Assembly: GCA_002082245.2 (NCBI GenBank)
Contig: NBTC02000002.1
Coordinates: 1,550,001-1,614,000 of the forward strand
Direction of reading: 5' to 3'
Origin: Yersinia enterocolitica
GTDB taxonomy: Bacteria; Pseudomonadota; Gammaproteobacteria; Enterobacterales; Enterobacteriaceae
DNA: 64,000 nt
Part shown: piece after piece, positions 1-64,000 of the stretch
Numbering within the stretch: the first letter of the stretch is position 1
Layout: each line of letters begins with the position of its first letter
Position numbers and translations under genes: made by a program
Notes under the pieces: model-generated
The model's input: the letters and a program-made list of their open reading frames with translations, nothing else
Database searches by the model: none
Told to the model about the DNA's origin: nothing

Positions 1-963
1 CGCCGGGTGCCACCTGCCGCGCTGCCGGTCAGCATCGGTGTGGTGGTGAACAACGTGCAAACGCTACTCAATGTGGCGCGGGCGGTGGAACAGCAATGGC
101 CGGTGACTCGCCGCACCCTGACCGTAAATGGTGCGGTGGCGAAACCCTTAACCCTGACGGTACCGCTGGGTACCCCGCTGCGCGAGGTTCTGGCGCTGGC
201 AGGAGGGGCTACCATCAACAATCCGGCCTATATCAATGGCGGGCCGATGATGGGCCATGCCCTGCATGACCTTGACCAACCGGTAACCAAAACTACCGGC
301 GGCCTGTTGGTACTGCCCGCGGATCACTTACTGATTACCCGCCGCGCCCGCAGCGACCAGGATGTGTTAGCCATTGCTCGTGCCGTATGTGAGCAGTGCC
401 GCATGTGTACCGAGTTATGCCCGCGTCACTTGATTGGCCATGAGCTACCCCCGCATCTGCTGGTGCGCGCGATAACCTATCAACAAGTTGCCACACCAGA
501 CATTTTACTCAGCGCTCTGACCTGCTCGGAATGCGGGCTGTGTGAAAGCTACGCCTGCCCGGTAGATATCTCACCGATGCGCATAAACCGCCTGCTGAAA
601 ACGCAGTTGCGGGCGCAAGGTGCCCGCTATCAAGGGGCGCTACGTGAGGCCGATCCGATGGCTAATTACCGCATGGTACCGATATCACGGCTGATTGCCC
701 GTCTGGATCTCACCGACTGGTATCAGGCCGCGCCATTCAGCGAACAAGGCTACCGACCACAACAGGTGGTATTGCCATTGCGCCAGCATATCGGGGCTGC
801 CGCCGAACCCGTGGTCACGGTCGGCGAACGGGTCGATCACGGTCAACTTATTGGCCAAATTCCGAATAACGCGTTAGGCGCACCGGTGCATGCCAGTATC
901 AGCGGCACGGTCACGGCCATCAGCGCAAATGCCATCACCATTAAACGGGCTGATGTTTATTAA
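1..963 (+). CDS. pduS: PduS, cobalamin reductase, C-terminal part (5' cut by window edge)
   Basis: The frame is open from the first base, so this is the last 320 residues of a protein usually near 450 residues. PduS is a flavin and iron-sulfur protein of the propanediol-utilisation microcompartment that reduces cobalamin for diol dehydratase. Two cysteine clusters are visible: CEQCRMC with a following ELCP (nt 388-423) and CSECGLC with a following ACPVD (nt 523-558), the paired 4Fe-4S binding sites of RnfC-like proteins. The upstream part resembles the RnfC/SLBB module, with a GGPMMGH motif. It ends 11 bases before pduT and is followed by a good ribosome site, so it belongs to the same operon. 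The assignment is strong because pduT, U, V and W follow in canonical order. Confidence 0.93.
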
Positions 964-974
964 AAGGAAGGGCT

Positions 975-1532
975 ATGTCACAAGCCATTGGAATTGTTGA
1001 ATTAAGCAGTATCGCCAAGGGCATGGAGGTCTGCGACTTGATGCTGAAAAGCGCTAACGTCAGCCTATTGGTGAGCAAAACTCTGTGCCCCGGTAAATAT
1101 CTGTTGATGGTCGGTGGCGATATCGGTGCCGTCACCCAGTCGGTACAAAACGGAGAGCGGCACAGCGGGCATCTGCTGGTCGATAGCATCGTCCTGCCCA
1201 ACCTTCATCCATCCGTATTGCCGGCGATCAGCGGCCTGAATACGGTGGAAAATCGTCAAGCGGCGGGTGTGGTGGAAACCTGGAGTGTGGCGGCCTGTAT
1301 TACTGCCGCCGACCGTGCGGTTAAAGCGGCCAATGTCACGCTGGTGCGCATCCATATGGCGTTTGGCATCGGCGGCAAATGTTATCAAGTGCTCAGCGGC
1401 GATATTGCTGATGTACAAACTGCCGTGGACGTTGCCAGCCAGTGTGCCGGTGAGAAGGGATTATTGGTTTACAGCTCAGTGATCCCACGGCCCCATGAGG
1501 CGCTATGGCGTCAGTTAGTTCAGGAGGCATGA
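975..1532 (+). CDS. pduT: PduT, microcompartment shell protein with iron-sulfur site
   Basis: 185 residues with two tandem BMC domains, the usual PduT length. PduT is a minor trimeric shell protein of the propanediol-utilisation microcompartment; in Salmonella a 4Fe-4S cluster is held by Cys38 of three subunits at the central pore. Cys38 is present here in the sequence SKTLCPGKY. The two halves begin with similar motifs, [13 protein letters not shown] and [14 protein letters not shown]. The start is preceded by AAAAGGAAGGG. The stop TGA overlaps the pduU start by one base, which indicates translational coupling. PduT probably passes electrons across the shell to PduS, encoded immediately upstream. 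Confidence 0.95.
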
Positions 1533-1882
1533 TGGAAAAGAGCAGCACCCCCGAGCGCGTAATTCAGGAATATGTTCCCGGTAAACAGATAACCCTGGCA
1601 CATCTGATAGCCAATCCTAATAAGGCACTTTACAAAAAACTGGGGCTGAATGATGTCAGTAGCGCCATTGGCATCCTGACCATTACCCCTAGCGAAGCCT
1701 CGATTATTGCCAGTGATATCGCCACCAAATCCGGTGCGGTTGAGATTGGTTTTATCGACCGTTTCACCGGTGCGGTGGTGTTTACCGGTGATGTGTCAGC
1801 GGTGGAATATGCGCTGAAACAGGTGATCCACACCCTCGGCGACATGATGAAATTTACCGCCTGCCCGATGACCCGGACCTGA
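1532..1882 (+). CDS. pduU: PduU, microcompartment shell protein
   Basis: 116 residues, exactly the usual PduU length when the ATG at 1532 is used. This start overlaps the pduT stop (TGATG) and has GGAGG just upstream; a longer frame starting at 1505 inside pduT is not needed. PduU is a circularly permuted BMC-domain shell protein whose N-terminus forms a beta-barrel capping the hexamer pore. The N-terminal segment [18 protein letters not shown] matches that extension, and the conserved core [11 protein letters not shown] is visible. It is followed after four bases by pduV. Confidence 0.95.
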
Positions 1883-1886
1883 TGCC

Positions 1887-3546
<1,660 letters not shown>

Positions 3547-3554
3547 GAGGCAAT

Positions 3555-4352
3555 ATGGAAAGTGGGAAAGTTTGGTTGGTAGGCGCTGGGCCAGGGGATG
3601 CCGCGCTGATTACGGTGAAGGGATTACATGTTATTCGTCGCGCTGACGCGTTGGTCTATGACCGTTTGGTGTGTGCTGAGTTACTGGCAGAAGCCCCTGA
3701 TGGTTGTGAAATGATCAACGTGGGCAAAAACCCCAACCACCATTTGGTGCCACAAACAGAAATCAATCAAATTCTGGTTGATTGCGCCCAACGTGGGCTA
3801 AATGTGGTGCGACTCAAAGGTGGTGATCCTTATGTCTTTGGCCGTGGCGGTGAAGAGGCTGAAACACTGGCGTTGGCTGGTATTCCGTTTGAGGTAGTTC
3901 CAGGGATAAGCTCCGCCATTGGCGGGTTGGCTTATGCCGGTATTCCGGTAACACATCGTGATTATGCCTCAGGCTTTCATGTGATAACCGGCCATTTGCG
4001 CCAAGGCAATGAGCCACAGGACTGGGCAACATTAGCCAAGCTGGAAGGTACGCTGATTATCCTGATGGGAATGACACAACTGACGACCATTTGCCAGCAA
4101 TTGGTCGCCGGGGGGAAAGCCCCCACCACCCCTGCCGCCGTGGTGATGTACGCCAGCCACCAGCAGCAACAAGTTGCCAGCGGCACACTGCTTACATTAG
4201 CCGATCAGGTTGCCGCGCAGGGTTTATCGGCACCGGCGCTGATTGTTATTGGCGACGTGGTTCGCCTACGAGATGTGCTCGCCTTCACGCCGGAGCTATT
4301 GTCGCTAAACGCCATTCCCTCGCTGATATACCCAAAGTCATTGGCGTTGTAG
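3555..4352 (+). CDS. cobA: Uroporphyrinogen-III C-methyltransferase (SUMT)
   Basis: 265 residues, a complete stand-alone SUMT without the CysG dehydrogenase/ferrochelatase domain. It transfers two methyl groups from SAM to uroporphyrinogen III, giving precorrin-2 for siroheme and cobalamin. Family motifs are the N-terminal LVGAGPGD, VYDRLV, the loop RLKGGDPYVFGRGGEE and VVPGISSAIGG. The gene lies in the pdu operon eight bases after pduW. Its last codons and stop lie inside an interspersed palindromic repeat, so the C-terminal tail is probably acquired and not critical. The symbol cobA follows the Pseudomonas-type SUMT use; it is not the enterobacterial corrinoid adenosyltransferase. Confidence 0.9.
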   Translation: MESGKVWLVGAGPGDAALITVKGLHVIRRADALVYDRLVCAELLAEAPDGCEMINVGKNPNHHLVPQTEINQILVDCAQRGLNVVRLKGGDPYVFGRGGEEAETLALAGIPFEVVPGISSAIGGLAYAGIPVTHRDYASGFHVITGHLRQGNEPQDWATLAKLEGTLIILMGMTQLTTICQQLVAGGKAPTTPAAVVMYASHQQQQVASGTLLTLADQVAAQGLSAPALIVIGDVVRLRDVLAFTPELLSLNAIPSLIYPKSLAL

Positions 4353-4468
4353 GTAGGCAGCAAGTAAACGCATCCCGATGAGCTTATTCATATAGGGTCA
4401 ACGACAAGTAAGTGATTCGGGTGCGTGAGTGTAGCAAACAACCCTACAGCATCAAGGACGAAGGGTAT
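4328..4468. repeat. Interspersed palindromic repeat, long form
   Basis: The ends are inverted repeats: ATACCCAAAGTCATTGGCG at the left, and at the right a sequence whose reverse complement begins ATACCCTTCGTCCTTGATG. The middle contains further short palindromic segments (TCCCGATGAGCTTATTC, AGTGATTCGGGTGCG). A shorter relative with similar ends lies at 60749-60817. The architecture matches a dispersed, non-coding element type known from Yersinia and related genera; the name is not certain from sequence alone. The left end overlaps the 3' end of cobA and supplies its stop codon. Confidence 0.65.
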
Positions 4469-4510
4469 GGTACTCTAAACGCACAAGCTATATAGGGGAA
4501 TAGAGTAGCA

Positions 4511-5584
4511 ATGAGTGAGCATGGTGGGAATGTGCTGGAAATGGCACTGAAAATCGGCACAGATGCAGCCAATATCGTTGACTTCAGTGCCAATATTAAT
4601 CCGCTGGGCATGCCGGAATCCTTGAAAACGGCGATTATCGAACAATTGGCCCGTGCCGAACACTATCCTGATGTTGAGTATCGCCAATTACATGCAGCGC
4701 TGGCCCGTGCTCACCACTGCCTGCCAGAGAATATTATGGCAGGCAATGGTGCCACTGAGCTGATTTACGCAGTGGTGCAGCATCTGCAACCCCGCACTGC
4801 GGTACTGTTGACTCCGGGCTTTGCTGAATACCGCCGCGCCCTGCAACGGGTCGGCTGCCAGATTCATGATTATCAGATGAGTGAGTCAGACGGCTATCAG
4901 CCCGATGAACGTCTACTGGCGCTATTAGCCCAACAGCGCCCAGACTGCCTATTTCTGGCGACACCCAATAACCCGACCGGCCTGATGCCTGATGCCAAAT
5001 TGCTGCAAGCCATTGTGCAATGTTGCCATCAGTACCATATTGCTTTAATTATCGATGAAGCTTTTATCGATTTCTTGCCAGATGCGCCGGGGCTTACCCC
5101 TCAATTAGCGGATTTCCCACACTTATACTTGTTACGCTCACTGACCAAGTTCTTTGCCATTCCAGGGTTGCGCCTCGGTTATCTGCTCAGTGGCGATCTG
5201 GCGGCGCTGGCGCAAATGAAACAGCAACGCGAGCCTTGGACTATCAATGCTTTTGCCGCACTGGCGGGTGAGATTATTCTCGACGACCAACCTTATATTC
5301 AAGCCACACATCAATGGCTGGCGCAGCAGCGACCTTGGTTATATCAGCATTTAGCCGCCCTGCCAGCGTTGCAGGTGTGGCAAGGGTGCGCCAATTACAT
5401 TTTCCTGCGCTGCCTTAAACCTGAACTTAATCTGCAACACGCGCTATTAAAGCACCATATTCTGATCCGCCATTGTGCTAATTACCCCGGTCTAACCCGC
5501 GACCACTATCGTGTAGCCATTAAAAGCGCGGCAGATAACCAACGGCTGATCAGTGCCTTACAGCAGGTCTTTGGTCATGGCTGA
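4511..5584 (+). CDS. cobD: CobD-like L-threonine-O-3-phosphate decarboxylase
   Basis: 357 residues, a fold-type-I PLP aminotransferase-like enzyme. CobD decarboxylates L-threonine phosphate to (R)-1-amino-2-propanol phosphate, the linker of cobalamin. Visible motifs are an N-terminal HGGNV, FSANINPLG, the segment FLATPNNPTGL, the aspartate of IIDEAFIDF that contacts the PLP pyridine nitrogen, and SLTKFFAIPGLRLGY holding the Schiff-base lysine. Its end overlaps pduX by eight bases (ATGGCTGA), so the threonine kinase that makes its substrate is translationally coupled. That coupling favours CobD over the similar HisC, whose gene is at 63581. Confidence 0.9.
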   Translation: MSEHGGNVLEMALKIGTDAANIVDFSANINPLGMPESLKTAIIEQLARAEHYPDVEYRQLHAALARAHHCLPENIMAGNGATELIYAVVQHLQPRTAVLLTPGFAEYRRALQRVGCQIHDYQMSESDGYQPDERLLALLAQQRPDCLFLATPNNPTGLMPDAKLLQAIVQCCHQYHIALIIDEAFIDFLPDAPGLTPQLADFPHLYLLRSLTKFFAIPGLRLGYLLSGDLAALAQMKQQREPWTINAFAALAGEIILDDQPYIQATHQWLAQQRPWLYQHLAALPALQVWQGCANYIFLRCLKPELNLQHALLKHHILIRHCANYPGLTRDHYRVAIKSAADNQRLISALQQVFGHG

Positions 5585-6437
5585 AGCCCGTTGCCCGGCC
5601 TCTTGTGGTGAACTGATTCAGGGTTGGATACTGGGGGGGGAGAAGCTTATCTCCTGCCCGGTCAACTGGTTTAGTACGGTTTCGGTGACCGATGGCGTAC
5701 CGGGCAAGAATGAACGCCCACGCATGCGCCAGATGTTGGCGGCGGTACTGACCTATTTTGGCCAACCTGCACAGATGGCTAATGGCCTGCACATCAGTTT
5801 TGATTCCACCATTCCGGTAGCAAAAGGACTTGCCAGCAGTACCGCCGATATCGCCGCCACCGCACTGGCAACCGCCCGCCATCTCGGTGAAACACTCAAT
5901 GAAGCCGCACTGGCAGCACTGTGCGTCAGGCTGGAACCCACTGACAGCACCCTATTTCAACAACTGACACTGTTTGACCACCAAACTGCCGCAACACAAA
6001 TCTCTTATAACTGGCAGCCAGTGGTAGATATTTTGTTACTGGAAAGCCCACAGATTCTCAAAACCGAGGATTACCACCGCCGTGATCGTCAACCGGCGCT
6101 GTTAGCCAGTGCCACCTCACTGGAACGGGCATGGCAACTGTTTACCCAAGCCGCCGAGCGCCACGATTGTTCACTGCTGGGTCAGGCCACCACATTGAGT
6201 GCGCAAGCCAGCCAGCGTTTACTGGTAAAACCTGACTTTAGCGCCCTGCTGAGGCTAGTGGATGAGTTGGATTTATACGGGTTGAACGTAGCCCACAGTG
6301 GCAGTGTGGTTGGATTATTGCTTGACCGTCAACGGCATGACGTGGAGCAGGTGTTCTGGCAATTGCAGCAGCGCAATATCAATCGCCACTACCCCCGCCA
6401 ACACCTGTTAACCATGGTGCCTGGGGGCGTGCGTTAA
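5577..6437 (+). CDS. pduX: PduX, L-threonine kinase
   Basis: 286 residues from the ATG at 5577, which overlaps the cobD stop; an upstream in-frame start at 5553 lies deep inside cobD and is less likely. PduX is a GHMP-family kinase making L-threonine-O-3-phosphate for cobalamin assembly. GHMP motifs are CPASCGELIQG at the N-terminus, the phosphate loop PVAKGLASSTADIAA (P-x3-GLxSS type) and the C-terminal NVAHSGSVVGLL. With CobD this gives a two-enzyme route from threonine to aminopropanol phosphate. It is the last gene of the cluster in this window. Confidence 0.92.
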   Translation: MAEARCPASCGELIQGWILGGEKLISCPVNWFSTVSVTDGVPGKNERPRMRQMLAAVLTYFGQPAQMANGLHISFDSTIPVAKGLASSTADIAATALATARHLGETLNEAALAALCVRLEPTDSTLFQQLTLFDHQTAATQISYNWQPVVDILLLESPQILKTEDYHRRDRQPALLASATSLERAWQLFTQAAERHDCSLLGQATTLSAQASQRLLVKPDFSALLRLVDELDLYGLNVAHSGSVVGLLLDRQRHDVEQVFWQLQQRNINRHYPRQHLLTMVPGGVR

Positions 6438-6824
6438 CCCGTCATTCAGCATCAGGCCATGATAGCGAAAAATTAAGAATCATCTGAACCAGAATATCCA
6501 TGTAAACCTCACTGTTATTAACCTGCCGCTTACCATTTTTATGTAATTCTGTTTGTCTTGCCCCTCAAAATCATGACTTCAGTCACAAACAGGGAATGCA
6601 GCTATTTTGTCCATGTAAATAGCATTCATGTATATGGGGGAAACTGCTATCAAGGTATTAGATCCCACCAGCAGGAAATGTAGTGAAGATGTAAAATCTG
6701 TTTCCCGTTAAATCTTCATTTTTTTAAAAACATAAATAAAATTCATGTAATACAGCATGCTGATTATTGCACCAATACCTTAAATAACAATTACCTCAAC
6801 CTACATGAGTTCCGGGAGCCTTAA
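6438..6824. other. Non-coding region between pduX and the ABC importer
   Basis: 387 bases, AT-rich toward the right. It must hold the end of pdu transcription and the promoter of the importer operon. A possible CRP site lies near 6572 and a GGGAG ribosome site precedes 6825. No open frame, tRNA or strong terminator hairpin was seen. Confidence 0.6.
6572..6587. promoter_or_regulatory. Possible CRP-binding site
   Basis: CATGACTTCAGTCACA matches the spacing TGTGA-N6-TCACA, with a perfect right half and a 3/5 left half, and is flanked by A-rich sequence. It lies about 240 bases upstream of a sugar-type periplasmic binding protein, an operon class commonly under catabolite control. This is a weak call from one degenerate half-site. 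Confidence 0.3.
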
Positions 6825-7808
6825 ATGAAAAAATTGAGTGTGAAAACCCTGTTGGCAGCCAGTCTGTTCAGCATGATGGTGTGCTCGGGCAGTGCACTGG
6901 CGCAGGAAGTCGAAGTGGTTAATATCTCAAAAATCGCCGGTATGCCGTGGTTTAACCGCATGGGCGAAGGTGTGGATCGCGCCGGTAAAGATCTGGCTAT
7001 CAAAGCCTATCAAATCGGCCCTTCCAGTACCGATGCCCCGCAACAGGTTAAAATTATCGAAGACTTAATCGCGAAAAAAGTTAGTGCTATCAGTATTGTG
7101 CCCAACGATGCCGATGTACTGGAACCGGTATTCAAGAAAGCCCGTGAGGCCGGTATTGTGGTGTTAACCAACGAATCTCCAGGGCAACCCAGCGCCAACT
7201 GGGATATCGAAATCATCGATAACGCCAAATTTGCCGCAGATAACGTAGAAGAGATGGCAAAAGCCATGGGTGGTAAAGGTGGCTATGTGATTTATGTCGG
7301 CAGCCTGACGGTACCACAGCATAACCTGTGGGCTGATCTGTTTGTTAAATATCAGAAAGAGCACTACCCCGATATGTTTGAGGTGACCAGCCGCATGCCT
7401 GTTGCCGAGAGTATTGATGATTCACGCCGTACCACGCTCGATTTAATGAAAGCGCACAGTGACCTGAAAGGTATTGTCGCCTTCGGTTCGCAAGGTCCGA
7501 TCGGTGCTGGCCGTGCCGTGAAAGAGAAACGTGCGAAAAACAACGTCCATGTGTTCGGTATGATGATCCCTTCACAGGCTGCATCCTTGATTAAAAGCGG
7601 TGATATCGCAATGGGCGTGACCTATGACCCAGGTTCTGCCGGTTATGCACTGACCGCAGTGGCGGATAAAGTGCTGAAAGGTGAAAAAATTGAGTCAGGT
7701 ATGGAAATTCCTGGCGTGGGTAAAGCTGAAGTTGACCAAGATAAGCATCTGATCCAGTTCCACAATGTATTACGGGTAACCAAAGACAACGTGGATTCGC
7801 TGTATTGA
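6825..7808 (+). CDS. Periplasmic sugar-binding protein of CUT2 ABC importer
   Basis: 327 residues. A signal peptide of about 26 residues (charged MKKLSVK, a hydrophobic core, cleavage after ALA-Q) directs it to the periplasm. The mature part has the type-1 periplasmic binding protein fold of the RbsB/LsrB/RhaS group: ISKIAGMPWFNRM at the start, QVKIIEDLIAKKVSAISI with IVPNDADVLEPVF, and a second lobe with VFGMMIPSQAASLIKSGDI. The ligand cannot be read from sequence; a pentose, deoxysugar or autoinducer-2-like ligand would fit. It is followed by a stem-loop and then by one ATPase and two permease genes, a complete importer. Confidence 0.85.
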   Translation: MKKLSVKTLLAASLFSMMVCSGSALAQEVEVVNISKIAGMPWFNRMGEGVDRAGKDLAIKAYQIGPSSTDAPQQVKIIEDLIAKKVSAISIVPNDADVLEPVFKKAREAGIVVLTNESPGQPSANWDIEIIDNAKFAADNVEEMAKAMGGKGGYVIYVGSLTVPQHNLWADLFVKYQKEHYPDMFEVTSRMPVAESIDDSRRTTLDLMKAHSDLKGIVAFGSQGPIGAGRAVKEKRAKNNVHVFGMMIPSQAASLIKSGDIAMGVTYDPGSAGYALTAVADKVLKGEKIESGMEIPGVGKAEVDQDKHLIQFHNVLRVTKDNVDSLY

Positions 7809-7819
7809 TTCACTAAGTT

Positions 7820-7854
7820 ATTGCGGAGCCGGACGCCCTGTCTGGTTCCGCAAT
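7820..7854 (+). promoter_or_regulatory. Intercistronic stem-loop after the binding-protein gene
   Basis: ATTGCGGAGCC and GGTTCCGCAAT form an 11-bp stem (one G-U pair) with a 13-base loop, 12 bases after the stop codon. There is no clean T-run, so it is more likely an mRNA-stabilising or partial-termination structure. Such a structure lets the binding protein be made in excess over the membrane subunits. Confidence 0.6.
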
Positions 7855-7887
7855 TAATTAATTAAGAATCAAAAGGACACAGGATAT

Positions 7888-9369
7888 ATGCAGCCATTTA
7901 TTACCCTGGAAAATGTTAGTAAGACCTTTTATGGCGTCAAAGCGCTAAATAAAGTGGCTATGACCCTGTTACCCGGTGAAGTACATTGTCTTGCAGGGCA
8001 AAACGGGTGTGGCAAATCGACCCTCATCAAGATTATTTCCGGTGTCTATCAGCCCGATGCTGATGCCACGATTACCATTGATGGCAAAACTTACTCAAGC
8101 CTGACCCCGATTGAATCCGTTCGCTTAGGGATTCAGGTAATTTATCAGGATTTGTCGTTATTCCCGAACCTGACTGTGGCTGAGAATATCGCCATGAACC
8201 ATTATCACCATCACCTGTGGGTGGACAAACGCCAGATGCGCGCCACGGCTGAGCAGGTGATCAGCAGCATTGATGCGCATCTCAATCTGGATGAACTGGT
8301 TGAGAATTTGCCCATCGCCCAGAAGCAACTGGTGGCTATTTGCCGTGCCTTGGCACAGGATGCCCGGTTGATTGTGATGGATGAGCCTACCGCCTCCCTC
8401 ACCCGACAAGAAGTTAATGGCTTGCTGCGGGTGGTACATGAACTGAAATCACGCAATATCTGCGTAGTCTTTGTCAGCCACCGATTAAGTGAAGTGTTGG
8501 AGATTTCAGACCGCATCACGGTGCTAAAGGATGGTGATTGGGTTGGCACTTACCCGGCCACCGAAGTGGACAACCAGCGACTGGCGTGGCTGATGACCGG
8601 CATGAAATTTGATTTTCAGGTGCTACCGCCCTACAGTGCCGCCCACCCGCCGGTGCTGGCCGTGGAGGAGCTTTGCCGTAGTAATGAATATCACAACATC
8701 TCATTGACGCTGCATCCGGGGGAAATTGTCTCGTTGGTGGGCCTGCTCGGTTCTGGCCGCACTGAACTGTGTCTTAGTTTATTCGGTTTGACCTCGCCGG
8801 AGTCAGGCACCATCCGAATTAACGATAAACCGATGTATTTCAGCAGTAACCGTGATGCTATTGCGGCGGGGGTCGGTTATGTGTCAGAAGACCGAATGAG
8901 CACCGGGCTGATTATGGAACAATCCATTCGTGACAATATCAGTGCCACTGTTCTGCATCGCCTGAAAAACGTGTTCCATCTGATGCGTAGTGAGCGGGTC
9001 GATACGCTGGTCGAGGATATGGTGAAACACCTGTCGATCAAAATCGGCAACAGCGACCTTCCAGTCAATACGCTGTCTGGCGGCAATGCGCAGCGCATTG
9101 CTATCGCTAAATGGCTGGCAACCGATCCGCAAATTTTGATCCTTGACTCCCCCACCGTAGGTGTGGATATCGCTAACAAAGCCGGTATCTATAATATTAT
9201 CAATGCATTGGCAGCTCGCGGTATCGCAGTGTTAATGGTCTGCGATGAAATTGATGAAGCTTATTTCAATAGCCACCGTATTTTAGTGATGCGGGCCGGG
9301 CGACTGGTACAAGAGTTTTTACCGGGTAACAGTAGCGAAGCAGCCATTGCGGAGGTAGTAAATGGCTAA
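7888..9369 (+). CDS. CUT2 sugar ABC transporter ATPase, duplicated domain
   Basis: 493 residues with two fused ABC domains, the RbsA/MglA/LsrA arrangement. The first half has an intact Walker A, GQNGCGKST (residues 37-45), Walker B LIVMDEPTAS and an H-loop VSHRLSE. The second half has the degenerate Walker A GLLGSGRTE and an intact signature LSGGNAQ, with ILDSPTVGVD as Walker B. The degenerate second P-loop is normal for CUT2 ATPases. Its stop overlaps the first permease start by eight bases. It powers import with the two downstream permeases. Confidence 0.9.
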   Translation: MQPFITLENVSKTFYGVKALNKVAMTLLPGEVHCLAGQNGCGKSTLIKIISGVYQPDADATITIDGKTYSSLTPIESVRLGIQVIYQDLSLFPNLTVAENIAMNHYHHHLWVDKRQMRATAEQVISSIDAHLNLDELVENLPIAQKQLVAICRALAQDARLIVMDEPTASLTRQEVNGLLRVVHELKSRNICVVFVSHRLSEVLEISDRITVLKDGDWVGTYPATEVDNQRLAWLMTGMKFDFQVLPPYSAAHPPVLAVEELCRSNEYHNISLTLHPGEIVSLVGLLGSGRTELCLSLFGLTSPESGTIRINDKPMYFSSNRDAIAAGVGYVSEDRMSTGLIMEQSIRDNISATVLHRLKNVFHLMRSERVDTLVEDMVKHLSIKIGNSDLPVNTLSGGNAQRIAIAKWLATDPQILILDSPTVGVDIANKAGIYNIINALAARGIAVLMVCDEIDEAYFNSHRILVMRAGRLVQEFLPGNSSEAAIAEVVNG

Positions 9370-10384
9370 CCCCCATGCAGTTAATAAATCTGCGGTAGGT
9401 AAAACAGGTTTATTCAATAAAGAACAACTAAAACGCCATGAAGTGATGCTGGCATTCACTATTTTGCTTATTTCGACTTATCTTGCGTTCACCAGCCCGG
9501 ATTTTCTGACCCTTGCCAATATTTATGATCTGATAAATAACTATGCCATGTTAACCATTTTGGCCTGTGGCTTATTTATCGTATTGATTTCTGGCGGTAT
9601 TGATATTTCATTCCCGGCGATGACCATTATTTCGCAATATGTCATGGTGACATTAATTGTGAAGTTTGGTGGCAACTTCCCGGTAGCTTTTGCGCTGGCT
9701 GGTGGTATCGGCCTACTTTTGGGCTTGGTTAATGCCCTGCTGGTTAACCGCTTACGCGTACCGTCGATCATTATCACCATTTCCACACTGAATATTTTCT
9801 ATGGCTTACTGTTGTATCTCAGCCGTGGTGTTTGGCTGTATAGCTACCCTGAATGGTTTGAACACGGGCCAATGCTGTTCGCCTTTACCGCTGCCGATGG
9901 TTATGACTACGGCCTGTCGCTCCCTATTCTAACGCTGCTAATTACCATTATTGTTACCGCTCTACTGATGACCCGCACCAGTATTGGCAGGCAAATCTAT
10001 GCCTTAGGGGGCAATCAGGAAGCGGCGTCACGCATGGGGTTCAGTATTCTCAAACTGCAACTGTTCGTGTATGGCTATATGGGCTTTTTGTCCGGCATCG
10101 CCGGCGTAGTACAGTCTTATACCGTATTAACCGTAGCGCCTGATTCATTACTGGGCTATGAGCTTACAGTGCTGGCAGCCGTGGTGCTCGGCGGTACCAG
10201 TATTGTGGGTGGTCGTGGAACACTTACCGGTACCTTGCTGGGGGTGATTTTGCTGGCAATATTACAAAATGGTTTGAATTTACTGAGCATTTCGTCGTAC
10301 TGGCATACCGTGGTTATCGGGCTGGTAATTGTCATCAGTATCAGTGTGACGGCCTGGGGCCAACGCCATAAGGTAGGGATATAA
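9362..10384 (+). CDS. CUT2 ABC transporter permease 1
   Basis: 340 residues, strongly hydrophobic with about eight to ten predicted membrane segments, of the RbsC/AraH/LsrC family. The conserved loop LAAVVLGGTSIVGGRGTLTG, which faces the ATPase, is present near residues 272-291. The N-terminal tail of about 25 residues is polar and cytoplasmic. It overlaps the ATPase gene by eight bases and ends two bases before the second permease, so all are co-transcribed. Together the two permeases form the heterodimeric channel. Confidence 0.88.
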   Translation: MANPHAVNKSAVGKTGLFNKEQLKRHEVMLAFTILLISTYLAFTSPDFLTLANIYDLINNYAMLTILACGLFIVLISGGIDISFPAMTIISQYVMVTLIVKFGGNFPVAFALAGGIGLLLGLVNALLVNRLRVPSIIITISTLNIFYGLLLYLSRGVWLYSYPEWFEHGPMLFAFTAADGYDYGLSLPILTLLITIIVTALLMTRTSIGRQIYALGGNQEAASRMGFSILKLQLFVYGYMGFLSGIAGVVQSYTVLTVAPDSLLGYELTVLAAVVLGGTSIVGGRGTLTGTLLGVILLAILQNGLNLLSISSYWHTVVIGLVIVISISVTAWGQRHKVGI

Positions 10385-10386
10385 CC

Positions 10387-11370
10387 ATGTCGAAAACAAC
10401 GCAACGTGATCATACCGAACGCTGGCTGGTTGCCCTGCTGGTGCTGGTCGGCGTAGGATTCAGCCTATTTATTCCACAGGTATTTTGGTCGGCGGCTAAC
10501 TTCCAATCCATCGCTTCGCAAATCCCTGTCGCGGGGGTATTAACTCTGGCAATGGCGATTACTATGCTGACCGGTGGGATTAACTTATCGATTATTGCTA
10601 CCGCGAATGCCAGCGCCCTGGTGATGGCATGGGTTTGTACCCATCTTGCGCCAACGTTCAGTTCAATGATGTTGATGTTACTGGCGGGTGCCTCGGTAGC
10701 ATTGGTTGTGGGGCTTATCAACGGGATACTTATCTCGGTGGTACGAGTATCCCCTATTCTGGCCACTCTGGGCATCATGACGTTGCTCAAAGGCGTGAAT
10801 GTACTTATCTCCAAAGGTTCGGCTATCTCAAACTTCCCGAACTATGTACTGGCACTGGATCGCAGCAACTTTCTCGGTGTGCCAGTGCCACTTTATCTGT
10901 TCGTCGCGGTAGCACTGACCATCTGGCTGATTCTGGCTAAAACACCATTGGGCCGCCAAATCTATTTGTCCGGTTCTAATGAGAAAGCCACCTTCTTCTC
11001 TGGGATTAACACGCGCCGCACACTGGTTTGGGTGTATGTAATTTCATCTTTACTGTGTGCGGTAGCGGCCTTATTAATGATGTCAAAACTGAACTCAGCC
11101 AAAGCATCCTACGGTGAGTCGCTGTTGCTGATCACTATTTTGGCAACCGTACTGGGTGGGGTAAATCCCGATGGTGGATTTGGCAAAGTATTCGGCATTG
11201 TACTGGCGCTGTTCCTGCTGCAAATGCTGGAAAGCGGGTTGAATATCATGGGTGTCAGTAGTTATATCACTATGGCGCTGTGGGGCTTGTTACTGCTGGC
11301 GTTTATCTTTGTCAAAGGTGCGAAAATCCCAGCGTTTAGTTTCTTGCGGCAGAACAAACCGTCAAGTTAG
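10387..11370 (+). CDS. CUT2 ABC transporter permease 2
   Basis: 327 residues, hydrophobic, same family as the preceding gene but clearly diverged. The coupling-loop motif is LATVLGGVNPDGGFGKVFG near residues 253-271. It begins two bases after permease 1 and is the last gene before a bidirectional terminator. Two distinct permease genes are typical of importers such as Lsr (lsrC/lsrD). Confidence 0.87.
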   Translation: MSKTTQRDHTERWLVALLVLVGVGFSLFIPQVFWSAANFQSIASQIPVAGVLTLAMAITMLTGGINLSIIATANASALVMAWVCTHLAPTFSSMMLMLLAGASVALVVGLINGILISVVRVSPILATLGIMTLLKGVNVLISKGSAISNFPNYVLALDRSNFLGVPVPLYLFVAVALTIWLILAKTPLGRQIYLSGSNEKATFFSGINTRRTLVWVYVISSLLCAVAALLMMSKLNSAKASYGESLLLITILATVLGGVNPDGGFGKVFGIVLALFLLQMLESGLNIMGVSSYITMALWGLLLLAFIFVKGAKIPAFSFLRQNKPSS

Positions 11371-11390
11371 GGCCATTTTAGCCAAAAGAA

Positions 11391-11420
11391 AAGGCTGGCA
11401 ATTGATGCCAGCCTTTCTCT
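11391..11420. terminator. Bidirectional terminator between importer operon and tmaR
   Basis: AAGGCTGGCA-ATTGA-TGCCAGCCTT is a perfect 10-bp stem with a five-base loop, followed by TCTCTT on the plus strand and preceded by an A-rich run. It lies between two convergent transcription units and probably serves both. Confidence 0.85.
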
Positions 11421-11457
11421 TAATAGCGTTAAAATAAGCTATTAAACCGTGGTGAAG

Positions 11458-11796
<339 letters not shown>

Positions 11797-11932
11797 TTAC
11801 ACAAATTCAATTGCTGGTGACCAGGCTACCTGCACCATACCGCTTTGTCGTACCTGGTGACAAGATTCATTGGCTTATCTTACCTGCTTTACCCGCCAGA
11901 CAGAAATTTCATCTGCCTTTAGCGGCGAGAGA

Positions 11933-12991
11933 TCACCTGCGCAACGTCATATTAATCAGATCGTCGAGTTCCTCAAGCTGTTTGGTTAGCTCCATACTCA
12001 GCCAAACATAGCCATAAATGGGCGTTTCTACCTGCTGCCCCTGCGTTACCGCCAGCATCAATGATTTCAGTTCGGCCGCAATTTCACTTAACTCGGCGGC
12101 AACCTCTCGCTCACGTGCTGGTGAGCCATCACGCAAACTGTCACTCAACGTATTCAGAGTGCGAATAGTCATCAGTTGGGTGCTGCGTAACCCTTTAGCA
12201 TTAAGCATAATAAAATGGCTTTCACGTGACGACCAGTAAGCATCCACCAGCAATTCCAGTGTGCATATTAAATTCCGGCTCAATGTTTGGATGGCTTCAA
12301 AAACATCTTTATTAATATGGGATTCTTTACTGGCAGGAGCAATAAAAGTGCGCATTTTAACCGACTGACTCAGGACGGTTTTCAATTTAGGTTCTAATCG
12401 TGGGCGTTCGACCACATTCGGTGACAGGTAAGCGGCATAGACCTGGCTGATAGCACGCAGATTATCGCTCATCTGCATGCGCCAATGCGTAAAGGCGCGT
12501 TGTGGGTAAACACTGGTAAAGACTAACGCCAGCAGGGAGCCAAAAATAACATCGCCACTACGCCACAGTGCGGTATTCATATCACCCGGCGCAGATCCAC
12601 AAACTACCGCCAGCGTGATACCAATCAAGAGTGCCATATAGGGCCGTTTACCCAACGTCAAATAGCCGCACAGAAACATGATAACCCCGCACCAGACCAG
12701 CATGAACGTCAGCGAATAGGATTCAAGATAGAGGGCAATCAGGCCAGATATCGCGCCAAACACCGTGCCGCCAATACGTTGCATCGCTCGGGATAACACA
12801 TTTCCCCAGTAAGATATCGGCCCCATAACCACGACCAGCGTGATCAACGGCCAGGTGCCTTCTGGGATAGCCAATAAGCGAATAATCAGGAAAGTTAAGA
12901 TAAATGCCAGCGTAATTCGCAAAGCATGCGTAAGGCGATAGTGACTATAAATCAAGTTATCCAGTGGCGAGATTTTTTTATTCAAGCGCAC
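11933..12991 (-). CDS. yeeA: YeeA, FUSC-family inner membrane protein
   Basis: 352 residues from a GTG start. The N-terminal half contains about six hydrophobic segments with the FUSC motif (PEGTWPLITLVVVMGPISYWG; LGKRPYMALLIGITLA; ALWRSGDVIFGSLLA). The C-terminal half is a cytoplasmic alpha-helical domain ending near VETPIYGYVWLSMEL, a stretch shared with E. coli YeeA. Function is not firmly known; relatives are linked to aromatic-acid efflux. Gene order tmaR-yeeA is conserved with E. coli. Confidence 0.9.
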   Translation of the reverse strand: MRLNKKISPLDNLIYSHYRLTHALRITLAFILTFLIIRLLAIPEGTWPLITLVVVMGPISYWGNVLSRAMQRIGGTVFGAISGLIALYLESYSLTFMLVWCGVIMFLCGYLTLGKRPYMALLIGITLAVVCGSAPGDMNTALWRSGDVIFGSLLALVFTSVYPQRAFTHWRMQMSDNLRAISQVYAAYLSPNVVERPRLEPKLKTVLSQSVKMRTFIAPASKESHINKDVFEAIQTLSRNLICTLELLVDAYWSSRESHFIMLNAKGLRSTQLMTIRTLNTLSDSLRDGSPAREREVAAELSEIAAELKSLMLAVTQGQQVETPIYGYVWLSMELTKQLEELDDLINMTLRR

Positions 12992-13150
12992 AATATACCT
13001 ACGTCCAATAAAACACTAAAACCTAAGTTTAGCTGAGTTATAACCGGCTGGCACGGGGTTAAAAGTTAGTAAAAGTAGCGAATAATCAGTGACGAGACAT
13101 AAACGGGAAAAGTTATTCCCCGCAGTCTGTCGTCACGCGGGGAGAGATGC

Positions 13151-14263
13151 TTACTTAAAATCAACCGCCATTTGTTGCTGGATAGTTATTCCATAGCTGG
13201 ACTCCACACAACAGGCAATATAATCGGTGAAGCGTGGTGATCTTGCCATACCCAAACTGAGCAGGCGTTCATTACTGAACCGCACATTTAACACGGCAAA
13301 AGAGCCATATAAACGCATGGCTTTCAACATTAAGCGCTCATTGCAGGGGCCGAAAATGCTTTTTAGTTGGTTACGCATCTGCACCAAAGCACCGTAGTCT
13401 ACCTGGCAATAATCTGTACCCATCGGTTTTTGCCGTGCCGCCGAGGACATGGCTTGATCAATTTCGGCAAAACTGACGCTGTCTTTTTCTCCGGCAGAAA
13501 TATGATAAATATTTTCGGTCAAGTGGGGATGGAACAAAATACACAACAGAGCATCCGCACAATAATCGACCGGGATAACGTCGATATAGTCATCCAATGA
13601 GCACATAAACTTACGCAGCATTAATGCCATGCGAAATACCCAGAAAATACTGCTAGAGGGCTGACACCCCAAACGGGTATGCCCAACGACAATCGATGGC
13701 CGGGCTAATACCAGCGGTAAATTCGGGCATTGCTCTGCCAACAATCGCTCAATAGCTGATTTGGACTTGGTATATTCCACTAAATGCGCATCATCTTGCG
13801 CTGATAATACTTGCTCGCTAACCACCGTTCCGGCATCTGGTGTGCACGACATGGCGGTACCCACGTGGATAAAGCGCTGTAAACCCACTACATTTGCCAT
13901 TCTTTTGCCAAATGCCAGAGTGCCGTCTACATTTACTTTCCAGATTAAGGGATTATTACCAAATGACGCGACAGCAGCACAGTTAATAACATGGGTCACA
14001 TCATCAATACGTGGGTCATTAATAAAGCTATCCGGCTCTGCCAAATCGCCTAATAAAATATGGTTGATATTTATTTTATTCAGCCGCTGACTGGGGAGAT
14101 AAAATTTCGCCAGATTTTCACGGATACGGTTTAGCCCCTGTTCCGGCGTAGTCGCCCGTACTAATAATAAATAATTAAAATCGGCGTCTGCCAACAATAA
14201 CTTTTCAAGCACTGCCCCGCCCAGAAACCCTGTTGCGCCGGTTAGCAGAAGTTTTTTCACCAT
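13151..14263 (-). CDS. NAD(P)-dependent thioester-reductase-like oxidoreductase
   Basis: 370 residues with an N-terminal Rossmann motif LLTGATGFLGGAV (residues 6-18) and a downstream catalytic pair Y-x3-K in VEYTKSKSAIERLL, the extended SDR pattern of the male-sterility/Lys2 C-terminal reductase family. Such proteins reduce acyl thioesters or act on sterol-like or fatty-acyl substrates. No carrier protein or synthetase is adjacent, so the substrate is unknown. It is single, transcribed away from sbcB, with its promoter in the shared region 14264-14499. Confidence 0.75.
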   Translation of the reverse strand: MVKKLLLTGATGFLGGAVLEKLLLADADFNYLLLVRATTPEQGLNRIRENLAKFYLPSQRLNKININHILLGDLAEPDSFINDPRIDDVTHVINCAAVASFGNNPLIWKVNVDGTLAFGKRMANVVGLQRFIHVGTAMSCTPDAGTVVSEQVLSAQDDAHLVEYTKSKSAIERLLAEQCPNLPLVLARPSIVVGHTRLGCQPSSSIFWVFRMALMLRKFMCSLDDYIDVIPVDYCADALLCILFHPHLTENIYHISAGEKDSVSFAEIDQAMSSAARQKPMGTDYCQVDYGALVQMRNQLKSIFGPCNERLMLKAMRLYGSFAVLNVRFSNERLLSLGMARSPRFTDYIACCVESSYGITIQQQMAVDFK

Positions 14264-14499
14264 GAGTCCTACCGTGTCATTTAGTAGGCGAATTGTATGA
14301 ATAGCTGAGTAAACGGTAGGTAAATACTAATTAGATCGACATGTTTCTGGCAAAACATAAGTATGTCGAAATAAATCCTGACGTCTCGGCGCACCTGAAA
14401 TGATATTCTAACACTAACGTTATTGGTCACTGCGGCTTACCACCAAAACGGTGGCCCATCACTAAAGAATGACCATAGTAAAAAGGGTTAAACCGAATA
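14264..14499. promoter_or_regulatory. sbcB: Divergent region holding the original sbcB promoter
   Basis: Region between the minus-strand oxidoreductase and the native start of sbcB. It should contain promoters for both. A plausible -10-like GATATTCTA lies near 14402 and an inverted repeat near 14440-14456 (CCACCAAAACGGTGG). After prophage insertion the sbcB promoter no longer reads into the intact gene but into a 22-codon stub and the phage left end. Confidence 0.5.
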
Positions 14500-14568
14500 A
14501 TGTCAGATAAAAATAAGCAACCTACTTTCTACATTCACGATTATGAAATAAATGATATAACCACTTGA
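14500..14568 (+). pseudogene. sbcB: 5' stub of sbcB left of the prophage
   Basis: The ATG at 14500 starts MSDKNKQPTFYIHDYE, which aligns with the N-terminus of exonuclease I (E. coli has TFLFHDYE at the same place). After HDYE the frame runs into phage DNA (INDITT) and stops at 14566. The same TFYIHDYE appears at the start of the intact copy at 52457. This is therefore the original start of the gene, separated from its body by the inserted prophage. Confidence 0.93.
14530..14543. other. attL core
   Basis: TACATTCACGATTA, identical to 52487-52500. Identity continues imperfectly on both sides (TGA against CGA to the right, TTTC against TTTT to the left). The left flank belongs to sbcB and the right flank to the phage. 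Confidence 0.88.
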
Positions 14569-14600
14569 AATATATATCATTATATAATGAAAACCTTTGG

Positions 14601-14624
14601 TTATGTACTCAGTTATGTACTCAA
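14601..14624. promoter_or_regulatory. Candidate integrase arm-type sites in attL
   Basis: Two direct copies of TTATGTACTCA, at 14601-14611 and 14613-14623, lie about 60-80 bases inside the left core. Related GTACT-centred motifs occur in attR (52284-52296, 52308-52319, 52319-52331). Repeats of one motif in both attachment regions are the pattern expected for arm-type binding sites of a tyrosine integrase. Confidence 0.6.
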
Positions 14625-14700
14625 TTTGTCCGCGAAATCTTTGGAATACTATCAACTCCCACTCTACCGCTAAAAAACCAATTGAATTCCTCTCCGCTAT

Positions 14701-14720
14701 TACTGTATAAATAAACAGTA
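14701..14720. promoter_or_regulatory. LexA (SOS) box upstream of the DinI-like operon
   Basis: TACTGTATAAATAAACAGTA fits the enterobacterial consensus TACTG(TA)5CAGTA, with CTG-N10-CAG intact. It ends 18 bases before the start codon at 14739, a position where LexA would block transcription. The three small genes downstream would thus be DNA-damage inducible. Confidence 0.88.
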
Positions 14721-14738
14721 AATTAGCGAGGTGATACA

Positions 14739-15014
14739 ATGGCAAGAAATCCTAAAGATGAATTTACAGGGATGAGGGAACTGACTTCTTTTGATACGGC
14801 TCACAGTGCCTTTGGTGAGTTCATTATTATGCGATCGTCATTCACCGATACCCTCACTGGCTTCAGGCAGATTGAGCCGGAGCATTACCCAGACCAACAA
14901 GTCATGATTCGTTTGGAAGCCGCTAAAAAACTAATTAGAGAACTACAGAGGCGCGTGGACTATATCGAGTCTGGTATTGAAGATGTTAACACTAAAACTT
15001 GTTATCACAGTTGA
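14739..15014 (+). CDS. Small SOS-operon protein, weakly BssS-like
   Basis: 91 residues with a good ribosome site (GCGAGGTGAT) directly after a LexA box. The middle and C-terminal part (DTAHSAFGEFIIM, then RLEAAKKLIRELQRRVDYIE) loosely resembles the BssS-like small regulators found in prophages. The resemblance is from memory and weak. It is first of three genes, nine bases before a DinI-like gene. Acidic-basic helical C-terminus; no membrane segment or signal peptide. Function unknown. Confidence 0.6.
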   Translation: MARNPKDEFTGMRELTSFDTAHSAFGEFIIMRSSFTDTLTGFRQIEPEHYPDQQVMIRLEAAKKLIRELQRRVDYIESGIEDVNTKTCYHS

Positions 15015-15023
15015 GAGGGATTT

Positions 15024-15266
15024 ATGAAAGTTGAACTGGTTTACGATAAGCGAAACGTGAAAGAGATACCAGGTGCCAATGAACTTATCCTGGCTGAACT
15101 AACCAAGCGTGTGCACCGTGCCTTCCCTAAAGCTGAGGTCAAGGTTAAGCCAATGCAAGCGAACGGCATCAATACCGACGCCAGCAAAGGTGATAAGGCT
15201 ATTCTCAATCGGCTGGTTGAGGAAATGTTTGATGAAGCAGATCAGTGGCTGGTTATCGATATTTAA
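15024..15266 (+). CDS. DinI-like protein 1
   Basis: 80 residues matching the DinI fold pattern: an N-terminal beta strand (MKVELVYDK), a helix with LAELTKRVHRAFP, a second strand with VKVKPM, and an acidic C-terminal helix ending FDEADQWLVID, comparable to the ESADDWF end of E. coli DinI. DinI binds RecA and alters filament stability and co-protease activity. In a prophage this can tune SOS-triggered induction. Lies nine bases after the preceding gene and 13 before a second DinI-like gene. Confidence 0.82.
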   Translation: MKVELVYDKRNVKEIPGANELILAELTKRVHRAFPKAEVKVKPMQANGINTDASKGDKAILNRLVEEMFDEADQWLVIDI

Positions 15267-15279
15267 TTGAGGGGGATTT

Positions 15280-15525
15280 ATGCTGCGTGTCGAAGTGACT
15301 ATAGATAAGCTGAACGCGAAGAGTTTTCCGGCTGGCTACACCAACGCACTTACTGAAGAATTAACGAATCGCCTTAATCGTAAATTTAGCGATTTTGACG
15401 TAAAAGTGAGGTTTGCGGGGGCAGATGGGTTAACGGTTCTTGGTGGGGGTAATGAGGACAAAAAGACGGTCGAAGAAATTTTACAGGATACGTGGGAAAG
15501 TGCTGATGATTGGTTCCAGCCTTAA
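15280..15525 (+). CDS. DinI-like protein 2
   Basis: 81 residues, closer to canonical DinI than its neighbour: starts LRVEVTIDK, contains GADGLTVLGGGNEDKK, and ends EEILQDTWESADDWF, nearly identical to the E. coli DinI C-terminus. Expected to bind RecA. It is the last gene of the LexA-box operon and is followed by an intrinsic terminator. Two diverged DinI paralogues in tandem suggest different effects on RecA, which is inference. Confidence 0.88.
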   Translation: MLRVEVTIDKLNAKSFPAGYTNALTEELTNRLNRKFSDFDVKVRFAGADGLTVLGGGNEDKKTVEEILQDTWESADDWFQP

Positions 15526-15553
15526 GCCACCAGCCAATAATGCGAATGTATAG

Positions 15554-15577
15554 ACCGGGCCATTAAGCCCGGTTTTG
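15554..15577 (+). terminator. Terminator after the DinI-like operon
   Basis: ACCGGGC-CATTAA-GCCCGGT is a 7-bp perfect stem followed by TTTTG. The same stem sequence recurs at 17820-17839, on the other side of the acyltransferase gene. Confidence 0.82.
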
Positions 15578-15765
15578 TATTTGGGTACCACCTCGATAGG
15601 CATCCCTCCCAACCATCCCCATGCGTGGGCATAGGCATGACTAGACCTATTCAGGGAAAATCATTGAAGTGTGGTAACTACTCGCTTAGTATTAACAATC
15701 TATTTTATATAATCACTGATTTTTTACAATGAAATCAACATGTTTGACAAAGGTTTACAAGAAAA

Positions 15766-17817
15766 ATGAAAGAATCACCACTAGTCCTGTCAAATAAAAA
15801 ATACCGCCCTGACATTGATGGATTAAGGGCGATTGCTGTAATACTTGTTTTATTTTTTCATGCTAAAGTATTCGGTGTTAATTCTGGATTTGTTGGTGTA
15901 GATGTTTTTTTTGTAATATCAGGATATTTGATAACATTAGGTATAAAAAATGGATTAGAAAAGGGTGATTTTTCTTTTGTTGATTTTTTCAAAAGAAGAT
16001 TATGGAGATTACAGCCTGTTTTCATAGCTTTAATAATTGTAGTAACAATAATAACTACACTAACATATCTTCCTGATGATTATTTAAAGTATACCAACAG
16101 TCTAAGATACGCATCTTCATTTTCATCAAATAATTACTTCTCCAATTTGAATAATGGATATTTTACAGATGATGTAAGCATTATGCCTTTGTTGCATACG
16201 TGGTCATTATCTGTGGAGTGGCAATGGTATTTATTGCTTCCTTTTTTAATGTTTGTATTTTTTAAATTACTTAACATCAAAAAATGGGCATATTGGATAT
16301 TACCATTTACAACATTGATGATAATAGGAATTCATTTCGGATCAGTTTCAATACAATTAGATGGAATAAAAAAACTATCTTTTGTTTTTAACGATAAAAA
16401 CTCACTAAAGTATTACTATAGTTTTTCAGGTCGTATTTTTGAAATGCTCATTGGTTCGTCTTTAGCTGTTATTGGAGTGTTGAAGGTTGACAGAATTCCG
16501 CTGTGGTTAAACTCGACTATTGGGTTTTGTTGTATTGTAATCATTGTTTCTATCGGGGTTAGTGATGGAATCTTGGAATTCTACCCAAATAAATATGCAC
16601 TACTCGTTTGTTTAAGCTCTGCCATTTTAATATATTTGGGTGGTTCAAAAAACAAAGGATTTGCAACAAAAATATTATCGATAAAACCAATAGTATTCAT
16701 TGGGTTGATATCATACTCTCTTTATATTTGGCATTGGCCGGTACTGGCATTTATTAGAAACTTAAGTATAAAAGAAACATGGAGCGTTATTTCATTAGCG
16801 TTACTTTTATCATTCTTACTTGCTATTTTCTCTTATCGTTATGTTGAGACTTTTTTCAGAAGAAAAAACTCATTATCCTTCTGGAAAACTTTAGTAGTTT
16901 TAGTGCTAATACCATATATCCTTGTATCCACACTGAACCATAAAAGTAAAGCTACTAGTGGCATTCCATCGCGATTAGGTAGCAGCTATATGAACTTAGT
17001 TCATAATAAAACGATTCAATACAATTGGATGGATAGAATAAGAAATGAATGCAATGTAGAGGATTTAAGTCTAATAATGCTTAATTGTCACTTTAATGAA
17101 GGCGCAAAAAAATCCGCGATTGTCATGGGAGACTCATACTCTGATCATTCTTGGCAGTTTTTGAAATCTATCATTAAAGATAATGATATATCACTAGAAT
17201 CAAGTTCACTTGGTGGATGCTTAGCTGTAGAAGGTGATGACCAATCTGAAAAAAATATATGTACAAATAGAACTAATGAAAATTACAATAAAATCAAAAA
17301 AGGGTTTTATCAGTATGTAATTATAAGTCAAACGTGGGGGAGATATATTAGTAATGAAAATCACTCCAACACCAGCGAAGCAAAGGAAAAACTAGAGAAA
17401 GGCCTTGAAAGCTCCATAACTAAAATAATTAATAGCAACGCCAAACCAATTATTATCATTGGGATTTTTGACGCTTATAAAAATCAAAATCCATTCTATC
17501 TGGCAAAAATACAGCAAAACTCTTGTGTGATGAAAAAATACAAATCAAGAGAATTATTAAAATCCACCTGTGATTTCGATAGTAATTATAAAAATGACGA
17601 ATATAGGATTTGGATTGATAATATGTTTTTACGGTTAAAAAATAAATTTCCCACCTTGATTTTAATAAACATGTATGACTTACAATGCTCATATGGGGTA
17701 TGTAAAACTGACATTAATGGCTATCCAGTGTATAGGGATTGGTCACATTTAACTGATTACTCATCGCATCAATTTGGCATTGAATACCTTAAGATGCATG
17801 GTAATATTTTCAAATAA
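15766..17817 (+). CDS. OafA-type O-antigen acyltransferase with SGNH domain
   Basis: 683 residues. The N-terminal about 390 residues are an acyltransferase-3 membrane domain with roughly ten hydrophobic segments. It opens with YRPDIDGLRAIAVILVLFFH, and the catalytic-type His lies at its end; FVGVDVFFVISGYLI follows. The C-terminal part carries an SGNH hydrolase-like domain: GDSYSDH near residue 455 and the catalytic-type D-x-x-H in DWSHLTD near residue 658. Such proteins acetylate lipopolysaccharide sugars and are typical serotype-converting phage genes that block re-adsorption. Base composition is much more AT-rich than its neighbours, and the gene stands alone between two identical-stem hairpins, so it is a moron. 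Confidence 0.88.
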   Translation: MKESPLVLSNKKYRPDIDGLRAIAVILVLFFHAKVFGVNSGFVGVDVFFVISGYLITLGIKNGLEKGDFSFVDFFKRRLWRLQPVFIALIIVVTIITTLTYLPDDYLKYTNSLRYASSFSSNNYFSNLNNGYFTDDVSIMPLLHTWSLSVEWQWYLLLPFLMFVFFKLLNIKKWAYWILPFTTLMIIGIHFGSVSIQLDGIKKLSFVFNDKNSLKYYYSFSGRIFEMLIGSSLAVIGVLKVDRIPLWLNSTIGFCCIVIIVSIGVSDGILEFYPNKYALLVCLSSAILIYLGGSKNKGFATKILSIKPIVFIGLISYSLYIWHWPVLAFIRNLSIKETWSVISLALLLSFLLAIFSYRYVETFFRRKNSLSFWKTLVVLVLIPYILVSTLNHKSKATSGIPSRLGSSYMNLVHNKTIQYNWMDRIRNECNVEDLSLIMLNCHFNEGAKKSAIVMGDSYSDHSWQFLKSIIKDNDISLESSSLGGCLAVEGDDQSEKNICTNRTNENYNKIKKGFYQYVIISQTWGRYISNENHSNTSEAKEKLEKGLESSITKIINSNAKPIIIIGIFDAYKNQNPFYLAKIQQNSCVMKKYKSRELLKSTCDFDSNYKNDEYRIWIDNMFLRLKNKFPTLILINMYDLQCSYGVCKTDINGYPVYRDWSHLTDYSSHQFGIEYLKMHGNIFK

Positions 17818-17819
17818 TA

Positions 17820-17839
17820 ACCGGGCATTTCTGCCCGGT
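17820..17839. terminator. Hairpin after the acyltransferase gene
   Basis: ACCGGGC-ATTTCT-GCCCGGT, a 7-bp stem starting three bases after the stop codon. It has no good T-run on the plus strand; on the minus strand the following bases are TTATTATTTG. It may stop transcription of either the acyltransferase gene or the late operon arriving from the right. Confidence 0.6.
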
Positions 17840-17843
17840 AAAC

Positions 17844-18035
17844 CTACAGATATATAGGTTGAGGCAATAGTGGTTTTAACCACTCAGGAAGAGATTCAAA
17901 ATATGTAATATATCTTAGGTCATTCGCATAAACCTCTCCTAATAAATGGTAATATTCCGATGATTGTTGGCAACAGAACCAGCTAATAATTACTGTTTCT
18001 GTTCCATCAGAAAATTGCACATATAAAATATCCAT
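17844..18035 (-). CDS. Small hypothetical protein downstream of the tail fibre
   Basis: 63 residues, starting 12 bases after the tail-fibre stop with GGGAG upstream. It has a beta-rich opening (MDILYVQFSDGTETVIISWF), a CC pair, and ends in a Leu-Pro-rich tail (LPEWLKPLLPQPIYL). No family was recognised. As the last gene of the late operon it may be a tail-fibre accessory protein, but that is positional inference only. Confidence 0.6.
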   Translation of the reverse strand: MDILYVQFSDGTETVIISWFCCQQSSEYYHLLGEVYANDLRYITYFESLPEWLKPLLPQPIYL

Positions 18036-18047
18036 ATGACTCCCTAG

Positions 18048-19187
18048 TTAAAATACATAATCAACTAAATTAGATGCAAAATTGCTTAATGTGCCAACCG
18101 TTGCATTAGCAGAGTAATAAATGGTTTGTGCAGTGATTACCGGGATATTCATAGCTGCATATGTTGACCCATAACCTGCCGTAGTGGTCATTGCGCTTGC
18201 CCGCCAAGCGATACCAGAAAGAGACGATGAAAATGCCATGCCAACAACGCCATTAGTAGATGTCCCCAATGCGCCATCTACGCTGCAATACTTAGCATTT
18301 ATAGGTAAGTAATTGGGCATATTTATTGGCAGTAGCGGTGTCGTTCCTGTTGTTGTAGTCAGTACAGTTATTCTAGGGAATGAAATAGAACGGTCTAACT
18401 GATACCCGACAGTAAACTGGCTGCTTGCAGTTCTCCACACGCTGACAAGTGCGGAAGCTGTGTAGCCAGACGGCATATTGGCCCCGCCATATACTTCAGG
18501 GGCCAGCACTGACGTAGCATTGACTGCTAGCAATGCGGATACCTGGGTGGTTGGGTTATAAATCGCATACAGCGCGACAAAGCCCGCCGCCGGAACGGTG
18601 CCAGTGTCCATGCCGCCAGCACCGGTGGTGGCAAGGTTAATTGTTTTACTAAAACTACTCAGTTTGTACTGACGCCCACCTAGCGCCGTTTGCACGATCA
18701 ATTCATCTGCCGTGAAAGTGGCTGTTGCCGATGCTGCTGTAACGCTCATTTTTGCATTGCGGGATGTGCCAATAACACCTGTCAAAAAAGCTGGTATTCC
18801 ATCGTTGACCGTTTTAACAGCTTTCGGCGTTGCTGCCGAAGTTTCATTTGAGCTGTTGATTGAGCTACTCAACTGAGTTATTCCTGGTGTGGTAGTCGAT
18901 GCGGCTGGTAAATTGCTATTAGCATACGTTTTAATCGCCAGTTCCAAGTTAGTTTGCAACTTTGCCGTATCACCATCATCCAGAACATCCTGCCCCGAAT
19001 GACTTGCAATAAACTGAGCCAGCACAGAAGCCACAAATGATGACTGGCGCCACACAGTATTAAGTTGTTCAGACCTTGCCACCCCAGAGACAAAACCACC
19101 GCTACGGGCTGGAAGCGCCTCATAATCAGCATAAGGAATGACGTTTGCGCCTGCACTGATCCCAAAAGGAAGAATTTGATTAGACAT
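18048..19187 (-). CDS. Phage tail fibre protein
   Basis: 379 residues. The N-terminus (LPFGISAGANVIPYADYEAL) is a baseplate-attachment type sequence. Residues about 95-125 carry a P2/Mu-type tail-fibre repeat (TTTPGITQLSS, then ETSAATPKAVKTVND). The rest is rich in Ala, Ser, Thr and Val, as in beta-structured fibre shafts, and no collar or lyase motif was seen. It recognises the host surface. Its start overlaps the preceding DUF2612 gene by eight bases. No clear chaperone of the Tfa type is adjacent. Confidence 0.85.
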   Translation of the reverse strand: MSNQILPFGISAGANVIPYADYEALPARSGGFVSGVARSEQLNTVWRQSSFVASVLAQFIASHSGQDVLDDGDTAKLQTNLELAIKTYANSNLPAASTTTPGITQLSSSINSSNETSAATPKAVKTVNDGIPAFLTGVIGTSRNAKMSVTAASATATFTADELIVQTALGGRQYKLSSFSKTINLATTGAGGMDTGTVPAAGFVALYAIYNPTTQVSALLAVNATSVLAPEVYGGANMPSGYTASALVSVWRTASSQFTVGYQLDRSISFPRITVLTTTTGTTPLLPINMPNYLPINAKYCSVDGALGTSTNGVVGMAFSSSLSGIAWRASAMTTTAGYGSTYAAMNIPVITAQTIYYSANATVGTLSNFASNLVDYVF

Positions 19188-19854
19188 TTGTTGCCCTTAA
19201 TGGTGAACCCCAGGATGCACTATCGAATCCTCGGGAATATTCGTTATCTAAATCGAAGCCGAATAATGCACCGGCCTCAGTTGAAATGATGTAATTCGTG
19301 ACGCCAACACCAGCCGGTTTAACGTCTAAATATCCTTGTGCAATAACCGCTCGCATCACTGATGAGATTTGCTCACCGGCAATGTAAACAGTCATGGTCA
19401 TGTCAAAGTTATCGACGGCGAATATCTTGGTGCGCCCGTCAGGGAAAATACTCTGATAGATATCACTGAGAGTTTCGACGGTACCGTCCCAGTGATTGGC
19501 CTGTATCTTTGCCCGAAGTATCGTGCGGTAAGTCTCATCGTCCAGTCGCGTGAAGCCTGTTAACGAGTCATACGGTCCTTTCCAACTCCCCAGATCAAAA
19601 CCCAGCCCCTCGGTATCCAGTGAAAAATAGACATCGGTGATTGGCGTTCTGATGTTTCGTCCAATGCCCACCCACAGACCGACAGCATCCTCCTGATTGC
19701 CTATTGAGCTATCGAGGTCAAAGTCGTTTGTAAGTTGATTTGTCGTTTGCTGGATACCGAGGAACGGTACGGTGATCAAGGATATATGATCGTAAAACTT
19801 AGGCTTATTCTTATGATAGGACGTGATGAGACGTTGGTATTTAGTCTCACTCAT
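19180..19854 (-). CDS. DUF2612 baseplate/tail protein
   Basis: 224 residues from the ATG at 19854, which shares one base with the stop of the baseplate-J gene (TAATG); a 12-residue longer frame exists but lies inside that gene. Family DUF2612 is found next to baseplate J and the tail fibre in contractile-tailed phages. The conserved C-terminus (VGVTNYIISTEAGALFGFD, then GFDSASWGSPL) is visible. It likely links fibre to baseplate, as gpI does in P2; this role is inferred from position. Confidence 0.78.
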   Translation of the reverse strand: MSETKYQRLITSYHKNKPKFYDHISLITVPFLGIQQTTNQLTNDFDLDSSIGNQEDAVGLWVGIGRNIRTPITDVYFSLDTEGLGFDLGSWKGPYDSLTGFTRLDDETYRTILRAKIQANHWDGTVETLSDIYQSIFPDGRTKIFAVDNFDMTMTVYIAGEQISSVMRAVIAQGYLDVKPAGVGVTNYIISTEAGALFGFDLDNEYSRGFDSASWGSPLRATNV

Positions 19855-21041
19855 TAAGTCACCACTAAGGTTATATTCTCCGGCACACAAGCTGCTGCGT
19901 CGTTAAATGCTATCTCGATATTGTTTTCAGATAGCGCTACTGGGGAAGTGCCGATTTCCAAAAGGGTAATATCGTAAGTCAGCCGTTCAATGCTGCCATT
20001 TAATTGCGCAGGTAGATCAAGCCGCTTAATACGAACCGGCTCACCAATTTCTATTTTATTAATATATTCCGCTATTGAGTTTTTGATCTCAGTTCCGATT
20101 GACGAGGTATATCCCTGTAGGGCTTTAATTTCTAATCTGACATAAATCTGTACGGTGCCTTTTCGGAAGAAATTAATCGGGTGAACAATCCCATACTTAT
20201 CCGTAATCGGAATTGTTGTAGTGCCATATGTTCCAGAACCCGGCCCCTTTTTCAGGGCAATGGCTTGGGCGATTTCTGTCGCATCCCCACCATCAACTAC
20301 GATAGAGATTGAGTGGCTGGGTATTCCGTCACCATCTGTAATACTGGTGTCGTTCTCATAGCCGCGATACCGCTCAACGCCACTGATGCCCGCGATAGCC
20401 CCTAAAATACCATCCAGAACCGTGCGCGAAGGTAGCGCCACTGATACCGCCTGCCTGACACGCAACTCCGCATCTACTTCTACCGGTTTCCCCGGAGTCG
20501 CCCCTATGGGGTTATTGACGCTTAGCCAACCTCGCGTCGGTGTTGCTATTTCGTTCACAGTATTGGCCAGTGCAACAATCGCACCTGGTACTGAGCAAAT
20601 AGCCGTTGCGGTTGCCGTCCCATCCAGACCAATAATCACACTTACCGGTAAATCCCAGCGAACGCCATCAGCATCACGCGCGGCCCCATTGGTAATTTCC
20701 AGCCCAACATTACCCGTGATCAACAGGTCAACGGTTGAGTTTGTCTCCTTATTGCGCTTAATACCGTTAATTTTCACATTGCTGGAAAGTCCATTTCCTA
20801 CTGCGGTAGCCGGAGAGAATGAATTATAAACAGCAATGGCGCTATTGTTCGCGTCGTGGATTGCCAGCGCGTAAATACTGACCATTTGCCCATCCTTACT
20901 ATCAGCATCCAAATAACTGTCAGTGCCGTAAATCTCCTGAAAATAACTCACCAACGTGCTGCGGATAGTCTCAAAATCGGGCGCAGTTATCCCCGTAGCG
21001 CTGACAATTGCATTCAGCCCTAGCGTATCAAGGTTTAACAT
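19854..21041 (-). CDS. Baseplate J-like protein
   Basis: 395 residues of the baseplate J/gp47 family. It begins with an N-terminal segment containing TRSTLVSYFQ-like IRSTLVSYFQEIYG and DGQMVSIYALAIHDANNSA. The middle shows PGKPVEVDAELRVRQAVSVALPSR, the family's conserved E-x-D-x-x-LR-x-R block. It builds the baseplate wedge ring. One base separates its start from the preceding gene. Confidence 0.88.
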   Translation of the reverse strand: MLNLDTLGLNAIVSATGITAPDFETIRSTLVSYFQEIYGTDSYLDADSKDGQMVSIYALAIHDANNSAIAVYNSFSPATAVGNGLSSNVKINGIKRNKETNSTVDLLITGNVGLEITNGAARDADGVRWDLPVSVIIGLDGTATATAICSVPGAIVALANTVNEIATPTRGWLSVNNPIGATPGKPVEVDAELRVRQAVSVALPSRTVLDGILGAIAGISGVERYRGYENDTSITDGDGIPSHSISIVVDGGDATEIAQAIALKKGPGSGTYGTTTIPITDKYGIVHPINFFRKGTVQIYVRLEIKALQGYTSSIGTEIKNSIAEYINKIEIGEPVRIKRLDLPAQLNGSIERLTYDITLLEIGTSPVALSENNIEIAFNDAAACVPENITLVVT

Positions 21042-21395
21042 TTAAGCCTCGCTGGTAACGGTTGTGGTCCCGTAGATAGTGTCTATTGTTGCGGTAAAAG
21101 TGACGCGGCGAGTCTCGCCGGTATAATTGGCTTCAAACTCAAGGATCGCGTTAACGCCCTGCGTATCAAGGATGCGCTCACGGATAGCCAAAATGTAAAC
21201 ATCAGACCGTTGCTTGCCGAGTACATACTGGATATAAGGCGTACCCTCAGTTAAATCTAAAAACCATTGGCCGCGCCATAACTCAAAGCGGGTTTTCACT
21301 GCCTGAGCGACCGCCTCCGGAGAGTCAATCAGGAATGTGTTATCACCCTGACCGAATGTGTAATCGCCGTTCTCGTCCTCTCTTCGATAGCGCAT
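21042..21395 (-). CDS. Baseplate wedge protein, gp25/W-like
   Basis: 117 residues. The segment VAQAVKTRFELWRGQWFLDLTEGTPYIQ and a C-terminal beta pattern fit the small baseplate wedge proteins located before J in this phage type. Assignment rests on size, order and local motif (FLDxxxGTPY), not on a search. It lies directly between the spike gene and baseplate J. Confidence 0.72.
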   Translation of the reverse strand: MRYRREDENGDYTFGQGDNTFLIDSPEAVAQAVKTRFELWRGQWFLDLTEGTPYIQYVLGKQRSDVYILAIRERILDTQGVNAILEFEANYTGETRRVTFTATIDTIYGTTTVTSEA

Positions 21396-21396
21396 A

Positions 21397-22134
21397 TCAA
21401 TTTACCTTGCCTGAGCTGCCGGTACCTGGCTGCACGTCTTTGTGGGTGTGAGTATCGTCAATCGTCTTGCCGTTAGAGGTCAGGGTGCCGACAAACTCGA
21501 TAGCGCCAGTGATTTTCGCAGAAACACCCGCCGCCGCACTCCCCACCAGCCCGCCAAGGAATGTAAACAGTCCATTAACCAGAACCTCGGCTGAGAATTC
21601 CGCTTTAGGTGTCTCCACATCGAGGCCACCAGGTGCCACGATTTTAATTTTTTTGGTCGTCGGATTTATTTCAAAGTAGGTTGAGCCATCGTCACTACGG
21701 AACTGCGCGGCGCTGGTACTGATGCCGCTAATTTTCTTTGCCTGTGACTGGGGGCCAATGATGGCGAACGCATCCGAGAAATCATGCTGACGCTCATCAA
21801 CAGTTTCCTGTATGTCGCCTGACTGGTGCCAAAAATCAATACACCGATCACCAAAAACCAATAAGCACTCATCCCCTGACTTGATGGGGAATGTCATGGT
21901 GACGCCACCGCCGCGCGGGAATACAACAGGCACATTAGTCAGCACCGAGAGGTTTGTTGATTCCCCGCCTGATTCGCCTTTAATGCCGATCTGAATGTCG
22001 CAAGTCACACTGTCAGCATCAAAGGACTGAACAATCCCCGGCATCGATACGCGCAATTGAGACGATACTGATGATTGTAATGTTCGCAGTGTTTCGGCTA
22101 ACTCTCCCGAGCGGGAGTCTGTTGATACCGTCAT
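21397..22134 (-). CDS. Membrane-puncturing spike protein, Gp138/V type
   Basis: 245 residues from the ATG at 22134, preceded by GGAG seven bases upstream; a nine-residue longer frame lacks such a site. The N-terminal OB-fold-like region has RVSMPGIVQSFDADSVTCDIQIGI and the middle VVFPRGGGVTMTFPIKSGDECLLVF, the Gp138 N-domain pattern. The C-terminus ends in DDTHTHKDVQPGTGSSG, a His-rich spike tip motif likely to bind iron. It sits at the tip of the contractile tail. Confidence 0.85.
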   Translation of the reverse strand: MTVSTDSRSGELAETLRTLQSSVSSQLRVSMPGIVQSFDADSVTCDIQIGIKGESGGESTNLSVLTNVPVVFPRGGGVTMTFPIKSGDECLLVFGDRCIDFWHQSGDIQETVDERQHDFSDAFAIIGPQSQAKKISGISTSAAQFRSDDGSTYFEINPTTKKIKIVAPGGLDVETPKAEFSAEVLVNGLFTFLGGLVGSAAAGVSAKITGAIEFVGTLTSNGKTIDDTHTHKDVQPGTGSSGKVN

Positions 22135-22147
22135 GGAAAAACTCCAA

Positions 22148-22172
22148 TAAAAAACCCGCACATTGGCGGGTT
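22148..22172 (-). terminator. Intrinsic terminator inside the late operon, after the secreted small protein
   Basis: On the minus strand AACCCGC-CAATGT-GCGGGTT is followed by TTTTATT. It lies 20 bases after the stop of the 115-residue gene and immediately upstream of the spike gene, so transcription of the spike, baseplate and fibre genes must pass through it. Confidence 0.8.
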
Positions 22173-22193
22173 CTGTGGGGCTAAGCTATTTAG

Positions 22194-22541
22194 CTAACTT
22201 ACTTTCTTGCAGGGGAATGAACCTATAATTTTTGGGGCATCCATACTGTTTTGTAGGAGTTGAACATTCAGAAAGGCTTTGCCATCACGCTTGATAAACT
22301 GGAAGCCGTACATGTTGCCATCGCGGGCAGGCATTAGACCCATGTCGGTTTTAGTGTTTGCGTAATCACCCTGCGATTTGATAAAGGTGATTTTCTGAGA
22401 GGTCACTCTTTCGCCGTTAACCCGAATAAAACCATCGTTATCGTTTGCTGCCAAGTGATAACCAGAACACTGGAAAGCGGCATTTGCTGTAGACACACAA
22501 CCTATCAGAGCAAAAAACAAAATTAACGATTTCAATTTCAT
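22194..22541 (-). CDS. Small secreted protein inside the tail module
   Basis: 115 residues. A clear signal peptide (MKLKSLILFFALIGCVSTANA, cleavage after ANA) is followed by a mature domain of about 94 residues with only two cysteines (in AFQCSG and GSFPCKK), suggesting one disulfide in the periplasm. No family was recognised. It is unlike a tail component and is followed by its own terminator, so it looks like a moron inserted between hub and spike genes. It might act in superinfection exclusion or host-envelope modification; that is speculation. Confidence 0.75.
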   Translation of the reverse strand: MKLKSLILFFALIGCVSTANAAFQCSGYHLAANDNDGFIRVNGERVTSQKITFIKSQGDYANTKTDMGLMPARDGNMYGFQFIKRDGKAFLNVQLLQNSMDAPKIIGSFPCKKVS

Positions 22542-22546
22542 TGCAT

Positions 22547-23560
22547 TTACGCCGTTTTATTAAAATTGGAAGATGACCACAAATCCTTAGCCCCACGCGC
22601 TTCACACATCATGTCCATATAAAACGGGTTGCCGCGCGTATCGCCAGTATAGCTAATACCTCTGACGATATACACTCCATCGGTCGCAATGCTAGCCGGT
22701 GGGTTAACAAGGCCGTTAACGGTCACGTTGCCATTATCATTTTGATCTTCAAGCCTGCCGCCTGACATTTGAACATCGCGGCTGGAGAGCGTCGCACGAT
22801 ATACGGATTCTTGGTTCAGTTGAATGAGGCCATTTAAGCGAATGTTAGGGTTGATCAGGCAACGAACGTTAACACCAGATCCAATGGTTTGTTGTGGCAT
22901 GCCAATCAAGCCAGTATTGCTATTCAGCACAATGGCTTCATGCACATACTTATCATTCGGCACCATATCAACCTTGCCGTTCACAAACTGCCAGGTGGCT
23001 TTGCATTGCTTGGCGACGTTATCCAGATAATCTCGCGTCATACCGTACATGGTTTTACCTCGGGGGAATACCGTGGGTGGCATTTCCGGCATGATCCCCT
23101 GAGTTATGCCGAACGGGGCAAGGTTACGCATAAGCAAATTGTTAATATCGGCCACGGTATAACCCGCCGCCACCGTCTGGTTTATTGTGGCGTTAATAAA
23201 TGCGTTATGACCATCAATAGCCTGTATCAGAATAAAAGTATCCGTGGGGTTATCTCTGCCGGTAATGGTATAGCGGATATCACCCGAGAAAATCTCACCG
23301 AAGTTAGCATCTTCCTGTTGGCCGTCTGGTGAGGTTGAGCCATCGTAACCGGCAATCAATCGGAGCTTTGAAAACTCGGTACCGGTGATCCGGTTAATAG
23401 TATTTTGTGACAGGTTATAAATCTTGAAGATGGCCGCTCGAGGGAATGAAGTGTTGTACCACTCAATATTAAACGTCACTTTAAAATCAGTGAAATTAAT
23501 CCCCTTACCTTCGTTATCCAATAGCATCAACTCAAAGTGGCGTATCCAGTTCTTACTCAT
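22547..23560 (-). CDS. Baseplate hub-like protein
   Basis: 337 residues, located between the plug protein and the spike gene, where the gp27/gp44-type hub lies in related phages. The N-terminus (WIRHFELMLLD) is followed by a beta-rich region and FKIYNLSQNTINRI with an FSGDIRYT pattern, seen in phage hub proteins with a gp27-like fold. It would form the trimeric ring under the spike. The assignment is by order and general pattern. Confidence 0.68.
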   Translation of the reverse strand: MSKNWIRHFELMLLDNEGKGINFTDFKVTFNIEWYNTSFPRAAIFKIYNLSQNTINRITGTEFSKLRLIAGYDGSTSPDGQQEDANFGEIFSGDIRYTITGRDNPTDTFILIQAIDGHNAFINATINQTVAAGYTVADINNLLMRNLAPFGITQGIMPEMPPTVFPRGKTMYGMTRDYLDNVAKQCKATWQFVNGKVDMVPNDKYVHEAIVLNSNTGLIGMPQQTIGSGVNVRCLINPNIRLNGLIQLNQESVYRATLSSRDVQMSGGRLEDQNDNGNVTVNGLVNPPASIATDGVYIVRGISYTGDTRGNPFYMDMMCEARGAKDLWSSSNFNKTA

Positions 23561-23571
23561 GAAAACCTCAT

Positions 23572-23596
23572 AAAAAAACCCGCTCAGTGGCGGGTT
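23572..23596 (-). terminator. Intrinsic terminator before the hub gene
   Basis: On the minus strand AACCCGC-CACTGA-GCGGGTT is followed by TTTTTAT. It lies 18 bases after the plug-protein stop. Its stem is the same as that at 22148, so the pair flanks the hub and secreted-protein genes. Confidence 0.82.
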
Positions 23597-23613
23597 AAAT
23601 TGCGTGGATTGAT

Positions 23614-23922
23614 TTAGCTATTCTGCACAAAATATAAATGGCTACCGGTGCCAAGGTTGGTTTTTGTCGGGTATTCCTCCCGGCTATCATCACTGAGCAC
23701 AGCAAAAACACCATTGATACCCAGATTAGGATATTGCTCAATCAGATCAACACCGACCACCAGCGGAACACCGCAAAGCATGTCAGCACCGCCGCTATCT
23801 CTCACGTCCATTATCCAGCCCGCGACATCACGATAGACCAGGCGCAGGTTAAGTGAGATTTCTCCAAGGGCGATATTGAAAAACTGATTATTGGCCGTTA
23901 ACGGGATTTCTTGAACATTCAT
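23614..23922 (-). CDS. Baseplate plug-like protein (cyanophage Pam3 gp18 type)
   Basis: 102 residues. The pattern IPLTANNQFFNIALGEISLNL at the start and VVGVDLIEQYP with LYFVQNS near the end fits small baseplate plug proteins placed between the Dit-like protein and the hub in this phage type. Its start overlaps the preceding gene by four bases (ATGA). The role is inferred from remembered family features, not tested. Confidence 0.68.
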   Translation of the reverse strand: MNVQEIPLTANNQFFNIALGEISLNLRLVYRDVAGWIMDVRDSGGADMLCGVPLVVGVDLIEQYPNLGINGVFAVLSDDSREEYPTKTNLGTGSHLYFVQNS

Positions 23923-24500
23923 TTAAAGTTCTCCGTTACCCAATCAAGACCAGATTTTAACAGTGAATTGTTTGCTGGGGCCGGTGCTTTGGTGCCGGTG
24001 TTTTGCATAGCCGAAGTGCTTACCCCTTCCTGCATATTTTCTTTGTCGGCCACTTTGATCGACTCAGTTTGAGACATAATGACTTCACGCAGGGTAAGAA
24101 CGCACATCAACACGTTTTCACTGGTTTTATCGGTTGTGACCTCAATGCCACGGATCAGCATGTTGCTGTATTTCCGTTTACCGGTAATAACATCGAATGG
24201 CTCTCTACTTTCCTGTAACTCACGCAGTTCTTGATAGACCTCCTCCGGGCTTTTACCCAGGCTCAAGCCTATCGTTGAAGTATCCACAAAATCCAGTAAT
24301 GAGCCACCACCCGCAAAACCCACCTCCATTGTTACCTCAGCGGCACGTTTATAGGCGTGATCGTTAACTGCGGCCCCGACTTCAACGGGGTGCTCGGTTA
24401 TCTCCAGCGCATCTTGATGCTTTTCAGAGATAATCACACTGGGTACCAGCAACCCAATTTTTCGCGTTTGCTGCCGGAAGATGGCAGAAAGAATATCCAT
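23919..24500 (-). CDS. Dit-like baseplate protein
   Basis: 193 residues. The N-terminal about 140 residues (KIGLLVPSVIISEKHQDALEI, then HPVEVGAAVNDHAYKRA and PFDVITGKRKYSNMLI) form the domain of Dit-like phage tail proteins, which connect the tail tube to the baseplate. The C-terminal tail is Ala/Ser/Thr/Pro-rich and probably flexible. It follows the tape measure gene by eight bases and overlaps the plug gene, which is the expected order. Confidence 0.75.
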   Translation of the reverse strand: MDILSAIFRQQTRKIGLLVPSVIISEKHQDALEITEHPVEVGAAVNDHAYKRAAEVTMEVGFAGGGSLLDFVDTSTIGLSLGKSPEEVYQELRELQESREPFDVITGKRKYSNMLIRGIEVTTDKTSENVLMCVLTLREVIMSQTESIKVADKENMQEGVSTSAMQNTGTKAPAPANNSLLKSGLDWVTENFK

Positions 24501-24508
24501 TCACCCTC

Positions 24509-26479
24509 CTATCGGGTTGGTGTACTTAATTGCTGAGTTAGCCTTGCGTTGACATTGGTCTGCCTGCCGGCGACTTCATTACCTGCTGATACCGGATCAG
24601 AAACACCCGTGATGTAGATGTTCGTTTCCTGCTGCAATCCTTGCTGTTGCATTCCACCAGCCGCACGTGATATCAACTCACTACTGTAGGGGTTGCGCCC
24701 GTTCTCATGATGGATAATGCCCCCCATCAGCGCCGACATTACCTGCGGATTCTCCAAATTTAAAACTGCATCAGGGTGAACGTTAAGCATTTTTGACAGT
24801 TGAGCTACATAAGCCCCCGTGTTGTTTTCGCTTCCAGGTGCCCACGTCGAAATAATATCATTGAGGGTTTGCAGCGGTTTACCTGTGGTCTTGCCAGTAA
24901 AGTAACGCATTAACTGTCGAGCCATGGCTTTGAGTCCATCATAGGCCGTCTCAAACTTCGCAAAACGACCACCGGGGCGCTCCAGTGATGCACCATCCTG
25001 CCCTACGTAGTTAATGTTTCCCGGATTGTTATTCCGTATTCCTCTCGGATCTGCTGAATCACCCTCACCGCGCAACCACCGGCCAACGCTTCTCGGGTCA
25101 AATCCGGTTTTATCTTTAACCCAATCGGCAGAACTATTCCCGAGGTCGGTTACGACTGGCATTGCATCCGGCTGATCACCGCCCTGACTAAGTAGCGCTT
25201 TTCCTATTCTGGCTACCTCACCCCAATTGCCCTCTTTCAATGCATTAATCAGGTCACCGATCATCGATAACATCTTGCCAAACTCGCCGAATTGCTTCGT
25301 CAGGTTCTCGATGTCACCTTTTAGCGTCCAGTTTTTCAGATTAATGTTGAGTAGCCTGGCAATCTCAACGCCAACGCCTTTAATGGATTTAGTTAACTCA
25401 TCCATTCCTTTTAGCGCAGCGTTTATTTCTTGTTCCCACTGCCCCCAATCAATCAGGCTGTTCCCGCCCTCCTTCCATGTTTTATAGTCGTCGTACAGGG
25501 CAAAAATCGCCGCGCCCAACGAGAACACAATGCCCACTGGCGATGTCAGGAACGCAGTGTTGAGTAAACGCCATGCCAGCAGCAAACCGCCAAACAACAT
25601 AATGAGTTGCTGCGTTATCGGGTCTAGCTTTTTAAACCAGTTGATGACATCACCGACCGCCTGACCGGTACGCCATAATACGCGCGTGACCGCATCCCCC
25701 GCCCATAGAACTCCCTTGATAACTTTCATCAACACCGCTTCAATCTTCGGCCAGTTATCCAGAAGTTGCTTGCGCAGAGAATCAATATCCCCCGCCAGCC
25801 CATCCGCCAGATTTGAACCTATTTTGTCTCTCGCCTGACCGAGCGTCATAGAGAGATCACGCATGGACGTCATGAAGCGGTTAGATTGTTTGGCAGCAAC
25901 TTCAGCATTAAAGCCGATCTTTTTAGCGGTTAGCGCATACTCAGAACTGAACTGCCCCAGCCCCTTACGCATTGCCATTAGTGTATTTTCATCAATACCC
26001 AGCATCTGCGCGTATTGGTTAGCACGGTAATACGGCATGCTGCTCAGTTTTGCACTAAGGCCGGTAAAAATTGCTGATGTATCGCGCATACTGCCATTCG
26101 CGCTGCGGGTCTGAATGCCAAGCCTATTAAGGAAACCCTCAGCACCGGGACTGTTGCGAATAAATCTGGCTAGACTTTCGAGTGAGCCTTGCGCTGACGC
26201 AGCATCCACGCCCATTTGTGAAGCGGCATAACCCAGCGCCTTAATACCCGCCACCGATGCACCGGTACGCTGAGAAGCGAAGTAAACCTTATCCAACCCA
26301 CTGGCAATTTTGGTAGTAAAACCAACAACGGCCAGCGCCGCCCCTTCGACCACTGCGCCCATCTTCAACACATTGGCCGTGACGCCAGCGACCACAGCGG
26401 AGAATTTCTTCTCCCCTGCCTCATCCAGTTCAAAGCCAAGACTGACCAGGAAATCCTTAATGGTTTCAGCGTTGCTCAT
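24509..26479 (-). CDS. Tail tape measure protein with virion lysozyme-like domain
   Basis: 656 residues. Helical, Ala-rich N-terminal region, a central hydrophobic stretch (LIMLFGGLLLAWRLL and SPVGIVFSLGAAIFALYDDY), then from about residue 480 a domain opening RGIRNNNPGNI and containing FAKFETAYDGLKAMARQL. That motif marks a lysozyme-like module found in virion proteins that open the cell wall during injection. Tape measure length sets tail length; at roughly 1.5 angstrom per residue a tail near 95-100 nm would follow. Its start overlaps the small gene upstream (ATGA). Confidence 0.87.
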   Translation of the reverse strand: MSNAETIKDFLVSLGFELDEAGEKKFSAVVAGVTANVLKMGAVVEGAALAVVGFTTKIASGLDKVYFASQRTGASVAGIKALGYAASQMGVDAASAQGSLESLARFIRNSPGAEGFLNRLGIQTRSANGSMRDTSAIFTGLSAKLSSMPYYRANQYAQMLGIDENTLMAMRKGLGQFSSEYALTAKKIGFNAEVAAKQSNRFMTSMRDLSMTLGQARDKIGSNLADGLAGDIDSLRKQLLDNWPKIEAVLMKVIKGVLWAGDAVTRVLWRTGQAVGDVINWFKKLDPITQQLIMLFGGLLLAWRLLNTAFLTSPVGIVFSLGAAIFALYDDYKTWKEGGNSLIDWGQWEQEINAALKGMDELTKSIKGVGVEIARLLNINLKNWTLKGDIENLTKQFGEFGKMLSMIGDLINALKEGNWGEVARIGKALLSQGGDQPDAMPVVTDLGNSSADWVKDKTGFDPRSVGRWLRGEGDSADPRGIRNNNPGNINYVGQDGASLERPGGRFAKFETAYDGLKAMARQLMRYFTGKTTGKPLQTLNDIISTWAPGSENNTGAYVAQLSKMLNVHPDAVLNLENPQVMSALMGGIIHHENGRNPYSSELISRAAGGMQQQGLQQETNIYITGVSDPVSAGNEVAGRQTNVNARLTQQLSTPTR

Positions 26480-26658
26480 TTATCGGATCTCCACTTGTCT
26501 ATTTTCGCCTGGTTCTCAGCCTCCAGATCGAGGTAATCATTCAACAATGCGATATCGAGTAAGTCGATATTCCCGCTTTTGATTTCCCCCATGGTCGTGA
26601 GCTGATGCTTTACCGGGCGCAAGATAAAATCCTCACCACCCGGCAACGTATCCAGCAT
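26476..26658 (-). CDS. Small tail assembly protein
   Basis: 60 residues lying between the 132-residue chaperone-like gene and the tape measure, overlapping both by one to four bases. Phages commonly have a second tail assembly chaperone here, often made by frameshifting; here the junction is TAATG, which suits re-initiation. Acidic helix LLDIALLNDYLDLEAENQAKI. No family recognised. Confidence 0.65.
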   Translation of the reverse strand: MLDTLPGGEDFILRPVKHQLTTMGEIKSGNIDLLDIALLNDYLDLEAENQAKIDKWRSDK

Positions 26659-27056
26659 TAAGCCGCTGGCGGCTCCACCGTTTCGCTCTCTTGGAGTTCG
26701 CGCAAAAAATTTCCCATGGAGTCGCCTACCACCCGACCAACAATTTGCAACATTGCCATCAAATCAATGTCATCAAACATCAGTTCGCTATTGGTGAAAA
26801 TCGGGTTATAGGCGCTGCCGTGCTTACGTGACACCATCGCCAAGCAGGGGTGAATAATGGCGTTGCAGTCCTCTTCGCTGATATCCGAAAGTGACTGGGC
26901 GATACTGGGTAACGCCGTTTCAATCGTCACGGTACCGCTTCGCAGGTCTTTGAGGATGCCAGCCAGCAAAGGCAGCAACTTACGCGACACTTTCAACTGC
27001 GCGAATACGTCGAGTTTCTTAGAGCGGTACTCGATACCTTTAATCGTGAATTCCAT
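26658..27056 (-). CDS. Tail assembly chaperone-like protein
   Basis: 132 residues, starting with a short beta segment MEFTIKGIEYRSKKLD and continuing as helices, the usual form of tail assembly chaperones encoded between tube and tape measure. GGAG precedes the start at the correct distance. It ends in ETVEPPAA and shares a TAATG junction with the next gene. Confidence 0.7.
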   Translation of the reverse strand: MEFTIKGIEYRSKKLDVFAQLKVSRKLLPLLAGILKDLRSGTVTIETALPSIAQSLSDISEEDCNAIIHPCLAMVSRKHGSAYNPIFTNSELMFDDIDLMAMLQIVGRVVGDSMGNFLRELQESETVEPPAA

Positions 27057-27066
27057 TAATTACTCC

Positions 27067-27507
27067 TTAAAAAGTACCCAGCAGTTGGTCAACCTTGATG
27101 CAGTCAAATACCCACGGCACCAGTGCGCCGTCTTTAGCATTATTGAAATCCGGTTGTTTTTGGAATGCACAGCCACGCGCCGCGAACTCGTCACCGCTGG
27201 CAGTGTTGCGGATAAGAATAATGTTATTACCCCACGTCGCACTCGACTGAGATTGCGCGTTATACATGGCTGATAACTTGCGATTAACCGGGCTGTTTTT
27301 CAGCAGGTTTACCGTTACCGTGCCACCTTTCCCCGCATGCAGACTGTGCATACCCTCACCGTCTGCACCAATGGTCATGGTGTTTTTATTCTCGATCATT
27401 GAGGTCGTGATCCCCTCTTCGGCGACGGCGGCGCCATAACCCAGATCGAATGAACCGCCTACACCAGTAATAGAGGCGGTAACGTCCATAAAGCTATAAG
27501 TAGACAT
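27067..27507 (-). CDS. DUF3277 tail tube protein
   Basis: 146 residues, family DUF3277, which encodes the tail tube in contractile phages having a DUF3383 sheath. Motifs: STYSFMDVTASITG, then ISMTMIENKNTMTIG-like TSMIENKNTMTIGADG and the end WVFDCIKVDQLLGTF. It lies 11 bases after the sheath gene, matching the usual sheath-tube pair. Confidence 0.8.
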   Translation of the reverse strand: MSTYSFMDVTASITGVGGSFDLGYGAAVAEEGITTSMIENKNTMTIGADGEGMHSLHAGKGGTVTVNLLKNSPVNRKLSAMYNAQSQSSATWGNNIILIRNTASGDEFAARGCAFQKQPDFNNAKDGALVPWVFDCIKVDQLLGTF

Positions 27508-27518
27508 TCATCAGCTCC

Positions 27519-28994
27519 TTAGCGGTTAACATTGATAATGACATCGGCGTAGTGAACAGCACCGGCCAGCTTGGTTGCAGACTGCATCACCGGCGCTTTA
27601 CGCCCTTCACGGTCAGCCTGCGCCTGTGATGCCACTGGCGGTGCGTACACGTAATAGCCCTTGGTCAGCGTGTCGCCGGTTTCCAGTACACCAAAACTAT
27701 CACCACCCCATACACCCGGAGCCACCAGCCCGTTAGTGACCGACTGATCCAGTGATTTCTCTACATTGGTCAGCAAGCGAGTCACACCGGCATCTGTCTG
27801 TGGAATTTTGGTAGTGCTGGTAAATAGCAGATTGTAGAGGTTGTTCTGTACGTAGTTCTGCAACCAGTCGAGGCCGTGGCGCTCATCAAAGAAATCGCCA
27901 TTGCACATCACACCTTCCTGAATAATCGCCGTGTCGTTGTCGTAATTGACGAACACATTGCAATTCTTCGCTTTCAGCGCATTGGCTTGCGACTGGGAAA
28001 GTGATTCAGCGGTAATGCCCGGCTGCTGTTTAAATTTCAGCGTGATGGTGGTGTTATTACCGTTAAAGTTCACGGTAAACGCACGACCAAAAATAGAGGC
28101 GGCGGCATACGGGCTGGCACTGGAATACTGCACCAGGGTACGGGCATATTTAGCCGCTTTCAGTTTGCTGGCAATATCCGTATCAATATCCGCATCCAGG
28201 GCAGAGGTTACCTGCGTGGTATGCCCGTAAACCCGCGAAACATCATCACTCTGGATAAACGAGGCAATACTGATCACGTCTGTATCGCTTAATGATGGGT
28301 CGGCAATAACCAGCCCATACCAGCGGGTAGACATGTCAGCCAATTTATAGATGCATGCCTGAATAGTTTCACTCGTCAGACCTTGAACCGGCAGCGCACC
28401 GGCGCTCTCAATCAATCCCATCAGTACAGAAATATCGGTGCCGGTGGTATTGGCAGAACCATAACCAACCGCCGATGCTGCACCCGTGGTTTTGGATGTG
28501 ATGATGAAGCGAGAACCATTCCAGATAACGGTTGCAGTGGTGAGCTTGTCAGCCACGCGCGCGGCGACACCGTTCAGATTGGTTTCCGCTGACCAGTCAA
28601 CGCCAGTTACTGTTTTGACCGTACCATCTACCGTGATTTTCATCGAACCATCTACCACGGCGGTAAAGTTAGCCATAAGCTGCTGCGTCGGGTTCAAAAT
28701 CGCCCCGCGCAACAGTCCGGCCGCATCCTCTTTCACCCAGCGGCCGACATAGGAATCAATCGGTTGTGGGGATTGCTGATAATACAAATTAGCGGCTTTA
28801 TACTCAGGCGCATCCAGACCAAAGTCAGATGCTATATCTGTCGCGCTTGAATAGCTGCGCAGACGTTCGTGAGCATCGATAACAGGCGACGGGCCAACCA
28901 CCAGCAGGGAACCAAAGTTCCGCGCCATGGCAGCACGCACAGCCATATTCACCGTCACATTGACGATGTTAGAAACAGGTAATCCCTGCGACAT
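27519..28994 (-). CDS. DUF3383 tail sheath protein
   Basis: 491 residues, full length for DUF3383, the contractile sheath of this phage group. It begins with a hydrophobic [15 protein letters not shown] segment, has a conserved INPTQQ-like [15 protein letters not shown] and ends with a domain carrying [17 protein letters not shown]. Its presence identifies the prophage as a myovirus-type phage. It begins two bases after the upstream neck gene. Confidence 0.85.
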
Positions 28995-28996
28995 GG

Positions 28997-29539
28997 TTAT
29001 TCTCCGAAGAATTTAACGGGGGCGGAGGTCAGCGATTTAATGCCGTACTCGCGTATTACTTTGCGGCGCAGGATTACGGTGATGTCGTACCGCCGCACCC
29101 ACTGGTTATTAATGAGTTCGGGGACGTTATACATTTTCCCGCATTGCCAGAGCGTGAGGCCGAGGCGCTTTAGCTCATCATTGTTTTGTGAGATGAATAT
29201 CCCGGCACGAAAGCGTGTAGCTGTTTGCTGCCCGGCTGGACCATAAAAACAACATAAAATATTTAGGCTTTCATGATCCCATTGTTGGCTGCTTTCCTCC
29301 CCCGCAATAAGGGCGGGGTAAGCGTCCTGATTAAAGTCAGATATGCTGAAGCCACACCAGGTGGTTCCGTTTTGGGGTATCTGCGTTTGTGGATCAGTCA
29401 TGCGGGGGAAAACCATCTTGGCCGGTAATCCAGAAACCGCTCTGATCCACCTACTGATTTCCCGCTCCAGTTCCTCATCGTAGAGAGGCGGCGGCCCTGT
29501 CGGTGTCAGGTAGCCCGCCGTTGTGCTGTCGTTACTCAA
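28997..29539 (-). CDS. Neck/tail terminator protein
   Basis: 180 residues from a TTG start at 29539, chosen because GGAGG lies eight bases upstream; an in-frame TTG at 29557 lies further inside the preceding gene without such a site. Sequence features: [20 protein letters not shown] near the N-terminus and [17 protein letters not shown]. Such proteins (LIC_12616-type neck proteins) cap the tube before head joining. Placement directly upstream of the sheath supports this. Confidence 0.72.
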
Positions 29540-29918
29540 TCGGCGTTCCTCCGTCAAAGTCCATCAACTCGCAGTGGGATTGGACAAACCCAGCACCATA
29601 AGCGGTATAGGGATCGACAAAGGTCACTCGGTATTTTCTGCCTCGGTATGTAACCACGTCAGCATCAAGCCCTGGTTGCCCTTGGGTAAGCCGGAACTGA
29701 GTAACAATGAGAATGGCCCCGTTAATGTTCTGTCCCGCCTGCATGCGCTTGGCTTCCAGTGACCGGTCAACCGTCACAACACCGCTAAAAGGTGTGTCCT
29801 GCGGTGTATTTGTCGTGAACCCATCATCATCAACCGTTTGCAGTTGCCGGTGACATACCAGCGTGGTGTCCACGAAATCAGGATCAAGAAGCACCTCTGT
29901 CACATCAAGAAATGGCAT
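29532..29918 (-). CDS. Head-tail connector protein, 128 residues
   Basis: 128 residues, ATG at 29918 sharing bases with the stop of the upstream gene. Beta-rich with TLVCHRQLQTVDDDGFTTN and DVVTYRGRKYRVTFVD, typical of small head-closure proteins that act as stoppers between connector and tail. The exact family was not identified; position between HK97-gp10-like and neck proteins is the main support. Confidence 0.68.
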   Translation of the reverse strand: MPFLDVTEVLLDPDFVDTTLVCHRQLQTVDDDGFTTNTPQDTPFSGVVTVDRSLEAKRMQAGQNINGAILIVTQFRLTQGQPGLDADVVTYRGRKYRVTFVDPYTAYGAGFVQSHCELMDFDGGTPIE

Positions 29919-30424
29919 TACTTACTCCTTACGACATAGGTGATTGAACGTAAAAGGAACCCGTGAGCGTAAAGCGGCTTTTCACCAGGGATACCCTGCG
30001 CCCGTCTATTTTCGAGTGTTTTCTCTGATAGTGGATGCAGCCTGTCACCGTCTCCGATCACCTTTTTCGCCGCATCACGGGCAACCATCCCCGCCTTTTC
30101 CAATTCACGTTTGGCCGCATCCTGCTTACCCTCAAGTGCCAACTCTGCGGCGGCTTTCAGGTGTCCGGTAGTGATCTCCTGTGAATCTTCAATGCCCATA
30201 TCCAAGAACGGGCGAGGCTCTAGTGTGACGGTCTGACCGCCAATCTGTATCGTGGCCCCTGTGGATTGCAGATAGCCAATTTCTGCGTTGTTCAGGGTTT
30301 CCCCTTCCTTTCGCGTCGCATTGGCCTCTGGAATTCCCACCAGCACATCCATTTTTGAAAGGGCGCGTAGAGAGGACAAAACAGACTCGGCATTGTCCTT
30401 TCTGACCTTCAACCCGCTTTTCAT
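29918..30424 (-). CDS. HK97 gp10-like tail completion protein
   Basis: 168 residues from the ATG at 30424, which overlaps the stop of the DUF4054 gene (ATGA); a longer frame from 30463 is rejected for that reason. The N-terminus is a helix (NAESVLSSLRALSKMDVLVGIP), with NNAEIGYLQSTGA and EPRPFLDMGIED in the middle, the order seen in gp10/head-tail joining proteins. The C-terminus LYAHGFLLRSITYVV closes the family pattern. Confidence 0.72.
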   Translation of the reverse strand: MKSGLKVRKDNAESVLSSLRALSKMDVLVGIPEANATRKEGETLNNAEIGYLQSTGATIQIGGQTVTLEPRPFLDMGIEDSQEITTGHLKAAAELALEGKQDAAKRELEKAGMVARDAAKKVIGDGDRLHPLSEKTLENRRAQGIPGEKPLYAHGFLLRSITYVVRSK

Positions 30425-30828
30425 AGAATTTGCCTTCCACCCGCACCAAACATCGACCACCACCAGAAAAACTCGCGGCCATAATCGGTGTTATTCCAAA
30501 AACCGGCGTCAGGATTAATGATGCCTGAGACGTCATAGCTGACGCTGACCTTATCAACCGACTTGGATGTCGCCACACCACCACCGGAGGTATTTACGCC
30601 CCCCAGTGCTGCTGATGCTGTGCGCTTACCTCGTAATTCAACGTAATGCGCCGTCATTAACTCAGCCAGATAGACAAACTTATCCCCAAACCTATCTTGA
30701 TCCAGAAGGTCATCAGCCATGCTGAGGTAAAAGTTTATTGAGGTGTTGGGGTAGCGGGTTTCGTCAGTAAATTCGGGGAAACTGGCGCGGAACTGATCAC
30801 TTGTTGGCAGTAGACTGTTTCTTGGCAT
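30421..30828 (-). CDS. DUF4054 head-tail connector protein
   Basis: 135 residues, family DUF4054: FRASFPEFTDETRYPNTSI and FVYLAELMTAHYVEL in the helical N-terminal half, then a Gly/Ser-rich linker, then DYGREFFWWWSMFGAGG. It docks under the portal in related phages. The start lies 32 bases inside the upstream gene. In this prophage its partner portal gene is missing. Confidence 0.8.
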   Translation of the reverse strand: MPRNSLLPTSDQFRASFPEFTDETRYPNTSINFYLSMADDLLDQDRFGDKFVYLAELMTAHYVELRGKRTASAALGGVNTSGGGVATSKSVDKVSVSYDVSGIINPDAGFWNNTDYGREFFWWWSMFGAGGRQIL

Positions 30829-31180
30829 TTGCGGATTCCTTCACGGCTTCTGCTGTCGCCTCATCGCCGTCACCTGATGTGGGTTCGCTAACGGTTAGGC
30901 TTAACACCTGTGCTTTCAGACTGGTGATTTCGTCGTCCTTTCCTGCCACCTGTGCTTTCAGACTGGTGATTTCGTCGTCAAGCAATTTGACTCGCGCAAC
31001 CAGATCGAGGTTTTCTGCCTCTTTAGCAAGGTCGGATTCATCGAGCGGTTTGGCATAGGCGCTAAATGCCCAGTGTTTTTTCACTTCATCAGAAAAGCCA
31101 TCGTGGATGCCGGGGGTTAATGTGTAATTAGAACCGTCAGCAAGGTTAAGAACCGAATGACCCGATACGATATATTTCAT
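30797..31180 (-). CDS. Small head-module protein with duplicated coiled-coil segment
   Basis: 127 residues from the ATG at 31180. N-terminal beta-rich part (MKYIVSGHSVLNLADG), then a coiled coil containing the 14-residue unit DDEITSLKAQVAGK followed by a second DDEITSLKAQV, then an acidic Ser/Ala/Thr tail ending KKQSTANK. The repeat is encoded by a 42-bp tandem duplication. No family recognised; related head modules carry a small protein of unknown role at this site. Confidence 0.68.
   Translation of the reverse strand: MKYIVSGHSVLNLADGSNYTLTPGIHDGFSDEVKKHWAFSAYAKPLDESDLAKEAENLDLVARVKLLDDEITSLKAQVAGKDDEITSLKAQVLSLTVSEPTSGDGDEATAEAVKESANAKKQSTANK
30905..30979. repeat. Tandem duplication, 42-bp period
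   Basis: A 33-bp segment beginning CACCTGTGCTTTCAGACTGG occurs at 30905-30937 and again, identically, at 30947-30979. The period of 42 bp adds exactly 14 residues (two heptads) to the coiled coil of the gene that contains it. Confidence 0.93.
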
Positions 31181-31218
31181 TTCAATACTCCATGAAAGGC
31201 GGGTTTCCCCGCCACAAA

Positions 31219-32166
31219 TCAAGCTGCTGGGACATCCAGATAAGCGATGGTGTTCGAATATGGGGTTTCAACTTGCCCCAGCTTGCCGTAGTACACAGTA
31301 AGCTGTTGCATACCACGATACTCAAGTGGGGTACTCAGCAGTGGAACCATTGGGAACCGAATATATTTCTCGTCTTGTGTGTACGCAACAATACGGTTAG
31401 CACCACCAGCGCCACGGCCATTGGCAAATTTCATGGAGACGATCTCCAGCGGAACCCCGTTTTCTTGGAAAGCGATGGTATTGATTTTCACGTATTCAAG
31501 AACAGAGATATTCGCTGCGGAAGAAACCTTTTTGCTTGCCAGTAACCCGAATAAAGCCGGGGCCAGACCTAACTTGCTCGGACAGACCGCATAACCAGAC
31601 CGCACCCATCCGTCAGTAAGTACCAGGTTAATATCCTGAACAATCACATCTGGATCGGTCGTTGCAGTCCAGGGCGCGGCAGCAGAAATAGCAGCGATGG
31701 ATGGGAGGTTTAACAGTCCCGGAACGCCGATTTCTGTATCACCGATATAAACTTGCTCATCAGTGTCCATGTTCCATTTAAGGCGCATGCCTTCATACTT
31801 CTGCGTATCAACTGGACGCCCAACCTGTTGCGCTGAGGCGAGTTCCAAAACTGTCCAGCTCACCTCTTGCCCCCATGGGGTCAAGTTGTTACGTGTTGGG
31901 GTGATATCAAGATTCATGCCCGGAATAGCGGTTGAGTTTTTCCCCAGCCAGTTTTTACCGGTCGGATTTGGCCCGCCCACGCTAGCAAAGTCGGTGTTAG
32001 TGAAAGATGAAACTTCATCAGCGATAGAGATATCACTGCGTAAGGGCATGTCACGCGACCACTTCACAGAGGTCAGTGGCATGTTCAGTGTTTGATCCAT
32101 GCGCTCCAGTTCGCCAATCAGGAACGCACCGGATGAATCGATAGTAGCTCGGTCAATTGTAAACAT
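31219..32166 (-). CDS. Major capsid protein, DUF2184 type
   Basis: 315 residues, the DUF2184 family of HK97-fold major capsid proteins. Features are LTSVKWSRDMPLRSDISI near the start, WGQEVSWTVLELASAQQVGRP and YEGMRLKWNMDTDEQVYIGD in the middle, and the end YRGMQQLTVYYGKLGQVETPYSNTI-like region. The start has a GAGGAATAATTA sequence upstream. No separate scaffold or protease gene is obvious; the upstream DUF2213 protein is a candidate. Confidence 0.83.
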   Translation of the reverse strand: MFTIDRATIDSSGAFLIGELERMDQTLNMPLTSVKWSRDMPLRSDISIADEVSSFTNTDFASVGGPNPTGKNWLGKNSTAIPGMNLDITPTRNNLTPWGQEVSWTVLELASAQQVGRPVDTQKYEGMRLKWNMDTDEQVYIGDTEIGVPGLLNLPSIAAISAAAPWTATTDPDVIVQDINLVLTDGWVRSGYAVCPSKLGLAPALFGLLASKKVSSAANISVLEYVKINTIAFQENGVPLEIVSMKFANGRGAGGANRIVAYTQDEKYIRFPMVPLLSTPLEYRGMQQLTVYYGKLGQVETPYSNTIAYLDVPAA

Positions 32167-32176
32167 TAATTATTCC

Positions 32177-32680
32177 TCAAATATTGAAGGCGATTTCAAG
32201 ACGACCATCAGCATCGCCCGGGCCCATTGCCTCTGCCATTACCAGCCGAGGTGTGTTTGTATCCGTTGCATCCTGAACAAGAACAAAAGAACCCACAGGG
32301 CTTTGCGTAGTACCACCCGCGACGCGAACGTAAATTGGTGCGCCCTTTTTAGCAGTAGTGGCATTGCCAGCAGTCACCTTCACGCAAATGTAACCACGTT
32401 TCAGGTTGTCCCCGACCGGGTTAGCGTTGACTTTGAGATAAGCAAGGTCGGACTGAGAGGTGGTTGGGAAAGGACGAACAAAAATACCTTTCACCAGATC
32501 AATGGTGTCGCCGCTTTCAAGTGGGACGAATTTGTCTCCCACGTATTTACCCGGCAGCCCATAGTCGTTAAACATCTTTTGGTTATTCAGCGTTACTGGT
32601 TCGATGGTTGATTCACGAGGACGAGTGACTGCCCCGGCAATGCCCATAGGCATCCGGTATGTATAAGCATTTCCAGACAT
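32177..32680 (-). CDS. Capsid decoration (cement) protein
   Basis: 167 residues, located between the DUF2213 gene and the major capsid gene. It opens MSGNAYTYRMPMGIAGAVTRP and contains a beta-rich module with KKGAPIYVRVAGG, as in structural cement proteins of this phage group. It would stabilise the capsid shell. Assignment by order and remembered family pattern. Confidence 0.72.
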   Translation of the reverse strand: MSGNAYTYRMPMGIAGAVTRPRESTIEPVTLNNQKMFNDYGLPGKYVGDKFVPLESGDTIDLVKGIFVRPFPTTSQSDLAYLKVNANPVGDNLKRGYICVKVTAGNATTAKKGAPIYVRVAGGTTQSPVGSFVLVQDATDTNTPRLVMAEAMGPGDADGRLEIAFNI

Positions 32681-32690
32681 GGTAATTACC

Positions 32691-33956
32691 TTATTTGTTT
32701 TTGGCCCAGTGAGCAGCGTAGATTTTATTCAGCTCTGCCGGAGAGGCGTGTTTTGTATTAACCGCACCGTCTACCGTGTGAAGTGACTGTGGAGTGATTT
32801 GGTTTTTAGCTTTATTCAAAGCTGCCGCGCCATTGAAAACTGCATCTACAGTGGCTTTCGGTACCTTGCCGTAATCCTGAATGCCAAACGATTTCAAGTA
32901 GGCGCTATCACCCGTACGGATCGCGTTGTTCAACACCTGACGTTTCAATCCTTTATCACCCGTTGGTTTGAAACCAGGACAAATAATTTCAGCATCAGAG
33001 ATAATATTTCGGCGATAGGCGGCATCAGCGGTGACTTTCGCGTCCTCTTCCTTATCTTCATCAGTCGTTAACACGTCAGGATCGGGTTCTGAATCCGTGG
33101 TTTTCCCTTCCAGCGCAGCAATACGTGCAATTAAAGCCTGCGCCCATGCGGGTACATCTTCATCAGTCGTTTTGCTCTCGGGTTCGAGTGCGTTGTCCGT
33201 AGTGGTGCGTTCTGTTGCGGGCAGCGCTGTAGCCTGTGACGGTACGTTAATGTTAATGGTGTGACCGGGGATTGAATTCATGCCATCAGAAGGCATATCC
33301 GGCGCTTCGTCGATAAGCTGTTGTAACGCAGCTTCATCTTTAGTTTTAATGGCTTTCGCCAGATTCTTAAGCCATGACATTGCAGGCTTCTCCTTTTTGA
33401 TGTTTGGGGCTGAATCCCCGATAGCACAACGGACACCAGCCCGACCGCGTGGAATGCCAGCAGCTAGGTGGTTTCCTGTGATTTGGTATTGATTGCCCTT
33501 GCCAGGGGCGATTTGTTCATACAGCGCGTCATAGCCACAACTGACATCGGTCAGCCCTGAATTAACGGCATCAATGGCTTCCTGACGCTTGATCAGCACG
33601 TCAGCCAGCAGCAGGTCTGATTTATCACCAGTACCTCTGCGTACGTTCTGAATGTGTCCGTGGGCCAGCTCAGAGAAGTTGGAAGGGTTAACGAAAACGA
33701 TATTGCCCTCGTCGTCCTCTGGATGCCCCAGTGTTACTGCAACACCTTCAAAGCTGGCTATCGTTTCCGGCGCAAACACTTCATCTTCAGTGCGATACAC
33801 CAAAACCGAACCATCCGGCCCCGGAATAAGATCAACCTCTTCCGGTCGGTACCTTTGTGTGCCTGTTCGCGCAATGGCTACGTCTTTGCATAACAGTGAG
33901 CCGTCAGCCTGAAGAAACCGTGTATCACCCAGTTTGGCAGTGTAGAAATATCTCAT
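32691..33956 (-). CDS. DUF2213 head protein, possible protease/scaffold
   Basis: 421 residues. The N-terminal about 190 residues are DUF2213 (YFYTAKLGDTRFLQADGSLLCKDV-type opening, AVTLGHPEDDEGN, LTDVSCGYDALYE, AAGIPRGRAGVRCAIGD), a fold related to phage prohead proteases. The C-terminal half is acidic, with clusters such as TTDEDKEEDAKVTADAAY, resembling a scaffold. It is the first head gene left after the IS-associated gap and is preceded by a terminator on its strand. Confidence 0.8.
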   Translation of the reverse strand: MRYFYTAKLGDTRFLQADGSLLCKDVAIARTGTQRYRPEEVDLIPGPDGSVLVYRTEDEVFAPETIASFEGVAVTLGHPEDDEGNIVFVNPSNFSELAHGHIQNVRRGTGDKSDLLLADVLIKRQEAIDAVNSGLTDVSCGYDALYEQIAPGKGNQYQITGNHLAAGIPRGRAGVRCAIGDSAPNIKKEKPAMSWLKNLAKAIKTKDEAALQQLIDEAPDMPSDGMNSIPGHTININVPSQATALPATERTTTDNALEPESKTTDEDVPAWAQALIARIAALEGKTTDSEPDPDVLTTDEDKEEDAKVTADAAYRRNIISDAEIICPGFKPTGDKGLKRQVLNNAIRTGDSAYLKSFGIQDYGKVPKATVDAVFNGAAALNKAKNQITPQSLHTVDGAVNTKHASPAELNKIYAAHWAKNK

Positions 33957-33981
33957 GTGTTACCTGCTAAATTACGGGCAT

Positions 33982-34004
33982 AAAAAAAGCCGCCTAAGCG
34001 ACCA
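33982..34004 (-). terminator. Intrinsic terminator upstream of DUF2213
   Basis: On the minus strand GTCGC-TTAG-GCGGC (one G-U pair) is followed by TTTTTTT. It lies 26 bases upstream of the DUF2213 start, in the short phage remnant left of the IS. Confidence 0.72.
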
Positions 34005-34071
34005 TCCAGAAAAAGATAATTGTGCTGATTTAGTGACTTTTTAACATAAAGACCCTTAAGCGCACCGGTGG

Positions 34072-35604
34072 TGTAAGTCCCATTTGATAATGTCACTTTT
34101 TAGCTAGTTTATAATGTCACCCAGATACGGCGCATTTTCCACCTTTCTGGGAGATCTCTTCTGATGCTGGTAACCATGTCCAATAAAGAACTTCACCGCT
34201 TGCCGGTGATCCAGGCCGTTGTTGAAAAGCGCCTGCGTCGCCGTGATGCCGCCTCTCAGTTGGATCTCACAGAACGTCAGGTACAACGTCTGATGAACCG
34301 CTTCAGGGAATCCGGTGCTGCCGGGCTGACGAACAGCCGTCGCGGTTTGCCCGGAACTCATCGCATTGATATTGCACTGCGCCATCGGATACTGACGCTG
34401 CTACGTGAAAATTACGTCGGTTTCGGGCCCACACTTGCCGCAGAAAAGCTTCAGGAGCGCCATGGGATTTCCGTTTCTGTCGAGACGTTGCGCTGCTGGA
34501 TGACTGCCGACGGTCTCTGGGTGCCGCATGCCCATCGGCGACCGCGAGTTTATCAGCCCCGTTATCGACGCGACTGTTTGGGTGAACTCATTCAAATCGA
34601 CGGTTCACACCACGACTGGTTTGAAGGACGTGCCTCCAAGTGCTGCCTGTTGGTTTACATCGATGATGCCACCGGTCGCCTGATGCATCTGCGATTTTGT
34701 CAGAGCGAATCAGCCTTCGACTACATGCTGGCAACGCGCGAGTACGTGGATAAACACGGCAAGCCGGTGGCGTTTTATAGCGACAAGCATGCTGTGTTCA
34801 GAGTCAGCCAGGCTGAGACTCGTCGGACCGGCATGACTCAGTTCGGACGTGCGTTGCATGATCTCAATATTGAACTGATATGTGCTAACAGCAGCCAGGC
34901 TAAGGGGCGCGTCGAGCGTGCCAACCTGACGCTGCAGGATCGGCTGATTAAGGAGATGCGGCTGGAAAACATCAGTGGCATTGACGCGGCCAATGCGTGG
35001 CTGGACGTTTTTATTCGCGACTTTAATCGTCGATTCGCCAGACCCGCAACCTACCCGAAAGACCTCCATCGACCTGTCAGCGAGAACCGCTCAGAGCTGG
35101 ATGATATTTTTGCCTGGCAGACGCTGCGTACGCTCTCAAAATCGTTGACCTTTCAATATGATAAGATGCTTTATCTTGTTGAACCCTCGGGGGAAAATGC
35201 GCATATTGCGGGTGAGAAAATCCTGGCTTTTGACTATCCGGACGGCACGCTGGCGTTCCGCTATGGCAACAGAACGCTGAAGTATCAGGTATTCGACAAG
35301 CTGGCCTGTATCGATCAGGGCCGCATTGTGGACAACAAGCGACTGGGGGCAGTTCTGAAATTAGCGCAGGAAAAGCAGGACGAACTCGAGACAGCGGGGA
35401 AAAGAAATCGCAGCCAACATATGCCTAAAAGGCGTGCTCAGGTTCAGGAACAACTGAGGGCAATGAACCCGGTACTTGCCGACCCGCCCCTGTTCAAACC
35501 CAGTCTGAAAAGATGACCTGACTGCCCTTTTCTCTTCAGAATTTGGATAAAAAGTGACATTCAAAAATGGGAAATCAGGGTGACATTTTAAACTGGGATA
35601 GACA
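34072..35604. mobile_element. IS1202/ISNCY-type insertion sequence
   Basis: 1,533 bp with related ends. The left end reads TGTAAGTCCCATTTGATAAT; the reverse complement of the right end reads TGTCTATCCCAGTTTAAAAT. Both continue into ATGTCAC motifs, which occur twice at each end. It carries one transposase gene on the plus strand, opposite to the phage late operon. No direct repeat of five or more bases directly abutting both ends was seen; GCGCAC occurs near both ends but not in register. This fits an adjacent deletion after insertion. Confidence 0.85.
34164..35516 (+). CDS. ISNCY (IS1202 group) transposase
   Basis: 450 residues. An N-terminal helix-turn-helix (RRDAASQLDLTERQVQRLMNRF) is followed by an rve-type DDE core: first Asp in IQIDGSHHDW, second Asp in FYSDKHAVF, and Glu in SQAKGRVERANL. 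A C-terminal beta-rich extension follows, as in IS1202-group transposases. The reading frame is complete, so the element may still be active. A start a few codons later (MSNKELHRL, 34176) is equally possible. GC content is higher than in the neighbouring phage genes. Confidence 0.92.
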   Translation: MLVTMSNKELHRLPVIQAVVEKRLRRRDAASQLDLTERQVQRLMNRFRESGAAGLTNSRRGLPGTHRIDIALRHRILTLLRENYVGFGPTLAAEKLQERHGISVSVETLRCWMTADGLWVPHAHRRPRVYQPRYRRDCLGELIQIDGSHHDWFEGRASKCCLLVYIDDATGRLMHLRFCQSESAFDYMLATREYVDKHGKPVAFYSDKHAVFRVSQAETRRTGMTQFGRALHDLNIELICANSSQAKGRVERANLTLQDRLIKEMRLENISGIDAANAWLDVFIRDFNRRFARPATYPKDLHRPVSENRSELDDIFAWQTLRTLSKSLTFQYDKMLYLVEPSGENAHIAGEKILAFDYPDGTLAFRYGNRTLKYQVFDKLACIDQGRIVDNKRLGAVLKLAQEKQDELETAGKRNRSQHMPKRRAQVQEQLRAMNPVLADPPLFKPSLKR

Positions 35605-35748
35605 GAGCGCACACCACTCACCAGCAGTTCACTACCAACGGGTTATTTGTGGCTATTTGGTATGGATAACGGTCCAAAATGAGGTGAATAAAACATGCAT
35701 AAAGAGGGGGTGAAAATGCATAGCCTATTTTTGTAGTCAAGCGGCTAT
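35605..35748. other. Phage remnant between IS and terminase
   Basis: 144 bases without a recognisable gene. In related phages the portal gene would start within a few bases of the terminase stop on the minus strand; here no coding frame of useful length remains. Confidence 0.6.
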
Positions 35749-37014
35749 TTACTGCTGTTTCCCCAACATTGCCCAGACGCCCAGATCGCCTTCACTGGTG
35801 ATGTATCCATCAAGGGAGTAGCGCACCGCATCCCATAGGTGGTTGTGTTTATCCATTACAACAGGAAGCACATCACCCGTTAGACGGTCAGTTTTGTAGG
35901 AGTAGAGCCGCGCCTCATCAACCATGTGCTTACACCGCTCATGAATGATGATTTCTTCAAAGCCCTTTAGGTAAGTTATGCCATCCTCAACACTGCCGGG
36001 CCATTTTGATGCGGCGTCAATAACAAAGCCTTGCCGAGATAAGTAACTAATAGTCTCAGGACGGCTACCATCGCCATGAATGGGCCACTTACGCGCGCCG
36101 GGGATGCCGAGGTATTTCTTATCATCGCCAAATTTCCACTGTGTTAGCTGCTCTGCTGTTGCTCCCTCTTTTCCAGAGTAGAACTTCCATAGATCATCCA
36201 ACTCAACACCGACACCGTACGCCTCATATTCAATGTAAAGCCTTCGTCCAAGGATAAAGCAGCGCACCAGCGTGGATGGGTCATTTGCAAAACCAAAGTC
36301 GGCGCCAAAGAACAAACGGTCTGCATCCATCCACAAGTCATCGGAAAATGCCTCCACCCGATACTTACCGGAGAAAATAACCGCTTCACTAATCGCTCGA
36401 GGGAGTCCAAGCCAGATGTGTTCGTAGGCTTCGAAATCAATGCGCTTGCAATACATCATTTCTTGCTGGAGAACATCGGGGAAGAAAGCATTATCACAAT
36501 AGTTAACGTTGCGAATGATCACACCACCATCTGGCGGATCAGATTCATGTCGCTTCATCAGTGCATAAGTCGGGTCCGTCGCTTCCCGAGGGTTAAACGA
36601 TACCCATACTTCGGATTTATTGGCTCGAACGGTAGGGCCGAGAATATCCCAAGAATCCTGTGATACCGTCTGCGCTTCCTCCACCCAACAGATTTTGATG
36701 CCATGCATCGATTTAATACTGTTGATGTTGTTGCGCAGCCCTTTGAATGTAAATCGGGTACCATTCAGCCCTGTAATTTCATTGTTTTTTACAGTGTAAA
36801 AATGGTTGAGGCCCAGCGCATATATTTCAGCCTCCAACAGCGCTAACACGGAATCGCTGATGGAGTTTTGGAACTCACGCGCACACAAGATAATCATCGA
36901 GCTTATAGCCCCATGAATGATCAGAGACCTTGCAATCTCAACCGATTTACCACCACCACGCCCGCCGAAAGTCCAACGCCAACGAACGGAGCCAATCGGA
37001 GCGTCATACAACAC
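35749..37014 (-). CDS. Terminase large subunit, PBSX type
   Basis: 421 residues from a GTG start at 37014. Walker A is GGRGGGKS (residues 17-24), Walker B region ICWVEEAQ, and an RNase H-like nuclease domain follows with [12 protein letters not shown] giving the first metal-binding Asp. It packages DNA through the portal with the small subunit upstream. The frame is open upstream without any ATG as far as the end of terS, so the start is uncertain: an unusual start codon, or a lost base near the junction. The end ([11 protein letters not shown]) looks natural. Confidence 0.88.
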
Positions 37015-37058
37015 GCCTGTCGCCCAGTCACTACTAAAGGCGTACAGAACACCGTCAA

Positions 37059-37790
37059 TTATGACTGGGCTGTCTGTTTTCCCTCGCGGAGTTTCTCCAT
37101 GTGAGAGGCCCAGACATCAGGAGGGCAAGTAGCAGGGGTAACAATGCAAACCTTGCCATAACTCAACCCTGCGAGATCGACATTCACTTCAGTCTTGTTC
37201 GTGCTCATGTCGAGGCCGGTCAATTGCGCGGCGTTCTTAATATTGGGTGCCACCTGCCCGAATTTACCCGCAGCCCTAGCTTCTTTCGCAGCCTTATAAG
37301 ATAGGTCGGCCAAATCTTTTGCATCAAAGGTAACAAGCAGTGCTGCCTGTTGGCGCAACTCCTTAATGCGGGAACGTATATCTGGACGCCTCATTAAAAT
37401 TGAGGATTGAGATTCTGCTCGCGTCGGGGAGTAGCCAGCACAGATTGCAGCATCTTTCATCGGCATGCCCTGCACAATGTTCTGCGCAAATTGCTCATGC
37501 TGTGGTTTTAAAATGCCTTCGCTTTCTTGCGGCCTTTCACTCTCTCCGCTATTAGTGCGTGATATATCAGAGCTAGTGGCTGTGTGGGTTTGGGTGTCTT
37601 GCGCACTCTGCGCATTGCGCACTTTCTTTTGCGCACTTTGCGCATTATCTTGCGCAGACAATTTAATGTAGCGTCGCGCCGTAGCGTAATTTAATCCGTT
37701 CGCCTCACACCATGCTTTAGGGGAAATGTTTGTTTTGGCGTGATCGGTGAGGAACTGATTTTGTAATGCCCCCCAGTCCGGTTTTGCCAT
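37059..37790 (-). CDS. Terminase small subunit
   Basis: 243 residues. The N-terminus ([37 protein letters not shown]) resembles the phage terminase small subunit DNA-binding helix pattern. After a polar linker, a second terminase_2-type region has [24 protein letters not shown] and [15 protein letters not shown]. The linker contains the repeated NAQSAQ, encoded by a cluster of TGCGCA palindromes (37599-37656). It binds the packaging start site and hands DNA to the large subunit. Confidence 0.88.
37599..37656. repeat. TGCGCA palindrome cluster inside terS
   Basis: Six copies of TGCGCA at 37600, 37609, 37616, 37630, 37639 and 37651. They sit in two 18-base direct repeats TTGCGCAC(T/C)TGCGCATT-like (37599-37616 and 37629-37646, 17 of 18 identical, 30 bp apart). 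A seventh TGCGCA is near 37484. Packaging start sites lie inside terS in several pac phages, so this is a candidate. Confidence 0.85.
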
Positions 37791-37807
37791 AACGTTCTCC
37801 GTAAAAT

Positions 37808-37828
37808 AAAAAACCGCCCGTAGGCGGT
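37808..37828 (-). terminator. Intrinsic terminator upstream of terS
   Basis: On the minus strand ACCGCC-TACG-GGCGGT is followed by TTTTTTATTTTA. It lies between the 67-residue gene and terS on the late operon strand. Confidence 0.85.
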
Positions 37829-37839
37829 GAGCATTGGCA

Positions 37840-38043
37840 TCATTCTGTTTTTAGCGCTTCCTGAATAGCATCAGCGATAGTCGCTACATGAGTTACTGTA
37901 TGGGTGCAATCCCTATCTAACTTTTCTTTTCCGTCATAGCCAGTAGGAGCTGATACCGAGGCTTTAATAATTTCCAAAGCTGCCTGAACTGCTACCAACC
38001 GTTTAACTTCTTTACTTTGAGTTGAGAGGTAATTTTCTAACAT
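37840..38043 (-). CDS. Small hypothetical protein between lysis and packaging genes
   Basis: 67 residues from the ATG at 38043, which has GGAG seven bases upstream; a 16-residue longer frame lacks a ribosome site. The product starts MLENYLSTQSKEVKRLVA and ends ATIADAIQEALKTE: acidic-basic and helical, no cysteine cluster except one Cys in DRDCTHT. No family recognised. It is followed by a terminator. Confidence 0.65.
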   Translation of the reverse strand: MLENYLSTQSKEVKRLVAVQAALEIIKASVSAPTGYDGKEKLDRDCTHTVTHVATIADAIQEALKTE

Positions 38044-38485
38044 GCCGAACTCCATTTGCCAAATTGCCAAACCTGCCAATATGACAGGCATAAATAATAA
38101 ATGGGGATTAACAATATTTTTTCAATGGTCATTATTCGAAGTTGTTTGTAATCAGTGTTTCAGCAGCGCCTCATTAATAAATTCTACTTAGTAGTAATCA
38201 GTCGCCAATTTCAGAATTAAATAAAATGCCACCAGCCTGTTAATGCTCTGGGTGAGCGGTGGGAAACAGGTGATAGCATTGCTTATCGTGTATTGTCGCA
38301 ACCACTCATTGAATGACTGCTGCAATACAGGCCGTCTCTCCGACTGTCACATCGCTTCGCCTACAACGGCTGATGTTGCCGCTAATGCCCGATCAAGGTG
38401 TATTGGTTGTTTTTGATTCCACAGATACGCTCGATAGAGAGGTACTACGTCACCGCTAATACCTGTGGACTGCGACAACCCAACG
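38044..38485. other. Region between lysis cassette and small gene; possible decayed frame
   Basis: 442 bases without an intact gene. On the minus strand one frame runs from about 38509 to 38188 with a single TGA at 38347-38349, reading RALAATSAVVGEAM, stop, QSERRPVLQQSFNEWLRQY, and on to LATDYY, stop. If the TGA is a mutated TGG the frame encodes about 107 residues, but it has no ATG start and no family was recognised. The small gene's promoter may also lie here. Confidence 0.4.
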
Positions 38486-39007
38486 CTATTGATGTGTGGT
38501 GCTGTTAATTATTCGCCGGTCGTCAGTGACAACCTTTTGCAGCGCGGTGACCTTCTCGACTAACTTATCGGCTCGTTCAGCGATTGAAATAAGAAACCCG
38601 ACATCTGCGTCTGAAAATCCGCAGTCTCTGGCTGCATCAGTGAGCTGTCCACTGGCGGGAGTAACGGGCATATCCCCAACTGAAGCGGCGAGACACTCGA
38701 AACGCTTTTGCAGCTTGATATTGCCAGCGCGGTAAGCAGCAATAGTGCCTTTTGCTTTGTTCTCAGCATCTACTACCCCTTGTTGATATGCCTTTAATCC
38801 GGCTGACTGGGCAGCCTGAAGTTGAGCCTCTTTTTCGGCAGCACTTTTTTTGGCGGCTATTTCTGCCGTTAGGTCTGATTTATCGCGCTTAGTCCACTTG
38901 AGAGACCATTCCGAGTTTTTACTATCGCTACCCCACCAGTACCCGCCGCCGACTAAAACTGAAATCGTCAGTGCGACGGCTATCAATCTCAATAGGGTTT
39001 CTTTCAT
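38486..39007 (-). CDS. Rz-like spanin, inner membrane subunit
   Basis: 173 residues. A single N-terminal membrane anchor (LLRLIAVALTISVLVGGGYWWG) is followed by a long periplasmic coiled-coil helix rich in Ala, Lys and Glu, the i-spanin layout of lambda Rz. The outer-membrane partner Rz1 is encoded inside it in another frame (38560-38769). Together they fuse inner and outer membranes in the last lysis step. It overlaps the endolysin gene by four bases. Confidence 0.88.
   Translation of the reverse strand: MKETLLRLIAVALTISVLVGGGYWWGSDSKNSEWSLKWTKRDKSDLTAEIAAKKSAAEKEAQLQAAQSAGLKAYQQGVVDAENKAKGTIAAYRAGNIKLQKRFECLAASVGDMPVTPASGQLTDAARDCGFSDADVGFLISIAERADKLVEKVTALQKVVTDDRRIINSTTHQ
38560..38769 (-). 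CDS. Rz1-like outer membrane spanin lipoprotein (nested in Rz)
   Basis: 69 residues fully inside the Rz gene in a different frame, the lambda arrangement. The signal peptide MLRTKQKALLLLTALAISSC has a lipobox ending ISSC, so the mature lipoprotein starts at Cys20. The mature part is short, with Pro-rich CPLLPPVDSS as in other Rz1 proteins. It pairs with Rz through their C-termini across the periplasm. Confidence 0.85.
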   Translation of the reverse strand: MLRTKQKALLLLTALAISSCKSVSSVSPLQLGICPLLPPVDSSLMQPETADFQTQMSGFLFQSLNEPIS

Positions 39008-39414
39008 GCAGATATCTCGAAGTGAGGACTATCCGTTTCTCCCTTCTCTTGAATGCCGTTTCCGTTCCAATCGGCACCCCAGGTGATTTTCACACCCAGT
39101 TCACTGGCAGCTTGAAATATCGCCTTAGACACGGCCTTAAAAGAAGCTAAGTTGTCCCAGCCGGTCACCGGCAATAAATCAACAGCATTGCCATCGATAT
39201 GCTTGGATTTCATTGTCCAAGTGACAATCTTGCCTTCCGTTGTTCTTCCTTGGGCGTATAGCTGCTGTTGCCGTGCTACTGTGCGGATACCTTCGATCAC
39301 AATAAAATCAACGGTTGATAGCTCAAGGGCGCGGCGTACCACTTTCACCAAGTCAGCATTAACGCCTTTGAGGTTCCCCTCACTCCGCTGGCTGAATCTG
39401 AAATTACTTGTCAT
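39004..39414 (-). CDS. Endolysin, M15 family L,D/D,D-peptidase
   Basis: 136 residues from the ATG at 39414, which has GGAAGGG a few bases upstream; the longer frame from 39432 begins inside the holin end. It contains the M15 motif SKHIDGNAVDLLP (zinc ligands His and Asp in SxHxxGxAxD) and ends DSPHFEIS with the third ligand His. Such enzymes cut peptide stems of peptidoglycan. There is no signal peptide, so it depends on the holin encoded upstream. The gene overlaps both neighbours. Confidence 0.9.
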   Translation of the reverse strand: MTSNFRFSQRSEGNLKGVNADLVKVVRRALELSTVDFIVIEGIRTVARQQQLYAQGRTTEGKIVTWTMKSKHIDGNAVDLLPVTGWDNLASFKAVSKAIFQAASELGVKITWGADWNGNGIQEKGETDSPHFEISA

Positions 39415-39742
39415 TACCCTTCCCTTCTTCAATCGGCCGGCCCGTTACTTTCCATTTAAATAAACTGGATAAGTAATCCGTACCGAGATAACCAATAATG
39501 ACGCTCGATATATAGGCGAGGTCTGGCGATAACCCGAAAAAATCAAGAACGTCCCGCACCGCAAACGCTATAGCGGCGCACATCAGCGCATCGAGGAAGC
39601 ATCTACGCCACGGTTTTTCGTTATACCGTCCACGTAACCAGGCAATAATCCCAGCGATACCGCCATAGCCAAATTCGAGGCGATGTGCGGCAATCCATTT
39701 GGTGATGATGTCCATAAGGTCAGGGTTGTTATGCATTTTCAT
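39404..39742 (-). CDS. Lambda S-type holin with dual-start motif
   Basis: 112 residues with the lambda S pattern: IAWLRGRYN, then DALMCAAIAFAVRDVLDFFGLSPDLAY and ISSVIIGYLGTD, forming three membrane helices, and a charged C-terminal tail. It begins Met-Lys-Met as lambda S107/S105 does, so two products differing by a charged N-terminus, antiholin and holin, could be made. GGGGGAG upstream is spaced better for the second Met (39736). It times lysis by releasing the endolysin. Confidence 0.9.
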   Translation of the reverse strand: MKMHNNPDLMDIITKWIAAHRLEFGYGGIAGIIAWLRGRYNEKPWRRCFLDALMCAAIAFAVRDVLDFFGLSPDLAYISSVIIGYLGTDYLSSLFKWKVTGRPIEEGKGNDK

Positions 39743-39781
39743 ATCTCCCCCTCCCGGACGGGCTGGGCGTGTAGTGGAAAT

Positions 39782-39809
39782 AAAAAAAGGCCACCCGTAG
39801 GCAGCCTTT
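39782..39809 (-). terminator. Intrinsic terminator upstream of the lysis cassette
   Basis: On the minus strand AAAGGCTGCC-TACG-GGTGGCCTTT, a stem with two G-U-type pairs, is followed by TTTTTA. It lies between the RelA/SpoT-domain gene and the holin, so late transcription must pass it to express lysis genes. Confidence 0.78.
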
Positions 39810-39902
39810 AAATGTTTTGTCAGGCGGTTAACGCCCGCCCACTACGCCAGATATTTTCTTATAGACAATTGCCGGCTCTGGTACCGCCAATTTCATAAAC
39901 AA

Positions 39903-40961
39903 CTACAAGCATTCAGCTTGAATTTCTCGAATGTACTTCACAAACTCACCAGCGTCCAGGAAATAGCTTGGATATGCAGCCTTCAGGTTTCCTATGCTTT
40001 CAGTTGATACTAAAACAACTTGTACATGTGGGAGCTGCTCGGAGTTCGTTTCCCACTCAATATATGCAGTTGTGGCTTCATTGATTCTTTTTAACCCGAA
40101 ACTATTTATATCTACCGTCCCCGCAAGAGTGTCTAGGACTATGAGGTGATAGCTACCACTGTTTTTGCTTTCTGAGATATCCTTTATCGCAAACCGAAAC
40201 CCCAATAATTTATCAATAACTTGAAGTTTTTCCGTTTGGTCAACAACAGCTTTGTAGGTTTGCAATTTTGTCATGTGGGTATACGCTTCAACAGGAGGAC
40301 ACCCCTCCATGAGAGCGAAGGCGCTACCTACTAATGAGAAGTAGTCATTCCACTCGGTATCGGCCTCGCTAGACTTAATGGATTGCCCTACAAACGTACC
40401 CATTGTCTCAACTGCTGTAGCCCATGCGTGCTGAAGCTTGGTTCGAATCTGTATCTCTAGCAATAACCCATTATGATGAGGATTAGAGCTGCCTTGATAC
40501 TGATAGACCAAATGGATGCCTCGATATCCAGAATCTTTAGGCTGGTTTATATAATCTCGTTGCGACTTCAGTTCATGCTTGAATCTATTTTGCCCATTAT
40601 TGACATAACTTTCTTCAAGTTCCCTCACTGAAACAATGTCCTTGACGACAGCCCTAAGCCCGCCAAGATCTTGCATTCTTGCTAACTTCATTCCTGGAGA
40701 ACGATTCAACTTAGAAATAATTGATGGTATGCGCTTTAACCTTTGCGAAGCGACCCCATCCTGATCTGCGGCCTTCATCTTTCTACGCAGTGTCGTTTGG
40801 AAAGCATTCAAAGGGTGAACATACATCTCCCTGAGATTGTTTAATGCTTCTAGAGCCCAAAATAGATCATCCATCTTACAACCATCAATATCGCGCAGGA
40901 TTGAACCAGCTCTATTGATTTGCTTATTGCTGAATCTTAGCTCGACCATTTTCAAATCCAT
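39903..40961 (-). CDS. RelA/SpoT-domain protein, putative small alarmone synthetase
   Basis: 352 residues. The synthetase domain motifs are clear: RLKRIPSIISKL (residues 74-85), MQDLGGLR (96-103) with the catalytic-type Asp98, SGYRGIHLVY (144-153) with the stacking Tyr, and LEIQIRT (168-174) with the catalytic Glu169, then QHAWA. No HD hydrolase domain precedes it and no TGS/ACT domain follows. An uncharacterised C-terminal region of about 170 residues remains. It could make (p)ppGpp or another alarmone, or pyrophosphorylate tRNA as some toxSAS do. It is the first gene after Q and its leader terminator. No antitoxin-like gene is adjacent. Confidence 0.82.
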   Translation of the reverse strand: MDLKMVELRFSNKQINRAGSILRDIDGCKMDDLFWALEALNNLREMYVHPLNAFQTTLRRKMKAADQDGVASQRLKRIPSIISKLNRSPGMKLARMQDLGGLRAVVKDIVSVRELEESYVNNGQNRFKHELKSQRDYINQPKDSGYRGIHLVYQYQGSSNPHHNGLLLEIQIRTKLQHAWATAVETMGTFVGQSIKSSEADTEWNDYFSLVGSAFALMEGCPPVEAYTHMTKLQTYKAVVDQTEKLQVIDKLLGFRFAIKDISESKNSGSYHLIVLDTLAGTVDINSFGLKRINEATTAYIEWETNSEQLPHVQVVLVSTESIGNLKAAYPSYFLDAGEFVKYIREIQAECL

Positions 40962-41024
40962 TTATTTTTTCTGGATAATGTCAGATCAAATTAACTCCAG
41001 TCCAATAAAAATTTATTTCAGATG

Positions 41025-41053
41025 CAAAAAAAGCCCCGCATTTCTGCAGGGCT
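41025..41053 (-). terminator. Terminator in the late leader (tR'-like)
   Basis: On the minus strand AGCCC pairs with GGGCT around a TGCAGAAATGCGG loop region, followed by TTTTTTGC. It lies between Q and the first late gene, where Q-dependent phages have their leader terminator; the late promoter is expected between here and 41175. Confidence 0.75.
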
Positions 41054-41175
41054 CTCAAAGCTTTTTCTTGGCGCTCATCTACAGAAACGCCCATGATTTA
41101 GAGAAATTACGCCAACTTTATGCAAAATGCAAGCGATATGTTTAAAAAGTGTCGCCATTAGTAGCAATCATGCGC

Positions 41176-41940
41176 CTATCGTGTAATTCGCTGAAACTCA
41201 TCCTCTGCATAACTCTCTTCAATGTCACATTTAGCCACCAGCGACGCATAGAACGGCTTCCAATTGCGCGACCAAGATGATTGGGTTAGCTCTGGAAGCA
41301 GTGCTGTGATCGCTCTGTAAGCTGTTGTTGATGGTGTCCGTTTGTATCCAATTCCTGAGCAGCGTTCACACTCTTTCTCGACTGGCACACCAAGCCGCTT
41401 GGATTTCTCAAGGTCACGCACTTTACCGGTCCCATTACAGCGGCAACGATGGGAAATTTTCCCCTTTCCGTTACAGGGAGTGCACAATTCACCCACCAGT
41501 TCATCCTCTATCCATGCATCTGTTTTTTCACCGCATCCGGGGTGTTTAACCACTTTTTGAATGCTGTAAATCAGCCTCTTCCCTTTGCAGTGTTTACATG
41601 TGGTAGTAGCCGCTGCTGAACTGCTGTATTCCTCGTAGGCAAATTTAGCCAGGATAACCATACATTGAGCCATTCGGCGGCCCGATGCTTTGCCGACATG
41701 TTTCGGGGCATTCTTCATGGCAAACTGGGTAAGCTGTTCAACAGTTCTGATCCGGTCCTCTTTGCTTATGCCAACCTTGCCAAGATATGCAGCCATTCCG
41801 AAACTGGCCCGAGCCTCAACCATTCCCATTGCAGCGGCTAGGTCCGGTCCCTTGAGCGAGTCGGAAGAGGTAGCGCGGGGAGAATCCGTAATCATCTGGC
41901 TCTTGGCGCTGAACTGTTTCATTGCTGATTCTAATTTCAC
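41176..41940 (-). CDS. Antitermination protein Q, phage 82 type
   Basis: 254 residues. The pattern of phage 82 Q is evident: an N-terminal helical part (LAAAMGMVEARASFGMAAYLGKVG), then a zinc-finger region with CKHCKGKRLIY, CTPCNGKGKISHRCRCNGTG and CERCSGIGYKR (DnaJ-like repeats), then LLPELTQSSWSRNWKPFYASLVAKC. Q loads on RNA polymerase at the late promoter and makes it ignore terminators. At least six intrinsic terminators lie downstream in the late operon, all on its strand, which explains the need for it. Confidence 0.9.
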   Translation of the reverse strand: MKLESAMKQFSAKSQMITDSPRATSSDSLKGPDLAAAMGMVEARASFGMAAYLGKVGISKEDRIRTVEQLTQFAMKNAPKHVGKASGRRMAQCMVILAKFAYEEYSSSAAATTTCKHCKGKRLIYSIQKVVKHPGCGEKTDAWIEDELVGELCTPCNGKGKISHRCRCNGTGKVRDLEKSKRLGVPVEKECERCSGIGYKRTPSTTAYRAITALLPELTQSSWSRNWKPFYASLVAKCDIEESYAEDEFQRITR

Positions 41941-42902
41941 TATGCTGCCCTCTTTGTATAGACCTGCTCACGAACCTGGTCGCCGTTCATCACAAAATCA
42001 TTAAAATCGCCGTTATCAGGCCAACGCACGCTGACAGATATCAAATCGTTTTTTGCTCTGAGATTGGCGGTGGCACAATTAAACGCTGCGGCCTGTCCAG
42101 TGGCGGAATGTTTATCCATATCAGCGAAAATGATTAGGTGTTTTACGCCTGCCGGCACCCTGAATTTCTCCATGAATCCGGCATTGATTACTGACCATGT
42201 GTTTATCCCGTACACCTGATAGCAGGACAGTGATGTTTCAATGCCTTCAGCAACTCCCAGTGTGGAGGCAACTGGAAACATACGGATCGCCACTGAACGA
42301 GCATGATCGAGATAGTTCTGTTCCTGTAGTGATTTAAGCCGTTTAGCGCTATCACCGATATTCGCTTTTTTATCCCCATCAAGCAGGGTCTGATGCAGGT
42401 AACAGAGTTCCCCCTTATCATCTGTCGCCAGAGAATAAAGCGCCTGATATACCCGCCCTGCATGCCGCTGTTTATCGCAAAACCGGACCGCTTCAACAGG
42501 AAGCCGATTAATACCGCGCTGGCGCAAATAATCTGCGGCAGTGGTACCGCGCAAATCCACCAGCTTTGAAAACTTACTAATAACGCGCTGCCGCTGTTTC
42601 GCTGCCGAACTGGTGACAGGAATACTGATGTGTCGGTAGTTATTGCCAATAAGCTGATCCACCTCGGCGCACAGTGCTGAAAATGATTTACCTTGCGTCA
42701 GGTTAAGCAGCTTCATGCCATCGCCGCTATCACAGGTACAAATCCACGTTCCAGCACCTTCACGATCATCAATACGGAACTTGCCGCGAGCACCGCATGC
42801 TGGACACTCTCCCTTGAAGTGGTTTTTGCCAGTGATTGGCGGTAAACCAAAGTATTCAAAAATCTCAGCCCATCGGCCCTTTGCTGCTTCTGCTGTCTTC
42901 AT
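41940..42902 (-). CDS. Phage primase, zinc-binding and Toprim domains
   Basis: 320 residues. An N-terminal zinc ribbon shows CPACGARGKFRI and WICTCDSGDG, as in P4 alpha/T7 gp4-type primases. A Toprim domain has GVAEGIETSLSCYQVYG, with the catalytic-type Glu, and LIIFADMDKHSATGQ with the DxD metal ligands. No helicase domain is present; the helicase is the separate gene immediately upstream (overlap ATGA). It starts synthesis of primers for phage DNA replication. Confidence 0.88.
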   Translation of the reverse strand: MKTAEAAKGRWAEIFEYFGLPPITGKNHFKGECPACGARGKFRIDDREGAGTWICTCDSGDGMKLLNLTQGKSFSALCAEVDQLIGNNYRHISIPVTSSAAKQRQRVISKFSKLVDLRGTTAADYLRQRGINRLPVEAVRFCDKQRHAGRVYQALYSLATDDKGELCYLHQTLLDGDKKANIGDSAKRLKSLQEQNYLDHARSVAIRMFPVASTLGVAEGIETSLSCYQVYGINTWSVINAGFMEKFRVPAGVKHLIIFADMDKHSATGQAAAFNCATANLRAKNDLISVSVRWPDNGDFNDFVMNGDQVREQVYTKRAA

Positions 42903-44521
42903 GCTGGTTTCCTTAAACTTTTCCGTATTTCTTCAAGGTGATTTTTGGCATCAATAATTGCTGCGGTGGCGTCAATATTTCCGGTATTGCATTGCTGAAC
43001 TGGTGACTTTAATTTCTCCCTGCCCTTAGCAAAGGAGATGCGTTTATGTTTGATGTAGCTGCTAACTTCCGGTGTTATTTCCATCGGAAAATCACTTAAA
43101 CCATTAGGCCATTCGCTAAATTTGTCGTGGAAGGTATGTGAGCACCACCCATCGCTTACAGGCTTACCCATCGATGAGCGCTGACGTTGATAGAACTTGA
43201 TCTGACTCCACCAGGCTTGCTTGTCGGATTGGGTGAATACACGCTTTCCCTTGCCCAATTTTTTCAGTCCGCGCTGGGTGTCGGTATCCACGTCCTGTCC
43301 TGCCAGTGGCTTAAATCCACATTTAGGGCAGACGTATACCCCTGCGGGTTTCATGAAATGACACTCGGTGCATTCTTTAGGGAGTTTTTCAGTGCGTTCC
43401 TCTGCCTCACGACTGGCGCTATCTTTCATTCCGTCGCTTTTGGATGGCAGTTCGTTGTATTCGATAGAGTCAGGGAAGCCCAAACGATGCACTGTGCCGC
43501 TGTGATCGAAAATTAGACACGACTCTTTCCCTTGCGCAGTTCGAAGCCCACGGCCCAAGCTCTGTAGCCAGCGGATTTCGCTTTTTGTTGGTCGGGCATA
43601 AATAACGCAGCGGACATCACTGTCAAAGCCAGCCACCAGCACACCCACACTGACGATGATTTTCGTAGCGCCCATTTCGAAGCGATGAATGATGAGTTGA
43701 CGCTCTTCATGAGGTGTTTCAGCTACCATCACCTCGGCGTTAATCCCAACCTTATTAAACTGAATAGTGACGTAGTTCGCATGAGCTACGTTTACGCAGA
43801 ATGCCACCGTAGGCAGATCGCGCCCGTTCTGTAACCAGTTATCAACGATGTCGCCAACAAGGTCAGCACCACACATGATTTCTGCAAGTTGGGTTTCGTT
43901 ATAGTCAGATCCAAACTCAGCAGAAACTGTAGTTTTGACGCCTTTCAAGTCAGGTTTACCTGGTGCATAGAATTCGTAACCGCTCAGGTCGCCACGCTGG
44001 ATCAGCTCTCCGATAGTTGTTGGTTTAATCAGACGGCTATAGTAATTCCCCAAAAATGGTGAGAATGGCGTACCAGACAACCCAATAACTTTCACATTGG
44101 TTTCGGTAACCAGTCGATTAATCTCAATCAGGATCTGCTTTCTGCGTAAGTGGGCTTCATCAATAATCAACAGGTCAATGTTGTCGGGAAACTCACGGCG
44201 GATCAGTGTATCGGCGCTGGCAATCTGAATTTTTAGTGCTGGGTCATAGCTCGGGTGATTTCGCCAGATAAAGCTGATTTCATCTTCCGGCAAACCGTAT
44301 TCAACAAAGCGGCGGGAAGTCTGGTTGATCAGAACGGTGAACGGGGCAACAAACAGCACCCGCATACCACGACTGACAAAACCGTCAGCGATGAATGCCG
44401 CTAAGCCGGTTTTACCACTGCCTGTCGGTGCATAGACCATGAATGAATTAAATGACTTCCAGTCACGGCGCAGCATGTTCAAAGCGCGTTCCTGTGCGAA
44501 GTTCGGTGTAATGTTCAGCAT
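42899..44521 (-). CDS. Superfamily 2 DEAD/DEAH helicase
   Basis: 540 residues from the ATG at 44521, with GAGAGG upstream; six more residues are possible from 44539. Motifs: YAPTGSGKTGLAAF (Walker A), LLIIDEAHLR (DEAH-like Walker B), GLSGTPFS (motif III type) and, in the second RecA domain, SVGVLVAGFDSDVRCVIYARPTKS with LQSLGRGLRTAQGKE (motif VI). A C-terminal zinc finger C-x2-C-x9-C-x2-C (CTECHFMKPAGVYVCPKC) follows. It forms a replication pair with the downstream primase. Confidence 0.9.
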   Translation of the reverse strand: MLNITPNFAQERALNMLRRDWKSFNSFMVYAPTGSGKTGLAAFIADGFVSRGMRVLFVAPFTVLINQTSRRFVEYGLPEDEISFIWRNHPSYDPALKIQIASADTLIRREFPDNIDLLIIDEAHLRRKQILIEINRLVTETNVKVIGLSGTPFSPFLGNYYSRLIKPTTIGELIQRGDLSGYEFYAPGKPDLKGVKTTVSAEFGSDYNETQLAEIMCGADLVGDIVDNWLQNGRDLPTVAFCVNVAHANYVTIQFNKVGINAEVMVAETPHEERQLIIHRFEMGATKIIVSVGVLVAGFDSDVRCVIYARPTKSEIRWLQSLGRGLRTAQGKESCLIFDHSGTVHRLGFPDSIEYNELPSKSDGMKDSASREAEERTEKLPKECTECHFMKPAGVYVCPKCGFKPLAGQDVDTDTQRGLKKLGKGKRVFTQSDKQAWWSQIKFYQRQRSSMGKPVSDGWCSHTFHDKFSEWPNGLSDFPMEITPEVSSYIKHKRISFAKGREKLKSPVQQCNTGNIDATAAIIDAKNHLEEIRKSLRKPA

Positions 44522-44857
44522 TGTGTAACCTCTCGCCAATTAACTATTCCAGAGAAAACCTTTCTTCTGGTCTATGCCTACTCTGCGTATCATCTTGCTA
44601 GTACGGTGCATTTTGGAGGGCTAACCCTAGATCGAGATCTACCCAACCTATGGAGTGGTCTGTTGGAAAAGGCCTATTCCAATCCCACATCCACCTCCCC
44701 CCTTACCCCCCTCCTCCTTCTCCCTTATTCATGTACTAGCTAACGAGTACATTGATACGAAAAAAGACGGACAAAGAATCTCGACCTGCTAACACCTGAC
44801 ACCTTCAAGTCAGCGTGTAATTTACTGCTTCAAGCCGCCACACCTTCGGGGCTGCTA
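44522..44857. other. Gap upstream of the helicase-primase genes
   Basis: 336 bases without a gene. From 44683 to 44723 the plus strand is C-rich and the minus strand contains several G-runs, including GGGGGG twice and GGAGG/GGTGG, so the transcribed strand could fold as a G-quadruplex. An imperfect inverted repeat with GTAC ends (GTACTAGCTAACGAGTAC) lies at 44734-44751. These may be leader or origin elements; neither is proven. Confidence 0.45.
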
Positions 44858-45142
44858 TTACTTCACTACCAACGGCGGACTGACCGTGTAACCCTGTAGT
44901 GCTTTTCCGTGGCTTTTCACAAACAATCTCAATCGCGTATTAGCTTCATGCCTTGCTTTGTTCTCTTGACGGTATGAAACAGACTCCGTGTAAAACGCGA
45001 CCTGATAAGCCTCTGCATACTTAACGACAACCTTTCTGCGCAACGAGGGTGCCAATTGCTGTAACTGCTCCTGAATCCACCTCCCATCCTCGGGACAAAA
45101 CACCGTTGGCATGATTACTTGGGTAAATGCATCGGGAGTCAT
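44858..45142 (-). CDS. Hypothetical protein downstream of cro
   Basis: 94 residues, three bases after cro on the same strand. The product has CPEDGRWIQEQLQQLAPSLRRKVV and a basic C-terminal half (RQENKARHEANTRLRLFV). Small proteins with this opening are seen in the early right operon of enterobacterial prophages, role unknown. The position corresponds to cII in lambda but no helix-turn-helix of CII type was seen. Confidence 0.72.
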   Translation of the reverse strand: MTPDAFTQVIMPTVFCPEDGRWIQEQLQQLAPSLRRKVVVKYAEAYQVAFYTESVSYRQENKARHEANTRLRLFVKSHGKALQGYTVSPPLVVK

Positions 45143-45145
45143 GGG

Positions 45146-45349
45146 TTAATTCCGCTTGGTTACTTTTTTCTTACTAGGGAAGGGTTTTGTCTCGAATGCC
45201 TCAAGAGCTCCTCCCTCCTGAACAGAAACCTTGATGTTTCGCCCAGATATAAGCGCCTTGCTGATTGCCATCTGGGTTAAGCCAAGAGCCTTCCCAGTAC
45301 GGACTTGCCCATGCATATCCACATACTCTCTCAACGTCATATTAGTCAT
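45146..45349 (-). CDS. Cro-like repressor
   Basis: 67 residues from the ATG at 45349, with AGGA five bases upstream; a 36-residue longer frame lies across the operator region and is rejected. It resembles lambda Cro: MTLREYVDMHGQVRTGKALGLTQMAISKAL, where the second helix-turn-helix element is KALGLTQMAISKALISGR, then EAFETKPFPSKKKVT as in the lambda Cro tail. It is divergent from cI and should repress the same operators with opposite preference, favouring lytic growth. Confidence 0.88.
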   Translation of the reverse strand: MTNMTLREYVDMHGQVRTGKALGLTQMAISKALISGRNIKVSVQEGGALEAFETKPFPSKKKVTKRN

Positions 45350-45372
45350 AAATGTCCTATCTGTTGCATTTA

Positions 45373-45437
45373 TAATACCAAAAGTATTAATATAAATACT
45401 ACTACAAGTAGGAGACATTATCAAACTAAAGGTATTA
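45373..45437. promoter_or_regulatory. oR operators between cro and cI
   Basis: TAATACCAAAAGTATTA at 45373-45389 is a 17-base near-palindrome. A related sequence TCAAACTAAAGGTATTA at 45421-45437 matches it at 13 of 17 positions. A weaker third site, AATACTACTACAAGTA, lies between them at about 45395-45410. Three sites spaced between divergent cI and cro is the lambda oR layout. Confidence 0.72.
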
Positions 45438-45446
45438 AAATAAGAC

Positions 45447-46151
45447 ATGGAAAACAAAAGAGTCCTGACGACAGAACAGTTGGAAGATGCGATGCGTCTG
45501 AAGGCTTTGTATGAGTCAAAGAAAAAATCTTTAGGGATTACTCAGCAGGCGATTGCCAACGAACTTGATATTTCTCAGGGGGCTGTAGGTCATTATCTGA
45601 ATGGGCGAAACCCTCTCAACCTAAATGTTGCCGCTGTTTTTGCAAGTTTTCTACAGGTTCCTATATCAGAATTTAGTCCATCTCTTGCAAAAGAGGCATC
45701 CCGCTTATCACAAGTCTCCAACGTGTCATTTGTAGAGCAAAATACTCCCAAGGGGAGTTATCCATTAATTAGCTGGGTCAGTGCAGGCTCATGGTGTGAG
45801 GCTATAGAGCCCTATACCCTGAAAGATATCGATGAGTGGTATGATACTTCAGCTCACATTGAAGGTGATGGCTTTTGGTTGAGAGTCCAAGGTGACTCAA
45901 TGACATCCCCTGTAGGTGTCAGCATTCCAGAGGGAATGATTGTTCTGGTAGATACTGGGCGAGAAGCAAAAAATGGCAGCCTTGTTATCGCTAAATTAAC
46001 TGATGCCAACGAAGCCACATTCAAAAAATTAGTGACAGACGGAGGATCATCCTACCTTAAGCCCCTAAACCCTCAGTACCCATTAATCCCCATTAATGGA
46101 AACTGTAAAATCATTGGCGTTGTGGTAGAAGCTAAAATTATGTTCTCTTAA
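45447..46151 (+). CDS. CI-type prophage repressor
   Basis: 234 residues. The N-terminal helix-turn-helix is TQQAIANELDISQGAVGHYLNGR (residues 32-54). The C-terminal S24 peptidase domain has the cleavage site Ala113-Gly114 (WVSAGSW), catalytic Ser151 in GDSMTSP, and Lys193/194 in ATFKKL. All parts needed for RecA-stimulated self-cleavage are present, so the prophage should be SOS-inducible. It is divergent from cro and flanked by related operators on both sides. It ends before a poly-C run and a terminator. Confidence 0.93.
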   Translation: MENKRVLTTEQLEDAMRLKALYESKKKSLGITQQAIANELDISQGAVGHYLNGRNPLNLNVAAVFASFLQVPISEFSPSLAKEASRLSQVSNVSFVEQNTPKGSYPLISWVSAGSWCEAIEPYTLKDIDEWYDTSAHIEGDGFWLRVQGDSMTSPVGVSIPEGMIVLVDTGREAKNGSLVIAKLTDANEATFKKLVTDGGSSYLKPLNPQYPLIPINGNCKIIGVVVEAKIMFS

Positions 46152-46165
46152 AAACCACCTACCCA

Positions 46166-46177
46166 CCCCCCCCCCCC
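46166..46177. repeat. Poly-C tract after cI
   Basis: A run of 12 C directly downstream of the cI stop. It is non-coding. Runs of this length are often length-variable and prone to sequencing error. Confidence 0.75.
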
Positions 46178-46182
46178 AAGAA

Positions 46183-46212
46183 AAGGCCCACGGTTAACCT
46201 CGGGCTTTTTTT
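46183..46212 (+). terminator. Terminator after cI
   Basis: AGGCCC and TCGGGCTT ends pair around an inner GGTTAACC palindrome, followed by TTTTTTT. It would stop cI transcription before the left operators. Confidence 0.75.
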
Positions 46213-46274
46213 ATCGCCCAAATAAAAATAAATACCATTAAAATTCAAAAAGTTAATACTTATGATAATATTTT

Positions 46275-46315
46275 ATATACTTTTAGTATTGCAGATATTA
46301 AAACTTTTAGTATTA
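46275..46315. promoter_or_regulatory. oL operators upstream of the early left operon
   Basis: Two copies of the oR-type site: ATATACTTTTAGTATTG at 46275-46291 (13 of 17 to the reverse complement of the best oR site) and TAAAACTTTTAGTATTA at 46299-46315 (15 of 17). They lie just upstream of the plus-strand gene at 46353, the position of lambda oL/pL. Confidence 0.78.
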
Positions 46316-46352
46316 TTACCTCACCACCACACATAATTGCGTTGAGGATAAG

Positions 46353-46661
46353 ATGAAACACTCAGAGATTAACCATCAGGATATTCATAAAAAATTACGT
46401 GAGAGTAAATCCCACTGGTCGTATTTGTTTGATGCTAAACATTTTAACCCTAAATCAACTTACCAACTTCAAACTTGTTTTGTTGGTGAAGTTGAATACG
46501 CCATTTATGAACGGATTGAAAATTACTTTGTTCTTGTGGATTTTTTTAACAGTTACGAATCAGCAAATGAACAAGCTCGAAAAATAATTGATGAATGCGA
46601 AAAGTTTAAAAATTCAATTATTGGTTATTCTAATTATAAAGAAAGAAACTTGAATGCTTAG
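46353..46661 (+). CDS. Hypothetical protein, first early left gene
   Basis: 102 residues, starting 38 bases after the last oL-type site, with GAGGATAAG as ribosome site. The composition is Asn/Lys/Tyr-rich and AT-biased, with CFVGEVEYAIYERIENYF and an acidic-basic helical end (SANEQARKIIDECEKF). It has no known motif. The lambda N gene would be here, but no arginine-rich N-type peptide is visible at its N-terminus. Confidence 0.7.
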   Translation: MKHSEINHQDIHKKLRESKSHWSYLFDAKHFNPKSTYQLQTCFVGEVEYAIYERIENYFVLVDFFNSYESANEQARKIIDECEKFKNSIIGYSNYKERNLNA

Positions 46662-46735
46662 TTTAACGACTCATGTACTGACGCCAATCGAATACATGAG
46701 TCTAGCCAAATACACATACCTGAGAGGTTAGTTAT

Positions 46736-47050
46736 ATGGTTAAGTCAAATAGTATCATAATTAAAAGTGCAACTACAAACTCATCATCTGAGAAAATTAT
46801 TTTAGTTGATAAAGAAGCTCGACATGTAGCCCAAAAATTGGCAAGTGACTATAAAACTGAATACGGTTGGTTATTAGCTAATTGGAAGTTGAGAGAGGCT
46901 TACGGGATATACATTGAAGAGCCGTTCCCTAGCGTCGGTGATGTATTGGGTAATTATACTATCACGCATGCTTGCAAAGAAACTGGCTGTATTATTAAGA
47001 CTCAGACACGCTATTTACAGAGGAATAAAGGAGCTGGAATTTATGCGTAA
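46736..47050 (+). CDS. Hypothetical early protein, 104 residues
   Basis: 104 residues with AGAGG upstream of the start. It has a Ser/Asn-rich start, a helix with EARHVAQKLASDYKTEYGWLLANWKLREAYG, and a C-terminal GDVLGNYTITHACKETGCIIKTQTRYLQRN. No family recognised. Its stop overlaps the next gene start by eight bases. Confidence 0.68.
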   Translation: MVKSNSIIIKSATTNSSSEKIILVDKEARHVAQKLASDYKTEYGWLLANWKLREAYGIYIEEPFPSVGDVLGNYTITHACKETGCIIKTQTRYLQRNKGAGIYA

Positions 47051-47414
47051 TTTATCGACATCAAACCAAAACACACCAGGTATCATCTCTGGCTCCGGTG
47101 GTTCTTCCGAAGGTGTATACATACAAGACAAGAAAGACATCTTGTACAAAGAACCTGATAATTTTACACCATTAAATTTTGGTAATTTCCCTCCGAAAGG
47201 GCAAATAGAATACCTTGCTTATACTGCTAGCAACGCTGATCGTTATGCAAAGCAATTAAGGTATTTATATACAATGCTCATTGATGACGCAATTAGAAAG
47301 GTTGATGAAGATGTTGCAGCGAGGCTGTGGAGCCTTACAGAAGAGTTGGTAATAATGACATCCCAATCATCCAGAAATGCTAAAAAATTGATGGATGAAA
47401 ATAATGAAAATTGA
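47043..47414 (+). CDS. Hypothetical early protein, 123 residues
   Basis: 123 residues from the ATG at 47043, preceded by AAGGAG; an in-frame start at 46914 lies well inside the preceding gene and is rejected. Product: Ser/Gly-rich start (SGSGGSSEGVY), DKKDILYKEPDNFTPLNFGNFPPKGQIEYLAY, then a long helix (KQLRYLYTMLIDDAIRKV). No family recognised. The end overlaps the next start by 20 bases. Confidence 0.65.
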   Translation: MRNLSTSNQNTPGIISGSGGSSEGVYIQDKKDILYKEPDNFTPLNFGNFPPKGQIEYLAYTASNADRYAKQLRYLYTMLIDDAIRKVDEDVAARLWSLTEELVIMTSQSSRNAKKLMDENNEN

Positions 47415-47829
47415 AAAAGTTGACCCAGCCAGATTCGAAGAGTGGGAATTCGATTTAATTGATGATGGTGGTATCGAGGTTGCATTCCAATTAAGACCGG
47501 AACCTGTTTATTTCGTTATGCGTCATGGTCGCCATAAGAAATGCTTTAGCCGTGAAACTGCGATTAATCGTCTCGCTCACTTCATGACTGAAAAAGTATT
47601 TAAACGCGCAGGTGTTAAATCTCGGGTTGGCGAAAAATACACACAAGTGGATGGCTGTATTCACTGGGAAAGAGGTGAGCCATCACCAAGATATATAGCC
47701 TCACATAATCGCTGTATGCGTCGCATTCGTCGCCTGCTAGCCAAGCAACGCGAAATGCTTAAATGGCAGAAGAAATATGAGAAGTGGTCAAACCAGCATA
47801 TTGAGCTGATGAAAACCAAACCTTATTAA
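47395..47829 (+). CDS. Hypothetical early protein, basic C-terminus
   Basis: 144 residues (141 if the ATG at 47404 is used). An N-terminal beta-rich domain (EEWEFDLIDDGGIEVAFQLRPEPVYFVMRHGRHKKCF) is followed by a very basic helix (RCMRRIRRLLAKQREMLKWQKKYEKW), suggesting nucleic-acid contact. No family recognised. Confidence 0.68.
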   Translation: MKIMKIEKVDPARFEEWEFDLIDDGGIEVAFQLRPEPVYFVMRHGRHKKCFSRETAINRLAHFMTEKVFKRAGVKSRVGEKYTQVDGCIHWERGEPSPRYIASHNRCMRRIRRLLAKQREMLKWQKKYEKWSNQHIELMKTKPY

Positions 47830-47860
47830 TTAAGTAATCGTAAAACAAAATATTAACTAT

Positions 47861-47895
47861 GGCCTTCGGGTTAGGACTCCCCACACCTAAAGGCC
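47861..47895 (+). promoter_or_regulatory. Bulged hairpin upstream of the 117-residue gene
   Basis: GGCCT (47861-47865) pairs with AGGCC (47891-47895); after a five-base bulge TCGGG, TTAGG (47871-47875) pairs with CCTAA (47886-47890). The 10-base loop ACTCCCCACA contains CUCCCC, complementary to GGGGAG-type ribosome sites. It ends 22 bases before the start codon at 47917 and has no T-run, so it looks like a regulatory leader structure. Confidence 0.5.
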
Positions 47896-47916
47896 GAAAA
47901 ATAAGGTAATTCGAAT

Positions 47917-48270
47917 ATGAGCAATCTTGAATTAATTGGCAGATATCGCAACCGACTGGTAACCGCAAAGCTGGATTCATTGCAACGGAATACCGGCAGC
48001 ACCTGCGTAATTAAAAAATCACCCACGGGGAAAATCATTTCAGTTCAATTGACCACTGAAGTACTAACCCGGGCGCTGGAGCAATACGAACTAGTAGCGA
48101 TCGAGGGGTTGGGGAAAGCAACGGCAAGTGGCCGCATCCTGGAACTCTATCAATCCTGCTTAAAGAAAATGGGCGGTATGTCCTCTGTGGGGCATGCATT
48201 CATGGATGACCTGATAGAAGAGTCGATCTGCGCATCTGACAAGCCAGCCACCAGCGCGGTGAAATCATGA
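47917..48270 (+). CDS. Hypothetical early protein, 117 residues
   Basis: 117 residues after AAGG and the bulged hairpin at 47861. The product has a basic N-terminal part (ELIGRYRNRLVTAKLDSLQRNTGS), and VQLTTEVLTRALEQYELVAIEGLG in the middle. The last bases overlap the next gene by four (ATGA). No family recognised. Confidence 0.68.
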   Translation: MSNLELIGRYRNRLVTAKLDSLQRNTGSTCVIKKSPTGKIISVQLTTEVLTRALEQYELVAIEGLGKATASGRILELYQSCLKKMGGMSSVGHAFMDDLIEESICASDKPATSAVKS

Positions 48271-48485
48271 CGCTATCAGGTAACCGCATTCCGCTTCGTA
48301 TCTACATCGGGGCCACTCAGATTTTAAACCGGTACCGCCGTGGAGCTGTTCGCCCTCGCCGCACGTATCAACATGGCTATCTGTCTTTACGCATTACCCA
48401 CCGCTGGCGGTTGTTATCGAAAGACGGCGGGCAGCACTGGGAGGCCATGAGCCACCAGCGATACAACAAAGAATTGGGGGTTTAA
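48267..48485 (+). CDS. Small basic protein, possibly ParE-like
   Basis: 72 residues, rich in Arg and Tyr: GNRIPLRIYIGATQILNRYRRGAVRPRR, then LSLRITHRWRLLSKDGGQHWEAMSHQRYNKELG. The pattern of the second half resembles small phage proteins annotated as ParE-like toxin domains; this is from memory and weak. It overlaps the preceding gene by four bases. No partner antitoxin was identified. Confidence 0.6.
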   Translation: MTLSGNRIPLRIYIGATQILNRYRRGAVRPRRTYQHGYLSLRITHRWRLLSKDGGQHWEAMSHQRYNKELGV

Positions 48486-48887
48486 GTGATGGGAATAAGC
48501 AAAGCAAAAAACCAGGAGCGCATTGATGTTGGATCGCTACTGACGATTACAGACCACCTTGAGGCATTGAATGTTGCTAACGCCACTCTGGACAGAATTG
48601 AGTCACAACTAACTAAAGCCAGTGATAAGGCCAGTGACTGGTATATCCGAGCCACTACCGCACATAAAACGTGGCATTGGATCAGGACTCAGATTTGCGG
48701 GCAGCTATCTGTTTTAAGGCAGAAGGAAAAAGAAAGGAATATCAATCTGCATATTTCGAAAGACCACTTTTTGATTCAAGCATTACGGCAACGAGTAACA
48801 GCGGAAGAATTTGAACAGTGCGTTCTGATTGCTAATGAAAAGGCCACTTCGGTGCATAGCGGGTTTATTCAGGATAATGAGGACTAA
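48486..48887 (+). CDS. Hypothetical early protein, 133 residues
   Basis: 133 residues from GTG at 48486, or 132 from the ATG at 48489, which is more likely. It is mostly helical, with LLTITDHLEALNVANATLDRIESQL and HISKDHFLIQALRQRVTAEEFEQC. It ends five bases before the Rha-like gene. No family recognised. Confidence 0.66.
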   Translation: MMGISKAKNQERIDVGSLLTITDHLEALNVANATLDRIESQLTKASDKASDWYIRATTAHKTWHWIRTQICGQLSVLRQKEKERNINLHISKDHFLIQALRQRVTAEEFEQCVLIANEKATSVHSGFIQDNED

Positions 48888-48891
48888 CAAA

Positions 48892-49734
48892 ATGAGTCAG
48901 TTAATTAGCACCAATAGCAATAATCCAATGATGGGAAGCCGTGAAATAGCGGTGGTAGTCCTTAAAGAACACAAAGAAGTCTGTCGTGATATTCGCGTCA
49001 TGCTTGTGCAGCTTTACGGGGGCGAAGAGAAGGACTACATCCGTAGCGCAAATCTGCTCAACCTTACGAATCAAGGGGTTAGTTGCGTTCATTACGATAT
49101 GACTAATCCTAATGCATGGGAATACTTTCTTGACTTTGAACACTCGCAATGCCTTGCGACTGGCTATGACGCCCTCCGTCGTATGTCGATGGTTAAACAA
49201 TGGCGAGCTATGAAGGAAGAACTGGAGCAACCACGCATCGCAGTACAGCCAGCACCCCAGGAAAACAGCATGAACAATGACATTCTTTCCCTGGCTCGCG
49301 TTGTGGCAGAAGCAACCGCATCGGCAACAATGAAAGCGGTAATTGATATTGTTGGCATTCAGAAGTACCAACCCGTAGTTGAACCAGTTGTAGCTATCGC
49401 GCCACCAGCACCAGAAGCCTTGCAGGTCAGCCACCACACGCCAGATAGCGGACAATCTGAATATGCCCTTGTGTCTGATCTGTCGTGGGCTTGTGGGTTA
49501 TCAGATGATGCCTGCCGCCGATTGACTACGTTCTCGAAGTTACCGACACGACTGACCAATGGTGAGCGAGGCCATTTGCAGATCCACCGTGAGTCATTTA
49601 TGGCGGCGGCTCAAACCTTGCTTGATGAGTCCACGCCGCCCACCGGCAAACTTAAACGATGGCAGCATCCAGTGTTTGGCGGCTTCACCTTGCGCCTGAA
49701 ATCTGGAAATAACGATGGGGAGAAGGCGCAATGA
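48892..49734 (+). CDS. Rha-like phage regulatory protein
   Basis: 280 residues from the ATG at 48892 with TGAGGA upstream; a longer frame starts inside the preceding gene and is rejected. The N-terminal part matches the Rha/antirepressor pattern: MMGSREIAVVVLKEHKEVCRDIRVML, followed by a region with YEYFLD-like AWEYFLDFEHSQCLATGYDALRR. A Pro/Ala/Glu-rich linker and a C-terminal domain (GERGHLQIHRESFMAAAQTLL) follow. Rha proteins interfere with growth in IHF-deficient hosts and may act as antirepressors; the role here is inferred. Confidence 0.72.
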   Translation: MSQLISTNSNNPMMGSREIAVVVLKEHKEVCRDIRVMLVQLYGGEEKDYIRSANLLNLTNQGVSCVHYDMTNPNAWEYFLDFEHSQCLATGYDALRRMSMVKQWRAMKEELEQPRIAVQPAPQENSMNNDILSLARVVAEATASATMKAVIDIVGIQKYQPVVEPVVAIAPPAPEALQVSHHTPDSGQSEYALVSDLSWACGLSDDACRRLTTFSKLPTRLTNGERGHLQIHRESFMAAAQTLLDESTPPTGKLKRWQHPVFGGFTLRLKSGNNDGEKAQ

Positions 49735-49955
49735 ATATCAGCTATATCGATCATGGCGTAACTGCATCACTGACACTTACTAGCTGGTTGCCTTATGTTC
49801 GCCAGCATAACCGCTGCGTGGATGCTGTTTTGCTGCGTATCGGCAGTGTTCAGACAAAAAATAAAGGCTTCATTCGTCGCACAACCGTTATTACCGGACG
49901 TACGCCGCTGATCATGCATGCCTATAAGGTGGTTCTGGCTGAGGTGAAACGGTAA
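49731..49955 (+). CDS. Hypothetical early protein, 74 residues
   Basis: 74 residues, overlapping both neighbours by four and one bases (ATGA and TAATG-type junctions). Basic and Val/Arg-rich, with TSWLPYVRQHNRCVDAVLLRIGSVQ. No family recognised. Confidence 0.66.
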   Translation: MNISYIDHGVTASLTLTSWLPYVRQHNRCVDAVLLRIGSVQTKNKGFIRRTTVITGRTPLIMHAYKVVLAEVKR

Positions 49956-50365
49956 TGACAAAAATCCAACAAAAACGACTTTGTGATTATGAACAATTTG
50001 TTTTGAACTTAATTTGCGAAGCCTATATGTATCACCAGATTGCAAAACATCGCCGACCCGTATATCGCCATAAGTACGGGGACTTTGCCATAGACCGCAC
50101 CTCGTTACGCGGTTTTATTGGTACATACCTTGAAGGTAATGAGACGTCAGCGGAGCGGCGAATAAAGCGCTACCACGCCATTTTAGACTGGAAGGAGATG
50201 GAAAAAACACCAAGAGGCTATTTCATTAATTGGGGAACAATTGCCACCCTAAAGCCTCGCGGTATTCAGTGGATTAACGCTTGCCTTAATCGGTTCGGTG
50301 AAATGATTCAGGATATGGGGCCGGAAGCGGTGGCCAGTGAGCTGGGGGAGAACATGCAATGGTAG
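49955..50365 (+). CDS. Hypothetical early protein, 136 residues
   Basis: 136 residues. It contains CDYEQFVLNLICEAYMYHQIAKHRRP, then FAIDRTSLRGFIGTYLEGNETSAERRIKRYHAILDWKEME, which looks helical and could bind DNA. No family recognised. It overlaps the next gene by seven bases. Confidence 0.66.
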   Translation: MTKIQQKRLCDYEQFVLNLICEAYMYHQIAKHRRPVYRHKYGDFAIDRTSLRGFIGTYLEGNETSAERRIKRYHAILDWKEMEKTPRGYFINWGTIATLKPRGIQWINACLNRFGEMIQDMGPEAVASELGENMQW

Positions 50366-50706
50366 AAAGCAACGTGTTTGAACTGGCTAGCATCATTAAA
50401 TCGGCCTGCGGCGACCCTAGTGATATGACCGATGCTATCTGGAAAGCAGGTTATCGCAAACCAGAACGTACATCCGAAGAGCTGGTAGTGCTGACCATTG
50501 ATTCTATCTCTGCATATGTTGGCCTGGATTTGCCCTATGAGTGTTGGCCTAAGAATTTAAATGAAGTTTTAGAAGGGGAGCTGAACGAATTGTTCGGTGA
50601 GGTACTTCACGATGATGAGAAAGCCCACCCAGGCAAACCTAATTTCGCTTATATCGCTAAGTCTATTCTGGCAGCTGGCTATCGCAAGGGGGCCACTAAT
50701 GGGTAA
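50359..50706 (+). CDS. Hypothetical early protein with repeated AGYRK motif
   Basis: 115 residues. The motif AGYRK occurs twice, in IWKAGYRKPERT and at the end in ILAAGYRKGAT, each after a short amphipathic helix, a feature often seen in enterobacterial phage early proteins of unknown role. Acidic middle (NEVLEGELNELFGEVLHDDEK). It overlaps the next small gene by eight bases. Confidence 0.66.
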   Translation: MVESNVFELASIIKSACGDPSDMTDAIWKAGYRKPERTSEELVVLTIDSISAYVGLDLPYECWPKNLNEVLEGELNELFGEVLHDDEKAHPGKPNFAYIAKSILAAGYRKGATNG

Positions 50707-50779
50707 GAAAGCCGATATCCATGATGACTGGTACGGGTGTTGTGATATCGCAATACCTTCACTTGGCGGTGCCAAATGA
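50699..50779 (+). CDS. Very small early protein, 26 residues
   Basis: ATG at 50699 with AAGGGGG upstream, reading MGKKADIHDDWYGCCDIAIP and six more residues. It overlaps the preceding gene by eight bases and the next by four, so translational coupling is likely. A CC pair suggests metal or disulfide chemistry. Function unknown. Confidence 0.5.
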   Translation: MGKKADIHDDWYGCCDIAIPSLGGAK

Positions 50780-50931
50780 AATTTAAATGTACAGGCAAGT
50801 GGAACGGTGCACCATTCGAGCGGGTTACTGAGGCAGAAGACGAAGCTGATTGCTACGGGCATTGGCACTGGTGGGCGGCAATGGCTGAAGCCATTATTAC
50901 TGATTTTGTTATGGAGGTATCTGATGTCTAG
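50776..50931 (+). CDS. Small early protein, 51 residues
   Basis: ATG at 50776 overlaps the stop of the preceding small gene (ATGA). The product has FKCTGKWNGAPFERVTEAED, DCYGHWHWWAAMAEAI and an acidic end. It overlaps the AlpA-like gene start by eight bases. No family recognised, but tight packing of starts and stops supports coding. Confidence 0.55.
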   Translation: MKFKCTGKWNGAPFERVTEAEDEADCYGHWHWWAAMAEAIITDFVMEVSDV

Positions 50932-51115
50932 CACCGATATGATTGAAGAGAAAGAAGTGATGGCTAAGCTCAGGATCTCTTCTCGCATGACAATCTGGAA
51001 GTACACAAAGATTTATAATTTTCCTCTACCAGTGAGGACGCACCCAAAGCAATACTTACTGGCAGAGGTCGAGCAATGGATACTCAACGGCGGGGTTAAC
51101 CAGCGAGCTTCTTAA
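50924..51115 (+). CDS. AlpA-like regulator, probable excisionase
   Basis: 63 residues from the ATG at 50924, with GGAGG seven bases upstream. It has the winged-helix AlpA/excisionase pattern: EEKEVMAKLRISSRMTIWKYTK, then NFPLPVRTHPKQYLLAEVEQWI. AlpA-like proteins direct excision or act as integrase regulators. Its 3' end overlaps the 3' end of the convergent integrase gene by 20 bases. Confidence 0.85.
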   Translation: MSSTDMIEEKEVMAKLRISSRMTIWKYTKIYNFPLPVRTHPKQYLLAEVEQWILNGGVNQRAS

Positions 51116-52298
51116 TATGCCAAAATATCTTCTCGGCATACAGTTCATAAGCTTCGCGCTGTTCTTCAATCCAGTCATGCTTGTTATAAACAGCCATGAT
51201 GCCGCCTAGTTCGTGGCCCAGCATTTTTTCAATTACATGCGGGGCCACCCCTTCTTCAGACAATCTAGTTGCGAGGGTTCGGCGGAAATCATGCGCTGTC
51301 CATACCCCTGCATTAACAACGTTCCTAATCCTGCCAATATAACGATTAGCAGCAGCTATCGTCATTGGAGCATTAAGCTTTTGCCCTGGGAATAGTACGT
51401 TTCCGTAAGTCAGTTTTGCCTTTTCAAAGAGAGGGAGTACCTGGCTGAAGATTGGCCGACGAATTATTTTATTCGTTTTGGATTTTTCGGCCGGAACAAT
51501 CCAAAGCTTGTCTTCTTCGTTAAAATCACTAAGTTCTGACAGCCTTAATTCTCCATTCCTTGCGCCCCACAACATGAGCATCTGATGAAGCAGCTTATTA
51601 GATGTTGACGCCCTGCTACGTTCGATAGCCAGCCATATGCGAGCCAATTCATTGTAAGTAAGAACCTTGTCCCCTACCGCTGGTTTCTCACCTATATCTC
51701 GAGGGCTGATTTTCATAAGGCTACAGCCATCAATAAATTGACGCCTGATACACCAATTAATCGCTGACCGAAGTTGTACTAAAAGATGACGAGCGCGGCG
51801 CTGGTTTATTTTTTCTTCTTCAGTAAATAAATCCATCCAGTTTCTAACTGTTATTTCATCAATAGGCACACCAGGGAAAGCGTTAGACATGTTCTTTATG
51901 ACGGTACATCTATAAAGCTGCTGCGTCTTATCCCTTAAGGAGACGCTCACGTATGTCTCTTCCCAGTATGTAAGGCAGTCTTTAACTGTTGGGCTTTTTA
52001 TGTTTTTGTTTTGACTGGTGAGCAATCGTGGATCTAATCCTCGAGCTAAGTTCTCACGGAAGTCAGCAACTTTGTTTCTTGCGTCTTTTAACGTTACAGC
52101 CGGGTATCGCCCCAAACCAATACGGTGTTGCTTACCTTCCCATCGAAAGCGATACTGAAAAGTTATTACGCCCTTTGGTGATACCCTTATCCCAAGCCCA
52201 TCCAAATCCGTTACTTCTGGTGCTCCTGAATATGGTTTACCATACAGAGCGCGTAATTTTGTATCACTGATAGCCATTTTATTTTTTGTACTCAACAT
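51096..52298 (-). CDS. int: Tyrosine integrase, P4 type
   Basis: 400 residues, or 393 from the Met at 52277, which has equally weak ribosome sites. An N-terminal DUF4102-type arm-binding domain (ISDTKLRALYGKPYSG, GLGRYPAVTLKDARNKV) is followed by a core-binding and a catalytic domain. Catalytic residues: Arg in ARNGELRLSEL, His-x-x-Arg in HDFRRTLATRL, His in MLGHELGG, and the nucleophile Tyr in AVYNKHDW. It lies next to attR and transcribes away from it, the normal place. It uses the 5' end of sbcB as its attachment site. Confidence 0.93.
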   Translation of the reverse strand: MLSTKNKMAISDTKLRALYGKPYSGAPEVTDLDGLGIRVSPKGVITFQYRFRWEGKQHRIGLGRYPAVTLKDARNKVADFRENLARGLDPRLLTSQNKNIKSPTVKDCLTYWEETYVSVSLRDKTQQLYRCTVIKNMSNAFPGVPIDEITVRNWMDLFTEEEKINQRRARHLLVQLRSAINWCIRRQFIDGCSLMKISPRDIGEKPAVGDKVLTYNELARIWLAIERSRASTSNKLLHQMLMLWGARNGELRLSELSDFNEEDKLWIVPAEKSKTNKIIRRPIFSQVLPLFEKAKLTYGNVLFPGQKLNAPMTIAAANRYIGRIRNVVNAGVWTAHDFRRTLATRLSEEGVAPHVIEKMLGHELGGIMAVYNKHDWIEEQREAYELYAEKIFWHIKKLAG

Positions 52299-52331
52299 TA
52301 ATAGTGATTTTGTACTAACTTGGTACTCAAT
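52284..52331. promoter_or_regulatory. Candidate integrase arm-type sites in attR
   Basis: Three related motifs in one orientation: TTTGTACTCAAC (52284-52296), TTTTGTACTAACT (52308-52319) and TTGGTACTCAATA (52319-52331). They share GTACT with the two attL copies at 14601-14624. They lie between the integrase start and the right core, so integrase binding could also repress its own gene. Confidence 0.6.
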
Positions 52332-52456
52332 ATCACATGGACTATCTTAAACATCAATATACAAACACATACATTGAATTACGCACAAATACATAAGTCA
52401 CATTAACCCATTGAAATTAATGTACAAACTTGGCAAACAAAGAGCATATAAATACA

Positions 52457-53887
52457 GTGAAAGACAAGCCAATACAAAAGACGTTTTACATTCACGATTA
52501 CGAGACTTTTGGTCAGCGTCCGGCATTGGACCGGCCGGCCCAGTTTGCCGGGGTGCGCACCGATTTGGATTTCAACATTATCGAAGAGCCATTGGTCATT
52601 TACTGTGCTCCCGCCGATGACTATCTGCCACAGCCAGAGGCTGTGATGATAACCGGTATCACGCCACAGCATGCCTTAGCCAATGGCGTGAATGAGGCAG
52701 AATTTGCCCGCCAAATCCATCAGGCTTTCAATGTGCCGGGCACTTGTATCCTCGGTTACAACAATATTCGTTTTGATGATGAAGTTAGTCGCAATATTTT
52801 CTACCGCAATTTTTACGATCCCTATGCCTATAGCTGGCAAGGAGGGAATTCCCGCTGGGATCTGTTAGATGTGATGCGGGCGTGTTACGCCCTGCGCCCA
52901 GAAGGTATTGTCTGGCCGGAAAATGAAGATGGCCTGCCGAGTTTCAAGCTTGAGCATCTGACCAAAGCCAATGGTGTTGAGCATTTGCATGCCCATGATG
53001 CGATGTCAGATGTGCATGCCACCATTGCGATGGCGAAATTGGTCAAACAGGCGCAACCCCGCCTATTCGACTATTTATATCAACACCGCAGTAAGCATAA
53101 AATAAACGCACTGATTGATATCGCGGAGATGACGCCGTTGGTTCATGTCTCCGGCATGTTTGGCGCGGCACGAGGCAATACCAGTTGGGTTGCGCCGCTG
53201 GCATGGCATCCTGAGAATAAAAATGCGGTGATTATGTGTGACCTGGCCGGTGATATGTCGCCATTGCTGGCGTTGGATAGCGATACACTGCGCGAGCGTC
53301 TATATACCCGCCGCGACAAACTCAATGCACAAGATGCAGCGGTGCCACTGAAACTGGTGCACATCAATAAATGCCCGGTACTGGCTCCCGCTAAAACTTT
53401 ATTACCGGAAAATGCTGATCGTTTGGGCATTGATCGCCAACGTTGCCTGCAAAATTTGCAATTATTGCGGCAAAATCCGCAAGTACGTGAAAAAGTGGTG
53501 GCACTGTTCGCCGAAGCCGAACCTTTTGCGGTATCCGATGATGTCGATGCACAACTGTATAATGGCTTCTTCAGCGATGCCGACCGCGCCACCATGAAGA
53601 TCATTTTACAAACTGAACCGCAAAACCTGCCCGCACTGGATTTGACCTTTCAAGATCCACGGCTGGAAGCGCTATTTTTCCGCTTTCGCGCCCGTAATTA
53701 CCCCAATACGCTGACTGACAGTGAGCAACAGCGTTGGCTGGAACATCGCCGCGAAGCCCTCAATCCTGAAAGAGTGCAGGACTACGTGCTGCAACTGGAA
53801 CAATTCTATAACCAGTATGAAGATGATAAAGAGAAGCTGGCACTGCTGAAAGCACTGTTTGAGTATGCCAGAGGCTTAGTGAGCTAG
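52457..53887 (+). CDS. sbcB: Exodeoxyribonuclease I (start supplied by the prophage)
   Basis: 476 residues from the GTG at 52457, matching the 475 of E. coli; a TTG at 52430 would add nine residues. ExoI degrades single-stranded DNA 3'-5' and acts in recombination and mismatch repair. The DEDDh exonuclease domain starts FYIHDYETFG (first Asp and Glu), with NNIRFDDEVSRNIFYRNFYDPY and HDAMSDVHATIAMAKL (His and last Asp), followed by the SH3-like and C-terminal domains. The first codons up to ACGTTT come from phage DNA; from TACATT onward they belong to the host gene. Promoter and ribosome site are therefore phage-derived; the GTG and distant AAAGAG suggest modest translation. Confidence 0.93.
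   Translation: MKDKPIQKTFYIHDYETFGQRPALDRPAQFAGVRTDLDFNIIEEPLVIYCAPADDYLPQPEAVMITGITPQHALANGVNEAEFARQIHQAFNVPGTCILGYNNIRFDDEVSRNIFYRNFYDPYAYSWQGGNSRWDLLDVMRACYALRPEGIVWPENEDGLPSFKLEHLTKANGVEHLHAHDAMSDVHATIAMAKLVKQAQPRLFDYLYQHRSKHKINALIDIAEMTPLVHVSGMFGAARGNTSWVAPLAWHPENKNAVIMCDLAGDMSPLLALDSDTLRERLYTRRDKLNAQDAAVPLKLVHINKCPVLAPAKTLLPENADRLGIDRQRCLQNLQLLRQNPQVREKVVALFAEAEPFAVSDDVDAQLYNGFFSDADRATMKIILQTEPQNLPALDLTFQDPRLEALFFRFRARNYPNTLTDSEQQRWLEHRREALNPERVQDYVLQLEQFYNQYEDDKEKLALLKALFEYARGLVS
52487..52500. other. attR core
   Basis: TACATTCACGATTA, identical to 14530-14543. It encodes Tyr-Ile-His-Asp-Tyr of exonuclease I, an essential stretch containing the first catalytic Asp, which explains why it is conserved and usable as a phage attachment site. 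Confidence 0.88.
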
Positions 53888-53916
53888 GGCTGTGGCAGCA
53901 AATTATCCAATAAAAA

Positions 53917-53940
53917 ACAGAGCCATCAGGCTCCGTTTTA
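53917..53940. terminator. Terminator between sbcB and plaP
   Basis: GAGCC-ATCA-GGCTC stem followed by CGTTTTA on the plus strand and preceded by AAAAAAC. It lies between two convergent genes and may serve both. Confidence 0.78.
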
Positions 53941-53968
53941 GTCAGCAATTGCGCAATATTAAATGCGA

Positions 53969-55357
53969 TTACTGTGCCAGTTCGCCATTAAACTGAGGCA
54001 GAGCCTGACGGAAAGCACGGGTTTTCCAGACCATATAAGCCAGGCCAATCGCGCCCCACACCAGTCCCAGTGTCATTGAACTGCTTTCCAGATTCATCCA
54101 CAGCACCCCCACCGTTCCTGCACCAATCATTGGCAGAATCAGGTAGCTGAAATGATCCTTAAACGTTTTGTTACGGCGTTCACGGATATAGAACTGTGAA
54201 ATCACTGACAGGTTCACGAAGGTAAAGGCCACCAGCGCACCGAAGTTAATCAATGCGGTCGCCGTCACCAGATCAAAGGAAATAGCAGACAATGCCACGC
54301 CACCAACCAACAGTACGTTGATTGCCGGAGTCCGCCATTTCGGGTGTACGTAACCAAATATTTTTTCTGGGAATACCCCATCGCGGCCCATCACATACAG
54401 CAGACGCGAAACGCCAGCATGTGCCGCCATCCCTGATGCCAATACCGTGACACAGGAGAAGCACAAGATAACTGACTGGAAGAATTTGCCAGCAACAAAC
54501 AGCATAATTTCCGGCTGTGACGCATCAGGATCAGTGAAGCGCGAAATATCCGGGAAATAGAGCTGTAAGAAATAAGACACCACAATAAAGATCACGCCGC
54601 CAATCAATGCCGTCAAGAAAATCGCTTTCGGGATCACTTTACCGGCATTGGGGGTTTCTTCAGACAATGAACTGATGCCGTCGAAACCCAGGAATGAGAA
54701 GCACAGTATCGTGGCCCCAGTTATCATCGGCACCAAATGGGCATTTTCAGAATAGAACGGGCGTGGGCTTACCAATGTGCCCGCACCTTCGCCCTGATAA
54801 ACACCATGAATCAATAGCCCCATAAAGACCACCATGATAGCCACCTGAACCACAACAATAACCGAGTTCAAGTTTGCCACCACGTTGATGCCACGCAGGT
54901 TAAACAGCGTCATCAGGCTGACCAGCGCGCCAACAAAAATCCACGATGGCACACCAGGGAAAATCGCTTCGAGGTAAATTTTTGCCAACAGAATATTAAT
55001 CATCGGCATGAACAGATAGTCCAGCAGTGATGACCAACCCACCATAAAGCCAACATTCGGACTAATGGATTTCTGGGCGTAAGTATACGCCGACCCCGCA
55101 GACGGGAAGCGTTTAACCAGTTTGCCATAGCTGATTGCCGTGAACAGCACCGCAATCAACGCAATGGCGTAAGAGGTCGCGACATGACCATCGGTCAAAC
55201 CGGAAACAATGCCAAAAGTATCGAAAATGGTCATCGGCTGTAAATAAGCCAGACCCATCATCACCACTTGGACCAGTGTCAGTGTTTTTCTGAGTTGGAC
55301 GCGGTTGTTGGTACCCGTTTGGTTAGTACCGACTGCAACAGTAGCGTTATGCGTCAT
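53969..55357 (-). CDS. plaP: PlaP (YeeF), putrescine importer, APC family
   Basis: 462 residues with about twelve hydrophobic segments. It is an amino acid-polyamine-organocation transporter; E. coli PlaP is a low-affinity putrescine importer. APC motifs include [24 protein letters not shown] in the second-third segment and [28 protein letters not shown] in the sixth-seventh. GGGGAGG precedes the start at 55357. Gene order sbcB-plaP (convergent) is the same as in E. coli. Confidence 0.9.
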
Positions 55358-55810
55358 GATTCAGCCTCCCCATACCTTTAACCCGATTCGCAAGTGTAGC
55401 GCACAGGTTAGAGGTGACGGGGAAACTTCGTATCTGCCTGGGATACGTAAGTGGGGAAATAAGAGCGGAGTAACGGGTATTTGCCATACCTGCTGCGCCA
55501 TAATCGCTGCATGTGCAGCGCATACCGGTGGGCACCGGTGCCAGTGTGAATAATTGCCCCATCTTTCTTTCCTCATAACGGCGATTTCAGTATGTGAATA
55601 ATCGCTCGCGGACCTGTTTATCTATCCGGATCGTTGTCCGGCCTCTTGATTTGTGAAAACATGAATGCAAAAAAATAACCGACGCGTTTAAACGTCGGTT
55701 ATTGCATGGCGCGTATTCTGCCCTAAGTTGAGAGCAAAAAACAAGATGTTAAAGCACTTGAAACAATATTCTTATGACAGTTTGATCTAAACGGCTATTC
55801 CCGCGTGCTA
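55358..55810. other. Long leader region upstream of plaP
   Basis: 453 bases. On the minus strand an open frame of 71 codons starts at 55562 behind GAGGAAAGAAAG and runs across the plaP start codon to 55347. Inverted repeats such as CACCGGTGCCCACCGG and TGCGCTGCACATGCAGCG lie within it. The right part holds the terminator of the hcxA-like gene. It could be a regulatory leader for plaP; otherwise nothing is recognised. Confidence 0.45.
55672..55703 (-). terminator. Terminator after hcxA
   Basis: On the minus strand AATAACCGACG-TTTAAACG-CGTCGGTTATT is an 11-bp stem followed by TTTTTG. It is about 108 bases beyond the hcxA stop and faces its direction of transcription. Confidence 0.8.
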
Positions 55811-56902
55811 TCAGCGCTGAGCGGCCATTTCTACTCGCTCAATTGCCGCCCACAGTTTGTCTGAATTCAATGCAATAGGCAGATAATGAATTGATTCACT
55901 CGGCTTCAGAATTCGACCAATCACCCGCTCAATAGCATCGCGATCATTAATATCAACATCCAGCGCCGCTAAATGGGTTGGCAAACCCAACTTTTTAAAC
56001 GCCACAATCAATGACTGTAATGCCTCATCCTGCTCCAGCAGGGCTGTCTGGACCAAAATCCCATAGGCCACTTTGGTGCCATGCAGAAAATGTTCGGTTT
56101 GGGGCAACAGAGTCAGGCCATTGTGCACTGCATGTGCCGCCGCCACCCGGGTATTACGCTCCCCCAACCCACCGACCATGCCGCCCCCGGCAATAATCGC
56201 ATCCACCACATCCAGAAAGTCCTGTGTCAGTTCAGCTTGCTTAACCGCCCGTAACGCGGCTTCACTTTGCTTTAGCAGCACATTACGAATATCCAACGCA
56301 GCCTGTAATCCGAGGCGAACGGTGAGAGATAAAGTTTCCGGCTGTGGGCTAAGTACCACGGCTTCGTACCATTTTGCCAAGGTATCGCCAATACCTGCCA
56401 GCAGATATTCCACCGGTGCTTGCAAAATGATGCGCGGTTCAACTAAGACTAAGTGATTAGCATCTTTGAAAATTTCAAAATTCAGTGCCTGCCCGGCGTC
56501 GCTATACCAGACGGAGAGTGGCGTCCAGGCGGCGCAGGTTGCGGCGATAGTCGGGATAGCGACCAGTGGCAACCCCAGCTTACGTGCCACCACTTTCGCG
56601 GTATCCAATACTGCCCCACCGCCGATACCGATCACCACCTGGCGATCACTGCCCGCTGTTTTCACCAAATCCGCAACAGTAGACTCACTGCAATGGGTTG
56701 AAAACGCAGCACGCACCGCTTGCGGCCCGTGGAACGCGGCGGGCAAGTAATCACTGGCTGCCGCCAAAGCACGCTCACCAAAGATCCACAGTGCCTTATC
56801 CAGGGCCGCCGGAGGGTAGAACTCACTCAGTTTGTCGATAGCACCCGGAAAAGAAAAATAGTTGGCCGGACCTACCTGTACCCGGATTGCATTCGTGCTC
56901 AT
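55811..56902 (-). CDS. hcxA: HcxA (YbdH), hydroxycarboxylate dehydrogenase
   Basis: 363 residues, close to E. coli YbdH/HcxA (362). It belongs to the iron-containing alcohol dehydrogenase family related to glycerol dehydrogenase; E. coli HcxA reduces 2-oxoacids such as 2-oxobutyrate with NADPH. Identical or nearly identical blocks include VVIGIGGGAVLDTAK, IPTIAATCAAWTPLSVWY, LLAGIGDTLAKWYEAVVL, DAIIAGGGMVGGLGERN and TRVAAAHAVHNGL. Metal ligands would be the Asp of GIGDTL and the His residues of AAHAVHNG and FLHGTKVAYG. It stands alone, divergent from an orphan ABC operon. Confidence 0.88.
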   Translation of the reverse strand: MSTNAIRVQVGPANYFSFPGAIDKLSEFYPPAALDKALWIFGERALAAASDYLPAAFHGPQAVRAAFSTHCSESTVADLVKTAGSDRQVVIGIGGGAVLDTAKVVARKLGLPLVAIPTIAATCAAWTPLSVWYSDAGQALNFEIFKDANHLVLVEPRIILQAPVEYLLAGIGDTLAKWYEAVVLSPQPETLSLTVRLGLQAALDIRNVLLKQSEAALRAVKQAELTQDFLDVVDAIIAGGGMVGGLGERNTRVAAAHAVHNGLTLLPQTEHFLHGTKVAYGILVQTALLEQDEALQSLIVAFKKLGLPTHLAALDVDINDRDAIERVIGRILKPSESIHYLPIALNSDKLWAAIERVEMAAQR

Positions 56903-57167
56903 CGCGCGTTCCTTTTAAATTACGTTCTTATCGCTGTTTTTCTCATCTTAAGGGGTAAGCTAGCAATGTTTAATAATTTTTTGATATACCTTAACTACTT
57001 TAGTTTGTTGCGAATAATAGAAACTGTGTTAAAAAAGAAAGCTATCAGCAGCATTATTGACTGCCTGTTTCTCCGGTTGATTGACCTGAGAAAAATCGTA
57101 AGCCTATTTCTGAATAGCAAAAAGGGGTAGGTCGCCAAAATACTTTATAGGGCAGTCACAGAAATTT
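56903..57167. promoter_or_regulatory. Divergent promoter region between hcxA and the ABC operon
   Basis: 265 bases, AT-rich, the only place for promoters of both operons. A possible -10-like TATAATT-type region is not clear. No ribosome site stronger than the A-rich sequence before 57168 is seen. No gene was recognised. Confidence 0.4.
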
Positions 57168-58679
57168 ATGTCCAGCATCAGTTCCTCCCGCCTTGAGATG
57201 CGCAATATCTCTATTTCGTTTTCTGGATTCCATGCACTACAACAAGTTGATTTTACACTAGAAGGTGGTTCCACCCATGCACTGGTCGGTGCTAATGGTG
57301 CAGGAAAATCAACCTTGATGGCTATTCTTTCCGGCGCTCACAGTCACTATCGTGGTGAGATCTATATTGATGGCCAACAGGTAGATATTCATTCCCCCCG
57401 ACAAGCTAAGCAACAGGGTATCCATGTGGTTCAGCAAGAGGTTGATGTCGCGCTGATCCCCACCCTGTCTGTGGCGGAAAATATTATGCTGGATACGCTG
57501 GCGGAGCAGGGACATCTGTTTAACTGGCCGCAGCTTTACCGTCAGGCAGAAGCGCTACTCGGGCAACTTGATGTTAAATTAAATGTGCGCCAACGTCTGG
57601 AATCCTGCACGCTGGCAGAGAAACAACAGGTGTTATTAGCCCGCGCCCTTTCCCACCAATGCCGTTTCCTGATTTTAGATGAACCTACCGCACCACTGGA
57701 TCAAGAAGAGAGCGCGCGCTTGTTCCGCGTAGTCCGCCGTTTGCAATCGGAAGGCATGGCAATCGTTTTCATTTCACATCGCATCCATGAATTACGCGAA
57801 ATTTGCGATCAATTAACGGTGTTACGTGATGGGCGGCGTGTCAGCCATGATGCCATGGGTGAGCTAAGCGGCGAGCAGATTGTGGAAAAAATGCTTGGCC
57901 ATACGCTGGATGATATTTTCCCCCCTCGACGAGCGGCGGTCAGCCGTAAAACACTGCTGGCAGTACGTGGTTTACATGATCAACACAAATTGCGCGATAT
58001 TTCCCTGACACTGCATGAAGGCGAAATTCTGGGTATTGCTGGGTTAGCCGGTGCGGGGAAAACCGAACTGTGCAAAGCGTTGTTTGGCGCAACACCCAGC
58101 CGTGTCGACAGTGGCGAATTACAAGGGAAAGACTGGAAACCACGCTCGCCCGACCAATCTGTCGCACAAGGATTGGCATTGGTACCGGAAGAGCGGCGCA
58201 AAGAAGGTATTTTTATCCACGAAGGGATTGCGATGAATCTCAGTGTGGCGGCCGATGACAGTTTTTCCCGCTGGAGTATTTTTAGCCGCCGTCAGGAGCT
58301 AAATTGGGCCAAAGAGTTAATTCAGCGTCTTGGGATACGTACCTCTTCACCACAACAGAAACTCGCGCGCCTATCGGGAGGCAATCAGCAGAAAGTGGCG
58401 ATCGGCAAGTGGTTGCGCGGTGATGCGCAGGTACTGATTTTTGATGAACCGACTAAAGGTGTCGACATCAAAGCCAAGCAAGACCTGTTCACTCTGATTG
58501 ACGCTTTAGCCCAGAGTGGGAAAGGCATTATTTATGCATCCGGTGAATTCTCAGAATTGGTCGGTTTATGCTCTCGCATCTGTGTGTTGTGGGATGGGCG
58601 TATTGTCGCCGAACTGAACGCCGCCGATGTTGATGAAGAGACATTATTACTACTCTCTACTGGAGGAACCCCTCAGTGA
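57168..58679 (+). CDS. CUT2 sugar ABC transporter ATPase (second system)
   Basis: 503 residues with two ABC domains. The first has Walker A GANGAGKST (residues 44-52 approximately), FLILDEPTAPLD, and a weak signature LAEKQQVLLARAL. The second has GLAGAGKTEL, an unusual near-canonical P-loop for this position, plus LSGGNQQK and LIFDEPTKGVD. It is of the RbsA type. It overlaps the following permease by four bases. There is no binding-protein gene in this operon. Confidence 0.88.
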   Translation: MSSISSSRLEMRNISISFSGFHALQQVDFTLEGGSTHALVGANGAGKSTLMAILSGAHSHYRGEIYIDGQQVDIHSPRQAKQQGIHVVQQEVDVALIPTLSVAENIMLDTLAEQGHLFNWPQLYRQAEALLGQLDVKLNVRQRLESCTLAEKQQVLLARALSHQCRFLILDEPTAPLDQEESARLFRVVRRLQSEGMAIVFISHRIHELREICDQLTVLRDGRRVSHDAMGELSGEQIVEKMLGHTLDDIFPPRRAAVSRKTLLAVRGLHDQHKLRDISLTLHEGEILGIAGLAGAGKTELCKALFGATPSRVDSGELQGKDWKPRSPDQSVAQGLALVPEERRKEGIFIHEGIAMNLSVAADDSFSRWSIFSRRQELNWAKELIQRLGIRTSSPQQKLARLSGGNQQKVAIGKWLRGDAQVLIFDEPTKGVDIKAKQDLFTLIDALAQSGKGIIYASGEFSELVGLCSRICVLWDGRIVAELNAADVDEETLLLLSTGGTPQ

Positions 58680-59674
58680 ACAAAGAAATCCCCCTAGCCG
58701 ACGCACAACCATGGCGTCATCAGCTCTTTGATTTTCTCTACAAATGGGGGATGTTACTCACCGTTGTGGCGCTAATCGCGTTATTTGGCTTGGCATCGGA
58801 TAACTTCCTCGATCCAAACAATATTATCAATATTTTGCGCTCTATCGCCATCGTGACGGTGATTGCCATTGGAGTGTCAATTTCGCTGTCGATTGGTGGT
58901 TTTGATCTGTCGGTGGGTTCCACCGCTTCGTTGGCCAATGCCATCGTGGTATCGCTATTTGTCTGGTACGGTTTTGGTACCACTGGCGCCATTATTTTAA
59001 CGCTACTGATTTGTACCTTGGTCGGCCTGTTTAACGCGTTTCTGATCGTGGTACTGAAGATCCCTGACATGCTGGCCACCCTTGCCAGTCTATTTGTGAT
59101 TCAGGGCGTGGCGATGACCTACAGTTATGGCGGGTCTATCACGCAAAATATGTTGCTACCCAGCGGCGATATGGCGGAAGGCGTCATTCCTGAGATGTTT
59201 TCAGCGCTGGGCCAAGTGCCGGTAATTGTGCTGATTATGCTGGCGGTGACAATTGTAGTGCAGTTGTATCTGTCGCTAACCAAGCATGGCCGGCGCATGT
59301 ATGCAATTGGGGGCAATCCAGAAGCGGCTCGATTAGCGGGTATCCGTACCGTGCGTTATCGGGTGCTGGCCTATGTGCTCTCTTCCCTGTTAGCGACACT
59401 GGGTGGCATTCTGCTGGCATCACGTATCGGCTCGTCGCAGGTGAACGCCGGGGGGGGCTACCTAATGGATGCCGTGGCAGCAGCGTATATCGGTTTCTCT
59501 TTGGCCGGTTCTGGCAAGCCTAATGCTTTTGGCACCTTAATTGGCGCGGTGATCCTGGGTGTATTACAAAACGGCCTGGTGATGCTGTCAGTACCTTATT
59601 ATGCCATGGATATCATCAAAGGGCTGGTATTGGCAATGGCGCTGGCGCTGACCTATATCCATCAAAAGCGGTGA
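58676..59674 (+). CDS. CUT2 sugar ABC transporter permease (second system)
   Basis: 332 residues with about eight to ten hydrophobic segments and the RbsC-type start (DFLYKWGMLLTVVALIALFGLASDNFLDPNNIINIL). The ATPase-coupling loop region shows AVAAAYIGFSLAGSGKPNAFGTLIG. A complete importer needs a periplasmic partner, which must be encoded elsewhere or lost. Ligand unknown. Confidence 0.87.
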   Translation: MNKEIPLADAQPWRHQLFDFLYKWGMLLTVVALIALFGLASDNFLDPNNIINILRSIAIVTVIAIGVSISLSIGGFDLSVGSTASLANAIVVSLFVWYGFGTTGAIILTLLICTLVGLFNAFLIVVLKIPDMLATLASLFVIQGVAMTYSYGGSITQNMLLPSGDMAEGVIPEMFSALGQVPVIVLIMLAVTIVVQLYLSLTKHGRRMYAIGGNPEAARLAGIRTVRYRVLAYVLSSLLATLGGILLASRIGSSQVNAGGGYLMDAVAAAYIGFSLAGSGKPNAFGTLIGAVILGVLQNGLVMLSVPYYAMDIIKGLVLAMALALTYIHQKR

Positions 59675-59885
59675 TAGGGCGAGTGAAAGGGTGAGCCGCG
59701 CCTAGGGGCCCTCTTATATTTGATGTTTATTTCGAATGTTTTATCGACTCATACATTCAAGGCGTAGCGAACTAAGTCAGACTGAGTGCGTACAGCGCGC
59801 AGTACCCGGAGCATACACGCAGTATGTGGGGAGTACGAGCACTGCACAATCTCAGTATGACAACGCGCAGTAGCCGATAAGATAA
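59675..59885. repeat. Intergenic repeat-like sequence between ABC permease and yeeZ
   Basis: 211 bases between two convergent genes. It contains short inverted motifs such as GCGCAGTACCCGGAGCATAC with CGCAGTATGTGGGGAGTAC, and two GCGCGCAGTA/ACGCGCAGTA copies, typical of degenerate dispersed intergenic repeats. No gene is seen. Confidence 0.4.
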
Positions 59886-60713
59886 TTAATTCAAAGGCAT
59901 TCGATTTGGGTCTGGATATTGATACTCAAACCCCAGCTCGCTACAAATTTTGCTGCCATCAATCTCACGTGGTGCTTCCTCAATATCCTCGGCAGCAAAC
60001 TCCGGTGGCGTCAATTGTAATGCTCGCGCGCACTCAGGATAGAAATCACGCTTGGCGGGATGGTGTGGTGCACACAAATTATAAATATGGCCGCCCCTTG
60101 GCAGCTTAAGCAACAACTCGATGGCTGAAATAACATCTTCCTGATGCACCAGATTAACCCCCAATGAGCCGCCTTTCACACCGCATTTCCCTGCCAGAAA
60201 ACGGCCAGGATGGCGATCGGTGCCCACTAGCCCGGCAAGGCGCAAGATATCCACCGAGGTATTGGGTAACTTATGCAACCAAAGCTCTAGCTCCATCAGC
60301 GTTTTACCGGCAGTGGTCACCGGTTGTAGCGGTGAACTCTCTTTGATTCGGCCACGGGTTTCGCCATACACCGAGGTAGAACTGGTAAAAATAATGCGCG
60401 GCATACCGAAAGCCAATGCGCTATCGACCACCATCTGTACCGCCTGAAGATATTGTTCCCCACGTTCGGCGGTGCGGCTGGCAGGTAAGGTAATGACCAA
60501 AGCATCAGCGGTCATCAGTTGCTCCAGATCGTCTGGAGAGCAAATCAGTTCTGGTGTCAGTTGCAATTGAAAACAATCAACTCCGCTCATTCTGGCGGCA
60601 TCGACACCATCTGACGTAGTCTTACTGCCAACCACTTGTATTCCACGACGGATTAATGATTGCGCCAATGGCATCCCCAGCCAGCCCAACCCAATAATGG
60701 CTACTTTCTTCAT
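59886..60713 (-). CDS. yeeZ: YeeZ, NAD(P)-binding SDR-family protein
   Basis: 275 residues from the ATG at 60713, close to the E. coli protein (274); an eight-residue longer frame exists. An extended Rossmann motif IIGLGWLGMPLAQSL (residues 4-18) is followed by ALVITLPASRT, IIFTSSTSVYGETRG with the SDR-type Ser and Tyr, and DILRLAGLVGTDRHPG. The function is unknown. It lies upstream of and divergent from the his operon, as in E. coli. Confidence 0.9.
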   Translation of the reverse strand: MKKVAIIGLGWLGMPLAQSLIRRGIQVVGSKTTSDGVDAARMSGVDCFQLQLTPELICSPDDLEQLMTADALVITLPASRTAERGEQYLQAVQMVVDSALAFGMPRIIFTSSTSVYGETRGRIKESSPLQPVTTAGKTLMELELWLHKLPNTSVDILRLAGLVGTDRHPGRFLAGKCGVKGGSLGVNLVHQEDVISAIELLLKLPRGGHIYNLCAPHHPAKRDFYPECARALQLTPPEFAAEDIEEAPREIDGSKICSELGFEYQYPDPNRMPLN

Positions 60714-61157
60714 TTCAATTGCTCTCCACGGATTCATACCGATAACCTATACCCTAAATAATTCGAGTTGCAGGAAGGCGGCTAATACACATGCAGCTTG
60801 AAGTATGACGGGTGTATACCGATAACACACGTAATACGCATAAGTTACGCCAACTACTGTTACCTAACAATTACTCTCTATTATGGGCCTCTTTCTATAA
60901 ATCGGTGTAATGACGCTGGGTAAATATTTCATGCTTATACTGACATAAAACAAAGTGATAATGACTAAGTAGAAAACCATTACTGGTTGATAAGCCGCAC
61001 CCTTCCAGGGTGAAATAAATGCATCAGGCGAAAAAAAGGTTGCGCGCTACCGAGCAGATGGTTTAGGTTGATTGACAGAAGTTATGCCACGTATGGCTAT
61101 ATGTATCCATCAAGGCTATTTTGATTTGCTCAAAACCGCCCAAACAGAGAAATTATT
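60714..61157. promoter_or_regulatory. Divergent region upstream of yeeZ and hisL
   Basis: 444 bases. It holds the short palindromic repeat at 60749-60817 and the his promoter. TTGACA at 61072-61077 is a good -35; downstream GGCTATATGTAT offers -10 candidates at suboptimal spacing (17 bp gives GGCTAT, 20 bp gives TATATG). No other gene is seen. Confidence 0.5.
60749..60817. repeat. Interspersed palindromic repeat, short form
   Basis: Starts ATACCCTAAATAATTCGAG; the reverse complement of its end starts ATACACCCGTCATACTTCAA. Terminal inverted repeats resemble those of the longer element at 4328-4468, with the middle deleted. Confidence 0.6.
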
Positions 61158-61205
61158 ATGAACTGCGTTCAATTTAATCACCATCATCACCATCATCCTG
61201 ACTAG
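61158..61205 (+). CDS. hisL: his operon leader peptide
   Basis: 15 residues, MNCVQFNHHHHHHPD, with six consecutive histidine codons. When charged histidyl-tRNA is scarce the ribosome stalls on them and the attenuator downstream does not form, so the operon is read. The sequence differs slightly from the Salmonella/E. coli MTRVQFKHHHHHHHPD-type leader, but Val-Gln-Phe and Pro-Asp are kept. Confidence 0.97.
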   Translation: MNCVQFNHHHHHHPD

Positions 61206-61274
61206 TCTTGCAGGCCGATGTGTGCTGGAAGACGGTTAACGAATCTTCCAGGTGGCGGTAGAACGCAATAGAGA

Positions 61275-61310
61275 AAGCCCTCGGAAGATTATCTTCCGAG
61301 GGCTTTTTTG
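61275..61310 (+). terminator. his attenuator terminator
   Basis: AAGCCCTCGGAAGAT and ATCTTCCGAGGGCTT form a near-perfect 14-15-bp stem with a tiny loop, followed by TTTTTTG. It lies 70 bases after the leader peptide stop and 46 before hisG. Confidence 0.95.
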
Positions 61311-61355
61311 TTGCTCATCATTTTATATGATTAATTAATAGATTGAGGATTTACC

Positions 61356-62255
61356 ATGCTGGATAAAACACGTTTACGCATTGCGATGCAGAAATCAGGC
61401 CGCCTGAGTGATGATTGCCATGAATTGTTATCGCGCTGCGGGATTAAAATCAATTTGCAACAACAGCGCCTGATCGCTTTTGCAGAAAATATGCCAATCG
61501 ATATCCTGCGAGTACGTGATGACGATATCCCAGGACTGGTGATGGATGGGGTGGTTGATCTAGGGATTATTGGCGAAAACGTGCTGGAAGAAGAGTTACT
61601 GAGCCGCCGTGCTCAAGGCGAAGACCCCCGTTACTTCACATTACGCCGCCTGGATTTCGGTGGCTGTCGCCTCTCACTGGCAGCATCACTGGATACCGAG
61701 TATACCGGCCCGCAATGTCTGCAAAATAAGCGCATCGCCACCTCTTACCCGCACATCTTAAAGCAATACTTAGACAAACAAGGGGTTACCTTTAAATCCT
61801 GTTTATTGAACGGTTCCGTTGAAGTAGCACCACGTGCCGGTTTGGCGGATGTTATCTGTGATTTGGTGTCAACCGGTGCCACGCTGGAAGCCAACGGCCT
61901 GCGCGAAGTTGAAGTCATTTACCGCTCCAAAGCGTGCCTGATTCAGCGTGATGGCGAAATGCCAGCCGATAAGCAACAACTGATTGATCGCCTGATGACC
62001 CGTATTCAAGGTGTGATTCAAGCACGTGAATCCAAATACATCATGATGCATGCACCTAGTGAACGTTTGGACGAAATCATTACGCTGCTACCCGGTGCCG
62101 AGCGCCCTACTATTCTGCCATTGGCCGGTGATAAGAGCCGTGTCGCCATGCACATGGTCAGTAGCGAGACGCTGTTCTGGGAAACAATGGAAAAGCTGAA
62201 AGCGTTAGGTGCCAGCTCCATTCTGGTATTACCGATTGAAAAAATGATGGAGTAA
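61356..62255 (+). CDS. hisG: ATP phosphoribosyltransferase
   Basis: 299 residues, exactly the usual long-form HisG length. It catalyses the first step of histidine synthesis, ATP + PRPP, and is feedback inhibited by histidine through its C-terminal ACT-like domain. Conserved motifs: [60 protein letters not shown] (PRPP loop) and the C-terminal [13 protein letters not shown]. It is the first structural gene after the attenuator and lies three bases before hisD. Confidence 0.97.
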
Positions 62256-62258
62256 CTG

Positions 62259-64000
<1,742 letters not shown>

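What the first reader, a model, noticed from the sequence alone, without database searches (positions are those of the whole stretch)
14500..52500. Prophage splits sbcB and replaces its promoter, ribosome site, start codon and first codons
The left copy keeps ATG and codons for MSDKNKQPTFYIHDYE then stops. The right copy reads MKDKPIQKTFYIHDYE from a GTG in phage DNA and continues through a full exonuclease I of 476 residues. Both N-termini have equal length, so the phage carries an almost length-exact substitute. ExoI is a host DNA-recombination enzyme, so the lysogen makes it under phage-end control with a GTG start and a poor ribosome site. This could alter ExoI level or tie it to excision.
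Basis: partly seen in the sequence, partly recalled or inferred. Interest (0 to 1): 0.72.

Follow-up and report, generated by a model that had tools for sequence, protein, structure and literature searches.

The report
Prophage end re-starts host exonuclease gene
A prophage sits inside the bacterial DNA-repair gene sbcB and gives it a new start codon and first codons, and likely also a promoter hidden inside the phage's integrase gene, so the repair enzyme is predicted to stay in production; the insertion site itself is already known.

Summary
A 38-kb prophage splits sbcB at the codons for FYIHDYE. The host's own start is stranded at the left end (ATG 14500, 22 codons, stop); the right end reads MKDKPIQKTFYIHDYE from GTG 52457 into an intact 476-residue ExoI. 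23 of 24 same-genus genomes have the native ATG start. The site is known (phages 2851, Sf101), and 577 of 5,426 complete E. coli genomes hold a matching phage end. All 44 unique phage ends examined supply an in-frame start. Two things look new. (1) Integrase codons 12-16 carry, antisense, ATATGGTTTACCAT. They are the most synonymously constrained window of the gene, and the 12-mer ATGGTTTACCAT also lies upstream of sbcB in 16 of 78 prophage-free relatives, against none in 520,678 background positions. It is likely the sbcB promoter, but 7 of 34 integrases lack it. (2) Some genomes lost the prophage yet kept the phage start and an integrase stub, mostly with this element. Replacement of a gene's 5' end by an element is known (dusA, prfC). 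Promoter activity and ExoI level were not measured.

The parts
14500..14568 (+). stranded native sbcB start: ATG, 16 native codons (to DYE), 6 phage codons and a stop
   Evidence: same start in 23 of 24 same-genus genomes
14524..14546 (+). left core copy (attL side)
14547..52480 (.). prophage, approximate limits (crossover lies within the cores)
50924..51115 (+). AlpA-like excisionase/regulator, overlapping the 3' end of int
   Evidence: PHROG 66 excisionase, E 1.5e-7; no Pfam match
51096..52277 (-). tyrosine integrase, 393 aa (an ATG at 52298 is also possible), divergent from sbcB
   Evidence: Phage_integrase and Arm-DNA-bind_3; PHROG 1
52215..52243 (+). predicted sbcB promoter inside int: TTCTGG 52215-52220, 17-base spacer, TACCAT 52238-52243; 12-mer ATGGTTTACCAT 52232-52243
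   Evidence: synonymous constraint; same 12-mer upstream of native sbcB elsewhere; coordinates
52250..52456 (+). predicted untranslated leader of the sbcB transcript, crossing the int start
   Evidence: inferred from the element; no unusual fold
52457..52492 (+). phage-supplied GTG start and codons MKDKPIQKTFYI
52481..52503 (+). right core copy (attR side)
52457..53887 (+). chimeric sbcB, exonuclease I of 476 aa

Best explanation
[quoted passage not shown] Shown: the split, the intact chimeric frame, the in-frame start in all 44 unique phage ends examined, the synonymous constraint on the element, the same 12-mer upstream of native sbcB in other genera, and genomes that kept a phage-type 5' end after losing the prophage. 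Inferred: that the element is the sbcB promoter (TTCTGG-17-TACCAT, transcription start near 52250, leader about 207 bases), that sbcB is transcribed from it in the lysogen, and that its strength differs from the native signals. Excision would restore the native start and promoter.
For: Frame control: in-frame start in 44 of 44 unique ends against 3 and 4 of 44 in the other frames; 21 of 21 against 2 and 0 in a non-redundant set. Isolated phages carry the start in attP. Codons 12-16 of int: first of 270 windows for codon identity given the same residue, 0.851 against a mean of 0.393; first again after codon-usage correction with 34, 23 and 20 representatives, the overlap with alpA coming second. 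27 of 34 integrases have the 12-mer with at most one mismatch, 26 of these with TTC 17 bases before TACCAT. 12-mer upstream of sbcB in 16 of 78 natives, 0 in 520,678 background positions. -10-like position agrees with TACTCT in K-12. Fossil ends with intact sbcB. Precedents for element-borne promoters: dusA, prfC, mutL.
Against: The element matches the sigma-70 consensus poorly (about 7 of 12) and the scans did not list it. 7 of 34 integrases lack it, five of them joined to sbcB. None of the 23 same-genus natives and not K-12 has it. One of the five clear stubs (L232) lacks it and one (L201) has a mismatch. No RNA or protein data. Why host and phage share the 12-mer is unexplained.
Confidence: 0.65

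Rival explanations
1. The phage end supplies the start codon and first codons, but sbcB is transcribed from another promoter: between int and the GTG, or by read-through of the rightward phage genes that end in alpA; the element inside int serves something else, such as a protein-binding site.
For: No terminator-like site was found between 50700 and 52480, and genes 45447-51115 point toward sbcB. 7 of 34 integrases lack the element, five of them at sbcB.
Against: In the L192 relic about 136 bases between element and start are gone while the 12-mer and the last 86 bases remain; in E. coli GPEC1292 and CP61_Sichuan everything beyond int codon 30 is replaced by IS150, so read-through of alpA transcripts is gone. 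The native copies of the 12-mer lie where a promoter of sbcB would lie.
Confidence: 0.25
2. The prophage acts as a switch that lowers or silences ExoI in the lysogen and restores it on excision, as SpyCI does with mutL.
For: The GTG start has a weaker anti-SD energy than the closest native site. An element in dusA lowers expression of its target (PMC8409611 section 13). int and an excisionase-like gene are intact here.
Against: In-frame starts are kept in all 44 unique ends and 26 of them are ATG; sbcB frames are intact in the seven relics; GTG or TTG starts occur in 22 of 53 native sbcB outside the genus.
Confidence: 0.15
3. The in-frame phage codons are a by-product of the shared core, with no role in making ExoI.
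For: Part of the 12 codons is the core itself, which the integrase needs anyway.
Against: Start and open frame extend beyond the core in 44 of 44 ends, against 3 and 4 of 44 in the other frames; sbcB stays intact behind the phage end in relics.
Confidence: 0.04

Closest known systems
Phages 2851 and Sf101, integrating in the 5' end of sbcB (PMC4159516, passages read)
   Same: Same gene, same codons (13-bp core CGTAATCGTGAAA, here ATTCACGATTAYG on the sbcB strand), related integrase (Sf101 62.5% identical), same int-attP order.
   Different: Another genus; the passages read do not discuss the start, the first codons or a promoter for sbcB.
dusA islands such as IMEVchUSA3, and SXT in prfC (PMC8409611, passages and section 13 read)
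   Same: Element in the 5' end of a host gene supplies a new promoter and an N-terminus of the same length; measured there for dusA.
   Different: Other genes and integrases; the promoter was shown by reporter there, here it is predicted and lies inside the int reading frame.
SpyCI islands in Streptococcus pyogenes mutL (PMC3430984, abstract and passages read)
   Same: 5' end of a DNA-repair gene; [quoted passage not shown]
   Different: There the promoter is described as a rescue after decay in one strain; here the element lies in intact integrases of many phages and is constrained.

Membership tests
sbcB-integrating phages (2851/Sf101 kind) | integration in the 5' end of sbcB at the TTCACGATTACG core | tested here: met
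sbcB-integrating phages (2851/Sf101 kind) | related tyrosine integrase divergent from sbcB | tested here: met
sbcB-integrating phages (2851/Sf101 kind) | active excision and re-integration | not testable with these tools
   int and an AlpA-like gene are present; no induction data
5'-end-replacing elements (dusA/prfC kind) | element supplies start codon and in-frame N-terminus | tested here: met
5'-end-replacing elements (dusA/prfC kind) | element supplies the promoter | tested here: inconclusive
   comparative evidence for; consensus scans negative; no expression data
regulatory switch (SpyCI kind) | target gene off when integrated, on when excised | not testable with these tools
   needs RNA or protein measurements

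The most novel reading that the evidence does not exclude
sbcB phages have written a host-gene promoter into the synonymous positions of their own integrase, running outward against int, and part of the enterobacterial sbcB promoters and non-ATG starts seen today are relics of such phage ends kept after the prophage was lost.
Probability: 0.3. Interest if true: 0.75.

Novelty: new variant of a known kind. Interest (0 to 1): 0.5.

Why it matters
About one in ten complete E. coli genomes (577 of 5,426) holds such a phage end, joined to sbcB in every row that was listed (30 and 40 of 578 records), so a host recombination enzyme would be started by phage DNA in many strains. If the promoter reading holds, one stretch of DNA encodes the recombinase on one strand and, in its synonymous positions, the promoter that keeps the split host gene running on the other. 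That makes testable how phages avoid harming the gene they land in, and how lost prophages leave new regulatory ends on core genes.

Tried and rejected
Sigma-70 consensus scans listed one rightward hit near the start (TTGGCA-17-TACAGT, 52430-52458); it overlaps the GTG and the count is at chance level (1 found, 1.5 expected). The idea that native 12-mers are decayed integrase was tested with an integrase score on the flanking codons, leaving out codons 20-22: supported for five stub-type relics (Stouffer z 8.68), not for the 11 close natives (1.01) or the 8 far ones (-0.27). With codons 20-22 included the values are 10.50, 2.83 and 2.41. Single natives L220 and L228 (p 0.018 and 0.010, among 24 tests) do not survive correction. 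A regulon site is unlikely: 0-2 exact copies per genome in ten genomes. Leader structure: z -1.10, 0.02 and -0.21, nothing unusual. A general weakness of phage-supplied starts was not seen: 26 of 44 are ATG. The codon-shuffle test (mean score 18.4, shuffles 9.6, largest shuffle mean 12.8) is kept only as support: its matrix came from natives chosen for their match, related integrases are not independent, and in 9 of 34 at least 58 of 300 shuffles scored as high. In one search the bin labelled '-35 hexamer' was misplaced by six bases; numbers here are re-binned by position, the alignment is ungapped (which inflates flank mismatches), and it holds five of the seven relics (L201 and L232 left out). 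17 of the 87 family genomes with sbcB were not fetched for the relic survey. Scans of genome contigs for the integrase gave 14 loci.

Full report
Check. The window holds two copies of the ExoI motif codons, at 14524-14546 and 52481-52503 (0.01 expected). The left copy follows ATG 14500 and is cut after DYE by phage codons INDITT and a stop; the right copy follows GTG 52457 and runs into a 476-residue ExoI. The closest same-genus genome (G021, 98% ExoI identity) reads straight through from the native start. 23 of 24 same-genus genomes have the native ATG. The exception, G022, has the phage-type N-terminus at a contig edge; its integrase, 93% identical, sits elsewhere, its end breaking at TTTTACATT|GGTGATTATC. 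A Yersinia pekkanenii record has the same integrase end, so the window is most likely from Yersinia (inference).

Known part. The integrase belongs to the family of phages mEp234, HK544 and Sf101 (63-68% DNA identity over the listed records). Sf101 and 2851 are reported to integrate in the 5' end of sbcB with a 13-bp core (PMC4159516, passages read). 577 of 5,426 complete E. coli genomes match the int 5' part plus the attP side of mEp234, 573 over at least 80% of it; sbcB is among the features under the match in all 30 rows listed there and all 40 rows of a repeat with the Sf101 end. With the whole int included, 517 genomes match over at least 80%. In the order-wide sample 21 of 394 genomes had the integrase at E<=1e-80, and 18 of the 21 loci, the window's own included, are joined to sbcB.

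The substitute N-terminus is general. Isolated phages carry it in attP: MTDTDKQPTFLFHDY in mEp234 and HK544, MTGTDKQ in Sf101, GTG-started MTVKNNSVQNTFLFHDYE in SEN34. The 45 rows less L158, a false core match, give 44 unique ends (two of them, L201 and L205, from the relative survey). All 44 have an in-frame start 11-21 codons before HDY with no stop between (26 ATG, 12 GTG, 6 TTG), against 3 and 4 in the two other frames. In a non-redundant set it is 21 of 21 against 2 and 0.

A hidden element. Int codons 12-16 ([H/Y]GKPY) are written [C/T]AT GGT AAA CCA TAT in most of the integrases, which is ATATGGTTTACCAT on the sbcB strand. Among 34 integrases (56-100% identical to the window's, below 92% nucleotide identity to each other) this window has the highest codon identity given the same residue (0.851, mean 0.393, first of 270). 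Corrected for codon usage it stays first with 34, 23 and 20 representatives. The next peak is the 3' end of int, which overlaps alpA: a built-in positive control. 26 of 34 have the exact 12-mer ATGGTTTACCAT and 1 more has one mismatch, all at one offset; 26 of these 27 have TTC where a -35 box would lie, 17 bases before TACCAT. Seven lack it, five of them joined to sbcB.

The same element stands upstream of native sbcB. Of 78 relatives without integrase or recognised stub, 16 carry the 12-mer with at most one mismatch within 260 bases upstream, 11 of them 79-104 bases before HDY. The rest of the same loci, 520,678 positions counted on both strands and much of it sbcB itself, has none. In five of ten genomes scanned an exact copy lies just upstream of sbcB (two of these have a second copy elsewhere); the window's genome has a single copy, the phage one. 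K-12 lacks it but has TACTCT 76 bases before HDY, where TACCAT lies in 7 of 11 natives (73-77). None of the 23 same-genus natives has it. Integrases L256 and L257, with the same GKPY residues but not at sbcB, differ from it at 4 positions. I take it as a weak promoter; this is inference.

Relics. Of 97 sbcB loci searched for integrase in the upstream 900 bases, 9 had a hit in the expected orientation at E<=1e-3 and none in the other. Four are long matches (L205, L210, L215, L219), five are stubs (L201, L207, L212, L232, L233; matched int codons ending at 27-49). L192 (E 0.042) and L225 (E 0.16) are weaker cases. The stretches before HDY match phage ends at 71-90% over 47-250 bases, for L201 in the int-side half; L225 matches only around the element. 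sbcB is open in all seven. L207, L212, L225, L233 and L192 hold the exact 12-mer, L201 has one mismatch and L232 lacks it, as does its nearest phage L176. Two E. coli strains (GPEC1292, CP61_Sichuan) keep a 30-codon int stub with the element beside IS150, plus the phage start. In the five aligned relics with the element, the 12-mer has 0 of 60 mismatches, the 17 bases upstream 15 of 85, further upstream 47 of 115 and the 30 bases downstream 70 of 150 (re-binned). L207, L212, L233 and L192 were found by similarity outside the 12-mer; L225 was not. The phage-type 5' end thus goes together with an intact sbcB after the prophage is gone; that sbcB is expressed from it is inferred.

Limits. Whether hosts took the element from phages, phages from hosts, or both converged is open: outside the promoter positions native flanks do not look like decayed integrase. 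Natives with the element more often start with GTG or TTG (12 of 16, against 10 of 37 others outside the genus with a called start), but relatedness was not controlled. ExoI level, transcript ends and any link with excision were not measured.

Literature. Element-borne promoters and N-termini are known for dusA and, as cited there, prfC (PMC8409611, section 13 and passages), and a promoter within an int pseudogene for mutL (PMC3430984, abstract and passages). Searches for sbcB with prophage, integration site, promoter, start codon or expression terms and for replaced promoters in general listed no paper whose title or shown start of abstract describes a phage-supplied start or promoter for sbcB; papers other than the three named were seen only as listings.

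Noticed in passing
window 34164-35516: A transposase gene lies between the terminase large subunit (35749-37014) and the DUF2213 head protease (32691-33956), where a portal gene would be expected; no open frame of portal size other than named genes was seen, so the prophage is likely unable to make particles.
   Followed up: partly
window 39903-40961: RelA_SpoT-domain protein that matches the PADLOC candidate defence family PDC-S33 (E 4.5e-117).
   Followed up: partly
window 14739-15525: A 91-codon frame and two DinI-like genes lie just right of attL, now downstream of the host's stranded sbcB start region and possibly of its promoter.
   Followed up: partly
window 15766-17817: O-antigen acetylase-like gene (PHROG 6705); O-acetyltransferase genes also lie near attP in SEN34 and Sf101.
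   Followed up: partly
L173 / L255: The 93% identical integrase and phage end join host DNA at TTTTACATT|GGTGATTATC, a possible secondary attachment site, while sbcB in the same genome also has the phage-type start.
   Followed up: partly
window 14597-14622 and 52286-52330: Repeated GTACTCA-type motifs at both phage ends, likely integrase arm sites; those at the right end lie in the predicted sbcB leader.
   Followed up: no
window 45447-51115: Rightward phage genes end at alpA and point at sbcB through antisense int with no terminator-like site found; read-through into sbcB on induction is possible.
   Followed up: no
L199: A relative without a recognised integrase stub has 73% identity over 86 bases to the L117 phage end before HDY and a GTG start; possibly an older relic.
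   Followed up: no
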